Shown here: positions 1-64,000 of the stretch, piece after piece | How positions within the stretch are numbered: the first letter of the stretch is position 1 | How the letters are laid out: each line of letters starts with the position of its first letter | Assembly (NCBI RefSeq): GCF_037201965.1 | Contig: NZ_CP147518.1 | Coordinates: 1,239,001-1,303,000 of the forward strand | DNA: 64,000 nucleotides | Direction: 5' to 3' | Source: Spirosoma sp. SC4-14 | GTDB lineage: Bacteria; Bacteroidota; Bacteroidia; Cytophagales; Spirosomataceae | Program-made: the position numbers and the translations under genes | The notes under the pieces: generated by a model | Told to the model about the DNA's origin: nothing | The model's database searches: none | What the model saw: the letters and a program-made list of their open reading frames with translations, nothing else

Positions 1-1226
1 TCGCTGACCAAATCTCCGACGCGCTCATCGATAATTTCCTCGCATTTGATCCGTCCAGTAAAGTAGCCTGCGAAACACTGGTTACAACCGGTCAGGTAGT
101 ATTGGCGGGCGAAATAAAAACAGATACGTACTTAGACGTTCAACGAATCACGCGGGATGTTATCCGCAAGATTGGTTATACCAAAAGCGAATATATGTTC
201 GAAGCTAACTCCTGTGGTATTTTCTCGGCGTTGCACGACCAGTCGGCCGATATTAACCAGGGTGTTGACCGGAAGGTAGAACATGAAGATTTCGAGAGTC
301 ATGCCAATGCGCAGGGCGCGGGCGATCAGGGCATGATGTTCGGTTATGCAACTAACGAAACCGACAACTTTATGCCTTTGCCGCTGGATCTGGCTCATGC
401 CATCCTGCGCGAAATGTCGTTTATTCGGAACCACGAGCTTCATCTGATGCCCTACCTGCGCCCAGATGCCAAATCGCAGGTAACAATCGAGTATTCTGAC
501 GACCATCAGCCAATTCGCATCGATACCATTGTCGTATCGACCCAGCACGACGAATTTGCGGATGACGAAACTATGTTGAGTAAAATCAAACACGATATTA
601 TTAACATCGTCATTCCTCGGGTAAAAGCGGCTCAGAAAACAGAATTGCACCACTTATTTACCGATGATATTACCTATTACATTAACCCAACGGGTAAGTT
701 TGTGATTGGTGGGCCACATGGCGATACGGGGCTAACAGGCCGGAAAATTATTGTGGATACTTATGGCGGCAAAGGTGCCCATGGGGGAGGAGCTTTCTCG
801 GGTAAAGATCCCTCGAAAGTTGACCGTTCGGCGGCTTATGCAACCCGTCATATTGCCAAAAACCTGGTTGCTGCCGGTCTTTGCGATCAGGTACTGGTGC
901 AGGTTTCGTATGCAATTGGAGTTGCCCAGCCTTGTGGATTGTATGTCAATACGTATGGTACGGCCAAGGTTGATATGCACGATGGCGAAATTGCTGAGAA
1001 AGTAGGACAAATTTTCGATATGCGCCCCTATGCCATCGAACAGCGCCTGAAACTTCGGAATCCGATCTATTTCGAAACGGCAGCTTATGGACACATGGGC
1101 CGTAAGAACGAGATTGTGAAGAAAACGTTCGGGTCGAACGGCCATTCTAAAGAGGTGGAAGTTGAACTGTTTACCTGGGAAAAACTCGATTTCGTTGATC
1201 AGGTTAAAGCCGTATTTGGTCTATAA
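1..1226 (+). CDS. metK: S-adenosylmethionine synthase (5' truncated by window edge)
   Basis: Cytosolic enzyme that makes S-adenosylmethionine from ATP and methionine. The reading frame is already open at position 3 (ADQISDAL...), so the true start lies before the window and only the first few tens of residues are missing. The family hallmarks are clear: the ACETLVTTG segment near the N-terminus, [20 protein letters not shown] in the middle and [20 protein letters not shown], which contains the phosphate-binding loop. The stop at 1224-1226 is followed directly by a hairpin terminator. A TTG at 102 lies in frame but is internal to the conserved N-terminal domain, so it is not the real start. 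Identification is secure. Confidence 0.97.
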
Positions 1227-1250
1227 TCGATTTGAATCTATAACAAAAAA

Positions 1251-1279
1251 GCCACCCGAACAGGTGGCTATTTTTGTTT
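1251..1279 (+). terminator. Hairpin terminator between metK and hpf
   Basis: GCCACC at 1251 pairs with GGTGGC at 1263-1268 around a 6-nt loop. It is preceded by an A-run and followed by TATTTTTGTTTTT, so it can end transcription from both convergent genes. Confidence 0.85.
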
Positions 1280-1295
1280 TTAGTAAGTATTGGTT

Positions 1296-1673
1296 TTATA
1301 ACTCATCGGGTTCGAAAACCTCCTCTTCGGCTTCCATTCTGGATTTAGCTTCGGTTATAGCCGGACTGAATATATCGTTTCGTTTCTGTTTGCAACGGAC
1401 GAGTTTGTCTTTTAATACCTCAAGAACTTTGTCGGTTGCGCTCTCAAAGCTTTTATCGTGGTCTTTCACGAACAGCTCCTTGCCCGGAACCGTCAGTCGA
1501 ACTTCCACGACTTTTTCCTTGATTTTGTTAGAGTCTGCACCGTCTAACTTAAGGAACACCTCCGCGCCAATAATTCGATCATGGAAGGTGTCTAATTTGT
1601 TCAGTTTCGCCTGGATAAAATCTAACAGGGTCTGATCGGCCGTAAAGCGTACGGCATGAATTTGTAGTCTCAT
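1296..1673 (-). CDS. hpf: Ribosome hibernation-promoting factor, short HPF/RaiA type
   Basis: About 125 residues of the HPF/YfiA family, which bind the 30S decoding region and silence or dimerise ribosomes in stationary phase. The N-terminus MRLQIHAVRF and the central VEVRLTVPGKELFVKDHDKS followed by SATDKVLEVLKDKLVR match the family beta-alpha-beta fold. The frame extends upstream to 1772, but the ATG at 1673 gives the usual family N-terminus and is preferred. The acidic tail (EAEEEVFEPDEL) lacks the long C-terminal dimerisation domain, so this is a short form. It is convergent with metK. Confidence 0.88.
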   Translation of the reverse strand: MRLQIHAVRFTADQTLLDFIQAKLNKLDTFHDRIIGAEVFLKLDGADSNKIKEKVVEVRLTVPGKELFVKDHDKSFESATDKVLEVLKDKLVRCKQKRNDIFSPAITEAKSRMEAEEEVFEPDEL

Positions 1674-1888
1674 TGTGTCGCTTTTAAAAGTGAACTGAAA
1701 TAGGAACATCAATGGACTATCTAAGTTTGGGTATCTTAGCCACAATGTCAAGCCCGGATGGGAAAGATACAATTGTGTTTCACGCTGGAGTAATACTGAG
1801 TTAATATAAGGCTTCGTAACGAGCTGTTTACATCTGTACGTGGAACAGTACTTAACAAAAGTTCTTTATAAAATATAATTTCAAAATA

Positions 1889-3250
1889 CTACTGTAGGTA
1901 AATTTTGATTGACTGACGAGGTCGAAGCGTAATCAGGGGTTGGGTAGTGATCTGTAGATCGGGTACTGGTTTAAGGTCAAACCGATTTAATAACACCGTC
2001 AGTAGGGCCTGCATTTCCATGAGCGCAAACTGATTACCTATGCACAGGCGCGGGCCACCACCAAAGGGCAGAAAAGCATAGGCATGACGTTCGCGAGCCT
2101 TATCGGGTGCGAATCGGTCAGGATCGAACCGGTCGGGGTTTGGCCAACTGACCGGATCGTGATGCAGCACATAGGGACTTATTAATACACCGCTGTTGGC
2201 TTCCAGCCGATAGTTGCCAAACTGGTCGGGGCCCAGCGACAGGCGGCTCATAATCCAGGCCGGTGGGTAGAGCCGTAGCGATTCGTTGACGACCCGCGAC
2301 AAATACGGCATAGCTCGTAAATCGTCGGCAGATGGGCGTTTGCGCTGACCAAGTGTTGCCTGGATTTCGGCTTTGATCCGGGCCAGAACTTCAGGATGCT
2401 GAGCCAGCAAATGGAGTGTCCAGGCCATTGAGGTCGCCGTAGTTTCGTGTCCTGCCGTAAAGAGTGTCACCATCTCGTCGCGAAGCTGTTCATCCGACAT
2501 TCTTTCGCCCGTTTCTTCATCTATGGCATGTAGCAGCATATCCAGCAGATCGTCGCGGTGCTGGTCGGTTTGGCGTCGGGATTCAATTATTCCGAAAATC
2601 AGGTTATTAACCTGGGCAGTTGCTTTGTTGAAAGCCCGGTTGTCGGGTGTGGGTACCCATTTCGGAAGGCGAATGGGATTGATAACGGCATTGTTGGCAA
2701 CGTGGTTGAGATTTGCCAGCGCCTTCGACAGATCGTCGAGTTCATCGGCCAGACTACTGCCAAATAGTGTTCGGGTAACAATTCGTAAGGTAACGTCGGT
2801 TGTGGCAGTTGAGATGTTGACGGGGCCTTTTGACGCACTCTGTTCCAGTCGGTTTACCCAGCTAATGGCTTCGTCGATCATGGTTTCGGCCAGCAGTGCC
2901 AGCTTTTGCCGATGAAAGGCCGGTTGAGCCAGCCGACGTTGCCTGCGCCAGAAGTCGCCCTCGCTGGTTAGCAGGCCGTTTCCCAGAAATTCCCGCAGAA
3001 TAGCAAACGATTTTCCCCGGCCATAATTGCGGTTGTTTTCCTGAATAACCTGTTTGGTTTCTTCGGGCTTAAGCATGAGCGTTGTGGTTCGGTTGCCAAC
3101 CTGAATGCGAACCATGCGCTGCTCGCCGTAGGTGTCTAACAAACGGCGCATAAAGGCTAGTGGATTGCGTATGTACTCAAACGAATTACCAACAAGTGGC
3201 AAGCCAGGGTGGACCGGAATAGGCAGAATCGTAGCGTGCATTGCTTCCAT
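1889..3250 (-). CDS. Cytochrome P450
   Basis: A 453-residue soluble P450 monooxygenase. The I-helix oxygen-activation motif AGHETTA is near residue 265, the K-helix ESLR near 323 and the heme loop FGGGPRLCIGN places the thiolate ligand at about Cys403. No N-terminal membrane anchor is visible. The overall pattern (PGLPLVGNSFEY start, PERFDPDRF-like segment) resembles the CYP102/CYP4-like fatty-acid or terpene hydroxylases of Bacteroidota. The substrate cannot be told from sequence. No ferredoxin or reductase gene is adjacent, so electrons must come from partners elsewhere. It stands alone, transcribed leftward. Confidence 0.93.
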   Translation of the reverse strand: MEAMHATILPIPVHPGLPLVGNSFEYIRNPLAFMRRLLDTYGEQRMVRIQVGNRTTTLMLKPEETKQVIQENNRNYGRGKSFAILREFLGNGLLTSEGDFWRRQRRLAQPAFHRQKLALLAETMIDEAISWVNRLEQSASKGPVNISTATTDVTLRIVTRTLFGSSLADELDDLSKALANLNHVANNAVINPIRLPKWVPTPDNRAFNKATAQVNNLIFGIIESRRQTDQHRDDLLDMLLHAIDEETGERMSDEQLRDEMVTLFTAGHETTATSMAWTLHLLAQHPEVLARIKAEIQATLGQRKRPSADDLRAMPYLSRVVNESLRLYPPAWIMSRLSLGPDQFGNYRLEANSGVLISPYVLHHDPVSWPNPDRFDPDRFAPDKARERHAYAFLPFGGGPRLCIGNQFALMEMQALLTVLLNRFDLKPVPDLQITTQPLITLRPRQSIKIYLQ

Positions 3251-3314
3251 AAGAGAACAGGTTACTGGCGAGTACTATCGTTAGAACGACGGCAGCAAGT
3301 ATATGCCGACGTGG

Positions 3315-4184
3315 TTATACTAATTTGTAGTTACGGTATTCGCCCATGCGCCAGCCGGTTAGTTTTTCAATAAAAATCTTCAGGCGGTTTTTGAACGAGT
3401 ATTTTTTCTCGCGGATGTCGAAGTCGAATTGCCAGTGCTGGGCATGTATGCGTGGCTGCATAACAGCGGGGTGTGTTTCTTTGAACTCCGCCAGGGCATC
3501 AATGCTCTTATAGTCGAACTGATCGAGTGTTGGGCGACCCTTTATTTCGTCGTCGGTATGCCAGAAGCGTTGAACGGCATTGAGCTTCCGTTGCTGTACT
3601 TCCGGCGGTTTTACCCAGCCGTAATGATAAATATAGGCATCGATCAGCTTAACGTGTAGTTTCTGATTATCCGTTGTTCGAAAGCCCTGTGCATCGCGGT
3701 ATGCCCTAACATTACCCGTATTGCGAATTACCCGAATCTCGCGTCGATACCACTGGGGAGAATCGCCCACGTAACGATAGGAACCGTAGAAATGCAGGTA
3801 CTTGAAGAGGAGGCCTTCTACGTCGGGCTGGTTTATATAGCGTTCCATCGCCTGCCGAACCACCGGCAGGTATCGCTCATGCAAAACTTCATCGCCCTGA
3901 ATATAGAAAGCCCAGTCAGTATCGGGCAAAATAGTGGCCAGCGCTTTATTGGTTTCAACGGCAAGCACTTGCCCCCCTGCTCGCAACGAATCGTCCCATA
4001 TGGTTTCAATAATGCGAATTTTAGGAGAATCGATGCTTTTGATCAGTGCCAGTGTATCGTCTTCAGACTTGCCAACAGCTATTACAAATTCATCACAGAG
4101 TGGCAAAACAGACTGAATAGCCTCAAGAATAGGGTAATCGAACTTAAGAGCATTTCGAACAATACTGAACCCGGTAACTTTCAT
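3315..4184 (-). CDS. Family 2-like glycosyltransferase
   Basis: A protein of about 289 residues with a GT-A type N-terminal fold: MKVTGFSIVRNA, then LPLCDEFVIAVGKSEDDT and the acceptor/metal region DWAFYIQGDEVLHE. This resembles bacterial GT2-type transferases that act on surface glycans. The frame is open to 4220, but the ATG at 4184 gives the conserved start and avoids a non-conserved 12-residue extension. The C-terminus is basic (FSFKNRLKIFIEKLTGWRMGEYR-type helix). Donor and acceptor sugars are unknown. The P450 gene follows downstream in the same direction. Confidence 0.8.
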   Translation of the reverse strand: MKVTGFSIVRNALKFDYPILEAIQSVLPLCDEFVIAVGKSEDDTLALIKSIDSPKIRIIETIWDDSLRAGGQVLAVETNKALATILPDTDWAFYIQGDEVLHERYLPVVRQAMERYINQPDVEGLLFKYLHFYGSYRYVGDSPQWYRREIRVIRNTGNVRAYRDAQGFRTTDNQKLHVKLIDAYIYHYGWVKPPEVQQRKLNAVQRFWHTDDEIKGRPTLDQFDYKSIDALAEFKETHPAVMQPRIHAQHWQFDFDIREKKYSFKNRLKIFIEKLTGWRMGEYRNYKLV

Positions 4185-4234
4185 ACAGTGAAATAACGAA
4201 CGGCGGGTATAAAGATACAAGTCCGGCGCTGTAA

Positions 4235-4531
4235 CTACATATTCCGAATGAATTCTTCCAGCGCGTTAAGGTGATCGGTAAATGCCTGGCGTCCGGTGTT
4301 GGTAGCCGAATAGGTGGTATTCGGTTTGCGGCCAATAAATTGTTTCTGCACCAACACATAGCCCGACTCTTCCAGCGCCCGAAGGTGGGTGGCCAGATTA
4401 CCATCGGTAAGACCGAGCAGTTCTTTAAGCGCATTGAAACTCATGGCGTCATTTACCATCAGAATCGACATGATATTCAGCCGCGCTTTACTCTCAAATG
4501 CTTTATTAAACTGAGCCAGCAGATCTTTCAT
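4235..4531 (-). CDS. Winged-helix transcriptional regulator
   Basis: A 98-residue single-domain DNA-binding protein. The pattern MSFNALKELLGLTDGNLATH followed by LRALEESGYV and GRKPNTTYSATNTGRQAF is the wing helix-turn-helix of the ArsR/PadR-like HTH_34 group. Its start overlaps the stop of the upstream membrane-protein gene (4528-5175) by 4 bases, so the two are translationally coupled. In Bacteroidota such pairs often work as a regulator with a small membrane partner. What it regulates is unknown. Confidence 0.85.
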   Translation of the reverse strand: MKDLLAQFNKAFESKARLNIMSILMVNDAMSFNALKELLGLTDGNLATHLRALEESGYVLVQKQFIGRKPNTTYSATNTGRQAFTDHLNALEEFIRNM

Positions 4532-5175
4532 GCAGTATTGCGTTCGTATTTATAATACATGGCCATACCGTATACGATATGCAGCACACCGAAACCAACG
4601 GCCCATGTCAGCAGATTATAACCCGGCCAGAACAGCGAAAGCAGACCCAGGGCAATCTCGCAGTAACTCAGCGACTCTACATCGCGAACCGTGTATTTGC
4701 TACCATTGAGCAGCGCCAGCCCATAAAAAATCAATGTGGCCGGAAACGCCATCCAGATCAGATTGTAATACAGCAGTCCCAGACAAAAAATGCCTCCCGT
4801 GGCCAATGGTACTGCCAGCGCCCATAGCAATCGCTGAGATGAGCTATTCCAGACGCTAAGGCCCTGATTACGGGCTTTTCGAACGGTAAAATAGGTGCCA
4901 CTTAGCAGAGCCGCTACTAAAACAACAACAGCTACTGTAACTAAAAATTCCCGAATGGCCTGATGAGCGGCATCATCGTATAGTTCGAGTCGCTGATAGC
5001 TTAGTGCCTTAAATACATCAGTCTGAAGTCGCATATACACAACCGCAGCTCCGGCAAGTGCAATAACACCCGCCGATACGCCCGACAGACCGCTCAACGA
5101 CAGAAATTTGGAGGAGCGTTCCATCATGCTGCGGATTTCCGTCAGCGTCTGTAGATGTTCGCGCGATTCGTGCAT
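4528..5175 (-). CDS. Multi-pass membrane protein coupled to the winged-helix regulator
   Basis: 215 residues with a short cytosolic N-terminus (LQTLTEIRSMMERSSKFLSL) and about six hydrophobic segments, including SGVSAGVIALAGAAVVYM, FLVTVAVVVLVAALLSGTYF, PLATGGIFCLGLLYYNLIWM and LLTWAVGFGVLHIVYGMAMY. It has no enzymatic motif that I recognise. The stop overlaps the regulator start by 4 bases, so the two form an operon. A sensory or regulatory role at the membrane is inferred only from this pairing. Confidence 0.75.
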   Translation of the reverse strand: MHESREHLQTLTEIRSMMERSSKFLSLSGLSGVSAGVIALAGAAVVYMRLQTDVFKALSYQRLELYDDAAHQAIREFLVTVAVVVLVAALLSGTYFTVRKARNQGLSVWNSSSQRLLWALAVPLATGGIFCLGLLYYNLIWMAFPATLIFYGLALLNGSKYTVRDVESLSYCEIALGLLSLFWPGYNLLTWAVGFGVLHIVYGMAMYYKYERNTA

Positions 5176-5250
5176 GAGAAAGAAATTAGGGTTCGTGGTG
5201 TTTCGTGTTATATTAAGTGAGAATAAACAAAAATTGGCATAACGATTCGC

Positions 5251-5616
5251 TTAAAGTATTGCCAGCAACTTGCCACCGAGAATAATCAGGCCAACTAGTA
5301 CTGCCGTAATGGCCATGATCAATACAGCACCCGACGACAGATCTTTGATGGCTTTGATTTGCGGATGCAAACCCGGCGAAACAAAGTCACAAAGCTTTTC
5401 AATGGCCGTATTGAATGCTTCGGCTGCCCAAACCAGGCCAATCTGAATCAGAATAATAGACCACTCGACGCGACTAAGATCCAGAAGAAAACCTGCCAAC
5501 ATAACCACAATCGCGATTAATAAATGGACTCTGGCGTTGTTTTCATACCGAAATAAGTCGATTATACCTTGCCCTGCAAATCCGAAGCTACGCCAAACCT
5601 TACGAAAGTTGATCAT
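5251..5616 (-). CDS. dgkA: Diacylglycerol / undecaprenol kinase
   Basis: A 121-residue three-helix integral membrane kinase that phosphorylates diacylglycerol or undecaprenol for lipid recycling. The signature EAFNTAIEKLCDF with the downstream IKAIKDLSSGAVL is the active-site region of the DgkA/UdpK family, with the catalytic Glu and the metal-binding Glu/Asp present. The N-terminal ENNARVHL also matches. The length is typical. The Bacteroidota and Gram-positive forms often prefer undecaprenol, so the substrate is left open. Confidence 0.9.
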   Translation of the reverse strand: MINFRKVWRSFGFAGQGIIDLFRYENNARVHLLIAIVVMLAGFLLDLSRVEWSIILIQIGLVWAAEAFNTAIEKLCDFVSPGLHPQIKAIKDLSSGAVLIMAITAVLVGLIILGGKLLAIL

Positions 5617-5700
5617 GGAGCAAACATACCATTGAAGTTGTTTAATCGAGACAGCTAGTTCTACTTTCTCCTGGTGTTTTTTGTCGAATTCACCAACGAC

Positions 5701-6198
5701 CTAGGGTGAAAATAGTTTTACTTTAGTATGCTCAAATTGACGCCCGTCGAACACATCGCCCATTAGCAGGTCGCCACGGACTTTCAGATAAGGTTGTTTA
5801 ACAGACCGGGGCAGGTCGAATACCAGTTGCGTTGAGTCGATACGCCCCGCCAGCGTTGTGTAGTGAGCTTTCCATCCAAATGGATGTAAATTATCTAGCT
5901 GTTGCTGAGCGGTAAGGCTATTTTCGTAAACGTTACCCTTATAGTCGACAATGAAAGCCGTATTATTGTCCCAGTGATGTTCAACTCGTTTGGCTTCATT
6001 GTCGACCCGGAAGGTAATGATCCAGAATTTTCCTTCAGGTTTCAGAGCGCCAAGGCTATCGTAAACAACTACCTGCTCGGCCGAATAGATAAAATCGTCG
6101 TGTCGAATGGGTTGGCCAAGCGAAATTTCCTTATTCGCTGCTGGTTGACAACCCCATAATGAAGCCAGTGCGAGAAATAACAGATGCCAGGAGTTCAT
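5701..6198 (-). CDS. Lipoprotein, DUF4352-like immunoglobulin-fold protein
   Basis: 165 residues starting with a lipoprotein signal (MNSWHLLFLALASLWGC, lipobox LWGC, Cys17). The mature part (EGKFWIITFRVDNEAKRVEHHWDN, then VYENS, and TQLVFDLPRS) has the beta-sandwich pattern of DUF4352 or telomeric-repeat-like extracellular domains. It is probably anchored to a membrane facing the periplasm. It lies just upstream of dgkA and downstream of a DUF1361 gene on the same strand. Its function is unknown. Confidence 0.7.
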   Translation of the reverse strand: MNSWHLLFLALASLWGCQPAANKEISLGQPIRHDDFIYSAEQVVVYDSLGALKPEGKFWIITFRVDNEAKRVEHHWDNNTAFIVDYKGNVYENSLTAQQQLDNLHPFGWKAHYTTLAGRIDSTQLVFDLPRSVKQPYLKVRGDLLMGDVFDGRQFEHTKVKLFSP

Positions 6199-6215
6199 GA
6201 GTATGTATGTTTGGT

Positions 6216-6914
6216 TTACCGGTTCTTTTCAGAATCGACATACCACCAGAATGCTGCGTAGAGCACGATCAGAACGAAGCCATAGGCCAGGGTCAGTTTC
6301 AGGCTCAGGTGATTTTGAGCAGCTGCCGTAATGGCCTCCACCAGAGCCAGTGGCTGAGCCAGCACATCCCAGCTATTCCAACGGCCAAAACGACCCAGAT
6401 AAATCCCAAATCCCGACAAGAGTTGGCTGCCCAGCAAAATGAGCCAGGTTAAACCTGTGCCCGTTAGTGGCAGCATCATTCGATGGACAACCAAGGTGGA
6501 GTATAAACCAGCCAGTAATCCGGTCAAGGCAAACAGAAACAAGGTCATGGTGTCGAACCATAGTAAAGGAAAATCGATGTTCTTAATGTGATATAGGTCG
6601 GTAATAATATAAGGCGCATTAGGTAAAAAGGCCAGCCAGATAGTTAAACCTATTCCCAGAAGCCAGCTATTACGAAAACCTGCCGATCGGAGATCGCGAA
6701 GGATCAGAACCACGCCCAGCGGAAAAAAAGCCAGAAAGAGGTTCCAGGTAAGCATGATGAAGAACCACCAGTTACCGGTTAGTAAGCCCCGTGCTGTTAC
6801 CAGACACATGCCGGCTGTTGTGAGGGCTGCTAAGGCTCTTAGCCCCTTACTGCTTTGTGGAGGTGCCGTTTGACCCAGAGGGCGATCAGGAGAAAAATAG
6901 ATCAAATTTTGCAT
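6216..6914 (-). CDS. DUF1361 membrane protein
   Basis: 232 residues with about six transmembrane segments. The DUF1361 hallmarks are present: LTWNLFLAFFPLGVVL, AFLPNAPYIITDLYH and the terminal LGRFGRWNSWDV. The family is widespread in bacteria and has no assigned function. It is 17 bp from the lipoprotein gene, suggesting co-transcription. Confidence 0.85.
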   Translation of the reverse strand: MQNLIYFSPDRPLGQTAPPQSSKGLRALAALTTAGMCLVTARGLLTGNWWFFIMLTWNLFLAFFPLGVVLILRDLRSAGFRNSWLLGIGLTIWLAFLPNAPYIITDLYHIKNIDFPLLWFDTMTLFLFALTGLLAGLYSTLVVHRMMLPLTGTGLTWLILLGSQLLSGFGIYLGRFGRWNSWDVLAQPLALVEAITAAAQNHLSLKLTLAYGFVLIVLYAAFWWYVDSEKNR

Positions 6915-7012
6915 ATTAAAAGTACTTTGTTTTGCAAAGTAAATAAAAATAATGGCTTCCTGTCAAGTATATTATGGCTGCTTTTTTTGAGTGAAGACGT
7001 TTGGTTAGTTAT

Positions 7013-7053
7013 GCATAAGAAAAGCCAGTCGTTTAAACTGGCTTTTCTTATGC
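7013..7053 (-). terminator. Long perfect hairpin, terminator of the 7075-7674 gene
   Basis: A 17-bp perfect stem: GCATAAGAAAAGCCAGT at 7013-7029 pairs with its complement at 7037-7053. It has T-rich flanks and lies directly downstream of the leftward secreted-protein gene. Confidence 0.75.
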
Positions 7054-7074
7054 AGATTGTATTTCGCTTAGCTC

Positions 7075-7674
7075 TTATTCGGCAGCCGAAACAGCCTGAT
7101 GACTATTATCGGTCGTATAAAACAGTTGAAGCAGTTTGCGTGCCTGCTCGGCTGGTTTTGCATACGAATCATCGATTTTCTCAAAAGCAGCAAATTTTTC
7201 GGGCTGATCGTAGAAAATATCCTTTAGGTTATTGCTTGTGATCAGATGAACCGGCGAATCGGCCTTCCGGCTGAAATAATACTGAACCGGCGAATAAGTA
7301 TTGCCACCGCCCGAAATCCAGATATTTGTTGGCTTACTATAGATATAAACGCGGTCGCTATGTTCTACTTTATACTGATCGCCATCAAAAATCCGGTAAT
7401 CAACACCTTGTTTACGTTCGCCCCACAAGTCTGATAGTGGAATTTTTTCTTCGGGGGCATTCGGCTGATCAACTTTTATGGCCCGCTCGAAGGTTTCCTG
7501 ATGGAGCCGGTACCCAGCCTGGCCATCATTGAAACTATCGGTTAATTGATGTTTCGCGAAATCGGCAGCCGATAGGTAAATACCGTTTTCTGGAAATGGA
7601 GCAAAAGGATTAGTTTGTTGAGCCTGAGTCGAAAAGGGCAGTGCAGCAAGCGCTGCCAGTACTATAACTTTCAT
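7075..7674 (-). CDS. Secreted protein of unknown function
   Basis: 199 residues with a cleavable signal peptide (MKVIVLAALAALPFSTQAQ, cleavage after AQA). The mature domain (NGIYLSAADFAKHQLTDSF, then YRIFDGDQYKVEHSDRVYIYSK) is typical of periplasmic Bacteroidota proteins that I cannot assign to a family. The end of the protein (ARKLLQLFYTTDNSHQAVSAAE) has no sorting domain. It is a single-gene unit closed by a strong hairpin. Confidence 0.75.
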   Translation of the reverse strand: MKVIVLAALAALPFSTQAQQTNPFAPFPENGIYLSAADFAKHQLTDSFNDGQAGYRLHQETFERAIKVDQPNAPEEKIPLSDLWGERKQGVDYRIFDGDQYKVEHSDRVYIYSKPTNIWISGGGNTYSPVQYYFSRKADSPVHLITSNNLKDIFYDQPEKFAAFEKIDDSYAKPAEQARKLLQLFYTTDNSHQAVSAAE

Positions 7675-7994
7675 AACAATAAGACGTGATAGTGAAACAA
7701 AAAAAGAATAGAACTCAGTAGCCAGCCTCCTCTGTAATATGAATACTCTGACCGCTGTTCCAGTAACTGTGTTTCATTCGCCTGATTGATAATATGTTGT
7801 TGAGTGATGCAAATTTGGCCGTATGAGATTATAATGGGATAAGTTTTACGTTAATAAGTAGTTAAAAATCAGGTGATTATGTATTTAGTGAAGATAAATG
7901 GTCGAATAGTCCTATTGCAATACAGGCTTTATTCCGTAGTAAGTTTTATTGCTTACGGAATAAAGCCTGTATTGTAGTAGATACGGGTTTTAGC
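7675..7994. other. Intergenic region with a long hairpin
   Basis: About 320 bp between two leftward genes. It holds the terminator hairpin listed at 7918-7974 and presumably the promoter of the 7075-7674 gene. I see no ORF or RNA gene in it. Confidence 0.6.
7918..7974 (-). terminator. 21-bp stem hairpin downstream of the ABC ATPase gene
   Basis: The arm CAATACAGGCTTTATTCCGT(A) at 7918-7938 is the exact reverse complement of 7954-7974, with a 15-nt loop. It lies 20 bp past the stop of the leftward ABC gene, where a terminator is expected. It lacks a long T-run. Confidence 0.65.
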
Positions 7995-8681
7995 TTAGTG
8001 AGTTTCTTTTACTGCTTCGGTTTCGAGCCAGCCATCTTTCAGCCGTAAAATTCGGGTGCCGTAAGCAGCATTGGCTTCGGAGTGAGTTACCTGCACAATT
8101 GTAACGCCGTCTTTCTTGTTCAGTTCGCTGAAAATTTCCATAATATCGCGTGCCTGATCGGAGTGTAGATTACCTGTTGGCTCATCGGCAAAAATTACCG
8201 ACGGCTCAGCCGCGAGTGCCCGAGCAATACCCACCAATTGTTGTTGCCCGCCCGATAACTGAGCAGGAAACAAATCTTTCTTCGCTACAATATTGAAGCG
8301 GTCGAGCAGTTCGGCAACGCGGCTTTTACGTTCCGATCCGCTCAATCCTTTATAAAGTAATGGCGTTTCGATGTTTTCGTAAACTGTCAGTTCATCAATA
8401 AGGTGGTAAGCCTGAAACACAAAGCCAATCTGCGTACGGTGTAGTTCTGTACGCCGTTTTTCGGAGAGTTTCTGAACAGGTTGATCTTCAAAGAGGTATT
8501 CGCCTTCCGACGGTTCTTCGAGCAAACCAAGAATGTGTAGCAGTGTAGATTTTCCCGAACCCGACGGTCCCATGATCGACACAAATTCACCCTTTGCAAT
8601 ATCGAGCGAGATGTTGCGCAATACATAAATACGACCAAAACCGGCTGGGTAGTATTTAGAAACGTTATTGAGCTGAATCAT
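7995..8681 (-). CDS. ABC transporter ATPase, LolD/MacB type
   Basis: 228 residues, the size of a stand-alone ATPase of the LolCDE/MacB (type VII) ABC group that drives lipoprotein release or efflux across the envelope. Walker A is GPSGSGKS (about residue 39), the signature is LSGGQQQ, Walker B is [10 protein letters not shown] with the catalytic Glu, and the switch His is in VQVTHSEA. The permease gene is not adjacent on either side, so the partner must be elsewhere. LolD is the nearest namesake but cannot be separated from MacB-like ATPases by sequence alone. Confidence 0.88.
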
Positions 8682-8958
8682 ATGTAATTATCGTTGAACT
8701 ATTTTGGTTAAGGCCTTTTCTCGCTTAGGGCGTATATGAATCTTAACAGTGTTTTCTTTTTGGGTAACAATTTTATTGGTTCAAGTGTCGTGCCAGTTTT
8801 GTAATGATTTAATTTTTAGGTGATTACGGCGGTTTGAGCCTCTTTTTCGTCCGCTAACGGACAGCCACACTACTAAAACCGGACAGAATTTTCGATCATT
8901 CATGCAACATACTGTAGTTTTATCGCATCTTCAATAAAACGAACGCTATTCTTAAGGT

Positions 8959-9660
8959 ATGAAAGCAACTATATTGGCACTTATGGTAGTTACTGCTGGT
9001 ATAAATACGGCCAGCGACGATTGGAAAAAAGACCGCTCTATTGCTGGTTTTAAAGGGCTTAGTGTAAGCAGTGGTATTGATGTATATCTGACTCAGGGTA
9101 GTTCCGAAAAACTGACCATCGAAGCCAAAGGTTTCGACGAAGACGAGGTTGTATCGGAGGTGAAAAACGGAGTTCTTAAACTTTATGTCGACCGTAGAGG
9201 CATTGCAAACTGGAACTTTGGCAAGAACCGCTATGTGAAAGCCTATCTGACTTTTAAACAGCTTACCGAACTTCATGCGTCGGGTGGGGCCGATGTGTTT
9301 GGGCAGAACCGTTTGTCGTTCAGCGATCTGACCCTTAATGCCTCGGGTGGTTCGGATGTGAAACTAGAGCTAAAAGCCGATGAACTCAATGCTTCGGCTT
9401 CGGGCGGAGCCGATATTGTTTTGCAGGGATCGGCCCATAAACTTAATGCCAACGGTTCGGGCGGAGCCGACCTCGATGCGCGTAAACTGACCGTTGAAGT
9501 TTGTAATGCGCATTCGTCGGGCGGGTCCGATGTATATGTCAATGCCAGCCGGGAATTAAGCATGAAAGCTTCGGGAGGCTCCGATATTTATTATTATGGG
9601 TCGGCTAAAGTGCTGGCCAAGAGCGAGTCCGGTGGGTCAGACATTCATCGGAAAGATTAG
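8959..9660 (+). CDS. DUF2807 (head GIN domain) secreted protein
   Basis: 233 residues with a short signal-like start (MKATILALMVVTAGINTA) followed by a DUF2807 beta-helix. The GIN-type motif occurs as FKGLSVSSGIDVYLTQG, and the repeat SGGSD/SGGAD recurs at least seven times at a spacing near 20 residues (ASGGADVFG, ASGGSDVKL, ASGGADIVL, GSGGADLDA, SSGGSDVYV, ASGGSDIYY, ESGGSDIHR). The regular spacing fits one beta-helix turn per repeat. The family is abundant in Bacteroidota and described as putative auto-transporter adhesins, with no proven role. It stands alone. Confidence 0.88.
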   Translation: MKATILALMVVTAGINTASDDWKKDRSIAGFKGLSVSSGIDVYLTQGSSEKLTIEAKGFDEDEVVSEVKNGVLKLYVDRRGIANWNFGKNRYVKAYLTFKQLTELHASGGADVFGQNRLSFSDLTLNASGGSDVKLELKADELNASASGGADIVLQGSAHKLNANGSGGADLDARKLTVEVCNAHSSGGSDVYVNASRELSMKASGGSDIYYYGSAKVLAKSESGGSDIHRKD

Positions 9661-9781
9661 AAACAACAAAAGAGTGGACGACTGAAAGAGCGATTGATTA
9701 ATTTTGTTTATTGATTGTACCGGCGAGTAGGTATTTCTGCGTCCGTTTGGTACACCGTCACGCTTTCATTCGTTCACTCTT

Positions 9782-10933
9782 TTGGCACCTACTATTGGCA
9801 TACTTGGCGGGGGGCAACTTGGTTTGATGCTCCTACAGGCCGCTATCGACTGGAACCTCCGTGTTCATGTTCTCGATCCAGACGCCGAAGCACCCTGCCG
9901 GCATCTCTGCACCGACTTTAGCAACGGTTCACTTACCGACTACGACACCGTATATCAGTTTGGTCAGTCGGTCGATGTAATCACGATCGAAATCGAACGG
10001 GTGAATGTCGATGCCCTCGAAGCGCTTGAGCGCGAAGGAAAAAAAGTTTTTCCGCAACCTTCGGTTATACGAATCATTCAGGATAAACGCCTTCAAAAGC
10101 AATTTTATCGGGATCATAATTTGCCTACGGCCGATTTTATTCTAACCGAAACGCGGGCCGATGTGGCAATGGTCGAAATTCAGCAGCCCGATTTTTTTCC
10201 GGCTTTTCATAAACTTGGCCGCGACGGCTATGATGGGCGAGGGGTGCAGCGCATTGCAACCGTTGCCGATGTTGGCAAGGCCTTCGATGCGCCCGGCATA
10301 TTGGAAAAAGCCGTCGATTTTGAGAAAGAGCTGGCTGTGATAGTTTCCCGCAATGAGCAGGGCGATGTGCAAACGTTTCCAACGGTCGAAATGGTGTTCC
10401 ATCCAGAATTAAATCTGGTGGAGTATCTGTTTGCGCCCGCAGAAGTCTCCTCCGAAATCGACCAGAAAGCACAGGACATTGCTCGCCGAACAGCCGACGC
10501 TTTTGGCATTGTGGGTTTGCTGGCAGTAGAGCTTTTCCTGGACAAGGCTGGTAAGGTGCTCATCAATGAAGTGGCTCCACGGCCTCATAATAGCGGTCAT
10601 CATACCATTCGTGCCAATGTTACCTCCCAGTTTGAACAACACTGGCGGGCTATTCTGAATTATCCACCGGGCGATACGTCGGCTTATCAGCCCGCTGCAA
10701 TGCTTAATCTGCTCGGCGAGGATGGTTTCACAGGACCGGCAGTTTATGAAGGGCTTGAAACGCTGCTGGCGATGCCGGGTGTATTCCCGTTCTTCTACGG
10801 TAAGGCCATTACTAAACCGTTCCGAAAAATGGGCCATGTTACGGTCATGGACGATTCGCTGGATGCACTTCGCGCAAAAGTAGCGAAAGCCAGGGCAGGC
10901 ATTCGGGTCGTTGCTGAAAATACCGGGAAATAA
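9782..10933 (+). CDS. purK: 5-(carboxyamino)imidazole ribonucleotide synthase
   Basis: 383-residue ATP-grasp enzyme of purine synthesis that turns AIR, ATP and bicarbonate into N5-CAIR. It begins APTIGILGGGQLG (nucleotide-binding loop), carries the ATP-grasp core FHKLGRDGYDGRGVQ and ends the catalytic domain with INEVAPRPHNSGHHT. The start codon is TTG at 9782. An in-frame stop at 9728 and the lack of an ATG before the conserved GILGGGQLG make TTG the best choice. No purE is adjacent. A terminator hairpin overlaps the sequence just after the stop. Confidence 0.95.
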   Translation: MAPTIGILGGGQLGLMLLQAAIDWNLRVHVLDPDAEAPCRHLCTDFSNGSLTDYDTVYQFGQSVDVITIEIERVNVDALEALEREGKKVFPQPSVIRIIQDKRLQKQFYRDHNLPTADFILTETRADVAMVEIQQPDFFPAFHKLGRDGYDGRGVQRIATVADVGKAFDAPGILEKAVDFEKELAVIVSRNEQGDVQTFPTVEMVFHPELNLVEYLFAPAEVSSEIDQKAQDIARRTADAFGIVGLLAVELFLDKAGKVLINEVAPRPHNSGHHTIRANVTSQFEQHWRAILNYPPGDTSAYQPAAMLNLLGEDGFTGPAVYEGLETLLAMPGVFPFFYGKAITKPFRKMGHVTVMDDSLDALRAKVAKARAGIRVVAENTGK

Positions 10934-10935
10934 AA

Positions 10936-10964
10936 AACCGGGAGAAAGCGGCTTTCTCCCGGTT
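10936..10964 (+). terminator. Terminator between purK and the FAH-family gene
   Basis: AACCGGGAGAAAG at 10936-10948 pairs perfectly with CTTTCTCCCGGTT at 10952-10964, with a 3-nt loop, 2 bp after the purK stop. It serves two convergent genes. Confidence 0.85.
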
Positions 10965-10996
10965 ACAAATAGTCTGGTTCAAGTAGCACTTCTGAC

Positions 10997-11833
10997 CTAC
11001 GCTACTCTGTTTTCCAATGTGCCGATGCCGTCGATAATGATACGAACTTCGTCGTCCGGGCGCAGGGTGAAGTCGTCGGATGGAACAATACCCGTTCCGG
11101 TCATCAGATAGCAGCCATACGGGAACGAACATTCGCGGAACAGAAACGAGACTAGTTCTGTGTGCTGCCGTTTCATCTGGCTGATAGCAATGCTATTGGT
11201 AAAAACGGCCTGACCGTTGCGAATAATTTCCAGCCGGATTTCTGTTTCGGGCGAAATGGGCGATTCCGGAACGTACAGGCATGGTCCCAATGCTGCGCTG
11301 CCGTCGTAGGTTTTGGCCTGAGGCAGATAGAGCGGGTTTTCGCCTTCAATACTCCGCGAACTCATGTCGTTGCCGCAGGTATAGCCTACAATTTTTCCCG
11401 ACGAAGTAATGAACAGAGTTAGTTCTGGTTCGGGAACATTCCAGGTCGAATCGGCGCGGATACGCACATTGGCTCCTGGCCCAACAACACGTTCGGGTGT
11501 CGATTTGAAGAATAGTTCGGGCCGTTCGGCATCATAAACCCGGTCGTAAAAGTTATCGCCACCCGATTTTTTTGATTCTTCCATACGAGCATTTCGGCTG
11601 CGTAGGTAGGTCACGCCCGAAGCCCAGACCTCCTGTTTGCCAATTGGGGCCAGTAGGCCTGTCTGAACCCACTGCTGATGATTGTCGGCAGGAGCCGTCG
11701 TTTGGGTAATATCGAATAGAATCGTGTACAGATTATCCTGATTGACTAATTCGTCCCAATTACTGGCCGGAACGGTATAAAACAGATTATTGGATTCAAG
11801 TACGATTCCTGAACGGGTTTTGTAGAGTTTCAT
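10997..11833 (-). CDS. Fumarylacetoacetate hydrolase family protein
   Basis: 278 residues. The FAH-fold metal site is recognisable as EPELTLF with the downstream [20 protein letters not shown] and [16 protein letters not shown]. The [11 protein letters not shown] variant is the one I associate with 2-keto-3-deoxy sugar acid dehydratases and related C-C hydrolases acting in pentose or uronate degradation, rather than with tyrosine catabolism. The exact substrate is uncertain. The C-terminus holds the usual [20 protein letters not shown] segment. It is monocistronic and convergent with purK. Confidence 0.85.
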
Positions 11834-12010
11834 GGGAGATCATTAAATACGCCAGGAAAAGTGTCTTTGGCGAGTAATTTACTTTTCTATAAATACTCGC
11901 GACTCAACTGAACGGACTATGGGATGAAAACGGGAAATTTACTGAAACATTTCCCGGAAACTAGTTATATTAGTAGGCTTACGCACCACTGGATGGGTGG
12001 GTTGATCAAC

Positions 12011-12703
12011 ATGCTGCAAAAAACAAGGGGAATTGCCCTCAGTTATATCCGATACCGCGAAACGTCTATCATCGCCCGCGTTTATACCGAAGAGTTTGGC
12101 CTACAGAGCTATCTGGTTAATGGCGTTCGGTCGGCCAAGAACAAAAGCAATCGAATAGCGCTCTTTCAGCCGCTAACGTTGCTGGATATGGTTGTTTACA
12201 ACAAACACGACCGCGACCTGCACCGGTTGTCGGAGTTGAAAACGATTCATCCGTTTCAGAGTCTGCCGTTTGAAGTCAGCAAATCGACGATCGCGATCTT
12301 CGTTACCGAACTGTTGAATAAGGTACTGAAAGAAGAGGCCAGCAGTCCGGTATTATTCCGGTTTCTGATAGATTCGGTTTTATTTCTGGAAGAGGCTAAG
12401 CTAAACTACGAAAATTTTCATCTGGTATTTCTGCTCAAACTGGCTTTTTTTCTGGGGTTTGGTCCCGAGAGCGCCCATGAGTTTGAGAATCAGCTTCGCG
12501 AACACTCCTACCCGTTTTTACCGGATGCCGAGATGGAGAATGCCCTAAATACCATGCTTCGTAAGCCGTTTGGAACTCCTCTATCATTGGCTCGGTCGGC
12601 CCGTAATGAATTGCTCGATGCGGTAGTTGCCTATTACCAGATTCACATTGATTCGATTGGCGAAGTGAAATCGCTGCCAGTGCTAAGAGAAGTACTGGGT
12701 TAA
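12011..12703 (+). CDS. recO: DNA repair protein RecO
   Basis: About 230 residues. RecO loads RecA on SSB-coated DNA together with RecR. The N-terminal OB fold is seen as MLQKTRGIALSYIRYRETS followed by ARVYTEEFGLQSYLVNGVRS, then the helical C-terminal domain. The frame is open from 11924, but the ATG at 12011 gives the standard family N-terminus; the 29 residues upstream are not conserved-looking. The Bacteroidota form lacks the four-Cys zinc finger, and none is seen here. It is followed by a hairpin terminator. Confidence 0.92.
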   Translation: MLQKTRGIALSYIRYRETSIIARVYTEEFGLQSYLVNGVRSAKNKSNRIALFQPLTLLDMVVYNKHDRDLHRLSELKTIHPFQSLPFEVSKSTIAIFVTELLNKVLKEEASSPVLFRFLIDSVLFLEEAKLNYENFHLVFLLKLAFFLGFGPESAHEFENQLREHSYPFLPDAEMENALNTMLRKPFGTPLSLARSARNELLDAVVAYYQIHIDSIGEVKSLPVLREVLG

Positions 12704-12708
12704 TAAAA

Positions 12709-12735
12709 ATGGTGACCATAGTTGTGGTCACCATT
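12709..12735 (+). terminator. Terminator between recO and lptB
   Basis: AATGGTGACCA at 12709-12719 pairs with TGGTCACCATT at 12725-12735 around a 5-nt loop, between convergent genes. Confidence 0.8.
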
Positions 12736-12741
12736 GCATTG

Positions 12742-13473
12742 CTATATTTTCCGTTTTAGTTCAAAATGCTGCCCCAAATATAGACGCCTTACCTGTTCGT
12801 CGTTGGCCAGATCTTCGGCAGATCCCTGTTTCAGTATTTTTCCTTCGAAAAGCAGGTATGCCCGGTCAGTGATGGAGAGGGTTTCGTTTACATTGTGGTC
12901 GGTAATCAGAATGCCAATGTTGCGGTGCTTCAATTTGGCAACAATACTCTGAATGTCTTCAACCGCAATAGGATCGACGCCCGCAAACGGCTCATCGAGC
13001 AGAATAAATTTAGGATCAACGGCCAGCGCGCGGGCTATTTCGGTGCGCCGACGTTCTCCACCTGAGAGCACTTTACCTTTATTCTTCCTGACGTGGGTCA
13101 GACTGAATTCTTCCAGCAACTCTTCGGTTTTCTCCTTTTGCTGCTTTTTAGGTAAGTCGCTCATTTCTAGTACAGCCAGCACATTTTCCTCGACTGACAA
13201 GTCGCGGAAAACCGAGGCTTCCTGCGCCAGATAACCTAAACCAAGCCGCGCCCGTTTATACATCGGTAAGTCGGTAACGTCGATATCGTCGATAAAAACT
13301 TTACCACTATTGGGTTTTACCAGCCCAACAGCCATATAGAACGAAGTGGTTTTGCCAGCGCCGTTTGGGCCGAGTAGACCAACTATTTCACCCTGGGCTA
13401 CCTGATAGGACACATTGTTGTTGACCAATCGTGACCCGTATTTTTTTATTAAATTTTCTGTTCTAAGAATCAT
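12742..13473 (-). CDS. lptB: LPS export ABC transporter ATPase
   Basis: 243 residues, ATPase of the Lpt lipopolysaccharide bridge. Walker [10 protein letters not shown] (about residue 35), Q-loop [17 protein letters not shown], signature [15 protein letters not shown], Walker [16 protein letters not shown] and the H-switch ITDHNV are all typical of LptB. The EAS(V/I)F(R/K) Q-loop is diagnostic. It overlaps the upstream Rpn-type nuclease gene by 4 bases (ATGA), so the two are translationally coupled. LptF/G/C are not in the window. Confidence 0.95.
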
Positions 13474-14399
13474 TTGTTCGAAACGGGCGGTTGCAAACCA
13501 GCCTGTATAGCCAATACAAAATCAGTTGATACGTCAAGCGCTGTCGCTATCTGTTCAACTGTCAGCACACCCAACTGAAGCAACCCCATTACGGCTTCTT
13601 TTTTTGCTTTTTCGCGTCCTTCCTGCCTTCCTTCTTGTAATCCTTCCTGCCTTCCTTCCTGTAATCCCTCCTGCCTTCCTTCCTGAATACCCCGGAGCAT
13701 TGCTGAAATAGTGGCTTCTTCAGCACCTTTCTGTTTGCCCTGAAGGTAGCGGATGTCGGTTTCTAAATCATATACGATTGCCATGGCTTCAATTTGTTTA
13801 ATGACTTCGTTCTGAAAGTTACGTAATTTTGAGAGGATCTCAACCTGCCGAAAATACTTGCCAAGTGCTAGTTGACTTTGCTCTTTCGCTTTGATTGTCT
13901 GCAAAATGCGCTGAATAACCTGAGGGGGAGCTTCGGTGCCCAGGTTGCCAAGTATGGCTAGTACCATCTCTTCTGGTTTTTCTGTTTCCAGAAACGTCTG
14001 GTAAGGCACCTCCACAATGTTTCGGATATGAAAACGAAACAATAGGTCTTCCTGGTTCAATTCATGACGCATTCGAGCCGGGCGACTGCCGATATAAAAG
14101 ACGTATTGTTTCAGCGGTAGTTTGTATTTTCCATATAACTGGGCTGCATAAAACAACATACGCGATAACATATCGGGTTCATCCCGGGTCTGGAACTCCA
14201 GATGCAAAATAAATAACCCATCACCTTCGGCATTGGTTACGATTTTAAGAAAATCGGGCTTGCGTTCAATGGTATATTGGACGTCATCCGGAATTTCAAT
14301 CAATCCTTCCGGCTCGGGCAAGTTCAGTACTTTCCGGGCCAGCGGTAGCAGAATCGATTCAATATTTTCTTTGATAATCTTGTCGTAATCCTGCCCCAT
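13470..14399 (-). CDS. Rpn-family nuclease (PD-(D/E)XK transposase-like)
   Basis: 309 residues of the Rpn/PDDEXK family, recombination-promoting DNases. The nuclease core is seen as [13 protein letters not shown], then [20 protein letters not shown] and [20 protein letters not shown]. The C-terminal part has a short tandem repeat, [20 protein letters not shown], encoded by near-identical 24-bp units, then a helical tail. Such EG(R/L)QEG repeats are common and length-variable in this family. It sits between recJ and lptB with 4-bp coupling to lptB and 8 bp from recJ. Confidence 0.85.
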
Positions 14400-14407
14400 A
14401 CAGTTTT

Positions 14408-16150
14408 CTAGTAGCAGCGAATGTCTTTTAGCATCAACTGCAATGATACATTGCCATTGAAAAAATTCTGCTCAACATGATAACAGATGGCGAAGGGTTT
14501 ACCATGCCGAAGCTGATCAGCCAGATGGGCCATTCCAAAACCGACAGCCGTTAAAATATGCCCTGATTTTGTTTGTTTAACGTTCATTTTCAGGTGCTTT
14601 TCTTTCATGACAATCGGTTCTCCGGCCAGATATACATCATTGGTCATGAATACCGGCTGCATATTATGAGGGCCAAACGGCCCCATCTGTTTAACAATTC
14701 GGGCAAGCTTATCATTAATCTCGCTAAAATCCATTGGCAAATCGATATCTACGAGCGGAGTCAGGTGTTCGTCCTTAATCCGGCGCGACACAACTTCTTC
14801 AAACTTCTGCCGAAAGGCCTCAATATTGTCAATCGACATTGTCATTCCGGCTGCGAAGGTGTGCCCACCAAACTGTTCCAGCAAATCGGCGCATTCTTCT
14901 ATGGCTTCATATACATCGAATCCGGGCACGGACCGGGCCGACCCTGCTGCTTTATCGTGCGATTGTGTCAGGATGATTGTGGGACGGTGAAAATGCTCGA
15001 TGCATCGCGAAGCTACAATGCCAATAACACCCTTATGCCAGGTGGCATCATATAGAACCGTTGTTTTGGCATTTACCATCGCTTCGCTTTGGCGGATCAT
15101 GCTTAGTGCCTGCTCCGTAATGCTCGTATCGAACTCCCGTCGGCTGTTATTATGCTTGTTGATAGCCATCGCAAACTCATCGGCTTCTTCTTCCGATTCG
15201 GCCAGTAAGAGCTGTACGGCGGCTTTCGCATGTTGAATCCGACCGGCGGCATTGATTCGGGGCCCTAATCCGAAGACAACGTTGGTAATATCCAGCTCTC
15301 GCGAAAAGCCTGCTATTTTGATTAACGCTTTTAGCCCAGTGCGTGGTGTCGCGTTAAGATATTTTAAGCCATAATAGGCCATTACACGGTTCTCGCCTGT
15401 TAGCGGCACAATATCCGATGCAATGCTGACAGCAACCAGGTCGAGATGTGGATATAGCGCCTGAAGGTCAATTTCTTTGTATAAGCAAAAGGCCTGTAGG
15501 AGTTTAAAGCCAATGCCGCAGCCACTCAGTTCTTTGTATGGGTAGTCGCAGTCGTTGCGCTTGGGGTCGAGAACGGCAGCGGCATTGGGTAATTCGTTGC
15601 CAGGGCGGTGGTGGTCGCAGATAATGAAATCGATACCAAGGGCTTTTGCTTCGGCCACACGATCAATCGATTTGATGCCGCAGTCGAGGGCGATAATAAG
15701 CGTGAAGCCATTTTCGGCCGCCCATTCGATGCCCTGTTTCGAAATACCATAGCCTTCCTTATAGCGATCGGGAATATAATAATCGATTTCTTCGTGAAAG
15801 TTTTTCAGAAATCCGTAAACTAGAGCGACCGAAGTGGTTCCGTCTACATCGTAATCGCCATAAATCAGAATTTTTTCGGCCCGTTCGGGAAGCATCGCCA
15901 TTTGCAGGCGCATAATGGCACGATCCATATCTTTCATGGCGAATGGATGGTGCAGATGTGTAATTTCGGGTCGGAAAAATGTTCGGGCTTCGTCAAATGT
16001 ATGAATACCGCGCTGGACCAGCAGCGCTGCCAGCGATGGGCTGATATTCAGGGATTGCGCTAATGAGCCGATTGCCGACCGTTGTGTAGGCGACTCAGGA
16101 GAAGGTTGTAAAATCCATCGTTTTACGGGAGGTGTCGGCTGGGCTATCAT
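14408..16150 (-). CDS. recJ: Single-stranded-DNA-specific exonuclease RecJ
   Basis: 580 residues, cytosolic 5'-3' ssDNA exonuclease for RecFOR repair and mismatch repair. The DHH phosphoesterase motifs are present: ILIYGDYDVDGTTS (about residue 98), ALDCGIKS, ICDHHRPG (about 177) and LDLVAVSIASDIVPL. The DHHA1 motif GGHTFAAGM lies near residue 430, and an OB-like C-terminal domain follows. Length is normal. It is divergent from the DUF2141 gene and heads the operon recJ-rpn-lptB. Confidence 0.96.
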   Translation of the reverse strand: MIAQPTPPVKRWILQPSPESPTQRSAIGSLAQSLNISPSLAALLVQRGIHTFDEARTFFRPEITHLHHPFAMKDMDRAIMRLQMAMLPERAEKILIYGDYDVDGTTSVALVYGFLKNFHEEIDYYIPDRYKEGYGISKQGIEWAAENGFTLIIALDCGIKSIDRVAEAKALGIDFIICDHHRPGNELPNAAAVLDPKRNDCDYPYKELSGCGIGFKLLQAFCLYKEIDLQALYPHLDLVAVSIASDIVPLTGENRVMAYYGLKYLNATPRTGLKALIKIAGFSRELDITNVVFGLGPRINAAGRIQHAKAAVQLLLAESEEEADEFAMAINKHNNSRREFDTSITEQALSMIRQSEAMVNAKTTVLYDATWHKGVIGIVASRCIEHFHRPTIILTQSHDKAAGSARSVPGFDVYEAIEECADLLEQFGGHTFAAGMTMSIDNIEAFRQKFEEVVSRRIKDEHLTPLVDIDLPMDFSEINDKLARIVKQMGPFGPHNMQPVFMTNDVYLAGEPIVMKEKHLKMNVKQTKSGHILTAVGFGMAHLADQLRHGKPFAICYHVEQNFFNGNVSLQLMLKDIRCY

Positions 16151-16190
16151 AATTGCAAATTAAATCCGTTTTTAGAAAAACACTGCGTTC

Positions 16191-16613
16191 ATGCTCATTT
16201 TGCTTTCAGTACTTAGCTTCTTTCTGGCCAACGAAGACCCAACAAAATCGCCAAAAAAAACCAGCTTAAAAGTTGATGTACACAATGTTCGTACATCACA
16301 GGGGGCCGTTTATGTTGCCTTATTCCGTGCTGACAATAGTTTTCCTGATGGAAAGCCAATGGACGGGAGGAGACTCGATGCTATTGAAAAACGCGTGGAA
16401 GCTACATTTTCGGTTGAACCGGGCGATTATGCCATAGCTGTTTTTCATGATGAAAATGGCAATGGGAAATTAGACAAACGGATTTTCGGAATCCCGAAAG
16501 AGCCATATGGGTTCAGCAATAATTTTCGCCCAACCATGTCGGCACCAAAATTCAAGGATTGTAAATTCACTGTTGGTGAAGGGGGCAAGACAATCAGTAT
16601 TAAATTAGATTAG
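16191..16613 (+). CDS. DUF2141 secreted protein
   Basis: 140 residues: short signal peptide (MLILLSVLSFFLANEDP), then a DUF2141 domain recognised from VYVALFRADNSFP, DYAIAVFHDENGNGKLDKRIFGI and PKEPYGFSNNFRP. The DENGNGKLD segment resembles an EF-hand-like calcium loop. The family is exported in Bacteroidota and Proteobacteria, with unknown function. It is the last ordinary chromosomal gene before the insertion-sequence nest. Confidence 0.88.
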   Translation: MLILLSVLSFFLANEDPTKSPKKTSLKVDVHNVRTSQGAVYVALFRADNSFPDGKPMDGRRLDAIEKRVEATFSVEPGDYAIAVFHDENGNGKLDKRIFGIPKEPYGFSNNFRPTMSAPKFKDCKFTVGEGGKTISIKLD

Positions 16614-16741
16614 CCGATCACTTCGGTATGGCTTGCATAAACACTATGCGCTGCGCTTGATTTGCCCAACGTCCGTTTGGGGTTGTGGTTTTATTCTCAA
16701 CTGAATTTAGTACCAAAAGCGAGTTATAAAATCGAACCTGT

Positions 16742-17475
16742 TTAAACTTTCGCTTTACGGTTGATTTTTCGCAAGAAAATGACTGAGAATGCAATAAAAT
16801 GTAGACTCATCCAGTTTTTGACTGAAAACTCAAACCGGATCAAAAGAGCTTTGAAGCCGTCCATCCAAGCATTAGCATGTTCAATCACGGAACGATCGGT
16901 GTACAAGTCGTCATCGAAAATATGGGTACCGGTTGGATAAGGCCTCTGGTCTTGATTAGATGAATTTCTGGGATTCTCTTTCACATTGGCCAGGATTTCT
17001 TCTTGCTCACAGGCGGTTCTGAAACTAGCCGAATCAAAGCCAGCGTCAGCATTGAGAAATAAGCCTTTCAAGTTGATACCTGCTTCTTTCAACAGGCTAC
17101 AAATCCCATCAAATAGTACTTGAATTTGGAATAGATCCTGGTGTTGCCCTGCTTGAGGAGTAGACATGGCCAGCATAAGCCCTTGATTATCGGACATAAA
17201 CAGCGCATTTGTGGTATTACAGGCTTTTCGCCCTTGGTAGCCTACGGCATCCCCCCGTTTTTGGCAGGTGTATGACTACCGTCAAACTCGACACTCGACA
17301 GGTCTAAATGCTTCAGGTTTTTGCTCAACAAATTAAGCCAAATGGCCTTCCAGCAATTGGCCTTACTCCACTTATTATGATAGTAAAAGACCGCATTCCA
17401 ACTCAAGACTTTATCTGTGAAAAACTGTTTTGTAGGTAACTCACGCCATTGACACCCCGTTTTTAAGCGATGGAA
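16742..17475 (-). pseudogene. IS5-family transposase, C-terminal part, frameshifted
   Basis: DDE transposase remnant. From RLKTGCQWRELPTKQFF the frame runs through LDLSSVEFDGSHTPAKNGG to a premature stop near 17242. The other frame continues as DAVGYQGRKACNTTNALF, DNQGLMLAMSTPQAGQHQDL, LFLNADAGFDS and IEHANAWMDGFKALLIRFE. The break lies in a run of six G at the coding level (17251-17256 region): one extra G would rejoin the frames. It could be a simple indel or a programmed frameshift, which occurs in some IS5 subgroups. The N-terminal about 45 residues are displaced to 19875-20003 by the nested insertion. Confidence 0.85.
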
Positions 17476-17594
17476 ACCGGGTCGCCCTTTAGGTTTGTGG
17501 GCTGGTAAGAAACCAAGATTTGAGCTTTTGCCAGTAGTCAACCAGAGAGGGTTACCCTACCGGGTCGCCGAGGAGTCAAAGACCTATGCTCCGA

Positions 17595-17610
17595 ACGGTC
17601 CGCCGTCGCG
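17595..17610 (+). repeat. 16-bp stem-loop insert, non-coding copy 1
   Basis: ACGG-TCCG-CCGT-CGCG followed by GTC. Perfect ACGG/CCGT stem. Lies in the presumed non-coding end of IS110-A. Confidence 0.7.
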
Positions 17611-17679
17611 GTCAGGTCCCTCTCTGTTTCCATTGCCATAAGACTCGAATAGAAATAAGGGATTGCAGGCCCACGAAAG

Positions 17680-17695
17680 GCGGTCGGCCGCTGCC
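17680..17695 (+). repeat. 16-bp stem-loop insert, non-coding copy 2
   Basis: GCGG-TCGG-CCGC-TGCC followed by GGT. Perfect GCGG/CCGC stem; tail TGCC as in the IS3 copy. Upstream of the IS110-A start codon. Confidence 0.7.
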
Positions 17696-17744
17696 GGTCG
17701 AGAAAAGCAAGGAGTTGACTACTCATTCAAAACTAAACCTTGTT

Positions 17745-17955
17745 ATGGACTTTTGCTACCGCCCCGGCGGCCCGGTTCATTGGCATCGACATTGCCAAAG
17801 ACACTTTGGACTGGGCGGTGTACACCCAGAAAGGCGGCTTCTTGCTTAATATCCACACCGAAAACACCCTCAAAGGCATCAAGTCGGCATTGACTCAGTT
17901 GAAGGCTCTGGCAGGCTGGAACCCTACTCAGGCCGTTTTCTGTATGGAGCATACG
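17745..17955 (+). pseudogene. IS110-A transposase, N-terminal part, with 16-bp insert
   Basis: Start of an IS110-type DEDD transposase. ATG at 17745 reads MDFCY, then a 16-bp insert at 17760-17775 shifts the frame. Removing it gives MDFCYFIGIDIAKDTLDWAV, the standard RuvC-like first catalytic motif (Asp in GIDIAK). The frame continues to QAVFCMEHT at 17955, where IS110-B interrupts it. Confidence 0.85.
17760..17775 (-). repeat. 16-bp stem-loop insert in IS110-A N-terminus
   Basis: Minus strand CCGG-GCCG-CCGG-GGCG followed by GTA. Removal restores TGC TAC TTC ATT (CYFI) in the transposase. Confidence 0.9.
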
Positions 17956-18048
17956 GCACGGATTTCCATGGGTTATACAAGCGTGGGTATATAGTTTTTG
18001 TCATATTTCAGTCCTCGGTGAACCACTGAGCAAACCCGATGGATAAGC

Positions 18049-18064
18049 GGCTTCGGCTGTCCGA
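18049..18064 (-). repeat. 16-bp stem-loop insert in IS110-B (fourth)
   Basis: Minus strand TCGG-ACAG-CCGA-AGCC followed by GCT. Removal gives AAC AAG CTT ATC CAT (NKLIH), matching NKLIHRVC in IS110-A. Confidence 0.9.
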
Positions 18065-18091
18065 TTGTTACGAACTGCATTAAGTACAAGC

Positions 18092-18107
18092 CGCATCGGC
18101 GGTCCGA
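18092..18107 (-). repeat. 16-bp stem-loop insert in IS110-B (third)
   Basis: Minus strand TCGG-ACCG-CCGA-TGCG followed by GCT. Removal gives AAT AAA ATG CTT GTA (NKMLV), matching PKMLV in IS110-A. Confidence 0.92.
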
Positions 18108-18269
18108 ATTTTATTCTTGCCTTCGGCCACTTTACGCCGATAGTAGTCTTGCAGTTCACCTTTGACACAAATCGCTGACATTGCCCCCAGATGAAATAAG
18201 CTTTTAAGTCGTTTTCGGGCGTGCTCATTGACGCGGGTTTTACCGCGAACACTACTACCCGATCGATAC

Positions 18270-18285
18270 CGCACAGGCGGCCCTG
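18270..18285 (-). repeat. 16-bp stem-loop insert in IS110-B (second)
   Basis: Minus strand CAGG-GCCG-CCTG-TGCG followed by GTA. Removal gives TTC GAG TAT CGA (FEYR), identical to APFEYRSGSS in IS110-A. Confidence 0.95.
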
Positions 18286-18696
18286 TCGAAAGGAGCTACA
18301 CCAGCATGGCAAGCAAGCTTCTTAGCATCACGGATGGTTTTAAATTCTTCGGTGGCAATTAGCAATTCGGTGGCTGTCGCATCACCAACTCCAGGAACAG
18401 AAGTCACTAAATCAAATAATGCTTTTAAATAATCATCTGCTTGAATGAGCTCTCGAATTTGCTTGTCAGCGTTTTTCAAATCGGCATTGATTGCCTTCAA
18501 TGAAGCCTGGCAAGTTTTAGTGAGTTGTCGTTGAAGAACAGGGTCAATAAACCCTTGTTGTTCATTAATAGGTTGCTGTAACTGCTGACGCACAAGCAGG
18601 AGTCGCTGGCGAAGGCCACTTAAGGAAGCCAACTTTTGTAAAACGGGCCTTGGCGGTTGCCAAAGACGTATTTTGTCACGAAAACGGAAAGCATAC

Positions 18697-18712
18697 CGCA
18701 CCGGCGGCCCGG
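18697..18712 (-). repeat. 16-bp stem-loop insert in IS110-B (first)
   Basis: Minus strand CCGG-GCCG-CCGG-TGCG followed by GTA. Removal gives ATC GCT GAG TAT GCT (IAEYA), the family consensus RIAEYA. Confidence 0.95.
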
Positions 18713-19178
18713 TCAGCGATTCGAACCGCATCAATTGCATCGTTCTTACCCCGTTGCAAACCGCCTGCTTTCTTGATCTGTAAACTACTTTCTAACCAGA
18801 GGGGGAGGTGAACTTTGTAAAGGGAAGATAAAAGGTGAGTGCAATACACTCCCGTATGCTCCATGCAACAAACCGACTCCGAGATGATAAAATCAGGCAA
18901 GGCTTTGATGACTTTGAGAGCCACTTTGATGCCTGCTTCGGAATTAGCTGTCTGAGTTTGCAGAACAATAGACTTGCCGTCTGTGACAGCCCAGTCGAGG
19001 GTGGCTTTCGAGACATCAACGCCAATGTAAAAGCGAGTAGACATAATGTTTAAGGTTTAAAGGTTGGTGACCAGAGTAGTTGCTTACCTTAATACTCGAA
19101 CCCTTACTAATGGGGCTGTATCCCCGAATTTCCATCTGAGTTTAGGCAAGCATAACAGGGTGGGGCCTTAATCCGTGC

Positions 19179-19875
19179 GTAGATCAATATCTCGGCCGCC
19201 CCCTAGGGAAACCCACCTTGTTTACTTGTTGGCAAGCTATTCTAAATCTTGAAATCTTACCACACCGCAAACCTAAAGGGCCGCCCCGCTACAACCTGCT
19301 GGCGGTTCCGGTGGCCGAGCAAGAGACATTCATCAGCAAAACGCTCCAAAAGACCTTGAAAGGTAATGTCAAGAAGTCCTTGACTGCCCTTAAAGAGGAA
19401 CAGAAAGCCGTCGAGGCACAAATTCACGACCTTATCCAGGCTGATGCTCGCTTAAAAGAGTTGTTCGATTTAATGGTCTCCGTGCCGGGCGTTGGCCCGG
19501 TGATCGCTACCGAACTCTTGTTAGCTACCAACGAGATGCAGGCCATCAGTGATCCTAAGAAGTTGGCTTGTCATGCTGGAGTAGCCCCTTTTGAGTACCG
19601 CTCAGGCAGTAGTATACGGGGCAAAACCAAAGTAAGCCATCAGGCGCGCAAGCGCCTGAAAGCGCTGGTTCACCTGTGTACGATGTCGGCCATCCAAGTG
19701 GCAGGCGACCTTCAGGATTATTATGCTCGCAAGCTCCAGGAGGGTAAGCCCAAGATGCTAGTGATCAATGCCGCCCGCAACAAGCTGATTCACCGGGTTT
19801 GTGCGGTGGTTCGTCGGGGTGAAAAATATTCGGACCGCCGATGCGGACAAAAATTATACGTTAGCACTTGCTTAA
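19179..19875 (+). pseudogene. IS110-A transposase, C-terminal part, with 16-bp insert
   Basis: Continuation of IS110-A. From LLAVPVAEQETFISKTLQK it aligns with IS110-B through LFDLMVSVPGVGPVIATELL, HAGVAPFEYRSGSSIRGKTK and INAARNKLIHRVCAVVRRG. The 16-bp insert at 19830-19845 diverts the end; without it the protein ends EKYDKNYTLALA at 19875. The part expected between CMEHT and LLAVPVAEQ (about 100 residues) is missing, so a deletion has also occurred. Confidence 0.82.
19830..19845 (+). repeat. 16-bp stem-loop insert at the IS110-A C-terminus
   Basis: TCGG-ACCG-CCGA-TGCG followed by GAC. Identical in sequence to the 18092 copy but in a different element and position. Removal gives EKYDKNY, matching LKYDKNY of IS110-B. 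Confidence 0.92.
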
Positions 19876-20003
19876 GCCATAGAAATCGGAGCGATGCATT
19901 CGACAATCTGCGTAAGTGGGACTGTTGTCTCAAATCCACGTGTTCCCACTGTCAGATACGGCAAAATCCATTTTTCAATCATAGCTTTGTCGATGATCCC
20001 CAT
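19875..20003 (-). pseudogene. IS5-family transposase, displaced N-terminal part
   Basis: The leftward frame from ATG 20003 reads MGIIDKAMIEKWILPYLTVG, then TRGFETTVPLTQIVECI, after which the similarity ends at the IS110 junction. It fits directly before RLKTGCQWRELP of the 16742-17475 part if a couple of codons (such as LY) are restored. Confidence 0.8.
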
Positions 20004-20161
20004 TACTATGTGTATTTAAAGTTCGCGCTTCAAAATTCACACGGTTTTGGGGATTTTAGCGAAAGTTTAAACAGGTTCTAAGTCAGTTTTCATAACGTTT
20101 GGGCGTAGAAGCCACTCTTTGAAGAGCCATGCAACAAAGCTTATTTTGATACAAAAAACTA

Positions 20162-20195
20162 AAAAAGCCCCAAATCGCAAGATTTGAGGCTTTTT
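20162..20195 (-). terminator. Hairpin terminator downstream of the tRNA-Asn remnant
   Basis: AAAAAGCC-CAAATC pairs with GATTTG-GGCTTTTT around GCAA with one mismatch, flanked by A- and T-runs. Read leftward it directly follows the tRNA 3' end. Confidence 0.75.
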
Positions 20196-20196
20196 G

Positions 20197-20246
20197 CTCC
20201 CGAAGCTGGGCTCGAACCAGCGACCCTCTGATTAACAGTCAGCAGA
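20197..20246 (-). tRNA. tRNA-Asn(GTT) 3' half, integration site remnant
   Basis: Leftward, the anticodon loop CTGTTAA (anticodon GTT), the T-arm GCTGG-TTCGAGC-CCAGC and the acceptor 3' strand TTCGGGAG are all present. The D-arm and 5' acceptor strand are absent: the sequence beyond 20246 is unrelated AT-rich DNA. This is the classic scar of an element integrated in a tRNA gene, and the integrase at 20386 lies next to it. Confidence 0.85.
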
Positions 20247-20344
20247 TTACTAGTTTAATATGGTTCAATATGATTTATAATAAATTGATTATTAGTAATT
20301 TATGAATCATGGAGTTTCAGGGTAAACCGTTTAAATACGGATTC

Positions 20345-20366
20345 CTTGTGCAAATCTTGTGCAAAT
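20345..20366 (+). repeat. Tandem CTTGTGCAAAT repeat before the integrase gene
   Basis: Two adjacent copies of CTTGTGCAAAT at 20345-20355 and 20356-20366, 20 bp before the integrase start. Possible integrase or excisionase binding sites; this is inference. Confidence 0.5.
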
Positions 20367-20385
20367 TTTTTCGTATCTTTAATTC

Positions 20386-21600
20386 ATGAACACAAATGTC
20401 GTGATTTCCTTAGATACTCGCCGTGCCAAAAAGGATGGCACCTATCCAGTCATTATGCGGCTGGGCCATAATGCGCAAACAACCTCTATTCCCATTGGAA
20501 TAAGCGTTGCTGTAGCGGATTGGGATGAGAAAAAGCGGGCTATTAAAAAAAGCTATAAGGGCGTCAGTTCTGTTACCAGACTGAACAATCAGATTGAGAA
20601 GGAGAAGACTGATGCGATGGACATCATTCTTAAGCTTCATGAATTGGGCACCCTGCAAACTTTATCGATAACGTCGTTGAAAGACCGGATCACACAGAAA
20701 GAAGCCAAAGATTCTTTTCTCCAATTCGCTAGTCAATGCGTGGATGAGCTGATTAAAGCGCATCGGGTTGGTACGGCCAGATCGTATAAAGGCTTGATTA
20801 GCGTTTTGAAAGAATACCGCAAAGGCAAGGATTTATTGTTCAAGGAGATCACGTATGATTTTCTTGCCAGATTCGAGACTAACCATAAAAGCAAAGGGAA
20901 TGGTGCCAATGGCTTGGCTGTCTATATGCGGACAATCAGGGCCATTTACAACAAGGCTATTAAGTCTGGGGTAGCCGATAAAGAATTGTATCCGTTCGAT
21001 GATTATAAGATTAAGACCGCGCCTACCGAAAAGCGAGCTTTGGACGGAGAGTTTCTTAAAACGATCATTCAACTGGACATTCCGGCCACCCATATATGCT
21101 TTAATACCCGCAATTATTTCGTTGCCAGCTATATGATGTATGGGATGAACTTTGCGGATATGGCCTATCTGGAAAAAAGCTCTGTGGAGAATGGGCGCGT
21201 CCGGTATCGCCGGAGAAAAACGGGCAAGCTGTACGATATTAAGATTACGCCACAGCTTGAAAGTATACTGGTTCATTACATGCAACAAACGCCCGATTCC
21301 AAGTTCGTCTTTCCGATCCTGAAACGAGACTCGCCAACTCTGCGTGAAAAGGACATTCAGTGGGCCAGAAAACGGTACAATAAAAAGCTGAAGCTACTGG
21401 CTTCGCTATGCGGAATTGACTCAAACCTGACAAGCTATGTGAGCCGACATTCATTTGCGACCCAGGCAATGCTGCACGATATTCCGCTGACAGCGATCAG
21501 CACGATGCTTGGCCATTCCAGCGTAAAAACTACCGAAATTTATCTGAAAGGGTTGCCGGTCAATATCCTAGACAATTACAATGAACGAATTTTGGGATGA
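20386..21600 (+). CDS. Tyrosine recombinase (integrase) of Bacteroidota island type
   Basis: 404 residues. An N-terminal arm-binding domain (MNTNVVISLDTRRAKKDGTY, then VIMRLGHN) and a SAM-like core-binding domain (FLQFASQCVDEL) precede the catalytic domain. The catalytic C-terminus shows YRRRKTGKLYDIKI, the SRHSFATQAM box, LGHSSVKTT and the nucleophile in TEIYLKGL. It should cut and join DNA at the tRNA-Asn site located 140 bp upstream. It marks the left end of the island carrying CRISPR-Cas. Confidence 0.9.
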   Translation: MNTNVVISLDTRRAKKDGTYPVIMRLGHNAQTTSIPIGISVAVADWDEKKRAIKKSYKGVSSVTRLNNQIEKEKTDAMDIILKLHELGTLQTLSITSLKDRITQKEAKDSFLQFASQCVDELIKAHRVGTARSYKGLISVLKEYRKGKDLLFKEITYDFLARFETNHKSKGNGANGLAVYMRTIRAIYNKAIKSGVADKELYPFDDYKIKTAPTEKRALDGEFLKTIIQLDIPATHICFNTRNYFVASYMMYGMNFADMAYLEKSSVENGRVRYRRRKTGKLYDIKITPQLESILVHYMQQTPDSKFVFPILKRDSPTLREKDIQWARKRYNKKLKLLASLCGIDSNLTSYVSRHSFATQAMLHDIPLTAISTMLGHSSVKTTEIYLKGLPVNILDNYNERILG

Positions 21601-21730
21601 GGTGAGTAAATGAAGTAAGCAGCCAGTTGATTATTAGTCCGTTAAATAAAACGGACATGCGTAAAAGCCAGTGTTTAGGTGGTTCGTATAGCTTTTACTG
21701 GTAGATTCTCTATTTTGGCCAAAAAGCACA

Positions 21731-22000
21731 ATGGAAGTTATCTGTCTACACGATGAAGCCTTTTATGCCCTAATTGACAAGGTTCTTGAACGGGTTCAGC
21801 AACAGCAAGCGGTCAAGGAGGATAAATGGATTTCAGGCAGCGAGGCCATGAAGAAATTGCGTATTCAGAGCAAAACGACTTTGCAGAAACTCCGTGATGA
21901 AGGCAGTATCCGGTTTTCGCAGCCTGAGAGAAAGCTCATCCTATACGACAGCGATTCCATCAACGACTATTTATCTCGCCACACTAAAGAAACCTTTTAG
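21731..22000 (+). CDS. Small HTH (excisionase-like) DNA-binding protein
   Basis: 89 residues. The second half KWISGSEAMKKLRIQSKTTLQK followed by LRDEGSIRFSQPERKLILYDSDSINDYL has the MerR-like winged helix pattern of excisionases (HTH_17). The N-terminal helix (DEAFYALIDKVLERVQQQQA) may dimerise. Position next to the integrase supports a role in excision or island regulation. The start of the next gene is 3 bp after its stop. Confidence 0.75.
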   Translation: MEVICLHDEAFYALIDKVLERVQQQQAVKEDKWISGSEAMKKLRIQSKTTLQKLRDEGSIRFSQPERKLILYDSDSINDYLSRHTKETF

Positions 22001-22002
22001 CC

Positions 22003-22239
22003 ATGTCAGAAGACGAACCATCACCAGAGTTCATTAAAGGTTATAATCATGGTTACCAACTCGCCAAGCATGAACCAGAGTTATTGGGCAAAATCCTGAA
22101 ATCCCAAAGCGACAATCCTCCTAACGATTACAGCAGAGCGATGGCACATGGGAAAACCCAGTACGATCATGAAAAACTCGTTGCTGAAATGAAAGCTATC
22201 CGTGAACGGCAGAAGCAGACGATTAGACGAAAGCGATAA
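22003..22239 (+). CDS. Small hypothetical protein
   Basis: 78 residues, charged and soluble: SPEFIKGYNHGYQLAKHEPE and a basic end RERQKQTIRRKR. I recognise no family. It starts 3 bp after the excisionase-like gene and is probably co-transcribed with it. Confidence 0.6.
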   Translation: MSEDEPSPEFIKGYNHGYQLAKHEPELLGKILKSQSDNPPNDYSRAMAHGKTQYDHEKLVAEMKAIRERQKQTIRRKR

Positions 22240-22347
22240 TTCTAATCAACATATCATTTCTTCAAAAATCATTTTTGTTTCTCTGGTGTAGTCAACGACA
22301 TAAATTTTCATTCGTTGACCTTACGTTTGTCTATATCCTTTTCTTTA

Positions 22348-23271
22348 ATGGATCAAATCCAGACCTTGCGTCGACGGCTGCATATCATTCGCATAGTCGA
22401 CCGACCTTTTTTGTATCCGTCCCTCAAAAAGCTGGTTGCTCAACTCAGTGAGGACTTCGATGCGGTTTCGGAACGGACCGTTGAGCGAGACATCCGGGCG
22501 ATTGGAGCGGTCTATCAAATTTATATTCGAAATAACCGGCGCAAAGGGGGCTATTACCTTGATCTGCCCACCGATGAAGATGTGGCTGACTTCGAGCAGT
22601 TTGTGCAACTGCTCGAACGACGAGAACGGTTGGAGTTTCTGACGTCGTCGGTAGCGAGTATTCGGGGCATTGGGCGCCATTTGCAACTTGAGCATAACAC
22701 ACAGTTTACAGGAAACGGACATTTGCCTCTGTTATGGCAGGCACTACAAACAGGTCGCTGTGTGGAGTTTGTCTACCGAAAGTTTGAGAAAGAAGCCGAC
22801 GAAGGAAAGCTCCGACGGGTAGAACCGGGTTTACTGCTGGAATACCGCAATCGATTTTATCTGGATTGTTTTGATCTGGAAGCCAATCAGCCACGCACCT
22901 TCGGCCTGGATCGGTTGCACGGGCTTACGCTGACCGATCAGCCTATTTCCACCGCCCGTACAGGCCAGCGTCGAACCGACCGCCGACACGCTATTGGAGT
23001 AACCTGTCCGCCTGATCTCGAACCTCAACGGGTGGTCCTGCGCTTCCAGACCAGCGAAGCCAACTACGTCCGTTCACTACCGTTGCACAGTAGTCAGCGG
23101 CTGATTCAGGAAGTCCCCGGTTTTGTTGATCTGGAATTGACCGTTATTCTCAACCACGAACTTGAGCGTGAAATCCTGGCATTCGGCGAACTAGTCGAAG
23201 TGCTGGAACCGGCTGAACTGCGGGTGAGGTTGGCTGCTCGTGTACGAATACTAAGCGAAAAATACTTTTAA
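22348..23271 (+). CDS. WYL-domain transcriptional regulator
   Basis: About 307 residues. It has an N-terminal HTH (MDQIQTLRRRLHIIRIVDRP followed by SERTVERDIRAIGAVYQI), a WYL domain in the middle (LWQALQTGRCVEFVYRKFE and YRNRFYLDCFDLEANQPRTF) and a C-terminal WCX part (LEREILAFGELVEVLEPAEL). WYL proteins bind nucleic-acid ligands and often control CRISPR-Cas and other defence loci. The frame is open from 22315, but the ATG at 22348 gives the typical N-terminus. It lies on the same strand as the cas operon, about 0.65 kb upstream of cas6, so control of that operon is a reasonable inference. Confidence 0.87.
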   Translation: MDQIQTLRRRLHIIRIVDRPFLYPSLKKLVAQLSEDFDAVSERTVERDIRAIGAVYQIYIRNNRRKGGYYLDLPTDEDVADFEQFVQLLERRERLEFLTSSVASIRGIGRHLQLEHNTQFTGNGHLPLLWQALQTGRCVEFVYRKFEKEADEGKLRRVEPGLLLEYRNRFYLDCFDLEANQPRTFGLDRLHGLTLTDQPISTARTGQRRTDRRHAIGVTCPPDLEPQRVVLRFQTSEANYVRSLPLHSSQRLIQEVPGFVDLELTVILNHELEREILAFGELVEVLEPAELRVRLAARVRILSEKYF

Positions 23272-23334
23272 TTATCTTGTTATAGTTACAAGATGCCGTA
23301 GTAGTTTATTAGGGATATTAAGAATTAGTATAAA

Positions 23335-23342
23335 TATATTTG
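23335..23342 (+). promoter_or_regulatory. Bacteroidota-type -7 promoter box
   Basis: TATATTTG fits the TAnnTTTG consensus of the Bacteroidota primary sigma factor. It lies about 43 bp before the ATG at 23385, which supports that start. Confidence 0.5.
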
Positions 23343-23384
23343 CGCTGTTTAGACGAACAAAATTACTTTTGTTATAGTTGTGAA

Positions 23385-23735
23385 ATGCGAAAGCAAACTC
23401 TAGATACTATGAATAAAGTAGTAGTTACTCCAGAAATCCAACCTATTTTTAGACGTACGCTCACATTCTTTGATAAGAGCGAGTTGATAATAATTTCCGA
23501 AAACCAGAGCAAGAAATATGATAGTGGAGAAGTGATTCAGCAAATTATTGAATTTTCACCATCATTGGTTATTACTCAAGACAAAGATTTGGCTAGTATT
23601 TGCGTTAACCTCCTTGGATGCGTTAAAGTCATATTATTGAGGGATTGTCAGCCAAGTTGTGATCGAACCTTTCTATCAAATGCTCTTGACATCAGTGCTT
23701 TTATGGCTTCTAACGCCAGATTATTCACAATGTAA
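23385..23735 (+). CDS. Hypothetical protein between the WYL regulator and cas6
   Basis: About 116 residues from the ATG at 23385 (MRKQTLDTMNKVVVTPEIQP). The section DKSELIIISENQSKKYDSGE and FSPSLVITQDKDLASICVNL has alternating hydrophobic strands and helices that faintly resemble a receiver-like alpha/beta fold; I would not assign it. Three cysteines are in CVKVILLRDCQPSC-type context. Low GC compared with the cas genes suggests a separate origin. Its stop lies inside the degenerate CRISPR-like unit that follows. Confidence 0.6.
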   Translation: MRKQTLDTMNKVVVTPEIQPIFRRTLTFFDKSELIIISENQSKKYDSGEVIQQIIEFSPSLVITQDKDLASICVNLLGCVKVILLRDCQPSCDRTFLSNALDISAFMASNARLFTM

Positions 23736-23827
23736 TTAATCGCACCCATCACGGGTATTGAAATTAGTAATGCATAGGGGACATTAATTCACCCCCAGTC
23801 ATCAATCGGACCTTCGGGTATTTTTTT
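23732..23827 (+). CRISPR. Degenerate repeat-spacer-repeat unit upstream of cas6
   Basis: 23732-23764 resembles the array repeat (AATCGCACC...CGGGTATTGAAAT, with a 4-nt enlargement in the loop). 23798-23827 resembles it again (ATCAATCGGACCTTCGGG, then TATTTTTTT), with the ATTGAAAT handle replaced by a T-run. The gap is 33 nt, close to the array spacer size. The second copy keeps the ACC-TTCG-GGT hairpin and adds the T-run, so it can act as an intrinsic terminator. Confidence 0.65.
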
Positions 23828-23915
23828 CTGTAAACCGTCAATTTTTGGCGGAAGCATCATTCACCTTTGTTCCACATCGCCTATTAATTGTAAACATTGA
23901 GCTTCTAAACCTTCT

Positions 23916-24584
23916 ATGCGCCTTCAACTACAACTAACTCCTACTACTCAGCCGCTACCTTACGACCACTTGCATCAACTTACTAGCACCCTGCACAAAT
24001 GGCTGGGTCGAAATGATATTCATGATGGTTTAAGCCTCTACAGCTTCGGCTGGTTACGAGGGGGCGAAAGCCGCAACGGTTCCTTGCGCTTTCCCAAAGG
24101 AGCTATCTGGAATATTTCGTTTTTTGACGAAGAGAAAGCTCGACAAGCACTGGGTGGTATACTTGATCAGCCAGAACTAGGGTTTGGAATGCGGGTTGCT
24201 GAAATTCGGGAAGTTGCTCCGCCTGCCTTTCAACATCATCATTATTTCCTGACGGATGGCTCTTCGATTGTTATTCGTCAGAAACGTCCCGATGGCTCGC
24301 GAGCCTATCTACTCTGGGATGATCCAGCTACTGACCAGGCATTAACGCAGTCATTCCAGCGCAAACTCACAGCGGCTGGTTTTTCAGGAGCTGACCTCGG
24401 TGTGACGGCTTCGTTCGACCGTACTTACCAAAATGCTCGTACTCGAAAGATCGCTATTAAAGGTACTAATCATCGGGGAAGTGAATGCCCGGTGATTGTT
24501 AAGGGAACTTCTGATGCACTACATTTTGCCTGGACGGTGGGACTCGGTGAATTAACGGGCAGTGGTTTTGGTGCATTACGTTAA
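23916..24584 (+). CDS. cas6: Cas6 CRISPR pre-crRNA endoribonuclease
   Basis: 222 residues. Cas6 cuts the repeat RNA and leaves an 8-nt 5' handle, here expected to be AUUGAAAU. The C-terminal glycine-rich loop GLGELTGSGFGALR is the Cas6 RAMP signature. HLHQLTSTLHKWLG at the N-terminus and the ferredoxin-like strands also fit. Possible catalytic histidines are in FQHHHYFL or near the N-terminus. It is the first gene of an eight-gene operon, 14 bp before cas5. Confidence 0.85.
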   Translation: MRLQLQLTPTTQPLPYDHLHQLTSTLHKWLGRNDIHDGLSLYSFGWLRGGESRNGSLRFPKGAIWNISFFDEEKARQALGGILDQPELGFGMRVAEIREVAPPAFQHHHYFLTDGSSIVIRQKRPDGSRAYLLWDDPATDQALTQSFQRKLTAAGFSGADLGVTASFDRTYQNARTRKIAIKGTNHRGSECPVIVKGTSDALHFAWTVGLGELTGSGFGALR

Positions 24585-24598
24585 TCCGATAACCCAAT

Positions 24599-25165
24599 AT
24601 GAGCCAAGAACTTTACTACGTCGTCCGCTACACCGGCCCGTTCGGCTACATCAAACCCTGGACAGCCGTGCGCGATGAACGAACATTCAGCCAGCAGTTT
24701 CTTACGCCAAGTATTGTTGAAGGCATTCGGCAAAAACTGGGGGTAGAGGGAATCCTGCGGCACCGATTGTCGTATGCCAAAATTGATCAGCAACAGGAAC
24801 GAACGCAATCAAGGGCTTTTGTTATCGAAGCCAAACGAAAACGGGCAACGCGGGAGCAGTCAATCCTGATACGGGGCGTTATGCTGAATCCCGTACTGCA
24901 TCTAGCCTTTTCGACACGAGAGGATGCTGAGCGGGCGGCTGAACAACACATTTGTTTATGCCGAAATGAGGACATACTATTGCCGGATGACCTGGTACTA
25001 ACACAAACCATTGACGAGTTTGACCAAATTCCCGGCTTTGAACTTCTGTTTGGCGAAAGTCCATCGGCAGTTATGGTCGGGTATGACCGCTTTCAGGCGA
25101 ATCAGCCGATGTATGGCACCGTGAAGATTGTTGGTAGACCCGTTGGCGCTGATCCCCTCGAATAA
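24599..25165 (+). CDS. cas5: Cas5 family Cascade subunit
   Basis: 188 residues. The N-terminus YYVVRYTGPFGYIKPWTAVR followed by TPSIVEGIRQKLGV matches the Cas5 RAMP pattern (strand, G-x-F-x-x-x-x-K, then P-x-x-x-x-x-G-l). The middle GVMLNPVLHLAFSTREDA fits the second strand and helix. In Cascade it caps the 5' handle of the crRNA. Its stop overlaps the cas3 ATG by one base. Confidence 0.75.
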   Translation: MSQELYYVVRYTGPFGYIKPWTAVRDERTFSQQFLTPSIVEGIRQKLGVEGILRHRLSYAKIDQQQERTQSRAFVIEAKRKRATREQSILIRGVMLNPVLHLAFSTREDAERAAEQHICLCRNEDILLPDDLVLTQTIDEFDQIPGFELLFGESPSAVMVGYDRFQANQPMYGTVKIVGRPVGADPLE

Positions 25166-27405
25166 TGAAACTCTCAGCAAAAAGTCCCGAACAGGGGGGA
25201 TTAACGCTGTTACAACACACGCAGCACGTGGTCGACTGTATTTTGAAAATGGCACGGGAATACGGCTTTAACACGAGATTAGCTCGATTGGGTGCGGTAC
25301 TGCATGACCTAGGCAAAGCTCATCCCTATTTTCAGCGCGTGTTACAGGGAAAGATCGGTACAGTAGAGAATAATGAATCTGATCCGCACCGGCACGAGAT
25401 TTCGTCGCTGCTTTTTCTACCTTTATTCGACCGAAGGGATTGGCCTGTTCTAATTGATATGGTTGTTGCTCACCATAAATCATTAAAGGCATTACAGAAT
25501 AATAACGCATCCAGACGTGGACTTAACGATCTGAGAAATGATTTTGGGACCAATGATGTATTCCTCCGGCATGCCGATTATACATACAGCGGTTGCCAGG
25601 AAGTGTGGGAAATTTGGTCGGCGCGGGTAGAGCCTGTAGTAAAAGTATTCAAGTTAAACTACCGTTCAATTAGCCGCAAAGAGGCCCGAGAAGCGTTTGA
25701 TTACGCCATTGAGTACTGTAAAAGTCGACCTACTGGTCGGTCGCGATGGCGAGGTTTGCTGATGAGTGCTGATCATTTTGCCTCCGAGCACATGCACGAT
25801 GCTAAGTCACTTCTTAATAGCTACTATAAGCGCCCTAATCTGACTTATTACAGTCGACAGTCTGATTTACACCCACTTTCATTACTGCCAACGGATCGCC
25901 GAAACCGGCACACACTGGTTATTGCGCCGACGGGGGCTGGAAAGACAGACTTTTTGCTACGCCGTTGTCTAGGGCGAGTCGTATATACGTTGCCGTTTCA
26001 GGCTTCAATCAATGCCATGTACCTTCGAGTAAACGAAAATTTAAACAAGAAGGATGGGAAATGGCTGCCTCGCAACGAGCAAACGGATGTTCGGCGGGCG
26101 CACGCATCGTCACAGATCAGGCTTCGGGACGAAAAAGGTAAGCTAATCGAAGAAGAACAATTCCGGCAGCGAAATCCAGGAGCTAGTATTAAAGTAACAA
26201 CCCCACACCAGTTGGCTAGTATTGTCTTTAAGACTAGTGGTCATGAAGCGGCAGCACTCGACGTTGCTGGCTGCGACGTGATTTTAGATGAGGTGCATGT
26301 ATACGATAATCTGGCTCGAGCAATGACACTTGAGTTAGTCAAAGATCTGGTACGGTTAGGATGCCGGGTGCATATTGGCACAGCTACTATTCCTGATGAT
26401 CTAAAACAGCATCTCATTAATGCACTGGGTGGTAGCCGACGTGTTTACCAGGTTCAGTTAAAGAAGCGAGCGCTTACCAAATTTAACCGACACGAAGTGA
26501 GCAAGTTGCCAGATGAAACATCTGCTCGTGCGCTGATAAAAAAAGTAGTCACTGGTGAAAATAAGGAGCGCGTCTTGTTTGTCGCTAATCGCGTCAAACT
26601 TGCTCAAGAGCGATATCAATGGGCGAAAAAAGAATTGCCGGACGTGCCCGTATTGTTAGTCCATAGTCGTTTTCGACGGTGTGACAGAGCTAATTTGGAA
26701 AGCCTGATTGATGTATTTGACAAGGCAGAGGGGCCATGCATAGTCATTGCTACACAGGTTGTTGAAGTAAGTTTAGATATTTCGTTTGACCGACTAGTAA
26801 CGGATGCCGCTCCATTGGATAGCTTGATTCAGCGTTTCGGGCGTATTCACCGTCGACGCACTTCCGATACGATTGGTACATATAAACCGGTTCACGTAAT
26901 CGCACCAGCCACTACAGACAAAGACATCCAGCCTTATAATGCGGATGTGGTGCGACGCAGTTTTGATTTGTTGCCCGATGGATTACTACGTGAGACGGAG
27001 TTGCAGCAACTCATTAATCAGGTATATGATAAAATCACTGTTCCACCGATTGATGTTCACACCGCTCCTATTTGGGAACTATGTCATCGGCCGAAATCAT
27101 ACCTGATTGATGCTCTTGAAATAGATGGAGCCGTTTGCATTCTGGCCAAGGATCGGGAAACTTACTTAAAACCGAAAGGTATAAACCGTCAGGAATTAGA
27201 GATTCCCGTTCCCTGGAAAAGTATTGCCGCTTTCGTTGCTGCCAAAACCTTTCCTTTGCTCGAAGCCGGTAATTATCCATACGTTATCCCAGATAAGTTG
27301 TATCAATATGACCCAGAAGGTATCACACTAGGACTTGTATTGCCCGATAAACCAGAATCGGTGCGCACGGGAGCTTCCTCAACTACAGCTAAACGAATGA
27401 TCTGA
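25165..27405 (+). CDS. cas3: Cas3 HD nuclease-helicase
   Basis: 746 residues. The HD nuclease domain comes first: H18/H21 in LLQHTQHVVD and His47-Asp48 in LHDLGK, then DMVVAHHKS. The SF2 helicase follows: Walker A APTGAGKT near residue 254, DEVH box ILDEVHVYD near 375, GTATIP motif III and the C-terminal QRFGRIHRR motif VI. It shreds the target DNA strand after recruitment by Cascade. The catalytic residues appear intact, so the system should be interference-competent. The cas8 ATG lies 1 bp after its stop. Confidence 0.93.
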   Translation: MKLSAKSPEQGGLTLLQHTQHVVDCILKMAREYGFNTRLARLGAVLHDLGKAHPYFQRVLQGKIGTVENNESDPHRHEISSLLFLPLFDRRDWPVLIDMVVAHHKSLKALQNNNASRRGLNDLRNDFGTNDVFLRHADYTYSGCQEVWEIWSARVEPVVKVFKLNYRSISRKEAREAFDYAIEYCKSRPTGRSRWRGLLMSADHFASEHMHDAKSLLNSYYKRPNLTYYSRQSDLHPLSLLPTDRRNRHTLVIAPTGAGKTDFLLRRCLGRVVYTLPFQASINAMYLRVNENLNKKDGKWLPRNEQTDVRRAHASSQIRLRDEKGKLIEEEQFRQRNPGASIKVTTPHQLASIVFKTSGHEAAALDVAGCDVILDEVHVYDNLARAMTLELVKDLVRLGCRVHIGTATIPDDLKQHLINALGGSRRVYQVQLKKRALTKFNRHEVSKLPDETSARALIKKVVTGENKERVLFVANRVKLAQERYQWAKKELPDVPVLLVHSRFRRCDRANLESLIDVFDKAEGPCIVIATQVVEVSLDISFDRLVTDAAPLDSLIQRFGRIHRRRTSDTIGTYKPVHVIAPATTDKDIQPYNADVVRRSFDLLPDGLLRETELQQLINQVYDKITVPPIDVHTAPIWELCHRPKSYLIDALEIDGAVCILAKDRETYLKPKGINRQELEIPVPWKSIAAFVAAKTFPLLEAGNYPYVIPDKLYQYDPEGITLGLVLPDKPESVRTGASSTTAKRMI

Positions 27406-27406
27406 T

Positions 27407-28756
27407 ATGTACACAGCTTATTTAGGGCGTCGGCTTGTTGAACTACTCAACGCTCGCGACCATACCCAACGAACGGTGCAGGATTTTTTCTCGAATGAGT
27501 ATTTTACGTTGTTCTTCAACGACGAACGATTCCTGCAACACGTCAATAATTCGAAGTTCGATCAAGCCTATAAGCAGAAAGGAAAAACACCACTCACGGA
27601 AGTGGTGCGAACGAATGTTTTGGCGGCTCAGCATCAGCGAATCCAACACGATACCCCCGACGGTTCCTTCTTTTTGGGGGGTGCCGCAGCAGAAGCGACG
27701 GCTGGAACGTCGGGGCAGGTAACCGATATTCTGTTACCCATCTCACCCGAAGAAGTATATGCTTCGTGGATTGGAGCAGCTTTAGGAATTGGGGTAAGTG
27801 GCGGACTAAACGTACTGGTTGACGATGATCTTGTCTTACTGACTCTGTATGATGGCTGGCAATATTATCGGACGTTCATGAAGCAGATGCATAACCTGAA
27901 ACCACATCAGATTAATACCTGGAATGGTTGGTGGATTACCAATGCATTTCGGGAGGATTTCGAACCGACCGATGATCCGTTTAGCCATCAGCCTGATGTA
28001 AAAATAGATAAAGCCTCGGGGGTTGCAAGTCTGGAAACGCAGAAGTGGGTAGGTGTCATTTTTGCGCTGGCTCACAAAATTCCACGTCCGCTAACATCGT
28101 ATGTGTATTCGCTCAGCCAGATGAACACAACAGTCGGATTTATTCAGATTCAATTGCGCGACATAGTTGAGGTGTTACGTGAACTTCATCGGCAGCTTTT
28201 TCTCTTGCGAGAAGGCTTGTCTTATGAAAAAGTAGCCAGTTTGTATGAAACCGAAATGGGGTTTCAAAAAGCCTGCGAATTAGGTGCTATCGGTGTCCAG
28301 GCAATTGAGCCAGAAAGCCTGCGCGAATACATGCCCGGAGTGCGTGGGAGTGGCAAGCCGTTTAAAACGCCAAAGAACAGAGAAGACTCTTTATGGATCA
28401 CTTACAAAATTTATGAAACCTGGATCGATGCCATGCTAAACAACAGGAAATTATTGGAACTCAGCGAAAAAGTAGCTGCCATACTCATTCATGTGTCAGA
28501 CCCTACTCAACGAGGCAAAAAAGGGGGAAGCAATCTAGTTAATGAATTAACGAACTCTACTAATCGCAATCAATTGATCGAGCGCTTTGCCAGGTTAATT
28601 GATAAAATACCAGATCAGCACCCAATGCTGAATGAAATAGCCAGTATGATTGCAGTCATGCCTCTAACGGATATTCCGCTCTTTATTGCCCTTCTGAAAC
28701 TAAAATACGCAGTCGAAGAGGCCAAATTAACCACCAGTACATCAAAAGCTAACTAA
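27407..28756 (+). CDS. cas8: Cas8-like large subunit of type I Cascade
   Basis: 449 residues with no motif I can name. It is assigned by place: between cas3 and cas7 in a type I operon, in the size range of Cas8b proteins. Features seen: EEVYASWIGAALGIGVSGGL, a WNGWWITNAF segment and a helical C-terminus. The last about 107 residues, from MLNNRKLLELSEKVAAILIHV-type helices (Met at about 28434), could be made separately as a Cas11 small subunit, as known for several type I large-subunit genes. Subtype is I-B-like by repertoire. Confidence 0.7.
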   Translation: MYTAYLGRRLVELLNARDHTQRTVQDFFSNEYFTLFFNDERFLQHVNNSKFDQAYKQKGKTPLTEVVRTNVLAAQHQRIQHDTPDGSFFLGGAAAEATAGTSGQVTDILLPISPEEVYASWIGAALGIGVSGGLNVLVDDDLVLLTLYDGWQYYRTFMKQMHNLKPHQINTWNGWWITNAFREDFEPTDDPFSHQPDVKIDKASGVASLETQKWVGVIFALAHKIPRPLTSYVYSLSQMNTTVGFIQIQLRDIVEVLRELHRQLFLLREGLSYEKVASLYETEMGFQKACELGAIGVQAIEPESLREYMPGVRGSGKPFKTPKNREDSLWITYKIYETWIDAMLNNRKLLELSEKVAAILIHVSDPTQRGKKGGSNLVNELTNSTNRNQLIERFARLIDKIPDQHPMLNEIASMIAVMPLTDIPLFIALLKLKYAVEEAKLTTSTSKAN

Positions 28757-28763
28757 TCGAAAA

Positions 28764-29816
28764 ATGAAACCTTACCTTTATCTACGCGGCTTAAAAGTAG
28801 CCGAACATACTGTTTTTGCCGTTCAGGATGGACAGAAAAACTACTATGATCCAACGTTTAATAAACGAGTTTCTTACTCAAGCGGCCAGCAGGTAAAACG
28901 CTCGTTGCTTGATATGCTCTCCGAAACGCTGGAAGAGAATCGGGCACCTGTGACGTTCAATTACGAGATCAATAACAAAGACGAGTTGGGAAATAAAGAG
29001 CCATGGTCACCCTGTGATCCAACGTACGCCGATCAGTTGATTGGGGGCTGGATGCGGGCGCGTCCGGGCGTGGTAACCTTGAAACGGCGTAGTCCACTGT
29101 CTATTTCAGCAATGCGTCCATTGCACCCATTGCTGGTCAGCATGACAAACGAAAATTTGACATTCGACCGGAGTGACCGACCAGACAATAATCCAATACG
29201 CGTTATCAACGCTGCCGGAGAAGCCCTTTCTGAGGAGCAGATTAATGATTATCTAACCAGAAAACAACGCACATTACCGCGTCGACATTGGATTCCAGAT
29301 AATTCCCGAACAACCGGCTTATTTGTCTTCGATGTTGCCATCGATCTAAACCGGTTATTCAGTGTTTCTATCAATCAACATGAACCGGAACTAACAGCGG
29401 ATTCATTACAAAATCTACGGGATGCTGGTTGGGTAGCCTCCGCTGATGGTGAACGGCTGATTGCTCCTGCTGAGCGTCGAACTGAAATTATTCCAGCTTT
29501 GGCGTCAGCTTTGGTCAACTGGCATATCACAAGCAATCAAGCACGTACCTACAGTCCGCAAACGATGTTAGCCATTACTATTGGCGACAATGCCAGCCGG
29601 ATTGCTGGAGCTATTCGAGCAGACCTGGATGCTGAACAAAATAGGGACAATAGCTATCGGGCAATTCCAGTTGTTGAGCCTATTGATGGAGTGGATTTAT
29701 TTACTTCTCTGGCTTGCAAAGGGTATGTGCCGGGTGTTAGCGGTTCGGTTGATGCGCTGGAACAGGCGGAACAACGGCTAATCGAATTGTTATCTGCTTA
29801 CAATTACGAAAACTGA
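28764..29816 (+). CDS. cas7: Cas7 family Cascade backbone subunit
   Basis: 350 residues. MKPYLYLRGLKVAEHTVFAV then RVSYSSGQQVKRSLLDMLSE matches the Cas7/Csh2-Cst2-like start with the S-x-G-Q-Q-V-K-R-S helix. It should polymerise along the crRNA spacer. ALSEEQINDYL and RHWIPDNSRTTGLFVFDVAI also fit the family. Its stop codon overlaps the cas4 start (TGATG). Confidence 0.75.
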   Translation: MKPYLYLRGLKVAEHTVFAVQDGQKNYYDPTFNKRVSYSSGQQVKRSLLDMLSETLEENRAPVTFNYEINNKDELGNKEPWSPCDPTYADQLIGGWMRARPGVVTLKRRSPLSISAMRPLHPLLVSMTNENLTFDRSDRPDNNPIRVINAAGEALSEEQINDYLTRKQRTLPRRHWIPDNSRTTGLFVFDVAIDLNRLFSVSINQHEPELTADSLQNLRDAGWVASADGERLIAPAERRTEIIPALASALVNWHITSNQARTYSPQTMLAITIGDNASRIAGAIRADLDAEQNRDNSYRAIPVVEPIDGVDLFTSLACKGYVPGVSGSVDALEQAEQRLIELLSAYNYEN

Positions 29817-30364
29817 TGACCATACTTAATCCCCGCATCGGTGGGATGCTGGTGGGTTACTACCGGCTGTGTCCCCGCAAGGCGTGGCTGTCGATGCGGG
29901 GGCTGTGGATGGAGCAGGAATCGGACGCGGTGGCGCTCGGACGTCTGCTCGATGACCATAGCTACGACCGCGACGAAAAGCACCTAACCATCGACGCCGA
30001 AGCGCCTGATGGCACAGAACTGGTCGGTAAAGTTGACCGGACAAACCTTAAAAACGGTGTATTGCACGAAACCAAGAAAGGTCGAGCCTGCGAGGATTCT
30101 CACCGCTGGCAGGTCCGTTTCTACCTCTGGCTGCTTTACCTCAACGGCGTAACCCGTTCCAACGGACATCCGTTTACCGGTCAACTGGATTACCCGTTGT
30201 TGCGTCGGACAGAACCTGTCACGCTGGATGCTGAACACATCACGGAACTAGCCACTACCGTGTCGGCAATCCGGGCCATCGCCGACCAGGAAACACCACC
30301 CCCGCGTTTAGGCAAACGATCTTTCTGCACCAAATGCGCCTTTGAAGAACTCTGCTATGGATGA
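29816..30364 (+). CDS. cas4: Cas4 spacer-acquisition nuclease
   Basis: 182 residues. RecB-like nuclease with an iron-sulfur cluster: the first Cys is in YYRLCPRKAWLS and the last three in FCTKCAFEELCYG. Nuclease residues are in LVGKVDRTN and HETKKGR. It trims prespacers and defines PAM and orientation with Cas1-Cas2. It overlaps cas7 by one base and lies 67 bp before cas1. Confidence 0.92.
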   Translation: MTILNPRIGGMLVGYYRLCPRKAWLSMRGLWMEQESDAVALGRLLDDHSYDRDEKHLTIDAEAPDGTELVGKVDRTNLKNGVLHETKKGRACEDSHRWQVRFYLWLLYLNGVTRSNGHPFTGQLDYPLLRRTEPVTLDAEHITELATTVSAIRAIADQETPPPRLGKRSFCTKCAFEELCYG

Positions 30365-30431
30365 ACCAAACTGCCGTAGAGGAGCGAGAGGGTGGATAAA
30401 ATAACGCGTTCATCCTCAGTAATTCACTACT

Positions 30432-31517
30432 ATGAAACGACCACACTACCTTTTTTCAAGCGGCCGATTGCGTCGCCAGCACAATACCCTATGCCTAGAG
30501 CGCACAACGGGCGAGCGATTGCCTGATGATGCCCCTGACGACGAGGGGTTGCCTTCCGCCGAGGCTGACGGTGCCCGATCTCCGTTTCCCGTCGAAGCCG
30601 TCGACAGTTTGTATCTGTTCGGCGAAATCGACATCAACAGCAAACTCGTCACATTCCTAGGGCAGCAGGGTATTCCGACGTTTTTCTACGACTACTACGG
30701 CAATTATACGGCCACTCTGTTCCCTCGAGAGGGGCAGTTGTCGGGGCGGTTGCGCGTTGATCAGGCCCGGCATTATCTGAGTGGGAAACGAAGGTTGGTG
30801 TTGGCCCGCGCTTTTGTGGAAGCGGCTCTGTTCAACATTGAACGCGTTATCAAATACTATCAACCTCGGTTGGTAGGGGAGGAGCAAGCAGCCGTGCAAG
30901 CTACCCTAGTGGAATTGAAAAAAGACCGAGAAGCCCTACCGCTGACGGTTGATATTCACACACTAATGGCGGTTGAAGGGCGTATTCGGGATCGATACTA
31001 TCGACTTTGGCCCCACTTTCTGGGGCCGGAAGTAGCGGCCCGGTTTCCGTTCAACAAACGTGAACGACGACCACCTTCCAACGAGTTGAACGCCCTGATT
31101 TCGTTTGGCAACTCGCTCTGCTATTCGACCGTACTGCGTCAGATTTACCGGACCGCTCTCGACCCGACTATTGCCTATCTGCACGAACCCGGCGACCGAC
31201 GATTCTCGCTGGCGCTGGACCTAGCCGAAGTCTTCAAGCCCCTGCTGGTAGACCGGATGATTTTCCGGCTCCTAAAAACGGGTGAGTTGAATCCAAAGCA
31301 CTTCGAGAAATACTTGGGTGGATGTTACCTGACCGAGGCCGGACGCAAAATTGTGGTTAGCCATTGGGATGAGCGCCTAAGCCAGACCGTTCAGCACCGC
31401 ACCATGAACAAGAAAGTATCCTACGAGCGGCTGATGCGCCACGAGTGCTACAAACTTGTGCGTCACTTGTGCGATCCGGTCGGCGATCTGTATCAGGGTT
31501 TTCATATGTGGTGGTAA
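30432..31517 (+). CDS. cas1: Cas1 integrase, with an acidic insertion near the N-terminus
   Basis: 361 residues. The metal site residues are visible: Glu in MAVEGRIRDRYY, His in YLHEPGDRRFSLALDLAEVF and the following Asp/Glu. FGEIDINSKLVTFLGQQGIP is the typical N-terminal domain. Cas1b proteins usually go from the first strands directly to a IPVE-x-VDSIYIFGE segment. Here about 25 extra, mostly acidic residues (DDAPDDEGLPSAEADGARSP) lie before PVEAVDSLYLFGEI. The inserted DNA is GC-rich with a CCCCT/AGGGG hairpin. 27 bp upstream of cas2. Confidence 0.93.
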   Translation: MKRPHYLFSSGRLRRQHNTLCLERTTGERLPDDAPDDEGLPSAEADGARSPFPVEAVDSLYLFGEIDINSKLVTFLGQQGIPTFFYDYYGNYTATLFPREGQLSGRLRVDQARHYLSGKRRLVLARAFVEAALFNIERVIKYYQPRLVGEEQAAVQATLVELKKDREALPLTVDIHTLMAVEGRIRDRYYRLWPHFLGPEVAARFPFNKRERRPPSNELNALISFGNSLCYSTVLRQIYRTALDPTIAYLHEPGDRRFSLALDLAEVFKPLLVDRMIFRLLKTGELNPKHFEKYLGGCYLTEAGRKIVVSHWDERLSQTVQHRTMNKKVSYERLMRHECYKLVRHLCDPVGDLYQGFHMWW

Positions 31518-31544
31518 CGCCGTTTATACTAAACCGTTATAACT

Positions 31545-31808
31545 ATGCCGTTTTGTATTGCCGTCTATGATGTAAACCAGAAGCGGGTGGGTAAAATGCT
31601 CAAATTATTCCGGCGTTACCTAACCTGGGTACAGAATTCAGTTTTTGAAGGTGACCTGACCGTTGGTCAGTTGAAACAGTTACAACTGGAAGCGGATGCG
31701 CTTTTGCAGGACGATGACGGCGTGGTGTTTTATCAGTTTCGCGACGAACGCTACGTCGAACGCATTGCACTCGGCACTGATGATGTAAACCGAACGCGGT
31801 TTTTATAA
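31545..31808 (+). CDS. cas2: Cas2 spacer-acquisition protein
   Basis: 87 residues. The first strand FCIAVYDVNQKRVGKMLKLF carries the conserved Asp, followed by RRYLTWVQNSVFEGDLT, the Cas2 signature. It dimerises and bridges two Cas1 dimers. It is the last gene before the leader and array. Confidence 0.93.
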   Translation: MPFCIAVYDVNQKRVGKMLKLFRRYLTWVQNSVFEGDLTVGQLKQLQLEADALLQDDDGVVFYQFRDERYVERIALGTDDVNRTRFL

Positions 31809-32025
31809 GTCGTCAGCCTGTCGAGTTGTGAGATTGTTTCGGCATGAATAATGCTTGCTCCACAAGGCATATCTATCCAAATCAGGCCATACTGCTTATA
31901 ACGGCCTTTTATCAAGTCGTCAGCCTCCTGCATTTTTAGCAATACTAGATGCTGACGCTTTTTTGTGTTATTTTTAAGCCTGAAAAACCTTCTTGAAAGC
32001 CCTCAAAGTGCTTTTTTAGAGGTTG
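31809..32025 (+). promoter_or_regulatory. CRISPR leader
   Basis: 217 bp between the cas2 stop and the first repeat, with no ORF. Its AT-rich 3' part, with T-runs, sits directly beside the first repeat. It should hold the array promoter and the Cas1-Cas2 anchoring site. It contains the near-repeat GTCGTCAGCCT at 31809 and 31915. Confidence 0.75.
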
Positions 32026-35000
32026 GTATCAATCGCACCTTCGGGTATTGAAATAAGACAAAAGCCTCGTTCTTCGCTCAAATGAACCCTCGTATCAATC
32101 GCACCTTCGGGTATTGAAATAAACGATCTGGGTAAAATCGGGTAGCAAATTCGACCGTATCAATCGCACCTTCGGGTATTGAAATGTGATTGTATGAAAA
32201 GCCATGATCCTAATCAGCTTAAGTATCAATCGCACCTTCGGGTATTGAAATTTGATCATGCTCAGAAAGTATCAATTCTGGCGCAAGTATCAATCGCACC
32301 TTCGGGTATTGAAATGATCAAGTGACAATGACGATACATCTGATAGTTCAGTATCAATCGCACCTTCGGGTATTGAAATTTGCAATTGGGTTGTTTACAT
32401 CCCAATTCTTACTTTGTATCAATCGCACCTTCGGGTATTGAAATGGATATTCCAACCTCAAATGAGGAGAATATACGTAAGGTATCAATCGCACCTTCGG
32501 GTATTGAAATGTAGTCTTTAACCGTCAGTATATGCAGAACCCCATGCCCGTATCAATCGCACCTTCGGGTATTGAAATTCGTTAAACAGATCCTGCCATG
32601 ACCAGCGAAGATAGTATCAATCGCACCTTCGGGTATTGAAATGTCTAACACCAATTCGAAATCATTGATCTTGGTTAGTATCAATCGCACCTTCGGGTAT
32701 TGAAATATCGAAGCAATCAACGATCTCGATGAACGCGTTATTGTATCAATCGCACCTTCGGGTATTGAAATCTGTTCGCGAGCTCAACCGCCAGCTTGCT
32801 GCTTATCGTATCAATCGCACCTTCGGGTATTGAAATCACATTTTAAACGCCTTTTTCTGGAAAAATGCAGTAAAGTATCAATCGCACCTTCGGGTATTGA
32901 AATAACGATTCCACTGGCAGGCCTTTTCATCGATCAGTTGTATCAATCGCACCTTCGGGTATTGAAATGCAGGAAAAAAAATAGTGATATGCCGGTCCAA
33001 GCCCCCGTATCAATCGCACCTTCGGGTATTGAAATGGAACGTATACCCACATTCAGGACAGTCTTTAGCGGTATCAATCGCACCTTCGGGTATTGAAATA
33101 TTTTTGTTCATACACTATATACGCCAGTTCCTCAGTATCAATCGCACCTTCGGGTATTGAAATGGTATGTCACGCAGACGTTAGCCTCGCACATCATAAC
33201 GTATCAATCGCACCTTCGGGTATTGAAATCGATGTAGATACTGTTAATATCCTCTTCCATTAATGGCGTATCAATCGCACCTTCGGGTATTGAAATACAA
33301 AAAAGAACACTCGGGCCAAATTGACGTTAAGCAGTATCAATCGCACCTTCGGGTATTGAAATGCATTTGAAAGTGCTCGGCCCTCAGATTGGTTTCGAGT
33401 ATCAATCGCACCTTCGGGTATTGAAATAAGTAACCGTGGAGGGCGAAAACGACAACAGCACCATGTATCAATCGCACCTTCGGGTATTGAAATGAATCAG
33501 CGAATTAGTTGGATAGGCATCTGCACCGCCGTATCAATCGCACCTTCGGGTATTGAAATGCGGGGGCACTATTGCCTATCGGTAGTTATGCGCTTCAAGT
33601 ATCAATCGCACCTTCGGGTATTGAAATATTATATTACTGGTCAGTCTGGATTATTATTTTGCAATAGTATCAATCGCACCTTCGGGTATTGAAATGTTTT
33701 GGTTGCCAAAACCAAATAATTGATAAGGAAAGTATCAATCGCACCTTCGGGTATTGAAATATGGGCGAATCCAAGCAACTCGTGGCCCAGAATGCCCGGT
33801 ATCAATCGCACCTTCGGGTATTGAAATCGGGGTAAGGTGTTGGCTAAACTAAACGGCCAGTTCGCGTATCAATCGCACCTTCGGGTATTGAAATGTTTTG
33901 GTTGCCAAAACCAAATAATTGATAAGGAAAGTATCAATCGCACCTTCGGGTATTGAAATATGGGCGAATCCAAGCAACTCGTGGCCCAGAATGCCCGGTA
34001 TCAATCGCACCTTCGGGTATTGAAATCGGGGTAAGGTGTTGGCTAAACTAAACGGCCAGTTCGCGTATCAATCGCACCTTCGGGTATTGAAATGGGTTAT
34101 TCGACGCGGCTGCGACTGGATAACAATCTCGTATCAATCGCACCTTCGGGTATTGAAATATGCTGAGGATGGGGTACGGCGCGATCTGGAGGCCAAGTAT
34201 CAATCGCACCTTCGGGTATTGAAATAAGGAGAGCCGCTATTTCCTTACCTGCCTTATCTGGGTGTATCAATCGCACCTTCGGGTATTGAAATAGGAGATG
34301 ATCGATGATATTCCGTACCTGCTCACCTACGTATCAATCGCACCTTCGGGTATTGAAATTTTCCAGGATGGTGCGCGTTTTTCGTTGATTATAGGTATCA
34401 ATCGCACCTTCGGGTATTGAAATATGAATTTACACTTGCCTCTTGTTGAGGTTAATGTGCGTATCAATCGCACCTTCGGGTATTGAAATAAACGAAAGAA
34501 ATTCAACTGGCTAGGATTGCTAAAGAGTATCAATCGCACCTTCGGGTATTGAAATTTGTGTTGATGGTGCCTGCACTGGCAATCCTGGCCCGTATCAATC
34601 GCACCTTCGGGTATTGAAATATAAGTGTTGTTTCTGAAATAGTCTCGCAGGTTTATGTATCAATCGCACCTTCGGGTATTGAAATATGTTATTCGCATGA
34701 AATCCAGTTCAGACGGCGGGTATCAATCGCACCTTCGGGTATTGAAATGTTACGATTATATGTATCTCAGCAATGGGAGCATAATTGTATCAATCGCACC
34801 TTCGGGTATTGAAATCTACTCGTGTAATACAATCCCTTTGGCCCCCCGTAGTATCAATCGCACCTTCGGGTATTGAAATACAGTAGCCCCGTCCAGATGA
34901 GGTCTTTGCTATACTTGTATCAATCGCACCTTCGGGTATTGAAATGTTAACGTGAAGCATCCTCAATTTGGGGCGGTCGGGTATCAATCGCACCTTCGGG

Positions 35001-35734
35001 TATTGAAATCAGCTTATCCTGAGTGACAAGGCGCAACTGGCCGAAGTATCAATCGCACCTTCGGGTATTGAAATGCGAGAATTACGTCGCTGTCGTTATC
35101 GCAGAGCGCGGTATCAATCGCACCTTCGGGTATTGAAATATACGACGATTACGCTAGACAAAGCGAATGATGCACGTATCAATCGCACCTTCGGGTATTG
35201 AAATAAAGCTCCAAGAAGATTCTTGACGATGTTATTGCCAAAGTATCAATCGCACCTTCGGGTATTGAAATAGGAGTATGCCAGCGGCAGCGCTTACGAG
35301 GGCAGGATGTATCAATCGCACCTTCGGGTATTGAAATACGAAATCAACGAGCGCATAGCCCAGATCGAAGCCCAGGTATCAATCGCACCTTCGGGTATTG
35401 AAATCATATAGGAGATGATCTTACCGACCTTCTCGAAGGGGGTATCAATCGCACCTTCGGGTATTGAAATACGAAATCAACGAGCGCATAGCCCAGATCG
35501 AAGCCCAGGTATCAATCGCACCTTCGGGTATTGAAATCATATAGGAGATGATCTTACCGACCTTCTCGAAGGGGGTATCAATCGCACCTTCGGGTATTGA
35601 AATATGGAACCGAATCTGGATCAGCTGATGGCGGATCTGAGTATCAATCGCACCTTCGGGTATTGAAAGGTCACGGTCACAGTCAACAAGGTAACGGAGG
35701 ATCTTGTATCAATCGCACCTTCAGGTTTTGAAAT
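32026..35734 (+). CRISPR. CRISPR array, 57 repeats and 56 spacers
   Basis: 29-bp repeat GTATCAATCGCACC-TTCGGGTATTGAAAT at a period of 64-68 bp; spacers are 35-39 bp. The repeat holds an ACC-TTCG-GGT hairpin and ends ATTGAAAT, the crRNA 5' handle of Cas6-processed type I systems. Repeat 56 (35641) ends GAAAG, and repeat 57 (35706) has TTCAGGTTTTG, so the far end is decaying and the leader is on the cas2 side. Two blocks are duplicated inside the array: 33667-33865 equals 33866-34064 (three units) and 35309-35441 equals 35442-35574 (two units). Confidence 0.98.
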
Positions 35735-35802
35735 TTATATGATTACCATAGAATTAAAATCAATTGCCAATCACAGTCAAAGCGTATGGACTAATTAGAC
35801 TT

Positions 35803-36282
35803 CTACCGCCTAAAACCGCGACGATGATGTTGTTGGTGCTTTTGCTCCCGTTTTTCGCGCTCCTGTTGTGCTAGTTTCTTGACTTCAGTTTCATCGACGG
35901 GTTGCCCTTTTGCGGGTTGAGAACGCTTTATTTCCTGACCTCCACCTACATCTTGCTGATCGCCGGTTTGAGTTGCGTTTTGTTGCTGTCGATACGCTTT
36001 GATCATATCAACTGCTTTGTCCTGACTTTTAGAAATATCAGGTGCTGGCTCTGCCGGTGTTGGCTCTCCTAAATATTCCCGTTGTTCCTGAACAAAACGG
36101 GTTTGTACTTCTTTGACCTTCTTTTCGTGGAGTGTTTTGAGCCGATCTAATTGGCCATCGAAACGGCCTTTATCGTAATGATCGTTTTGCAGTTGCCGGA
36201 TCGTGGCCTGATCGGCGTAATATTCCTGATTGAGCCGTTCAAGCTCCTTATCCTGCTGGGCTAAAAGATCACTATATGACAT
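35803..36282 (-). CDS. Coiled-coil, Gln-rich hypothetical protein
   Basis: About 159 residues from the ATG at 36282 (MSYSDLLAQQDKELERLNQE). Heptad-like helices (LDRLKTLHEKKVKEVQTRF) are followed by a disordered Gln/Pro-rich linker and a basic, His-rich tail (REKREQKHQQHHRRGFRR). It suits a nucleic-acid-binding or mobilisation accessory protein, but I recognise no family. The next gene upstream is the XRE regulator, on the same strand. Confidence 0.6.
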   Translation of the reverse strand: MSYSDLLAQQDKELERLNQEYYADQATIRQLQNDHYDKGRFDGQLDRLKTLHEKKVKEVQTRFVQEQREYLGEPTPAEPAPDISKSQDKAVDMIKAYRQQQNATQTGDQQDVGGGQEIKRSQPAKGQPVDETEVKKLAQQEREKREQKHQQHHRRGFRR

Positions 36283-36311
36283 GGCTTGGATAGGAAAGCA
36301 ATATGACAAAC

Positions 36312-36719
36312 TTATTCTTTTGCATTTAATAGTTTCTGCAACAACTCGTTTTTCTCCCGCTCCATTGCTAACATTCGCTCATATAAGGCTGCCTTTTCTT
36401 CATATAATTCAACGATTTTATCAATGGGATTGAAGGTAGGATAATAATTTACCACAGTGGATTGATCATGGTTGTTTATAGTGTTGGCTACAATATTTAT
36501 TGCGGCTTCGTCTGTAAAGTTTTTAATTGCTTCTTCGGAAACACCAAGCACTTTGGAAACCTTTTCTAAAGTATTTGCGTCCAATCGCTCTTTTCGTTCC
36601 AGTTGGGATACGGCTTGTTGACTAAGCCCCAAAGACGTAGCCAATACGTCTTGTTTGATGCCCAAAATTTCCCGAATGCGTTTGACGTTGCGACCGTGGT
36701 GGATTGTTTGCGTGTCCAT
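36312..36719 (-). CDS. XRE-family transcriptional regulator with coiled-coil tail
   Basis: About 135 residues. A Cro/C1 HTH (GRNVKRIREILGIKQDVLAT followed by SLGLSQQAVSQLERKERLD) is joined to a C-terminal helix (LYEEKAALYERMLAMEREKNEL) that should dimerise. The ATG at 36719 (MDTQTIHHG) is preferred over the in-frame one two codons upstream. It is divergent from the peptide precursor gene at 36848, so it may control that locus; the intervening 128 bp would hold both promoters. Confidence 0.82.
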   Translation of the reverse strand: MDTQTIHHGRNVKRIREILGIKQDVLATSLGLSQQAVSQLERKERLDANTLEKVSKVLGVSEEAIKNFTDEAAINIVANTINNHDQSTVVNYYPTFNPIDKIVELYEEKAALYERMLAMEREKNELLQKLLNAKE

Positions 36720-36847
36720 GCACAAATCTAATCGAAATCAGGCTGGTAAAAAACAAGTCAGTTGCTTGTTCGATACAAGGCCCTCAACCACTAGTAATCC
36801 AATGGCAATAGGTATTTTTAGCCAAACAACGCTAATACCTGTTTGCC

Positions 36848-37099
36848 ATGAATACAATTTCTGCTCAAGACATTCTATTTGATGATTTTGCTCTGTTAGA
36901 GAGGTATATAGGCCATCAGCAACTACTGGCTACATCTGTCAATGCCAATTGCGATTGTGCCAGTTCTCCATCCCTCAACGCCAACTGTGATTGTGTGGGC
37001 TACGTCTCCCCAGTAAGTGATTGCGACTGTATTAGCCATCCTTTGACTTTCCGTTATGACGACTGCAATTCCAATCAAATCACCCCATCTGCTGGTTAG
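36848..37099 (+). CDS. Candidate RiPP precursor peptide with repeated NCDC motifs
   Basis: 83 residues. A leader-like N-terminus (MNTISAQDILFDDFALLERY) without cysteine is followed by a core with seven cysteines in four regularly spaced blocks: VNANCDCA, LNANCDCV, VSDCDCIS and YDDCNSN. The first two blocks are NANCDC at the protein level but use different codons (aattgcgattgt and aactgtgattgt), so the amino-acid repeat is selected. The gene overlaps the radical SAM gene by 44 bp, a strong sign of coupled expression. No signal peptide or transmembrane helix. The modified product is unknown. Confidence 0.7.
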   Translation: MNTISAQDILFDDFALLERYIGHQQLLATSVNANCDCASSPSLNANCDCVGYVSPVSDCDCISHPLTFRYDDCNSNQITPSAG

Positions 37100-38390
37100 G
37101 CCGATTGATGGGGAATATTTTTATGCTGTTAATTGTGCTTACCCGCATTCCTTGCGGATCTTGACCCAAGCGCAGTATAAAATCATTAGTGCGATTGATA
37201 ATCAGACCAGCACAGCAACTATTGCAGACAGGCTTTTTATACCATTTGGCGTTTTAGAGCAATTTTTAGCGCGTCTCTCTCAAACCGAGATGATCCGGTT
37301 TGATGGTGAGTTTAGTCAACCGCAAAAACCAGATAGCCCTCAATCGCTCAATTTCTGGATTCATACCACCAACAGTTGCAATCTCACTTGCGGGTATTGC
37401 TATATATCCACGCTGAACACCACCGGTGGGATGCAGGAGGCAACGAAACAGCAACTGCTACAGAAAATCGTTGAAACCGTAAAGAAGCGAAAACTCACCA
37501 GCATCAAGTTTAGGTTGGCGGGAGGAGAACCGTTAACGCAATTCAAATCGTGGAAAGGGTTTATTACCGAGGCAAAGCAGACTTTGAACGCATTGGGCTG
37601 TGAATTGCACGGCTCGTTTATCACCAACCTAACCATTCTGACGGAGGAGATTATCGAATTTTCGAAAGCGTATAACATTAGCTATGGCGTTTCAATTGAC
37701 GGGCTAGAATCTCATCATAATGCAACGCGTACCTTCCGGTCGGGAACAGGGAGCTTTAAAACGGTGGATGCTAACCTTCGTCAACTTATAGACCATAACA
37801 TTCCGGTATCGACCAGCACAGTGGTCAGCAATCATAATTTGGAAGGCTTGCCTGATCTGACCCGTTATCTGATTGATCTTGATATTCCCTTTCGATACTC
37901 TATTGTAAAGGGTGAGGGGATTAATGGCGAACGTTTAGACCATTACTTATCTGCATCATACAGATTGATGAGTGAAGCCATCCAAACTGGATGGAGTTTT
38001 TCAAACCGACATCAATTTTGCGATCTGAAACCGAATGAATTAGGCTTTCAGACCTGTGCATCAGGATTTTCGGGTGGAGCTATCTATGTAGATGGTACGG
38101 TTAATTACTGCCATGTTCATTTTGGCGATGCCACCAAACAAGCGCATTCCCTTTTTGATGATGAGATAGATTTGGTCGATATGGTCGAACAAACTAGCCA
38201 CTACGAAGGTATGAAGTCGCAGGATTGCCAATCCTGCCGGTATGAATCAGTTTGCACCAGTGGCTGTCCAGTCTACCGAATAGAAGGCAAAGATCCTCAA
38301 TGCAGCCTATATCACAAGTTTATTCCCTTGATTTACGAGCTTCAGGCAAAAGAACGATTGAAATTGTTGCGGGATTATCAGATGATATAA
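37056..38390 (+). CDS. Radical SAM/SPASM peptide maturase
   Basis: 444 residues. The radical SAM cluster motif CNLTCGYCY gives Cys108, Cys112 and Cys115; the SAM-binding segment FRLAGGEPLTQF follows. The SPASM region has cysteines in FQTCASGFSGG, VNYCHVHFGD and DCQSCRYESVCTSGCPVYR, then QCSLYHK, enough for one or two extra iron-sulfur clusters. The N-terminal about 90 residues (LRILTQAQYKIISAIDNQTS) resemble a small winged-helix or PqqD-like peptide-recognition domain; this is inference. Such enzymes install thioether or carbon-carbon crosslinks in peptides. The only candidate substrate nearby is the overlapping NCDC peptide. Confidence 0.85.
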   Translation: MTTAIPIKSPHLLVRPIDGEYFYAVNCAYPHSLRILTQAQYKIISAIDNQTSTATIADRLFIPFGVLEQFLARLSQTEMIRFDGEFSQPQKPDSPQSLNFWIHTTNSCNLTCGYCYISTLNTTGGMQEATKQQLLQKIVETVKKRKLTSIKFRLAGGEPLTQFKSWKGFITEAKQTLNALGCELHGSFITNLTILTEEIIEFSKAYNISYGVSIDGLESHHNATRTFRSGTGSFKTVDANLRQLIDHNIPVSTSTVVSNHNLEGLPDLTRYLIDLDIPFRYSIVKGEGINGERLDHYLSASYRLMSEAIQTGWSFSNRHQFCDLKPNELGFQTCASGFSGGAIYVDGTVNYCHVHFGDATKQAHSLFDDEIDLVDMVEQTSHYEGMKSQDCQSCRYESVCTSGCPVYRIEGKDPQCSLYHKFIPLIYELQAKERLKLLRDYQMI

Positions 38391-38423
38391 GCTCCTTTCT
38401 ATTTCTGTGATGGGTGGTTTATC

Positions 38424-38918
38424 GTGTCGGTTGCGATTTCAATTATTATCTCAATTTTGGCGATGTTGATTACGCTGGGCCAGTGGCATCTGCAACGTGT
38501 TCATAACATAAAGTCAGTGAAGCCGATGGGCCAGATTTATTTCTGGGATCGCGATAAGACGATTGCGGTTCGTATCCTCAACAATGGCTTGGGGCCGTTG
38601 ATTATTGACCAGATCATGTTCTGCAAGAGTGATAATATATATTCCAGCATTGTGGATTGTGTCGATTTGCCAGCCAGATCATTTATGCACGACTCAAGCG
38701 ACGATCCTGTAGAAAGAGTTATTTTGCCTAATTCGTATTTGACGGTTTTTGAAACCAAGTTTGACGATTATGAAGGCGAGACCGAGCTAAACCATACGCG
38801 CAATCAACTAAGACCGATTACGTTGAAAGTGGAAGGGCGGGATATTTACGACAATAAGATTATGCTTGAACGTGATTTCAAATGGTTTGCTCGATATATG
38901 CCTGACAATAACCTTTGA
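38424..38918 (+). CDS. Membrane-anchored protein, copy 1 of a three-member family
   Basis: 164 residues. One N-terminal helix (AISIIISILAMLITLGQWHL) anchors a soluble beta-rich domain: MGQIYFWDRDKTIAVRILNN, GLGPLIIDQIMF, VERVILPNSYLTVFE, RPITLKVEGRDIYDNK and ERDFKWFARYM. A close paralogue lies at 47438-47935 and a broken one at 44153-45555. It is convergent with the AbiE pair at 38944-40333. Function unknown; association with a toxin-antitoxin pair is discussed in the findings. Confidence 0.8.
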   Translation: MSVAISIIISILAMLITLGQWHLQRVHNIKSVKPMGQIYFWDRDKTIAVRILNNGLGPLIIDQIMFCKSDNIYSSIVDCVDLPARSFMHDSSDDPVERVILPNSYLTVFETKFDDYEGETELNHTRNQLRPITLKVEGRDIYDNKIMLERDFKWFARYMPDNNL

Positions 38919-38943
38919 TATGATAGGAATAACGAGAGCATTG

Positions 38944-39723
38944 CTATAATTCCGACTGCTTGATAATAGCAGTAAACAGCGTAACACGACGCACATCAGC
39001 CGGATTAAACAAGAACTTTGCCACATCTCGGCCTTGTTCATTCATATCCAGTTTTTCGCAATGGGCTAACAATCGTTCTTTGAGTTCAGTGGGTGTTTTG
39101 ATGCCAACTTTCTGTTCCAGGTAAGCGTAGTTCGGTTTAATGTTGCGACCCAGCAAAAACACGATGTCGTAAAAATCGCGGCCTTTGTTGCGGGGCCGGT
39201 TTAGAACGGCATAACATTTTTGGGCTAGGATCAGATCAAGCGGGGTTACCTGCAACTGCGTAAATACGCCGAACCGGTTGAGAATATAACTATCAGGGGT
39301 GAAATCGAAGCGTTGTGCTTCGGTGTCGAGTTGAATCAATATCTTTTCCTCCTTCAGGTTCGACAATCCCTGTTTGTAGAGCATTTCAGGAAATCTAATG
39401 TTACAGCGATAGGCCCCTTTACCAGCGACCTGAATTTCAACCTGGTAGCCTTGCCCTGTCAGTTCTTTTTCCATCAGTTCAGCTACATCATCAAACTGAC
39501 TGGCTGTAATCGCCAAATTATCGAAGTCTAAATCCTCCGAAAACCGGCTGTTGTCATGCACCAGTCGTAAACAGGTTCCTCCCAGGAATACAAATTTTTG
39601 GCCCAGTGGACTGTCGAAAAGGATTTGCAACATCACGCATTGCAGGTATTCGCGTAAAAGTTCGCGTTCAAACCCGTGCAGATTGGCTGGATAATATTGC
39701 TTGATGTATTGAAGATTAACCAT
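38944..39723 (-). CDS. abiEii: AbiEii-type nucleotidyltransferase toxin (pair 1)
   Basis: About 259 residues from the ATG at 39723. Nucleotidyltransferase motifs of the AbiEii/AbiGii (DUF1814) family: KFVFLGGTCLRL, RFSEDLDFDNL (catalytic Asp pair) and RDFYDIVFLL near the C-terminus. It is the toxin of a type IV toxin-antitoxin system that stops growth on phage attack. The start overlaps the end of the antitoxin gene by 8 bp, typical of this pair. An open frame to 39789 exists, but the 22 extra residues overlap the antitoxin and lack family features. Confidence 0.88.
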   Translation of the reverse strand: MVNLQYIKQYYPANLHGFERELLREYLQCVMLQILFDSPLGQKFVFLGGTCLRLVHDNSRFSEDLDFDNLAITASQFDDVAELMEKELTGQGYQVEIQVAGKGAYRCNIRFPEMLYKQGLSNLKEEKILIQLDTEAQRFDFTPDSYILNRFGVFTQLQVTPLDLILAQKCYAVLNRPRNKGRDFYDIVFLLGRNIKPNYAYLEQKVGIKTPTELKERLLAHCEKLDMNEQGRDVAKFLFNPADVRRVTLFTAIIKQSEL

Positions 39724-40333
39724 TGGCCAGATGCTGGATGATGAGAGAGGTAAGTTTTTCGACACGTTTGTTCTGATAGGCTTGCGCATACAAGGTCAAT
39801 GTATCAGGGGTACAGGCTTCAGCAATAATGTCCATGTTCAGCCGCAATCCGTCAATATCTAAGCTGTCACGTAGGGCAGGATTGAGATAGAGCGTATCGA
39901 GCAGCGCTTTTTCGGGTTCAGCCAGCAGGAATTCGCGTTGGCTTGTCCCAATGGGACGATAGCCGAAAAACAAATCCGGTTTGACATGCTGATAATGGAA
40001 ATAGCCTAATGGCGTGTCAAAGTTATGGGTCTGCTTGGTCGTTACCGAAAAGACCTGATAGACGCCTTCGGGAATAAATCCATACCAGCGCAGGGCCGAC
40101 CAAAGCGATATATAGGAGTTATGGCAGAGCCGATTGGCCGTAAAGAACAATCGATCTTCCGATATGGGGCGATTAGTCCAGCTATAAAATTTATTAATGA
40201 TTTTTTGCAAATAGCCTTTCTCCTGCCATTCGACCAATCGGCGTGTATCAAAGTCAGGAAATCGCTTGAGAATGTCATTGACTGGAATAACATCCCGTTC
40301 CTGAAAGGCATCCTGAAAAGCGATGAAGTTCAT
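39716..40333 (-). CDS. abiEi: AbiEi-type antitoxin/regulator (pair 1)
   Basis: 205 residues. N-terminal winged helix (NDILKRFPDFDTRRLVEWQE then KGYLQKIINKFYSW) followed by the AbiEi middle domain (CHNSYISLWSALRWYGFIPE, VFSVTTKQTHNF) and LLAEPEKALLDTLYLNP, the family hallmark. It represses its own promoter and counteracts the toxin. It starts 90-110 bp from the att repeat, with a small AAAATAGAATATAAAA-type palindromic region upstream that may be its operator. Confidence 0.87.
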   Translation of the reverse strand: MNFIAFQDAFQERDVIPVNDILKRFPDFDTRRLVEWQEKGYLQKIINKFYSWTNRPISEDRLFFTANRLCHNSYISLWSALRWYGFIPEGVYQVFSVTTKQTHNFDTPLGYFHYQHVKPDLFFGYRPIGTSQREFLLAEPEKALLDTLYLNPALRDSLDIDGLRLNMDIIAEACTPDTLTLYAQAYQNKRVEKLTSLIIQHLANG

Positions 40334-40444
40334 TTATATTCTATTTTTGTTATTTTCCACAAAAATAGAATATAAAATACAAAGAGCTTTGTCAATGCTT
40401 TTTATTAGTCGATCTGTTAACGCAGTGTTTGATTCCGGACTATA

Positions 40445-40788
40445 GAATGTAACCCCCATGTAACCCCACGGTGTATCTTGTAATCACAAGATCATAATTA
40501 AGTAATTGATTTAAATGGTGAGCCCGGCCAGACTTGAACTGGCGACCAGACCGTTATGAGCGAGGAGCTTTGAGATATATATAGCGATGGCTGATTTCTA
40601 TCCATCGGCCTACATGCTTGATACCTCTCTTCCCCAATTTTCGTTGCCTAAAGAATACCCAGATGATACCATAGGTTATATGGACATTCATTGTAACTGG
40701 GGGCATAGTTGGGGGCAGCCAGCAGAATGATCCGTTTTAATACCAATCAATTCAAGCACTTGGAAAGAAAATGGCAATGCGGCTACGG
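40445..40788. repeat. att-type direct repeat, copy 1
   Basis: 344 bp that match 48764-49112 in the same orientation, about 88% by eye, from GAATGTAACCCC to GCAATGCGGCTACGG. It contains a tRNA-Met 3' half, and two ACTGGGGGCAT-type motifs near 40696-40716. Marks one end of an 8.3-kb island unit. Confidence 0.85.
40516..40565 (-). tRNA. tRNA-Met-like (CAT) 3' half, integration scar 1
   Basis: Leftward: anticodon loop CTCATAA, T-arm GCCAG-TTCAAGT-CTGGC, acceptor strand CGGGCTC, then ACCA. The 5' half is absent. Same fragment recurs at 48835. Confidence 0.8.
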
Positions 40789-40823
40789 ATAAACCTCAAT
40801 TCCTGAGTATTTCGGAGTAAACT

Positions 40824-42355
40824 GGCTCATCGTCAGTTTTGGTGAATAAGTAACTTTGTTGGGTGTTTACTAACTTTACTCCACCAATTTGCTCCCTGAT
40901 TTGTCAAGAGATTGACCAGCAACCTAACCGCATTATTGCTCATTTGACCAGCACGTCAGTCTCAGCTTGTTGCCCACGGTGTGGCCAAATAAGTGACCGC
41001 ATGCATTCCCGCTACTACCGTCGGTTGACAGACCTGCCTGTTGTTGGTAAATCATTTGTTTGGCAGCTAAAGGTGCATAAGTTCTTTTGTGACAACGATG
41101 CTTGTGACCAGCGCATCTTCACCGAGCGGTTCTCCCAACACATTCAGCCCTACGCCCGTTGGCTAACTAACTGTCAGGGACAACTCAAGCAGCTAGGCCT
41201 ACTCGCTGGTGGGCAATATGGCAGTCAGATAGGCCGTTTATTCGGACTATTCGTCAGTGGGTCAACGCTGTTGCGCCGGGCGCGTGCCTGTCCCTTCCCT
41301 ATAGCAACCACACCACGAGTGCTGGGCGTGGACGACTGGGCCTTCAAGAAACGTGAGCGATACGGTACGATCTTGGTTGACTTAGAAAAACGGCAGGTTA
41401 TTGACCTGTTACCAGATCGGGAAACGGACACGCTCAAGTCATGGCTCAACGAACATCCTGGTGTCGAAATTATCAGTCGCGACAGGGCCAGCACCTATGC
41501 TTTGGCGGCAGCCCAAGCCGCTCCGCAGGCAGTGCAGGTAGCCGATCGATGGCATTTGCTCAAAAACTTAGGCGATGCGATCCAGAGAGTACTGGAAACG
41601 AATCGTCCAGCCATGAAACAGGCGGCTGGCCAGTCCATCCGCTGGGTGGCAGGCCAGTTGGGTTTATCTAGGAATACAGTTCGTAAATATTGGCGATGGA
41701 CCACTTACCAACCCAAGACAATTCGGCGTTGGTCGCCTGTATTGCGTTACGAAGAATACCTGCGCCGACGATGGGCAGAAGGCCAGCGACATGTTAAAAG
41801 CTTGCACCAAGAGTTAGTGGCCCAAGGCTACAAGGGTAGTTTTCGGACGTTATACCGGGTAGTCAGTCGTTTTTTGCGCGACCCGGAACCAGCTCAACCA
41901 ACAGTACGTCGTATCGACTACTCACCCCGCCAAGTTAGTATCTGGCTATCGCGACCCACTGAGGAATTACCAAGCCAACCGGTTAAAGATTACATCGCTA
42001 CACTGCTCAATGTCTGCCCATCCTTGCGGTTAGTTCGTGATTTGAGTTTATCCTTCAAGCAATTAATGGCCTCTAAGCAAGCAGAAAAACTTGATGAGTG
42101 GCTAGCTCGTTGTGAGTCAACAGGCCTTGATGCCCTACGTCAATTTGTGCGAGGTCTACGTCAGGACTATGCCGCCGTTAGAGAGGCATTTAGCTCAGGG
42201 TGGAGCAATGGCCAGGTGGAGGGGCAGGTAAATCGCCTAAAGACGATCAAACGAGCCATGTATGGTCGAGCGGGCTTTGAATTGCTACGGATACGAGTGG
42301 TAATGACTTCCGGTTAATATGAAAAATTATTCATCACCAAAACTGACGATGAGCC
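40824..42355 (+). mobile_element. ISL3-family insertion sequence, apparently intact
   Basis: 1.53 kb bounded by a 22-bp perfect inverted repeat (GGCTCATCGTCAGTTTTGGT... at 40824, complement ending 42355). It contains one full transposase gene. No 16-bp insert is found in it. A target duplication is not obvious. Confidence 0.85.
40863..42317 (+). CDS. ISL3-family transposase
   Basis: 484 residues, GTG start at 40863. N-terminal zinc ribbon (CCPRCGQISDRMHSRYYRRL and FFCDNDACDQRIFTERF), then the DDE domain TPRVLGVDDWAFKKRERYGT, EIISRDRASTYALAAAQAAP and the C-terminal SNGQVEGQVNRLKTIKRAMY with the catalytic Glu. All family motifs are intact and uninterrupted, so it may still be active. GC content resembles its surroundings. 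Confidence 0.92.
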   Translation: MFTNFTPPICSLICQEIDQQPNRIIAHLTSTSVSACCPRCGQISDRMHSRYYRRLTDLPVVGKSFVWQLKVHKFFCDNDACDQRIFTERFSQHIQPYARWLTNCQGQLKQLGLLAGGQYGSQIGRLFGLFVSGSTLLRRARACPFPIATTPRVLGVDDWAFKKRERYGTILVDLEKRQVIDLLPDRETDTLKSWLNEHPGVEIISRDRASTYALAAAQAAPQAVQVADRWHLLKNLGDAIQRVLETNRPAMKQAAGQSIRWVAGQLGLSRNTVRKYWRWTTYQPKTIRRWSPVLRYEEYLRRRWAEGQRHVKSLHQELVAQGYKGSFRTLYRVVSRFLRDPEPAQPTVRRIDYSPRQVSIWLSRPTEELPSQPVKDYIATLLNVCPSLRLVRDLSLSFKQLMASKQAEKLDEWLARCESTGLDALRQFVRGLRQDYAAVREAFSSGWSNGQVEGQVNRLKTIKRAMYGRAGFELLRIRVVMTSG

Positions 42356-42436
42356 ACTTTGACCGGAATACACAAAAGATTTTTTTTGTCAAATGATTGA
42401 TTATCAGGCCAATAAAATTACCAAACACGCTCTAGC

Positions 42437-43084
42437 TTAATCTGGCTTACTGAAAAAATAGCTTAAAAGCCAACCTAATAGTGCCGCTATTATTATATAT
42501 ACAACTTGCTTGATAATATCAGAATTAGACTTTTTCTTGTCCTCACTTGTTTTCTTTTCAAAAGCAGGCTTTAGATTTTTAAACTGTAATATAACATCTC
42601 TCAAAAAAATCACATCTGCCCACATTTCATCTAAGGACGCCCGCGGATCTTGTTTGGGTTCGTACAAACTTGCTTTATCCCTATTTTGAGTCAGGTTTGG
42701 CAAGTTTTGTTGTATTAAAAGAATTTCTTTTAGGTAAGTATCGAAGTATTTAGGGAAAACAGTTTTGATTACATCTGTTTCGTACTCCTCTTTATATACA
42801 GAAATTTCAGCCATCAAACTATATTGAAGAATAGAGAAGGACTCATATACTAAACTGTTTAAATATTTTTTTGCTAATACTATATCCTCACCAGGTGTAG
42901 AATCTGCAACATCTGCAACGCGATATAAAGAAAATATTATAGAGCGCGTATTATCATGTATTGTTCGTTGGTATTTTTCTTTTTCTGGACGAGTACTCAT
43001 TAACAAGTCAACTTCTTTCCAATTTTTGAATAAAACTCCAGAGTCTTCTAAATATTCTACAATTGATTCATTTCTTTCTCTCAC
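42437..43084 (-). CDS. Tail-anchored hypothetical protein
   Basis: 215 residues. Mostly helical soluble domain (RTIHDNTRSIIFSLYRVADV, SILQYSLMAEISVYKEEYET) followed by a lysine-rich linker and a single C-terminal helix QVVYIIIAALLGWLLSYFF. No family recognised. Very AT-rich compared with neighbours, which suggests recent transfer. Could be a defence-related membrane effector, but nothing in sequence proves it. Confidence 0.6.
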   Translation of the reverse strand: MRERNESIVEYLEDSGVLFKNWKEVDLLMSTRPEKEKYQRTIHDNTRSIIFSLYRVADVADSTPGEDIVLAKKYLNSLVYESFSILQYSLMAEISVYKEEYETDVIKTVFPKYFDTYLKEILLIQQNLPNLTQNRDKASLYEPKQDPRASLDEMWADVIFLRDVILQFKNLKPAFEKKTSEDKKKSNSDIIKQVVYIIIAALLGWLLSYFFSKPD

Positions 43085-43122
43085 TGTATTGAAGGTTTAG
43101 GATTGGTAGGGTGGGTATATAC

Positions 43123-43161
43123 AAGAAAAGCCTTACTCTCTTAGGAGTAAGGCTTTTTCTT
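43123..43161 (-). terminator. Hairpin terminator of the 43172-43402 gene
   Basis: AAGAAAAGCCTTACTC pairs with GAGTAAGGCTTTTTCTT around a 6-nt loop; A- and T-runs on both sides make it bidirectional. Confidence 0.8.
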
Positions 43162-43171
43162 TAAAAAAATA

Positions 43172-43402
43172 TTATGCGAATCGCAGGCTGGCAGCAGCCA
43201 CCATCATCTCTTGATATATTTTTTCCCCTTCATTGTCTTTAGGGAATTCTACTTGCATCACATTCATGATGTCAAGCTGCTCACGCACATAACTTGCCTT
43301 ATCAGGATATCTCTTCGATATCTCATCACGAGTTTTTTGCAAGCTTTCAAAAGCTTTTGCCGTGAAGCTGTTTGTGGCAGGTGTCATCATCGTTGCTTCC
43401 AT
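43172..43402 (-). CDS. Small hypothetical protein
   Basis: 76 residues, acidic and helical (KAFESLQKTRDEISKRYPDK, then YVREQLDIMNVMQVEFPKDN). No signal or membrane segment. Own terminator. Family not recognised. Confidence 0.55.
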   Translation of the reverse strand: MEATMMTPATNSFTAKAFESLQKTRDEISKRYPDKASYVREQLDIMNVMQVEFPKDNEGEKIYQEMMVAAASLRFA

Positions 43403-43586
43403 GGTGTGGGCGTTAACACGCTATTAATGGATTGGCTTTTGTTAACGCTGTAATAATAGTGTGTATTATATGATAAAACAAAAAAAAACCAACAAAGTTT
43501 TATTAAAAGAGGTAAAATAACTTTTTTTAATGCAAATTTGTAGGATTTTTAACGATTTTCAGCAATTTTCAGCAATTCCTTAAACA

Positions 43587-43835
43587 ATGTCAACACTTAG
43601 AAATATTCTCGATAAAGAGGGAATCACACCAACTGAGCTTAGTAAGTCATCTGGAGTTAATATTTCAACCGTACATATTTTGTGCCGAGATACACTTGAG
43701 CTGTTTGCAAAAGGAAAGACACCTGTTAACTCAAAACCTGCCACTAAAGCAAAAATAGTACACAGTATTAATAAGGTTGTTGGTTATGACAAATACTCTG
43801 TAGATACTGTGTTTCCTGTTAATGGCAAAAAGTAA
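43587..43835 (+). CDS. Small HTH protein
   Basis: 82 residues. LRNILDKEGITPTELSKSSG followed by VNISTVHILCRDTLELFAKG, and KAKIVHSINKVVGYDKYSVD, gives a Cro/C1-like HTH with an unusual spacer between recognition helix and last helices. It is divergent from the 43172-43402 gene and may regulate it. A hairpin terminator follows at 43884. Confidence 0.65.
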   Translation: MSTLRNILDKEGITPTELSKSSGVNISTVHILCRDTLELFAKGKTPVNSKPATKAKIVHSINKVVGYDKYSVDTVFPVNGKK

Positions 43836-44178
43836 CATAATAAATGTAGAGTAAATGTACTATTATACTTTGGTTAGAACCTAGAAGCCCCTTAGAAATT
43901 TATCTACAGGGGCTTCATCTTTCTAGCATTGTTCTGATACGTCATTTATGTAGTGAACGAAAGGGCTGGATTTGGCCTAAGGTGGAAACATTAGTTCTAT
44001 CTAAAACAAGATTTGTAAGATATTTAGTGGGACTATCGACAATTAATAGTCTTATATCTGGATTAGTTCGCAAGATATTCATTAGGAACAGCCAACATTT
44101 ACAGAGTTTATCTGGCGTTAATCGGTAACCCATTTGTGTTGGATTCAATTTACTAAGCCCGATTACCTTGAAGTGGAG
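43836..44178. other. Non-coding remnant region
   Basis: 343 bp with a terminator hairpin and, at its right end, the first piece of a broken membrane-protein gene. No intact gene seen. Confidence 0.6.
43884..43916 (+). terminator. Hairpin terminator of the small HTH gene
   Basis: GAAGCCCCT pairs with AGGGGCTTC, 15-nt loop, followed by ATCTTTCT. Confidence 0.7.
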
Positions 44179-44205
44179 TGGGGTGGTTCGATTTAGCGGG
44201 ACAGT

Positions 44206-45109
44206 TTAGTGCTTAGTTTTTGATAAATTTAGATAATACTCATTTTCAAACTGTTCAGGGCTCTGATACCCCAACGAGGAGTGCTTACGTTTGCGGTTAT
44301 AGTAGCACTCGATGTATTCAAATAATTCTGGACGAGCATCGTCCAGATTCTGAAATATACCATCCTGAATCAATTCTGCTTTCAATCTCGACCAGCAAGA
44401 CTCCATAAAGGCATTATCATACGGATCGTCAGGACGGCTCATACTTTGACGCAACCTGTTATCTCTCAGCGTCAAGCGAAAGTCTTTGTCAATGTATTGA
44501 CCACCACGATCAGAATGGACAACCGCTTGTTCCTGAATTGAATAACCCAATAAAGCCTTTTTGAGGGCCTTATGGACCAAGGAGGCTTCCATATGGGTTT
44601 CTACCTGCCAGCCTTTAATTCGTCGGCTAAATAAATCCATCCAGGCGGCCAAATAGGCCCACTCACCACCAGCCAGGGCAATATAGCGGGGCGGCCCGTG
44701 CCGTAATGTCTCCTACTAGAACTAATCCAGGAGCCGTTGGAAATGGAGCCTCCAGCAGCAAATTAGGACTAAATGGGCCATCATGACGACTATCGGTGGT
44801 ACGTGGTACGAAACTACGGGGCTGGATAGCTCGTAATCCCTGCTGACGCATCAGTCGCTGAACCAGGTACCGACTTACTTGGTACCCTTGGTCGCGAAGC
44901 TCTTCGACTAATCGACGACTTCCGTAGCGTCGGCAATGGTCAAGAAAACTTTCTTCAACCGATTGGGCTAACTGTTTCTTCTCCACTGTAGATTGATAAG
45001 TTTCACCAGCCTGATACCTGTAAAAGCCGCTACGACTGACACACAATACGTTACACAAAAGTTGAACAGAATGCTCATTAATCTGCTGACTAATAAACTG
45101 ATAGATCAA
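44206..45109 (-). pseudogene. IS3 orfB transposase, broken by a 16-bp insert
   Basis: rve/DDE integrase domain. The N-terminal part (MIYQFISQQINEHSVQLLCN ... SRSGFYRYQAGETY) runs to LVLVGDIT, then shifts frame at the insert 44687-44702. Removing 16 bp gives GDITYIALAGGEWAYLAAWM, the classic IS3 DD(35)E first motif. Downstream HSDRGGQYIDKDF and YDNAFMESCWSRLKAELI carry the other acidic residues. Otherwise intact. Confidence 0.9.
44687..44702 (+). repeat. 16-bp stem-loop insert in IS3 orfB
   Basis: Plus strand CGGG-GCGG-CCCG-TGCC followed by GTA. Removal gives GAC ATT ACC TAT ATT (DITYI) on the coding strand. Confidence 0.92.
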
Positions 45110-45111
45110 CC

Positions 45112-45423
45112 TCAGGTCTGTCGGCTGAAAATGGCCAAGGCTTTTTTTAAAATCTGCCGTTCCTCTTCAAGCTGCCGCACTTGATGCCGCAATCGTTCGT
45201 TTTCAACAGCCAGCGGGCTATCTATTTTTTCTTTCCCTTTTGTTAATCCATCAGCGGATTGCTGTTGGCTACGCCAGCGATAGAGTAAGTTCTCACCAAC
45301 GCCCAGCGCTTGAGCAACTTGGTAAACACTACGACCATTGGCAATCATACGCAAGGCTTCGGTCTTGAAGTCTTGATCATACTTTCGGCGGGAAACCGGT
45401 TGGTTGTTTTTTTGTTCTTTCAC
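45112..45423 (-). CDS. IS3 orfA
   Basis: 103 residues. Helix-turn-helix of IS3 (RRKYDQDFKTEALRMIANGR, then SVYQVAQALGVGENLLYRWR) with a leucine-zipper tail (NERLRHQVRQLEEERQILKK). The stop is 2 bp before orfB, where IS3 elements normally frameshift to make OrfAB. Confidence 0.88.
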   Translation of the reverse strand: MKEQKNNQPVSRRKYDQDFKTEALRMIANGRSVYQVAQALGVGENLLYRWRSQQQSADGLTKGKEKIDSPLAVENERLRHQVRQLEEERQILKKALAIFSRQT

Positions 45424-45577
45424 GACTCTGCGAAGTTAAGCACTTGCAGTGTCCCGATTTATTAGACCATCTCAGAGTTCTACGACAACAAGCAAACCAT
45501 TGAGCGTGACTTTCAATGGTTTGCTTGGCACATGCTGGAAGAGGATAGTGAATGATGAATCTATAATCCGTGTAAAA

Positions 45578-46534
45578 TTACATCTTGTGTAAATTGTCCT
45601 GGATTTTAGTCAGAATGGCTAAAAAATCCGGTTGCCCCTTATAATACAACGATGATGTGCTCTCATAGCGGTTCTTAAATTTCGCTCTTAAGGCAGGATC
45701 GTTAAGTAGAAAAGCCTCATTCTCGGCTATCGGAATGGCTAAGTCTGCTTTGGGAAACCTCGCTATTTTATGTGCTTCATAGGCCTCAGAGCCAATAAAA
45801 GCCATCACTTGCTCATTCTCTAATAATTGGGCAACGTCGTAATACTGCCTCATAAAATTAACGCGGGTCTCTCCGCCTTGCTGTTCCTGCCTGAATTTCG
45901 TCGCGATGGTTTGCAGTTTCTCTACGAATGTGTACCCAGGATGATAACAGATGATATTGATGGCGCGATTATCAATGATGTTGATTTTGGGATTAGTGAT
46001 GGCTTTGTCGTAGGCCCAGGACGAAATCGTTAGGGCTTGATTGGGCTGAACGGTATCAAAGCCTGCTTCCAGCAATATCCCTTCTTTGACGCCGTCAATC
46101 GTTTCAGTTTGGCTTTGATAATGCAGTCGGATGCCCCCACTGCGATAATGCTCCGTATCATCAAAATGAGTATCCCGTTCGACCGATAGAATGCCCTCTA
46201 TTTTTATGCTGGCAGCCAGCCAGTCATAAAATGCTTTCCGGCCTTCGACGGCCTGTTTTTTGGTGTTTTTCGGATTTTCATTAACGCGTAATTCAACCGG
46301 AGCTTTGATATGGATGTCAATATCTTCGGAAAAACGGTTGATGATCTTATACCCTTTCGATAAGGATGTTCCGCCTTTTAGCTCGAAGTCGAATGGTTGC
46401 TTTTTCAACCCATATAGCACGTGCATGATCCAATAATCCTTTTCAATCAAACCGGCTTGAATACCTGTTTCCTCTTCAAGGATACGCAGTAAATCCAGGA
46501 AATCCTTCCGGTCGTGCAGATAACTAGCGGGCAT
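45578..46534 (-). CDS. abiEii: AbiEii-type nucleotidyltransferase toxin (pair 2)
   Basis: 318 residues. IQAGLIEKDYWIMHVLYGLK, the GGTSLSKGY motif and NRFSEDIDIHIKAP with the catalytic Asp pair define the family. FMRQYYDVAQLLENEQV is the fourth motif. It differs a lot from pair 1 (about 60 residues longer), so the pairs are not recent duplicates. It overlaps the antitoxin gene by 11 bp. It faces the broken membrane-protein copy. Confidence 0.88.
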   Translation of the reverse strand: MPASYLHDRKDFLDLLRILEEETGIQAGLIEKDYWIMHVLYGLKKQPFDFELKGGTSLSKGYKIINRFSEDIDIHIKAPVELRVNENPKNTKKQAVEGRKAFYDWLAASIKIEGILSVERDTHFDDTEHYRSGGIRLHYQSQTETIDGVKEGILLEAGFDTVQPNQALTISSWAYDKAITNPKINIIDNRAINIICYHPGYTFVEKLQTIATKFRQEQQGGETRVNFMRQYYDVAQLLENEQVMAFIGSEAYEAHKIARFPKADLAIPIAENEAFLLNDPALRAKFKNRYESTSSLYYKGQPDFLAILTKIQDNLHKM

Positions 46535-47120
46535 AATGGGACTGTTCGCTGTTCAGGATAAACGGTTCGAATAACTTCTTTGTTTTCACATTGCCGTAAT
46601 CTGAAACCGATTGTTTCAGCTTGTTGGTATCCATTGTGGAGGCCTTTGTAAACACATTTTTTAACACATAGTCTTGATCCTCAGCCAGTGTGTCCAGGTT
46701 ATTAACCAAGTCTACGAGTAAAAATTCCTGGGTAGCCTTTTGGGGGAAATGTGGTTTTTTACGGAACGAAAAGTTTCGATTACCCAATTTGAACTCGCCA
46801 TGACGCTTATGATTGTAGACGATGCGTTTGTTGTAAAGCTGTGTCGTTCCGACTCCCAAGCCATTATAGCTATTGGGGGAGGTTAATAGGAACCGATCAT
46901 CTTTTAAAAACCGGCGCACCAGGATTTCTTCGTTTGGGGGTGTTTTTCCGAAAACGGTTTCTTTAGGTACGTAATACATGCCTGGTGCTAGTTTTTGCAG
47001 CGTTCCGTCCGCGACGAGTTGCTCGACATGACGATCAACCGACTTTGACCATTGTGCCAAATCGGCTCTTCGATAGACTTCCCCTTTCGTGAGGTGGCTT
47101 TTGAGTTGGTCTAGTTTCAT
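46524..47120 (-). CDS. abiEi: AbiEi-like antitoxin (pair 2)
   Basis: 198 residues. Winged-helix N-terminus (GEVYRRADLAQWSKSVDRHV then LVADGTLQKLAPGMYYVPKE) and a C-terminal domain (RFLKDDRFLLTSPNSYNGLG, EFLLVDLVNNLDTLAEDQDY). It fits the DUF6088/AbiEi-like antitoxins that pair with AbiEii toxins. The antitoxin comes first in the leftward operon. Confidence 0.82.
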   Translation of the reverse strand: MKLDQLKSHLTKGEVYRRADLAQWSKSVDRHVEQLVADGTLQKLAPGMYYVPKETVFGKTPPNEEILVRRFLKDDRFLLTSPNSYNGLGVGTTQLYNKRIVYNHKRHGEFKLGNRNFSFRKKPHFPQKATQEFLLVDLVNNLDTLAEDQDYVLKNVFTKASTMDTNKLKQSVSDYGNVKTKKLFEPFILNSEQSHYAR

Positions 47121-47437
47121 GGTTGCCTCTTTATATTGTAAGTATAGCTTAGATAAGACGTAATTGCAAGAATATTAATTCAAAATTCATGCAAAATTAC
47201 CATTAAACTATATGAATATCAAATACTTATCTGTAATAAATTTCATGGAAATATAGTTTCTGGCAGGTTTTTTTATGAATGAGAAAAGAGAGGCTTATTG
47301 ATTAGATCACCATGATTAACCCATTTATGGACTCTACCTTTATAGGCCCCTATAGCTTATTTTGGGTTTCAAGGCCAAATTATCTTGGGTGAACTGACTG
47401 AACAGTTCCGTCAAGGATCAGAAAGGGTTGGTTACTG
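47121..47437. other. Promoter region between AbiE pair 2 and membrane-protein copy 3
   Basis: 317 bp, strongly AT-rich, no gene. Contains divergent promoters by position and the sequence TATAGGCCCCTATA (47341-47354), a palindrome that could be an operator. Confidence 0.55.
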
Positions 47438-47935
47438 ATGACATGGGATGTGACGGTTTTGATTTCGGTGTTGGCGGTAGTAGGCCTGTTTTGTCAAGTG
47501 TATTTGCAGCGAACCCATAACGAAAAATCACTCAAACCGTTGGGACAGATTGATTTCAGAGACCGGCAAGACCAACTCTATATTCGCGTGAGTAATAACG
47601 GGGTTGGGCCAATGATTTTGGATCGGCTCTGGTTCATCAAAGACGGCAAACGCTATGCGACCATTGAGGAGTGCCTGCACCTGGACAGACGCTCTTACTC
47701 CCGGCTGGATGGTCATGAATCGGTGCGCAAAGTCATTTTACCCAATTCGTCATTGACAATTTTTGAAGCCTCTCTTGCCCCTCAAGAGAACGAAACCGCC
47801 TTGAACCATGTTCGTGATCAGCTAAGCCCGATCACGTTAAAAGTAGAGTTCCACGACATCTATGATAACAAGATGAGCATTGAGCGTGATTTTCAGTGGT
47901 TTAATAGGCATGCAGTCAAAGAGGACTCAATGTGA
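47438..47935 (+). CDS. Membrane-anchored protein, copy 3
   Basis: 165 residues. N-terminal helix (VTVLISVLAVVGLFCQVYLQ) then LKPLGQIDFRDRQDQLYIRV, NNGVGPMILDRLWF, VRKVILPNSSLTIFEASLAP and SPITLKVEFHDIYDNKMSIE, ERDFQWF. About half identical to copy 1. Here it stands divergent from AbiE pair 2. Function unknown. Confidence 0.8.
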   Translation: MTWDVTVLISVLAVVGLFCQVYLQRTHNEKSLKPLGQIDFRDRQDQLYIRVSNNGVGPMILDRLWFIKDGKRYATIEECLHLDRRSYSRLDGHESVRKVILPNSSLTIFEASLAPQENETALNHVRDQLSPITLKVEFHDIYDNKMSIERDFQWFNRHAVKEDSM

Positions 47936-48303
47936 TTATTTTTTAATGCTGCTTGTAGCATTAAAACTGGTCTTGAAGTGAAAAACTAATCAGTGTGCAA
48001 CACGAAAAACTAATTTTGGTACAGCACGAAAAACGAATAGGCGTCCCGGGTAACCCCTGCGAAAGAACTGGCACAAGTCTCTTGAAGCCCTATACCCGTT
48101 TCGTACTTTGGGAAGTAAAGTACGAAAGTAAATTACTGGTATTGGCACTCCAACGACCACAGACAGGAAATATCTGAAACCAAGTTGATGTACAGTATTA
48201 TCACCATCTAAGAAAGCACCAGCCCCGCCGAATAAATCTAATACAATCTCCTATTTTGATTCCGCAAGCGATAATCAAAATAGATCACTAACTTTGTCAT
48301 CAA

Positions 48304-48567
48304 ATGATGACAAAACGAAAAACCCGACGTTGGAGCGTCGGGTCTTCGGTTAGTAAATCAGGAGCTTGGCCACTTCGACAAAAAGTTTTACGGCTCCTAA
48401 TATGGCTGATAGCACTCCCGCTATTTGACCTGTTAAGCGCAACCGGACTAACCATCGGTTGCGCTTTTTTGCTTGGGGTAGCATATCACATCAAATATCG
48501 TTATTCCTTTTACAGCTTGTTTATCTACCCATCCCGGAATCGATTTTATTGGGAGTTAATGTGTTGA
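48304..48567 (+). CDS. Doubtful small membrane protein
   Basis: 87 residues with one hydrophobic stretch (LIWLIALPLFDLLSATGLTI). The hairpin at 48322-48343 lies inside its start and codon use is unconvincing. Kept only because nothing else covers the region. Confidence 0.25.
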   Translation: MMTKRKTRRWSVGSSVSKSGAWPLRQKVLRLLIWLIALPLFDLLSATGLTIGCAFLLGVAYHIKYRYSFYSLFIYPSRNRFYWELMC

Positions 48568-48763
48568 TTATCAGCCGTATAAATATTCTAAAATCTTTTC
48601 AAACGACTGGGGGATTAATCGTTATTGACTATCAATCTGTAGAGGAATCTGCATTATTTTTTTGCAACTCACGTTCTAAATCTTGAATGGCCCGTAGCGT
48701 ACCTTTTAAATTATTGGGGATACTTTCTGTTAGTTGATATTCAGATACGCCAATAGGCTTTTT

Positions 48764-49112
48764 GAATGTAACCCCTGTGTAACCCCATGATATATCTTAC
48801 GATCATAAATGTATAATTAAGTTATTGAAGTAAATGGTGGGCCCGGCCAGACTTGAACTGGCGACCAGACCGTTATGAGCGAAGAGGTTTGACCTAAATA
48901 TATAAGCGACGGCGGATTTCTATCCATCGGCTTACATACTCAAATACCGCTCTTCACAAATTTTCGTTGTCTAAAGAATCGCCAGATGATACCATATGTT
49001 ATATGGACATTCATCGTAACTGGGGGCATACTTGGGGGCAGCCAGCAGAATGATCTGTTTTTAATACCAATCAATTCAAGCACTTGGGACGAAAATGGCA
49101 ATGCGGCTACGG
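48764..49112. repeat. att-type direct repeat, copy 2
   Basis: Matches 40445-40788 in direct orientation, including the tRNA-Met 3' half and ACTGGGGGCAT motifs. The integrase at 49316 lies just to the right. Confidence 0.85.
48835..48882 (-). tRNA. tRNA-Met-like (CAT) 3' half, integration scar 2
   Basis: Same T-arm and CTCATAA anticodon loop as at 40516; acceptor strand reads CGGGCCC-ACCA here, one base different. The 5' half is absent. Confidence 0.8.
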
Positions 49113-49315
49113 GCACCAATCTCTTTTTTACTGACATTATCCATCCTTATCAAAATGCGAAATAGTCAAATTTCGCAGTACGTTAGGGCTATCATCCCTT
49201 TATCCATCTATTCCTATCATTTACCCACAGTAACCAAAAGTGGGGGCATGACTGGGGGCATGAACTTGCCAATGGATAAGGGGGTTTGTAGCAACGCGAA
49301 TCAGAGGGTGCAATA

Positions 49316-50494
49316 ATGGCTTTGTCAAATATGACCTGTCAAACAGCGAAACCCAAAATCAAGCCGTATAAGATGGCAGACGGGGAAGGGCTGTATCTAG
49401 AAGTGACGCCGTACGGCACAAAATTATGGCGACTGAAGTATCGGCTGCATGGTAAGGAAAAACGCATTTCACTGGGTGCTTATCCCGCCGTTTCGGTAGC
49501 TGATGCCCGTAAGGCCAAAGACGATATTAAACGGGACCTAAAGGTTGGCATTGATCCGGTCTTAAAACGGTTACAAATTGCTCAGACGCAGGCGCTGAAC
49601 GGCCAACGTGATTTTAAATCGATGGCCCTTGAATGGCACGGGAAACAGATGCCTCTATGGAAGCCCAAACATGCCGACATCATTAAGCATCGTTTTGAGA
49701 AGTACGTATTTCCGTCCTTAGGCAGCTTTCCGCTGGCGGATATAAAACCCTTGATGATGCTGAACTGCCTTCAGAAGATCGAAAAAACAGCCCCTGATCT
49801 GTCGCGTCGGATGAAGGCCGCCTGTAGCCATGTCTTTAAATATGCCATTGCAACCGGCAGGGCCGAAAGCGACCCCACCTATGGGTTAGAGGCTGCGATG
49901 AAAAAATTTAAACGAGGACATTACGCATCTATTTCGGTCGATGAATTTCCCCAATTTCTCGTTTGTCTGACGGATTATCAGGATCGTATTCATCGGCAAA
50001 CCTTTCTAGCCCTCAAACTATTGCTGCTGACATTCGTGCGTACGAGTGAACTGGTGGAAGCCCGATGGGACGAAATCAATTTTGACAAAGCAATGTGGGT
50101 TATTCCAGCGGAACGGATGAAAATGAATCTGCCTCATATCGTTCCCTTGTCGCACCAGTCGCTGGCGATTTTTCGCGAGCTAAAAAAGCTGAATGCGCAC
50201 CGGGACTTTATCTTTCCCGGTTATTATAACCCGAAAAAACCAATGAACAAAAACACGATGCTGGTTGCCATCAAGCGGATGGGTTATAACGGCAAAATGA
50301 CGGGTCATGGCTTTCGCTCCCTGGCCTTAGGCATTTTAAAAGAAAAATTGGGCTACCCGCATGACATTGCGGATCGGCAACTGGCGCACGTTCCAAAGAG
50401 CAGTGTTGACCGAGCGTATGACCGCGCCCAATTTTTGCCGCAACGGACAAAAATGATGCAGGACTATGCGGATTATATCGACAAGGCATGCTAA
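49316..50494 (+). CDS. P4-type tyrosine integrase
   Basis: 392 residues. N-terminal DUF4102 arm domain (MALSNMTCQTAKPKIKPYKM, then DGEGLYLEVTPYGTKLWRLK), core-binding domain, and a catalytic domain with the Arg in FVRTSELVEARWDE, MTGHGFRSLALGIL and the Tyr in DRAYDRAQFLPQR. P4-like integrases use tRNA 3' ends, matching the tRNA-Met scars at 40516 and 48835. It probably belongs to the element on its right. Confidence 0.93.
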   Translation: MALSNMTCQTAKPKIKPYKMADGEGLYLEVTPYGTKLWRLKYRLHGKEKRISLGAYPAVSVADARKAKDDIKRDLKVGIDPVLKRLQIAQTQALNGQRDFKSMALEWHGKQMPLWKPKHADIIKHRFEKYVFPSLGSFPLADIKPLMMLNCLQKIEKTAPDLSRRMKAACSHVFKYAIATGRAESDPTYGLEAAMKKFKRGHYASISVDEFPQFLVCLTDYQDRIHRQTFLALKLLLLTFVRTSELVEARWDEINFDKAMWVIPAERMKMNLPHIVPLSHQSLAIFRELKKLNAHRDFIFPGYYNPKKPMNKNTMLVAIKRMGYNGKMTGHGFRSLALGILKEKLGYPHDIADRQLAHVPKSSVDRAYDRAQFLPQRTKMMQDYADYIDKAC

Positions 50495-50550
50495 AACGAT
50501 GTTGTCAGTTTTAGTACAGGCTGTTATATAGGTAGTTAGGATATGTTGGT

Positions 50551-50925
50551 TTAGTCAGTCACTAATACTAGACGCATGGCAAGTTCTATAGGCATTTTCT
50601 CAACGGCTTTTCGAATAACGGCCATATATGCATTGGCCGATGGCCATCCGATGGCCTGTGCCTGAGAATCCAACGCATGTGCCTTCAAGGTGATGTACTG
50701 TTTTTTATTTTTTTTGCCTAGTGTTTCCAATTGCAGCAACAGTTCCTGAGCGGCAATATCCTGCTTGATTGACAGATCGACCAATTTTTCCAGAATTTCT
50801 TCCGGCGGATTCCTGCGGCCTGCCCACCATGATTTGGTCGTATCAACGTTGGTGCCCAAGAATAGTTGGGCTTCTTTTAATGGCAAACCGCAACTTTGAG
50901 AAAATAACTTAAACAGGGAGGTCAT
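50551..50925 (-). CDS. Hypothetical protein with HTH-like N-terminus
   Basis: About 124 residues from ATG 50925 (MTSLFKLFSQSCGLPLKEAQ). LFLGTNVDTTKSWWAGRRNP looks like a YdaS/Cro-like recognition helix, followed by PPEEILEKLVDLSIKQDIAA. Possible regulator of the element; weak assignment. Confidence 0.55.
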   Translation of the reverse strand: MTSLFKLFSQSCGLPLKEAQLFLGTNVDTTKSWWAGRRNPPEEILEKLVDLSIKQDIAAQELLLQLETLGKKNKKQYITLKAHALDSQAQAIGWPSANAYMAVIRKAVEKMPIELAMRLVLVTD

Positions 50926-51303
50926 GAAAAGTAAACACATGGAAAAGACAGTGGTCGGTTCATTTTGTACACTTTTTGTGTACCTGTCAATCAAAAAGGG
51001 AAATAAATAGTGCCTTTCCAGCTATGCAGTTTTCTTGATAACCTGAAGGTTGTCAATTCGAATCTGGCTTCCGCAACCAAGTTTTTCAGGCACTTATATC
51101 CCCTTTCAATTTATCGTGAAAATAGCCGGTGCCGCATTTTGAGCCGTTCCCGTCTAAACGGTTTTATCACTTTTTACTCAGTTTATCCGTTCTTATTTGT
51201 TGTTGATCAATCCCGTTTTAGGTTGATTATAGGCATTTATTCCTTATATCATGACTATATTCCTGCTTCACGTAGGGTAACCATAGTCAGATAGGGGGAC
51301 GCC
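50926..51303. other. Intergenic region upstream of the excisionase-like gene
   Basis: 378 bp, no ORF that looks real. It includes GTACACTTTTTGTGTAC (50967-50983), a palindrome next to the leftward gene that may be its operator. Confidence 0.5.
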
Positions 51304-51492
51304 ATGCCGACGACGAATGAAACGCTGTTGGATCGAAAAGAAGCTGCCAAATACCTCCGCATTTCTCCAAACACGTTGGCCGTATGGGATTGCACAAAAC
51401 GCTATGATCTGAAACCGCTCAAAGTAGGCCGATCAGTACGCTATCGCCGGTCGGAGTTGGACAAGTTCATTGAACGCCAACTTCAGCAGTAA
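51304..51492 (+). CDS. Excisionase-like HTH_17 protein
   Basis: 62 residues: LLDRKEAAKYLRISPNTLAV, then KVGRSVRYRRSELDKFIERQ. This is the MerR-like winged helix of Xis/AlpA-type proteins. First gene of a rightward cluster with primase, RadC-like and ArdC genes. Confidence 0.85.
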   Translation: MPTTNETLLDRKEAAKYLRISPNTLAVWDCTKRYDLKPLKVGRSVRYRRSELDKFIERQLQQ

Positions 51493-51534
51493 CGAACGGC
51501 CATCCATTCCCACCATTTTTTGAGGAGATCGCCC

Positions 51535-52449
51535 GTGAACATCGATCAGGCGAAGGCAGTCGCTATTGTCGACATTTTAGGTCGATTGGGCATTCATCCC
51601 AAACGAACAACGACGGGGAAAGTACTTTATCTATCACCCGTGCGGAAGGAAAAAACACCCAGTTTTTGGGTCGATACCAAGACCAATCGTTGGCACGACT
51701 ACGGCGACGGACGCGGAGGAGATGTTGTGGATTTAGTATCGGCATATCTACAGTTCACGCGCGAAGCGCATACTGTATCGGATGCCTTGCGCTGGATTAC
51801 CAATATGGGTGTTGCTGCATATACTATTACACCCATTTATCGGCCTGACGAGCCTCTAAACCATGATGATGGATCGTTGCTGCTGAAATCAAAACGATCT
51901 ATTCAACATGTAGGACTGATGCATTATCTGGACAAGCGCGGTATTCCACTTCCGATTGCTCGTCCCCATCTCAAGGAACTTCGCGTTCAGAATACACAGA
52001 CGAATAAGTATTTTACCGCGCTTGGTTTTCCCAATGAAGATGGTGGCTTTGAACTCCGCAATCCCTTCTTTAAAGGCTGTTTACGGCCTAAAGCCATCAG
52101 CTTTGTTCGTGGGAAAGTGCCTAAACCCGAAGGTATACACCTATTTGAAGGCTTCATGGATTACCTGTCGGTCGTTGCGCAGTTAAAAGGGAATGGCCTT
52201 GCCGATGATGCTATCATTCTTAATTCAGTATCCTGCCTGAAACAGGCTATCCCTTATATGCAGAATTACGGCTATCGCCTCGCTTATAGCTGGATGGATA
52301 ACGACGAGGCCGGAGCCAAAGCCGCTACTGTTTTATCTGAATTCTGCCAGACACAAGCCGATTTACGGCATACGCCCATGAACAAAGTTTATGCTCCGCA
52401 CAAAGATGTCAATGTATGGCATACGCACAAACTCAATTTGACTGTGTGA
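51535..52449 (+). CDS. Toprim/primase-like protein
   Basis: 304 residues from the GTG at 51535, which has GAGGAG 10 bases upstream; this decides the start. The N-terminus resembles a primase zinc-binding domain without its cysteines (SPVRKEKTPSFWVDTKTNRW then HDYGDGRGGDVVDLVSAYLQ). The Toprim part has the Glu in IHLFEGFMDYLSV and the DxD-like MDNDEAGAKAATV. Such DnaG-like proteins prime replication of transferred single-stranded DNA. Common on Bacteroidota mobile elements. Confidence 0.85.
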   Translation: MNIDQAKAVAIVDILGRLGIHPKRTTTGKVLYLSPVRKEKTPSFWVDTKTNRWHDYGDGRGGDVVDLVSAYLQFTREAHTVSDALRWITNMGVAAYTITPIYRPDEPLNHDDGSLLLKSKRSIQHVGLMHYLDKRGIPLPIARPHLKELRVQNTQTNKYFTALGFPNEDGGFELRNPFFKGCLRPKAISFVRGKVPKPEGIHLFEGFMDYLSVVAQLKGNGLADDAIILNSVSCLKQAIPYMQNYGYRLAYSWMDNDEAGAKAATVLSEFCQTQADLRHTPMNKVYAPHKDVNVWHTHKLNLTV

Positions 52450-52457
52450 GGTGGCCT

Positions 52458-52931
52458 ATGTCGCAACTCAACATTCAATCGTTGTTTACGGTCAATGAAG
52501 TTGAAATCAGCTACCGCAACAAAACACCGTATCAGGATCGGATTCAAATTACGCGCTCCGCAACGGCTTACGAAATTCTGCATCAGGCGTGGGACGAGAA
52601 TAAATTGGAACTGCTGGAACAGTTCAAGATTCTGCTGTTGGACCGCAAGAACAACTGTCTGGCGATTTCCGACATTTCCACGGGCGGCATGAGTGCCTGC
52701 ATCGTTGACCCGAAAGTAATTTTTGTAACAGCACTCAAAGCCAATGCGTCCGGTATTATTCTAGCGCACAACCATCCCTCCGGTAATCTACAACCTAGCC
52801 CACAGGATTTAGCCTTGACGCGAAAACTATCTGATGGCGGCAAGTTACTCGACATTGCCATACTGGATCATCTGATCGTCACACCGCGCAGTTATTACTC
52901 ATTTGCTGACGAAGGGTGCATGCCGCGCTAG
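52458..52931 (+). CDS. RadC-family (JAB/MPN) protein
   Basis: 157 residues from ATG 52458. The JAMM metal motif is complete: HNHPSGNLQPSPQD (His104, His106) with the upstream Glu-equivalent in ISTGGMSACIVDP. The N-terminal HhH region is missing, as usual for the island-encoded short RadC proteins found beside ArdC. Role unproven, often listed as DNA repair. Starts 8 bp after the primase-like gene. Confidence 0.88.
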   Translation: MSQLNIQSLFTVNEVEISYRNKTPYQDRIQITRSATAYEILHQAWDENKLELLEQFKILLLDRKNNCLAISDISTGGMSACIVDPKVIFVTALKANASGIILAHNHPSGNLQPSPQDLALTRKLSDGGKLLDIAILDHLIVTPRSYYSFADEGCMPR

Positions 52932-53121
52932 CGGTCAGCGGTTTAGTTGTCATTCTGCCAGTGGCCAGAGTTGCTGGCGGGTCTGTACACGACGCCACTC
53001 ACTTTCCAACCACAATTTTCGCCTGCTTCGCATTCCCCGCCCCACCAAAATTCTGGTTGGTTCTCTCGCTAAGCCGCCGTGTTGTTCATCCCCTATAACC
53101 CCAACCACAGGAGCATGATAC

Positions 53122-54051
53122 ATGACCAAACCGATTACCCGCAAAACTACGTCAGCCACTACCGGACAAACTCAGGACGATATTTACGCCCGCGTCACCT
53201 CCAAGATTCTGACCGATCTTGAAAACGGCAATCTCTCGTGGCGCAAGCCTTGGCATTCCGAACACATGACCAATCAGGTGATGCAACCTTTACGTTGGAA
53301 TGATATTCCCTATACCGGCATCAATACGCTCATTCTCTGGAATGCCGCCAGCGATCAAGGCTTTACCTCTCCCTATTGGATGACTTTTAAACAGGCCACC
53401 GATATGAAGGCATCTGTCCGCAAAGGCGAGAAGGGCACCCAAATTGTCTATGCCGATAAATTCACCAAAGAAGAGGAAGATGCCAATGGCGACCTCAAAT
53501 CCAGCCAGATTCCCTTTCTTAAATCGTATACCGTCTTCAATGCGTCTCAGATCGAAGGCTTGTCCGATGGTTTCTATAAAACCCCTGAGCCCGTTGTTAT
53601 CAACGGACAAGCGCGTGATCCGAAACTCGAAGGTTTCTTTGCTCAAACGAAAGCCGACATTTATACCGGTTCCAAAGCGTGTTACACCCAGAGCACCGAC
53701 CGCATCCAAATGCCACCGTTCGAAAGCTTTGAAACGGCTATGCGCTATTACGCTGTTTTAGCGCATGAAATTTGCCACTGGACGAAACCGCCACACCGCT
53801 TGAATCGTGACTTCGGTAAAAAACACTATGGCGATGAAGGGTACGCTAAAGAAGAACTGACAGCCGAGCTAGGAGCCTGCTTTCTGGCCGCTGATCTTGG
53901 CTTTGAACCGCAGCCGGAAGAACATCATGCGGCTTATATCCAGTCCTGGCTGCATGTGCTCAAGGATGACAAACGATTTATCTTTCAGGCCGCATCCCAC
54001 GCGCAAAAGGCGGTTGAATACATTTATGCCCTGCAAAGCCCTCGCCCTTGA
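53122..54051 (+). CDS. ardC: ArdC-type antirestriction protein
   Basis: 309 residues. N-terminal ssDNA-binding DUF1738 domain (DDIYARVTSKILTDLENGNL then SWRKPWHSE, YTGINTLILWNAA) and a C-terminal zincin metallopeptidase with HEICHW (His215) and the third ligand in EELTAELGACFLA. It protects incoming single-stranded plasmid DNA against restriction. Its presence with a MobF relaxase supports a conjugative or mobilisable element. Confidence 0.93.
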   Translation: MTKPITRKTTSATTGQTQDDIYARVTSKILTDLENGNLSWRKPWHSEHMTNQVMQPLRWNDIPYTGINTLILWNAASDQGFTSPYWMTFKQATDMKASVRKGEKGTQIVYADKFTKEEEDANGDLKSSQIPFLKSYTVFNASQIEGLSDGFYKTPEPVVINGQARDPKLEGFFAQTKADIYTGSKACYTQSTDRIQMPPFESFETAMRYYAVLAHEICHWTKPPHRLNRDFGKKHYGDEGYAKEELTAELGACFLAADLGFEPQPEEHHAAYIQSWLHVLKDDKRFIFQAASHAQKAVEYIYALQSPRP

Positions 54052-54315
54052 GTTTAGAAAGCAAAACTTATGCGTTGGCTCACGGGTGATTTGGTGGTTT
54101 CGTCAACTATCCCTTTCTTGGGGTCAGTTGATAGAGCATGTCAGCCTAGCCCAATTGTCCGTCATGGCGCTGATCCCTCATTTTTACGAGGTAAAAACGA
54201 TCTACGACTGCGGCCAAAAATAGACATTGCACATCGATTTTTGGCCTTGGGGAGCTGACACGGCCTATTGAGCTTTGTTTGCTTCCATCATCAACCACAC
54301 AAGAAAGGAGATTTG

Positions 54316-54522
54316 ATGATGACTTCTCAAACCGAAACCCGCTCGTCCAAACCAACCCACACGGTTTATGTTCTAAAATCACAAGCCGATACCGAGCAAG
54401 CTGATTGGATCAGAGTAGGGGCTGCTTGGGAACACGGCGATAAAGACGGGTTAAACCTATCCTTGAACATTCTTGGCCAGAAAATTCCAGTTGTTGTTCG
54501 TAAGAACAAACCGAAAACCTAA
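54316..54522 (+). CDS. Small conserved element protein
   Basis: 68 residues from ATG 54316 (AAGGAG 8 bases upstream). Core: WIRVGAAWEHGDKDGLNLSL, then NILGQKIPVVVRKNKPKT. It is a short protein seen on Bacteroidota and Proteobacteria mobile elements near relaxases; function unknown. A partial second copy of its 3' part is at 59360-59481. Hairpin terminator follows. Confidence 0.75.
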   Translation: MMTSQTETRSSKPTHTVYVLKSQADTEQADWIRVGAAWEHGDKDGLNLSLNILGQKIPVVVRKNKPKT

Positions 54523-54529
54523 TTAACAC

Positions 54530-54559
54530 AAAGCCGGATAGATGACTCTCTCCGGCTTT
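54530..54559 (+). terminator. Hairpin terminator of the small element protein
   Basis: AAAGCCGG pairs with CCGGCTTT, 14-nt loop. A related hairpin follows the partial copy near 59488. Confidence 0.65.
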
Positions 54560-54709
54560 AACAAATCAGAATGAAACAAGTATGGTATGGGCCCAAGTTG
54601 TGATTGGCAGAAATAAAGAACCCTTATGTAATTCAAGTTGCGAGATAGTCTGAGCCTGCCAGTCAGGAGTGTATTTTAGAGTTTCCGAGGTTCTAAAATA
54701 ACAACTCCC

Positions 54710-55556
54710 ATGACTGACAAAGCCATAGCAATCTACTGCTTTTTAGACGATTTCTTCAAGGCCAGTGCCCCTAAAGAAGATGCTCATTGTAAACTTAACG
54801 ATGCCGAAATCGCTACAACCGCTTTACTGGCGGCCCTGTTCTTTTACGGCAATCAAGCCTCGGCTATGAAATATATGCGCGAACATCATGGGTTGAAAAT
54901 GATTGACAAATCGGGCTTCAATCGACGTATCCACCGGCTTGAAGCCCGACTAGTAGCACTCTTTCATGCCTTGGGCTTTACTCTTAAAGATCTCAGCACT
55001 AGTAGTCGTTACGTCATCGACTCGTTTCCGGTAGCGGTCTGCCGAAATTGCCGGATTCCGGTTTGTAAACTGCTGAAAGGCAAAGCCTATCATGGCTACA
55101 ACGAAGCGAAAAAGGAATACCGCGCGGGCGGCCCCGTTCTACGGTTTTAAGATTCAGCTTATTATCGATGAAAACTGCTTACCCGTTGATTATTTTGTGC
55201 TTGCAGGCAGTTTTGCTGATGTAACGGCTCTTCAGTCGATGAGTATTCATCTACCAGCGGGTAGTGAACTCTATGGAGACAAAGGCTATACTGACTACCA
55301 ACAGGAGGATTTGTACGCTGAGCATGAACAGATTTTTCTGCGAATTCATCGTAAAACGAATAGCCATCGACCCGATGCTGCTTGGGATGTGTTTCTAAAG
55401 AATCACTTTCGCAAACCCATCGAAGGGGTATTTAATCAAATCACTGACTTATTTCCCCGCAGTATTCATGCAGTGACGGCTAAAGGGTTCCTGTTGAAAG
55501 TGTTTTTGTTTCTTTTGGCATACACCTTTGATGGACTCACACCAGATCTGCTATAA
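54710..55556 (+). pseudogene. IS982 transposase, broken by a 16-bp insert
   Basis: N-terminal part through RYVIDSFPVAVCRNCRIPVC and KGKAYHGYNEAKKEY, then the frame is lost at the insert 55121-55136. Without it the protein continues FYGFKIQLIIDENCLPVDYF, SADVTALQS-type segment, LYGDKGYTDYQQEDL and KPIEGVFNQITDLFP with the catalytic Glu. About 276 residues, full IS982 length, no other defect. Confidence 0.92.
55121..55136 (-). repeat. 16-bp stem-loop insert in IS982 transposase
   Basis: Minus strand CGGG-GCCG-CCCG-CGCG followed by GTA. Removal gives GAA TAC TTC TAC GGT (EYFYG), the family consensus. Confidence 0.95.
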
Positions 55557-55578
55557 CTCGCAACTTAAATTATGTATA

Positions 55579-57135
55579 TCACTGAGGCTTTCTTATACCA
55601 TTAAAAAAGTCGCTCAGGCCACCTAAACGGGCAAGGGTAATACGACCTACGATAGAGACTGTAAATCGTTCGCCAAACGACAGGCGTTTAGCTGTCGGAT
55701 CGGTTTGGACTTTTAGCCAATAGCCGTTGTTACCTATATCCTGTATACCAAATTGCAGCCCACCCACAAAACGTTGCTTGCGTCCCGTAAAGAGATACAA
55801 CCCAGCTTGTAAATTAATCTGCTCGGGTATTACCTTTCGTACATTTATGTTGGTCGGATAACGGTATTCCAAACCAGCATAGACCAGTACCGCTGCTGCT
55901 GAATCAGCCTGAGAGATGGGAATGTTGTACAGCAAATCTAACCGTGAGGGCAGATGCCAATATTTTTGGTAGTTGCCTGTCACGGCATTATACGTTTCCG
56001 TTTTTTCTATACTCAGCGAATCATTCTTAAAGGAATCTTTTCGTGTGTAAGCTTTACTCTTTAGGGAAGCAAGATTGTTTGTCCAACCAGGGTTGACACT
56101 AAGGCCAATAAACCAGTCACGGCCAATATGATAGTTTAGGCCAGCCGTAAAGTCATAGGCAACGGCTAGTGAATCTTCTACCAACGACGATGTAAACTTC
56201 GACAGGCTTGTCGAAGGCAGGTAGTTAAAGGATGAGGTTGACAAATTAGCACCTATATACCATGTTTGGGTAATAAGCAGTTTTTTATCGAGAATATCCT
56301 GTTTAGCCAGCCATCTTCGTCGGCTAGCCCCCAGGGTTCTTAGATCCTCTGACGCCTTGATGCTATCCGTCTGGCTGATTGGAAAGTCTGCTTTAGCTTT
56401 CCTAATGCGATTTTGCCAGACCTGGGTAGAGTCATTCAGCATTTTATGGACTAACTTCAGCTCGCCCAGTTTAGCATCTAATTGTTTTATTTTGGGAACG
56501 GCAAGACATGAATCCGCATTTTTTTTAGTATCGAGAAGTTTGTTAATAGCAGTTGCCAAGCCCAAAGTGTCATTGCTCAAACAGGCACTTGCAAATCGTA
56601 ATGAATCGATTTTATTTTTGAATATCTTGATCGTATCCCGGAGTAATACAGGTCTTTGAACTTTGTTGGCAAGCTTTTTTAGCGTGTCATCGTAAAATGA
56701 GCCAATAACAACTGGATGCGTAGTCAGTCGATGATCAAGGTCTCTGGTTTGGCCATACAGAATCCCCGCTCTGACCTGAGGTTTCAGTTTTTCACCACCG
56801 AAAATGGCGAACGTACTAGCCTGGTCATCATCATTTTTCACAGATAAATACGTTCCAAAAAGCTTTTCCGCTACCACAGGAGCAGTCAGGCTTATGGGTT
56901 TGCTATCTTCGTTGATCTTTAGATCAATATTGTCCAGGCCTACGGTATCTGGTTTGGCATTTAGATAATAGATCGATGCGTTGGGCCGTGTAATATCGAC
57001 TCCGAGGGTTACTCCTTTGATGAGAACAGGAACAGTACCATCGGCTTTTTGAACCAGTGTCTGCGCCTGTACCTGTACCAAAAGGCTAAAAAGGAATAAG
57101 TAACCCACTAAAATAGGGCGTGCTATTGTATGCAT
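55579..57135 (-). CDS. Secreted/outer-membrane-associated hypothetical protein
   Basis: 518 residues. Signal peptide (MHTIARPILVGYLFLFSLLV, then QVQAQ). Middle is a long helical, probably coiled-coil stretch (KQLDAKLGELKLVHKMLNDS); the C-terminal half has alternating strands with aromatic ends (IGRDWFIGLSVNPGWTNNLA, VYAGLEYRYPTNINVRKVIP, LYLFTGRKQRFVGGLQFGIQ), resembling an outer-membrane beta-barrel. No family recognised. Starts 17 bp after the 57153-58670 gene, so they form an operon. Confidence 0.7.
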   Translation of the reverse strand: MHTIARPILVGYLFLFSLLVQVQAQTLVQKADGTVPVLIKGVTLGVDITRPNASIYYLNAKPDTVGLDNIDLKINEDSKPISLTAPVVAEKLFGTYLSVKNDDDQASTFAIFGGEKLKPQVRAGILYGQTRDLDHRLTTHPVVIGSFYDDTLKKLANKVQRPVLLRDTIKIFKNKIDSLRFASACLSNDTLGLATAINKLLDTKKNADSCLAVPKIKQLDAKLGELKLVHKMLNDSTQVWQNRIRKAKADFPISQTDSIKASEDLRTLGASRRRWLAKQDILDKKLLITQTWYIGANLSTSSFNYLPSTSLSKFTSSLVEDSLAVAYDFTAGLNYHIGRDWFIGLSVNPGWTNNLASLKSKAYTRKDSFKNDSLSIEKTETYNAVTGNYQKYWHLPSRLDLLYNIPISQADSAAAVLVYAGLEYRYPTNINVRKVIPEQINLQAGLYLFTGRKQRFVGGLQFGIQDIGNNGYWLKVQTDPTAKRLSFGERFTVSIVGRITLARLGGLSDFFNGIRKPQ

Positions 57136-57152
57136 GGTGGGTAGTTTATATT

Positions 57153-58670
57153 TTATGGTGCAACAGGTTGTGGTACAATGGGCTGTGGCGAAGCAGGTTG
57201 TGGCCCAGACGGTTGTTTCCAGAGTACATCTTCATGAACAGCAATAATTCCTGATGACGGCATTTTAAACACCAATGTTGCATTGCGGGGGTTGGGCGTA
57301 TGCGGAGGAAAAGCAACCGGTTTATTCGTGTCGGGATCGATAAAAGAGAGAAAGAGAAAACATTGAGCAGCCGGGTCAGGTATAGAGTCACCTCGTCGAA
57401 TACGCAGATTAACAAATACTTTAAAAAAATCGGGAGTTCCGGCTACATCATTCGAAAATGTATCAAGCGTAGTAGATAGCTTTTCATTCGAATAAACCGT
57501 TTTAGTACTATCAAGTTGTTGTTTGACAACTGACAAAAAATTATCAAACCCTAATGTGAAAATATCCAATTGTCGGTCTGGCTTGTCAAGCTCAAGTCGG
57601 TATTTGAGCTTGAGATTAGCAAAGCCAGATACTGGTAATAGATTGTTGGCGGATGCCAGATTAGACAGCAAAGAATTTGGCGTTCGTTCGCTAATAAATT
57701 GAAATGAGTCCATTTTTTCAGGGGAATCATCGGATTCGGTAGTATCTACTGCTGGGTTGGATGCTGGTGGTTCATTACCAAATCGGCCAATTGGAAGAAT
57801 CAGATCTTTGATGCGTTCGAGCAAATCGACCATTCGTCCAGAAAAGAAACCAACGATGAAGGCAAAAACAATAATCCCTTCACCATATTGAACCCATTGT
57901 AAATCGGTTGTGCTATTAAATGAAATAAGGGCCAAATACAGAATGACTACCAAAAAAGGAGTATACAGAAGTTTAGCCAAATGGGAAGGTACTTCGGCTG
58001 GATCAAATCCGCCAAGTAGCCGACGTTGGAGGCGTTCTTTAACAGTTCGTTTTTTTAAACTGCTTTTTGCGTTTGGTGAAACTAATTCTACTTCTTCGGA
58101 AGAAGCATTAGTAGGATTATCTGATGGTGCTGCCTTTTTTACTTCTGTTCCTTTATATGCTTCTGATACGCTGTAGAACAGATTGCAGAATACACCAAAT
58201 AATGCCCAGCAGATTAGCTCCCAAAGTAAAGAACGACCATTTAAGTGGTAGGGTGAGTATACCCGTACAGGATGTGTACTTAAGTAACTTCGCAGGCTCT
58301 GTTCATCGGGTAATAACTGACAGGTTGCCCAAAGTTGTGCATTAGATGCACTATCAAGCATGGTATGGGTTTGAGTAATATAATCATAGACTTTCCTGCG
58401 TTTCATTTCGAACGAAAGCTGGGTTGTAGCTGAATTACTCTTAGGAGTAGCAAGATGACTCGTGCTATCGGTATTTCCGGAATCATTAAGTGATTCAGAA
58501 TCATCTAAAATATTTTGTATATCAGCCTGTTCCGAAGATGACAGCATCACATTTTTTGAACCTGGCTTATCAAGGTAATGCCATATAATGTAACCCGTAA
58601 CTAGCAGAAATAGGAGGCTAGCCATAAAATAGGCCCAGCGGTTTGGCGAGGAAAGAAATCCTAAATTCAT
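57153..58670 (-). CDS. Inner-membrane hypothetical protein
   Basis: About 505 residues from ATG 58670. Transmembrane helices: AYFMASLLFLLVTGYIIWHY near the start, SLLWELICWALFGVFCNLFY, LLYTPFLVVILYLALISF and GIIVFAFIVGFFSGRMVDLL. A soluble C-terminal domain (RLELDKPDRQLDIFTLGFDN, KVFVNLRIRRGDSIPDPAAQ) ends in Pro-Gln repeats (PQPASPQPIVPQPVAP). Together with the barrel-like partner it may span the envelope; this is inference. Confidence 0.7.
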   Translation of the reverse strand: MNLGFLSSPNRWAYFMASLLFLLVTGYIIWHYLDKPGSKNVMLSSSEQADIQNILDDSESLNDSGNTDSTSHLATPKSNSATTQLSFEMKRRKVYDYITQTHTMLDSASNAQLWATCQLLPDEQSLRSYLSTHPVRVYSPYHLNGRSLLWELICWALFGVFCNLFYSVSEAYKGTEVKKAAPSDNPTNASSEEVELVSPNAKSSLKKRTVKERLQRRLLGGFDPAEVPSHLAKLLYTPFLVVILYLALISFNSTTDLQWVQYGEGIIVFAFIVGFFSGRMVDLLERIKDLILPIGRFGNEPPASNPAVDTTESDDSPEKMDSFQFISERTPNSLLSNLASANNLLPVSGFANLKLKYRLELDKPDRQLDIFTLGFDNFLSVVKQQLDSTKTVYSNEKLSTTLDTFSNDVAGTPDFFKVFVNLRIRRGDSIPDPAAQCFLFLSFIDPDTNKPVAFPPHTPNPRNATLVFKMPSSGIIAVHEDVLWKQPSGPQPASPQPIVPQPVAP

Positions 58671-59179
58671 GATAGTGTAATTTGACAAAGAGGATTACCC
58701 AAAAATAAACAGGGCAGGGTAGAAAATAACCGGGAAAATTACCCTTTTATCCGTGTAAAATTCCCCTTTCTCTCTTATAGGAGTAATAGAAAGAGCTGAT
58801 AAAAGATAGGTACTTAGTGGGTGAAACTGTTTTGTCGATTTTGGGTATCTTACTTAGGTGAGAACTCCCTGCATGCATGGACTCCCAACAGCAAATTACA
58901 ATCTGGCAAAAGTGGTAAAATGTGTATGTAGGCCATTCAGCTTATGGCAGGATGCTGTGGAATTAGTCGATTTTACCAGTAAATTAGGAATCCTGGGTCA
59001 TCGTCGAGAGGTTATAGATGGACAGTCTCATGGTCGGTGCCAGTTGGATTGCTCGAAAGCAATTCTACGAAGTCAAATAACTAGTCGATAAGGGTTCGGC
59101 GCTAATCTTTCGCAAGACAACAAAGCAAATCCTTAAATAATCGCTTTTATCGTCAGATTGTCCATTATTACGCTTTTCT

Positions 59180-59249
59180 AGCAATGTATATGCGTATTCT
59201 AGGTATAATTTGCAGGGAATAAAGGCCTAATCTACGCATATACATTGCT
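59180..59249. repeat. 17-bp inverted repeat, possible oriT or regulatory site
   Basis: AGCAATGTATATGCGTA at 59180-59196 is the exact complement of 59233-59249, with a 36-nt loop. Lies 0.35 kb beyond the small gene next to the relaxase. Confidence 0.5.
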
Positions 59250-59344
59250 CGCTTTTGAGCAAGATTTCAGTCACAAGACTATTCTGCCTTTGCCCGTCAA
59301 CCTGATAGCGTGGACTGCTGCCAGTAATTATTTAGGGACTATGG

Positions 59345-59481
59345 TTAAAGAGCAAGTTGACCGGATCAGAGTAGGGGCTGCTTGGGAACACGGCGATAAA
59401 GACGGCTTGAACCTGTCGTTGAACATCCTCGGCCAGAAAATTCCAGTTGTTGTTCGTAAGAACAAACCGAAAGCCAATTAA
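59345..59481 (+). pseudogene. Partial copy of the small element protein gene
   Basis: Encodes DRIRVGAAWEHGDKDGLNLS and the end LGQKIPVVVRKNKPKAN, nearly identical to 54395-54522 in DNA. The N-terminal part is replaced by sequence copied from the 59605 gene in reverse. Confidence 0.8.
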
Positions 59482-59604
59482 ATCAACAGGCCGGATGGCA
59501 ACCCAGTCGTCCGGCTTTCATCTATCGAATTTTGATAAAGCAAAAGATTATTCTACGCAAAATATGCGTAGAATAAAGGGTTTAATCAACGCATAAGACA
59601 TATA

Positions 59605-60003
59605 TCACTCGCTTTTAAGCAAGATTTCAGTCACATAACTATCCTGTGTTTGCCCGTCAATCTGATAGCGCGGATTGCTAGCTCTAATCGTTTTGAGGCT
59701 ATGATCGAATAATAAATCGAACAATGGGCTTAGCTGATACCCTTTTAACGTGACGACGTGCCCACTAAAATAAAGTAGCATTTCATTCAGATTGTCAGTG
59801 AGTACCAAATCAACCGATGCTAGATAGGCGTAATTGAAAAACGCCCGTCGCCCGTCTTCCCACACGAAGCATAGATTTCGCACAGTACTGTCTATATCAT
59901 GCAATTCTGTGCTACCAACCGTGTAATCCGTAAGATTATCGCTGGTTGTATCCACTACCTCATCTTGCGCGAAATTCGCTCTAAAATGTTGGACGGGGTG
60001 CAT
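59605..60003 (-). CDS. Hypothetical protein downstream of the relaxase
   Basis: 132 residues, acidic (MHPVQHFRANFAQDEVVDTT, then AYLASVDLVLTDNLNEMLLY and FSGHVVTLKGYQLSPLFDLL). Overlaps the relaxase stop by 23 bp, so it is co-transcribed. No family recognised; probably an accessory protein of the element. Confidence 0.65.
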   Translation of the reverse strand: MHPVQHFRANFAQDEVVDTTSDNLTDYTVGSTELHDIDSTVRNLCFVWEDGRRAFFNYAYLASVDLVLTDNLNEMLLYFSGHVVTLKGYQLSPLFDLLFDHSLKTIRASNPRYQIDGQTQDSYVTEILLKSE

Positions 60004-62746
60004 GGCTGTTTGGCTTTCGCTGAATAGGCTTAGGCTGGCTTGGCGTTTCAGTACGCTTGATCGATGGTTTCACTTTGGGTGGCACATGTCGCGCTGTTCG
60101 CATCACATGCTCAACGGATTTTCGGTGTGGCTTCTTGCGATTCACCAACTCTAACGCGGATAGGCGATCCCCTAATTCGGACGCATGAGCCAGCAAAGCG
60201 GCTTTGTCATCTGTGTAGATATGCACGCCATCTCGCGCCCGTGACACCGACACATAGAATTGGTTGAGATTGGTGGCGGCAAAGGTGCTGGCTGGTTGGG
60301 CGATAAACACCTCATCGACGGTCTTGCCCTGCGCAGCATGCGAAGTTAGGCAATAACCATGGGCAATATGGCCAAAACTGGCAGGAACGGTATAGGTGGC
60401 TTTGCTTGCCTTGTTGCGTAGGCGCAAAGCCCCGTTCGGCTCAATGGCGACAACATCCAACATTTGACCGTTCGTCAATCGTTTTTTATTTGCGTCATAT
60501 CCGTTACGGGTAATGCGTACTTTATCGCCTTTGGACAGTGCGATTTCGCTAGGTCGATACACATCGAATTGTTCCATGCGATCTAAGGGCAGGGAGGTTT
60601 GCTTACCGCTGGTATCCTGAATGTGGACTAGGCCATCGGCCACAGCATGAACCTCCCACCGCGAACCGCGCTCGATGCTTGCTATATTCTGGTTGAACTG
60701 GATAACCTGACCGATACGGTAATTGCGAGGATCGCTTTTTTCAGCCGACGTTAGATTGGTGTTGACCAGTTGTGTCAGGGGTGTTTCCTCACTGGTAATT
60801 AGTCCGGTTTCACGCAGTTTCTCTCGAATGGCTTTTGTAACCTGTTCACCTTCCTTGTGCGTCGGTGAAATCACCAAAGCAGATTTTCCTTTTTTCAAGG
60901 CCGCTATATAATCAGTGGCTAAGACCATAAAGGAATTGGCAGGATCAGGAGTCTTGATTGATCCCATGCTATCCAGCACAGCAAACGCTTCTCCGACTTT
61001 ATGATCGGCTAAAGCTTGCACGGCTTTGCGATAGTTCAGATTGCGTTGCCGATATATGCGGCTGACTTCGGCTGATTGAATACCCGCCACAGTATTGAGA
61101 ATGCGCAATGCATCCCCGCGAATGATACTGCTATGTTGTTTGGTATCCCCGCTTAGAATCAACCGTGCGTTTTTGTCAGTAACCAATTGCAACAGGGCAG
61201 TCATGTCCTTGGTGTTCAACAGTCCGGCTTCATCGACCCACAACACACCATCAGCTAAAGCCGCTTGCAGTTCGGGTGAGGACAACAGTTTGGCTACGGT
61301 GTCGGCTTCGCTAAAGCCTTCCTCCCGCAACACACCCCGTGCCGCTTGCGCTGTCGGTGCAACAACGGTGACTTTATGACCTGTTTCCTCAATCAGCCGA
61401 ATAGCTTCTTTCATGAGCGTGGTTTTGCCGGTTCCGGCTCGTCCTCGGATGATCGACACGCGATTGGTAGTAGTCAGCACATGAGAAACAGCTTCATGCT
61501 GTTCGCCTTCCAATGCTATTGAAGGTGTAATTGGATAAAGCGGAGGTAGGTTGCCTTTGCCATGTTGTGCCAGGGCTACCATCCGTTTCTCCTCGCGTAA
61601 CACCTCTTTCGTGGTGCAGAGCGTTTTGGCTCCATCCTTAACCCGAATAATACGCTTATCGTCTGCAAAGCGGTCGGTAATCTGCTCAACGGTGAGTGCT
61701 AGATAACCAAGCCCCTGCCGATAAGCGATTTCCAAAATCCGCCGATCCTGCATAACCGACACCCGTTCAAAGCGCATCGCTAACGCATGATCAATACAGT
61801 GTTTAGGCGAGGGATGGGCAAAAGGTTTGACAGGGGCAAAGCGGATTGGTGGGTTGCCTTCGTCTTTATCTCGCATTCCTAACGCGAATATCTGCTTACG
61901 CCATTCCTGCTTGAGTTGAGTCATGCTCAAGCCCTTTTGCTTCTTAGCGCGGGTTCGTGCGCCAAGCTGATCCAGTTCGGCCTGATCGGTAATACCGAGT
62001 TCTTTGGCAATCTGGCCGATTTCATTGGTGCGTTTGGAAAACAGATCGATGATATGTTCAGGTACACCAGCGACTTCAAAGGCTTTATCCGTACGTCGAA
62101 TGCGATAGCCCAACTCAACCAGTTTATCGGCCAGTCGTTTGTGAAACCGCGCCTGATAATACGGCATGTCCTGTTTGATCGACCGGAATTGTCCTGCCTT
62201 GAACTGCTGTTCAACGGCATCCCACGTCACGTTGAAAACAAACGAATGGCAGTGCAGGTGAGGGTCAGGCACCGAGCCATCGACGGGCCTTGCGGTTTGG
62301 TGTATAAAATCCGCCCAGAGCAGTTCACCCGTTGGTCGGTCTTCATCCTTGCCGTTTTTACGAACGCGGGTTTGGGCATCGGCTTCAATATCTAGCATGG
62401 TTTGCTGAACGCTTTCCTGAAACGCATCCAGAATATGATTGTCATCAGTCAGCGCATGAATGATGGAGACTGATTTCGGACAGTGGAAATTGACATCGTA
62501 ACCAACTGTGCGATTGTCTTTTTTACGTGGCGTAAGAGCCTCGCCTGTATTAGGATTGATATGCTCGCAGAGAGCATGAAAGGTATTCTTTGTGATGGGA
62601 CCTGCAATTCCCATACGGGCCGCAATCCGACCGCATAACTGACCAGGTTGTTCTTGGCCGTTCAGATAATAGTCGGAACGGCGCAGAGAGGAGTTAAAAT
62701 ACTCTCTGGCTTGACCGGCGGAACTGCTTTGAATCATGCGTATCAT
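59981..62746 (-). CDS. MobF conjugative relaxase-helicase (TrwC/TraI type)
   Basis: 921 residues. N-terminal TrwC relaxase: catalytic tyrosines in RRSDYYLNG (Tyr26/Tyr27), the GYDVNFHCPKSVSIIHAL motif and the metal triad DPHLHCHSFVFN (about 162-166). C-terminal SF1 helicase: Walker A IIRGRAGTGKTTLM near 436, LWVDEAGLL, LILSGDTKQ and the terminal GYCLTSHAAQGKTVDEV with FYVSVSRARDGVHIY. It nicks oriT and unwinds the plasmid strand. No type IV secretion or coupling protein genes are in the window, so the element is at least mobilisable. Confidence 0.93.
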   Translation of the reverse strand: MIRMIQSSSAGQAREYFNSSLRRSDYYLNGQEQPGQLCGRIAARMGIAGPITKNTFHALCEHINPNTGEALTPRKKDNRTVGYDVNFHCPKSVSIIHALTDDNHILDAFQESVQQTMLDIEADAQTRVRKNGKDEDRPTGELLWADFIHQTARPVDGSVPDPHLHCHSFVFNVTWDAVEQQFKAGQFRSIKQDMPYYQARFHKRLADKLVELGYRIRRTDKAFEVAGVPEHIIDLFSKRTNEIGQIAKELGITDQAELDQLGARTRAKKQKGLSMTQLKQEWRKQIFALGMRDKDEGNPPIRFAPVKPFAHPSPKHCIDHALAMRFERVSVMQDRRILEIAYRQGLGYLALTVEQITDRFADDKRIIRVKDGAKTLCTTKEVLREEKRMVALAQHGKGNLPPLYPITPSIALEGEQHEAVSHVLTTTNRVSIIRGRAGTGKTTLMKEAIRLIEETGHKVTVVAPTAQAARGVLREEGFSEADTVAKLLSSPELQAALADGVLWVDEAGLLNTKDMTALLQLVTDKNARLILSGDTKQHSSIIRGDALRILNTVAGIQSAEVSRIYRQRNLNYRKAVQALADHKVGEAFAVLDSMGSIKTPDPANSFMVLATDYIAALKKGKSALVISPTHKEGEQVTKAIREKLRETGLITSEETPLTQLVNTNLTSAEKSDPRNYRIGQVIQFNQNIASIERGSRWEVHAVADGLVHIQDTSGKQTSLPLDRMEQFDVYRPSEIALSKGDKVRITRNGYDANKKRLTNGQMLDVVAIEPNGALRLRNKASKATYTVPASFGHIAHGYCLTSHAAQGKTVDEVFIAQPASTFAATNLNQFYVSVSRARDGVHIYTDDKAALLAHASELGDRLSALELVNRKKPHRKSVEHVMRTARHVPPKVKPSIKRTETPSQPKPIQRKPNSHAPRPTF

Positions 62747-63222
62747 GCATGATTTTATACAGGATAACTTCGGCGCTGGCAGTTAATAGGTCGATTTATT
62801 AAACCTGATTAATGATCAGCAAAAGCGAATTAATAGTCTTTTGCCAGGACATAAACGACTTCATTCGTGCTTTTTTTTACTATTAGAATGGTTTTGTTGC
62901 ATGACTTCTTTGCAAGAAGACCTTGGTTGCAGTTTGGTGCTAAAAGCTCTTAGGGAAGTACGTGTCAGTACTGAATTACTGTTCTTGTTTGACCAGAGTG
63001 GAGGTGGTTAAAAAGATGGGGTGTCATAGAAGGCAACATCTTTAGAGTAAAGTGTTCTGTACGTTGTGATAAGATAGGACTTCCACAGGCTAAATCTATT
63101 CGAATTATTTATGTATTATTTAATATTAATTTAATGCAAATATTGAACTAGCCTATAGACTATTTATTGTTACTATTCTTAAAAAGAAACCATTTATATG
63201 TTAATTAAATCTACTACACATC
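62747..63222. other. Intergenic region upstream of the adhesin-like gene
   Basis: 476 bp, no gene or repeat recognised; strongly AT-rich from about 63105, as expected for a promoter of the following gene. Likely includes the right boundary of the mobilisable element, but no att repeat is evident. Confidence 0.5.
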
Positions 63223-64000
63223 ATGAAAACCTCCTTCTTCCTTATGGCTGTTTTAGCTACTTGTCTGCTTGTTGCCCAAAAGGCTTTTGCTTTTGAAATG
63301 GTGATTGAGGGCAATCACTATACTGACGGTCAAACGGCATTTATTGATTGTAGCAAATCGAGTGTCGAAATTTTTACCTACCAGGAATACCCGCAGCCTG
63401 ATTTAAATGTGGTCTGGGGAGCATCTCCCAATTTTTCCCAGACCGAGCATATAGTCGAATCCGATATTATTCTCACCTTAGACCCAAGCCACAATGATGG
63501 CTGGGTGACCATGAATGTATCGGGAAATGGCACTATCACCGTTTATATTACCCAAATACCTCCTCGTCCAACTTTAACCGCAACGCCCACTGTTTGCAGT
63601 GGCCAAAATGGGACATTTAGTGCCAGTTTATCATATGGTGGAACCTCGTCGGCAAGTCTCATCTGGCGCACCACGGGTGGCATAACTGTTAATAGTGGAA
63701 CCTCTTATACGGACAATAGCACCAATAGTAGCGTCACACTGCATAATAGTTCGTATGGTACTTATTCAGTCAGTGGCCTTATAACAGGTTGCAGTAACTT
63801 GGAAGGTCCTGCAGTAACCGGTTATATAGGTGCTCCGGGCAGTAGTAATATAACGTTCTCAGCTACCGGAGGTGCCGATCCAGGTAGTTCGCTTTGTAAT
63901 GGAAGCACCTGGAATTTTCAGGCGAATCCAAACTTACCATTGTCCCAGTATAGTTATAGCTGGTCTATTCCTACAGGCAGCAGTAATGTGAATTATTTTT
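63223..64000 (+). CDS. Secreted adhesin-like protein (3' truncated by window edge)
   Basis: At least 259 residues, open to the end of the window. Signal peptide MKTSFFLMAVLATCLLVAQK followed by AFAF. The mature part is Ser/Thr/Gly/Asn-rich with Ig/PKD-like repeats: PTLTATPTVCSGQNGTFSAS, GCSNLEGPAVTGY, SLCNGSTWNFQANPNLPLSQ, YSYSWSIPTGSSNVNYF. Conserved cysteine pairs mark each module. Such proteins in Cytophagales are usually exported by type IX secretion using a C-terminal domain that would lie outside this window. Confidence 0.8.
   Translation, partial: MKTSFFLMAVLATCLLVAQKAFAFEMVIEGNHYTDGQTAFIDCSKSSVEIFTYQEYPQPDLNVVWGASPNFSQTEHIVESDIILTLDPSHNDGWVTMNVSGNGTITVYITQIPPRPTLTATPTVCSGQNGTFSASLSYGGTSSASLIWRTTGGITVNSGTSYTDNSTNSSVTLHNSSYGTYSVSGLITGCSNLEGPAVTGYIGAPGSSNITFSATGGADPGSSLCNGSTWNFQANPNLPLSQYSYSWSIPTGSSNVNYF

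Follow-up and report, generated by a model that had tools for sequence, protein, structure and literature searches.

The small dispersed repeats (SDR) of Nostoc and its relatives, reportedly described by Elhai et al. in 2008 as units of 21-27 nt, are said to share a fold backed by compensatory changes and to lie inside themselves and other elements. Their enzyme is reportedly not known, and they are said to be confined to one bacterial group. The 16-bp units analyzed here, from Spirosoma sp. SC4-14, resemble the SDR in being tiny dispersed repeats that keep a common fold through compensatory changes and sit within other elements. The likeness to very small cyanobacterial repeats drawn in a preliminary description of this DNA was apt in concept. 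The two differ in length (14- and 15-bp forms exist beside the 16-bp one) and in host, which is the taxonomic family of Spirosoma instead of cyanobacteria. In the Spirosoma units, moreover, the loop is coupled to the target, and insertion sequences (IS) are struck heavily and repeatedly.

REP and REPIN units with their RAYT proteins are also short GC-rich hairpins, sometimes in inverted pairs (available parts of PMC3116915, PMC3733652 and PMC6006769). In contrast to these, the Spirosoma units have no GTAG or CGTC foot, their tail being NGCG or NGCC; they insert singly and do not need Y1, and a different repeat surrounds the local RAYT. In IS608, guide sequences of the element recognize the cleavage and target bases by pairing (available part of PMC5934647). 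The likeness to IS200/IS605 lies in base-pair recognition, in the lack of target duplication and in a folded single strand, which is presumed for our units. However, the latter have neither a transposase gene nor separate left and right ends; their guide would be in the loop, with pairing reaching one base into the 3' flank. The GC clusters of yeast mitochondria, as described in the available part of PMC4478555, are GC-rich palindromic mini-elements with no known enzyme and rapid turnover, but the best studied of them is organellar, measures 42 nt and makes a putative target duplication.

In the 64-kb window (the whole stretch of DNA that was analyzed), all ten stem-loops of the preliminary description were recovered, each 16 bp long (Table 1). 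All ten have a perfect 4-bp stem A and a tail of NGCG or NGCC. The base directly after the tail is G in every unit, and the pair between the third loop base and the fourth tail base (L3:T4) fails in one of the ten. The 3' piece of the transposase broken at 55121 corresponds to DDE_Tnp_1_3 (Pfam). The interrupted genes belong to unrelated IS families, which supports the view that the units are part of no single IS. Their high GC content was also borne out, with 85% in units and 47% in the flanks over 148 events. A looser search of the window for NNGG-N4-CCNN palindromes added 7 unrelated plus-strand matches to the ten; therefore a 4-bp stem by itself does not identify a unit.

Table 1. Units found in the 64-kb window, written as stem-loop-stem-tail. 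The insertion-site labels and the name IS982 are presumptive.
Position	Strand	Unit	Location
17595..17610	+	ACGG-TCCG-CCGT-CGCG	IS110-A DNA, non-coding
17680..17695	+	GCGG-TCGG-CCGC-TGCC	IS110-A DNA, non-coding
17760..17775	-	CCGG-GCCG-CCGG-GGCG	IS110-A transposase 5' part, CY|FIG site
18049..18064	-	TCGG-ACAG-CCGA-AGCC	IS110-B transposase, N|KLIH site; loop-tail pair broken
18092..18107	-	TCGG-ACCG-CCGA-TGCG	IS110-B transposase, NK|MLV site
18270..18285	-	CAGG-GCCG-CCTG-TGCG	IS110-B transposase, PF|EYRS hot spot
18697..18712	-	CCGG-GCCG-CCGG-TGCG	IS110-B transposase, IA|EYAF site
19830..19845	+	TCGG-ACCG-CCGA-TGCG	IS110-A transposase 3' part, KY|DKNY site
44687..44702	+	CGGG-GCGG-CCCG-TGCC	IS3 transposase (minus strand), DIT|YIA site
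55121..55136	-	CGGG-GCCG-CCCG-CGCG	IS982-like transposase (plus strand), EY|FYGF site

Compared with intact homologues, the minus-strand IS110-B carries four 16-bp insertions, no other indel and one stop, and the 3' piece of IS110-A one 16-bp insert, a 1-bp deletion and one stop. The CYF, QYAY, EYRS, NKMLV, KLIH and KYDKNY sites were each aligned to insert-free relatives. For the IS3 and IS982 breaks, the test consisted of joining the flanks; in addition, a sister copy (L080) showed that a related IS3 from another species has no insert at the DITYIA site. Removal of the 16 bp had been claimed to restore the canonical protein. This held for the frame, which is repaired locally at each site, but not always for the whole gene, because two of the window copies carry further lesions. 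For the non-coding units, empty sites were judged on a sister element (L085) against S. spitsbergense. The 17595 unit appears there as an exact 16-bp insert; at 17680 the sister aligns less cleanly, with 14 bp plus small differences.

Among four IS110 copies aligned with S. spitsbergense, 14 of the 17 short inserts measured exactly 16 bp. One copy (L181) contains seven inserts (16 bp in six, 15 bp in one) where the close intact copy L215 has none; the two differ by 60 mismatches in 1263 bases and by no other indel. Even the closest pairs still differ at ~5% of bases. SC4-14 has a unit upstream of and adjoining rplI that all 29 other Spirosoma loci examined lack. Altogether, comparison with insert-free copies revealed exact empty sites, and presence or absence at homologous sites supports the conclusion that the units are insertions, forming a dispersed family in SC4-14 and related genomes.

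The extent of this family was assayed by motif searches, which confirmed its dispersal in SC4-14 and its relatives. A strict motif occurs 57 times in the 8.1-Mb SC4-14 genome against once for the reversed control; a second form gave 29 and 6, respectively. The strict motif exceeded its control at least 3-fold in 32/36 congeneric genomes and in 6/25 other genomes of the same taxonomic family, and 0/158 other genomes drawn from the class showed such an excess. Units are not confined to transposases, spacer copies such as the one beside rplI being found too. In SC4-14, about 34 of 49 perfect-stem copies lie in IS, as estimated by reading translations and not by formal count. One peptide read as transposase for this estimate had no Pfam match. 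Among the literature matches listed, with most subscription journals outside the search, there was no such family in Spirosoma or other Bacteroidota, which is weak evidence of novelty.

In orientation A, the unit reads N1 N2 G G - L1 L2 L3 L4 - C C N2' N1' - T1 G C T4, and it enters immediately 5' to target base +1 and duplicates no target sequence. Stem A covaries. Over 200 copies, L3:T4 was C/G in 167 and G/C in 33, with no other combination, and among 131 copies with a perfect stem, L1 complemented N1 in 115. The fold is thus kept by compensatory changes in a dispersed short repeat. The 17-nt fold has only a small advantage in stability over shuffled letters (mean -5.4 vs -4.8 kcal/mol); therefore the case for a folded intermediate rests on covariation.

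Loop base L2 and target base +1 are complementary in 130/148 flank-collapsed events, +1 belonging to the target and +2 being T in 83 of the 148. Many of these loci had been fetched by motifs ending in G, so that the fair test is on the 96 events whose loci were obtained without a motif. In this unbiased set, complementarity was observed in 86 events where 63 were expected, and 2000 shuffles reached at most 73. When L2 is T, +1 is A in 11/11. The rule is broken in 10/96 events, is obeyed in only 12 of the 20 whose L2 is not C, and is also violated by the tandem arrays of one genome (G040). Tail base T1 is coupled to target base -1: events with neither A at -1 nor T at T1 number 6/96, against 22.5 expected. 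Covariation thus suggests that the target would be read by base pairing, as in IS200/IS605.

The same codons have been struck repeatedly by units of differing sequence. Indeed, the PF|EYRS and KL|ACHA positions were each hit in six IS110 copies, and each requires six changes on the IS110 tree. We also considered whether units enter hairpin loops predicted in the target, but no general trend emerged: the probability of being unpaired was 0.44 at the junction and 0.42-0.51 at offset positions. Junctions between inverted arms of at least 7 bp were found in 4/145 cases and at 1/868 control points. A small number of units thus lie at a palindrome apex, for example in L032.

We think it rather probable that the unit is a very small non-autonomous mobile hairpin, moved as a folded single strand, with loop-to-+1 pairing picking the target and the enzyme encoded separately. 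The substrate would be single-stranded, and DNA instead of RNA. During insertion, L2-L4 would pair with T3, T4 and +1, as a pseudoknot or an alternative hairpin, and joining would be carried out by an enzyme acting in trans. If this is true, 16 bp suffices for a mobile unit, below the 21-27 nt reported for those of cyanobacteria, and these hairpins are among the smallest mobile DNA units known. It would also bear its own readable target code (L2 versus +1), making the spread of gene-free micro-repeats directly testable, as one base change should redirect insertion.

No mobilizing enzyme for the units was found. The reading that they are REP or REPIN units mobilized by a RAYT (a Y1 transposase akin to IS200/IS605) is in our opinion unlikely. 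The units are GC-rich hairpins like REP, with inverted pairs 25-90 bp apart in one genome (G005), and the available part of PMC6006769 describes REP insertions inside tnpA-REP genes of a subclass that occurs in Bacteroidetes. At one locus, L155, units flank a Y1 gene on both sides within ~40 bp. This locus stands alone in fitting the pattern: a unit lies within 1.5 kb of 5/30 Y1 loci and 3/34 other loci, and in 5/20 further Y1 stretches of 2.5-5 kb. The one Y1 gene of SC4-14 is bordered by a different, longer repeat. Moreover, REP singlets are held to be defunct in the available part of PMC3116915, whereas 16-bp singlets insert.

Y1_Tnp (PF01797) was undetected in 7/36 congeneric genomes, six of which carry the motif at least 3-fold over control (171 vs 8 in G031 and 74 vs 5 in G018). 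The units have no Y1 transposase of their own, and in these carriers none was detected that could act in trans. Y1/RAYT was therefore rejected as a necessary mobilizer, on its absence from detection in carriers and on the different repeat around the local RAYT. A reverse transcriptase, as RNA-mediated repeats would need in their carriers, was likewise rejected as necessary: RVT_1 (PF00078) was undetected in 17/36 congeneric genomes, including SC4-14, and in G040, G041 and G042. In G001, G018 and G029 neither domain was detected.

It is quite improbable that the units are excision scars of a larger element. Imprecise footprints would give forms of 14, 15 and 16 bp, as observed, one 15-bp case being equally a 16-bp unit with loss of one target base. 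However, no longer element with these ends was present in the loci read, tandem arrays occur at a 16-bp period, and the stem letters are free while loop, tail and target covary, which fixed element ends would not explain.

There is very little likelihood that the units are tolerated, i.e. removed from RNA or bypassed in translation with the transposases still working. dN/dS between insert-bearing copies is 0.04-0.09, as low as between intact ones, and L181 has its seven units and no stop. Against this, units occur in both orientations relative to the gene and in all codon phases, and some copies carry stops and other indels. On the tree, insert-bearing copies neighbor intact ones (L181 with L215, L085 with L207), so the inserts are recent. 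RNA splicing or bypass was thus rejected on orientation, phase and tree. Finally, although several IS110 copies carry units at the same site, native IS parts or assembly or base-calling artefacts can practically be dismissed, given intact homologues without units and the repeated tree changes at two sites; an assembly artefact is very unlikely because units recur in dozens of separate genome assemblies, several of which consist of one contig.

Returning to the mobile hairpin that we favor, its usual effect in an IS copy is just to break the transposase. A bolder version, in which Spirosoma machinery would cripple IS by writing self-guided hairpins of 16 nt into conserved codons of the transposases, a transposon-silencing system that is steered by base pairing and has no known counterpart, appears doubtful to us. 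In a sample of broken IS110 copies (20 stretches), we counted 25 units, 17 other frameshifting indels and 6 stops. No other single kind of lesion broke the frame as often in this sample, and the units therefore bear on IS survival time in the taxonomic family of Spirosoma.

The ten 16-bp stem-loop inserts (units) claimed in the preliminary description were all found at their places in the window. Read in orientation A, each unit follows the plan N1 N2 G G - L1 L2 L3 L4 - C C N2' N1' - T1 G C T4 (N, outer stem A; L, loop; T, tail), and target base +1 comes directly after these 16 bp. Among 200 non-identical motif copies from the loci collected up to then, L3/T4 was C/G 167 times and G/C 33 times; C/C or G/G occurred in 0/200, though the search pattern permitted both. 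A broader scan with L2, L3, T4 and +1 unconstrained gave complementary L3:T4 in 192 of 210 perfect-stem matches. In the 131 copies whose stem A was perfect, the outer pairs varied (CG 43, TC 30, CC 26, AC 14, CA 6, more rarely GC 5, AT 4 and three others once each), and L1 was complementary to N1 in 115. This covariation of L3/T4 and L1/N1 indicates that L2-L4 are able to pair with T3, T4 and +1. Such pairing would form either an alternative hairpin or, together with stem A, a pseudoknot.

The search of this genome and its relatives proposed at the outset found the motif above the reversed control in Spirosoma sp. SC4-14 (G000; 8.1 Mb, two contigs, the window occupying C1:1239001-1303000) and most congeners. 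In G000, GGNCCGCCNNNGCGG occurred at 57 places versus 1 for the reversed control, and GGNCGGCCNNNGCCG at 29 versus 6. With carriers defined by 10 or more matches of the first motif and a ratio to the control of 3 or more, the survey of 99 relatives counted 32 of 36 congeneric genomes (exceptions G007, G008, G010 and G015). Elsewhere in the family 6 of 25 genomes were carriers (G040, G041, G042, G049, G052, G060), and in the rest of the order 1 of 38 (G076, 93 vs 27). A further sample of 158 genomes from the class yielded no carrier. The top counts against control were 261/5 (G005), 192/5 (G023), 172/5 (G032), 171/8 (G031) and 138/0 (G040).

Insert-free homologues, on whose existence the preliminary description had made its reading depend, exist for IS110: intact copies occur in S. 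spitsbergense, Flavobacterium sp. SUN052 and one Spirosoma MAG. Four insert-bearing copies (L208, L205, L085, L181) compared with S. spitsbergense showed 17 short inserts, 14 of exactly 16 bp. The cleanest pair, L181 (G005) and L215 (G034), has 60 mismatches over 1263 aligned bases and seven inserts, all 16 bp long but for one of 15 bp, with no other indels; the base directly 3' of the insert differs between copies at 2 of the 7, and L181 has no in-frame stops. In G000, an IS3 copy contains eight or more short inserts (14, 15 and 16 bp) missing from its G005 relative, further inserts being common to both. Outside IS sequence, the unit 5' of rplI is found in G000 and in none of the 29 other Spirosoma loci examined, from 35 other genomes with a match; L272 shows a partial similarity. 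The named relatives of the G000 IS110 come from Spirosoma species and one Flavobacterium; because the latter belongs to another family, horizontal transfer of the IS is likely on sequence similarity. The intact Flavobacterium copies (L202, L207) encode proteins 83-92% identical to those of Spirosoma IS110.

The unit is coupled to the target it precedes. Merging of similar flanks left 148 events. In 130 of these L2, a base of the unit, complemented +1, which lies beyond the unit (C:G 111, T:A 15, A:T 2, G:C 2), with mutual information of 0.50 bits against at most 0.13 over 300 shuffles; coupling between L1 and +2 was weaker. Many of these loci had been retrieved with motifs whose last base is G, a bias towards C:G; the count was therefore redone on 96 events from loci retrieved for other reasons (window, L001-L004, L151-L180, L201-L312). 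Complementarity held in 86 of 96 (expectation 63, maximum 73 over 2000 shuffles). When L2 was T, +1 was A in 11/11; when L2 was other than C, the rule was kept in 12/20, the chief exception being G before A (4). T1 was likewise coupled to -1, the base 5' of the unit: neither -1=A nor T1=T was seen in 6/96 events versus 22.5 expected. By genome, the T:A class comprised 7 of 9 units with L2=T in G000 and 6/6 in the mixed remainder; L2/+1 is nearly invariant in G005, which is therefore uninformative. In S. fluviale, a unit with L2=T precedes an A that is also present in the insert-free S. spitsbergense copy, so that the target base predates the unit. The G040 tandem arrays of 16-bp period do not obey the L2:+1 rule.

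Insertion sequences bear a heavy load. Among the IS110 matches listed, 20 partial-match stretches, chosen for a broken or partial frame and not for an insert, held 25 units in 13 stretches; also present were 17 further frameshifting indels, three likewise of 16 bp, as well as 6 stops. L277 and L278 resemble a single event, L273 coincides with L208, and three stretches (L282, L283, L288) reach contig ends. A neighbour within 2 kb was found for 39 of 83 chromosomal motif places of G000, with 3.5 expected across the contig; the expectation becomes 24 (up to 43) if all places are restricted to 1 Mb of dispensable DNA, and the neighbour count alone is thus no proof of targeting. In the same model, runs of at least four places per 2 kb start 13 times versus 0.05 (maximum 2), some of the runs being copies of one IS and some motif places being due to chance. 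Read by eye, about 34 of 49 perfect-stem copies of G000 lie in or beside IS sequence and the others chiefly in spacers; none of these 49, a few such as L038 and L023 set aside, clearly disrupted a gene other than a transposase gene.

Particular IS110 codons are hit repeatedly. Among 48 mapped inserts, a set including copies chosen for bearing units, PF|EYRS (bar, insertion point) was hit in 6 copies, KL|ACHA in 6, RN|KLIH in 3 and HL|GTMS in 2, often by units differing in sequence; units occur in both orientations relative to the gene. On a tree of 33 copies, intact rows included, PF|EYRS and KL|ACHA changed 6 times each, the tree being made by a quick method with 10 of 29 inner branches weak and gains not separated from losses. 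For computable pairs, dN/dS between insert-bearing copies was 0.04-0.09, similar to intact-intact pairs; dS was 1.0 for L085-L181 and several pairs were saturated. Site recurrence, tree changes and dN/dS together argue that the hits are recent and recurrent. Candidate explanations for their density are target words shared in conserved codons, tolerated damage to the IS, single strands exposed in transposition, and dedicated silencing.

We favour the reading that the unit is a non-autonomous micro-element which enters the target as a folded strand. Its loop would pair with tail and target and so hold the joint, and this loop-tail-target pairing would select +1. The guide logic resembles that of IS608 (PMC5934647), the unit not being an IS608 member. 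A survey of Y1_Tnp and RVT_1 in 36 congeneric genomes found no mobilising enzyme for the units: Y1_Tnp was undetected in 7 and RVT_1 in 17, G000 among them, and neither was detected in G001, G018 and G029 (completeness 100%), where motif against control was 38/4, 74/5 and 48/5. The sole Y1 gene of G000 has hairpin repeats of its own at its borders (ccccgaaggggg...attatagcagaaa), which are longer than the 16-bp units and do not resemble them. The enzyme that made the units could since have been lost.

The SDRs of cyanobacteria come nearest in kind to the 16-bp family. So do the GC clusters of yeast mitochondria (PMC4478555). The 16-bp family differs from both in its size and host, in its coupling to the target and in its load on IS elements.

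Positions of individual features
Feature	Locus	Position
One 16-bp unit five times, head-to-tail, period exactly 16 bp	L191 (G040 C130)	6436-6500
Sole Y1 (RAYT-like) gene of G000	L293	around C1:2293155-2293499
IS200-like Y1 gene bracketed by two units, ~40 bp or less from domain match	L155 (G002 C176)	
ArdC-type antirestriction protein, zincin-like domain	window	53122-54051
Unit within or at apex of another intergenic palindrome, perfect 19-bp arms	L032	near 1499
Unit within or at apex of another intergenic palindrome	L075	3829
Same	L130	
Same	L134	
IS110 open across 358 residues, with two 15-bp units	L229 (G021 C575)	

Repeats of the tgtcatgctgacgaag... type are among the palindromes holding units. 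The 15-bp units of L229 and L205 keep the frame. The rpsR-rplI spacer of Spirosoma (L243-L272) is composed of short heptamer-like words (gtaaacc, gaaaact, taagtca) that vary from one species to another.
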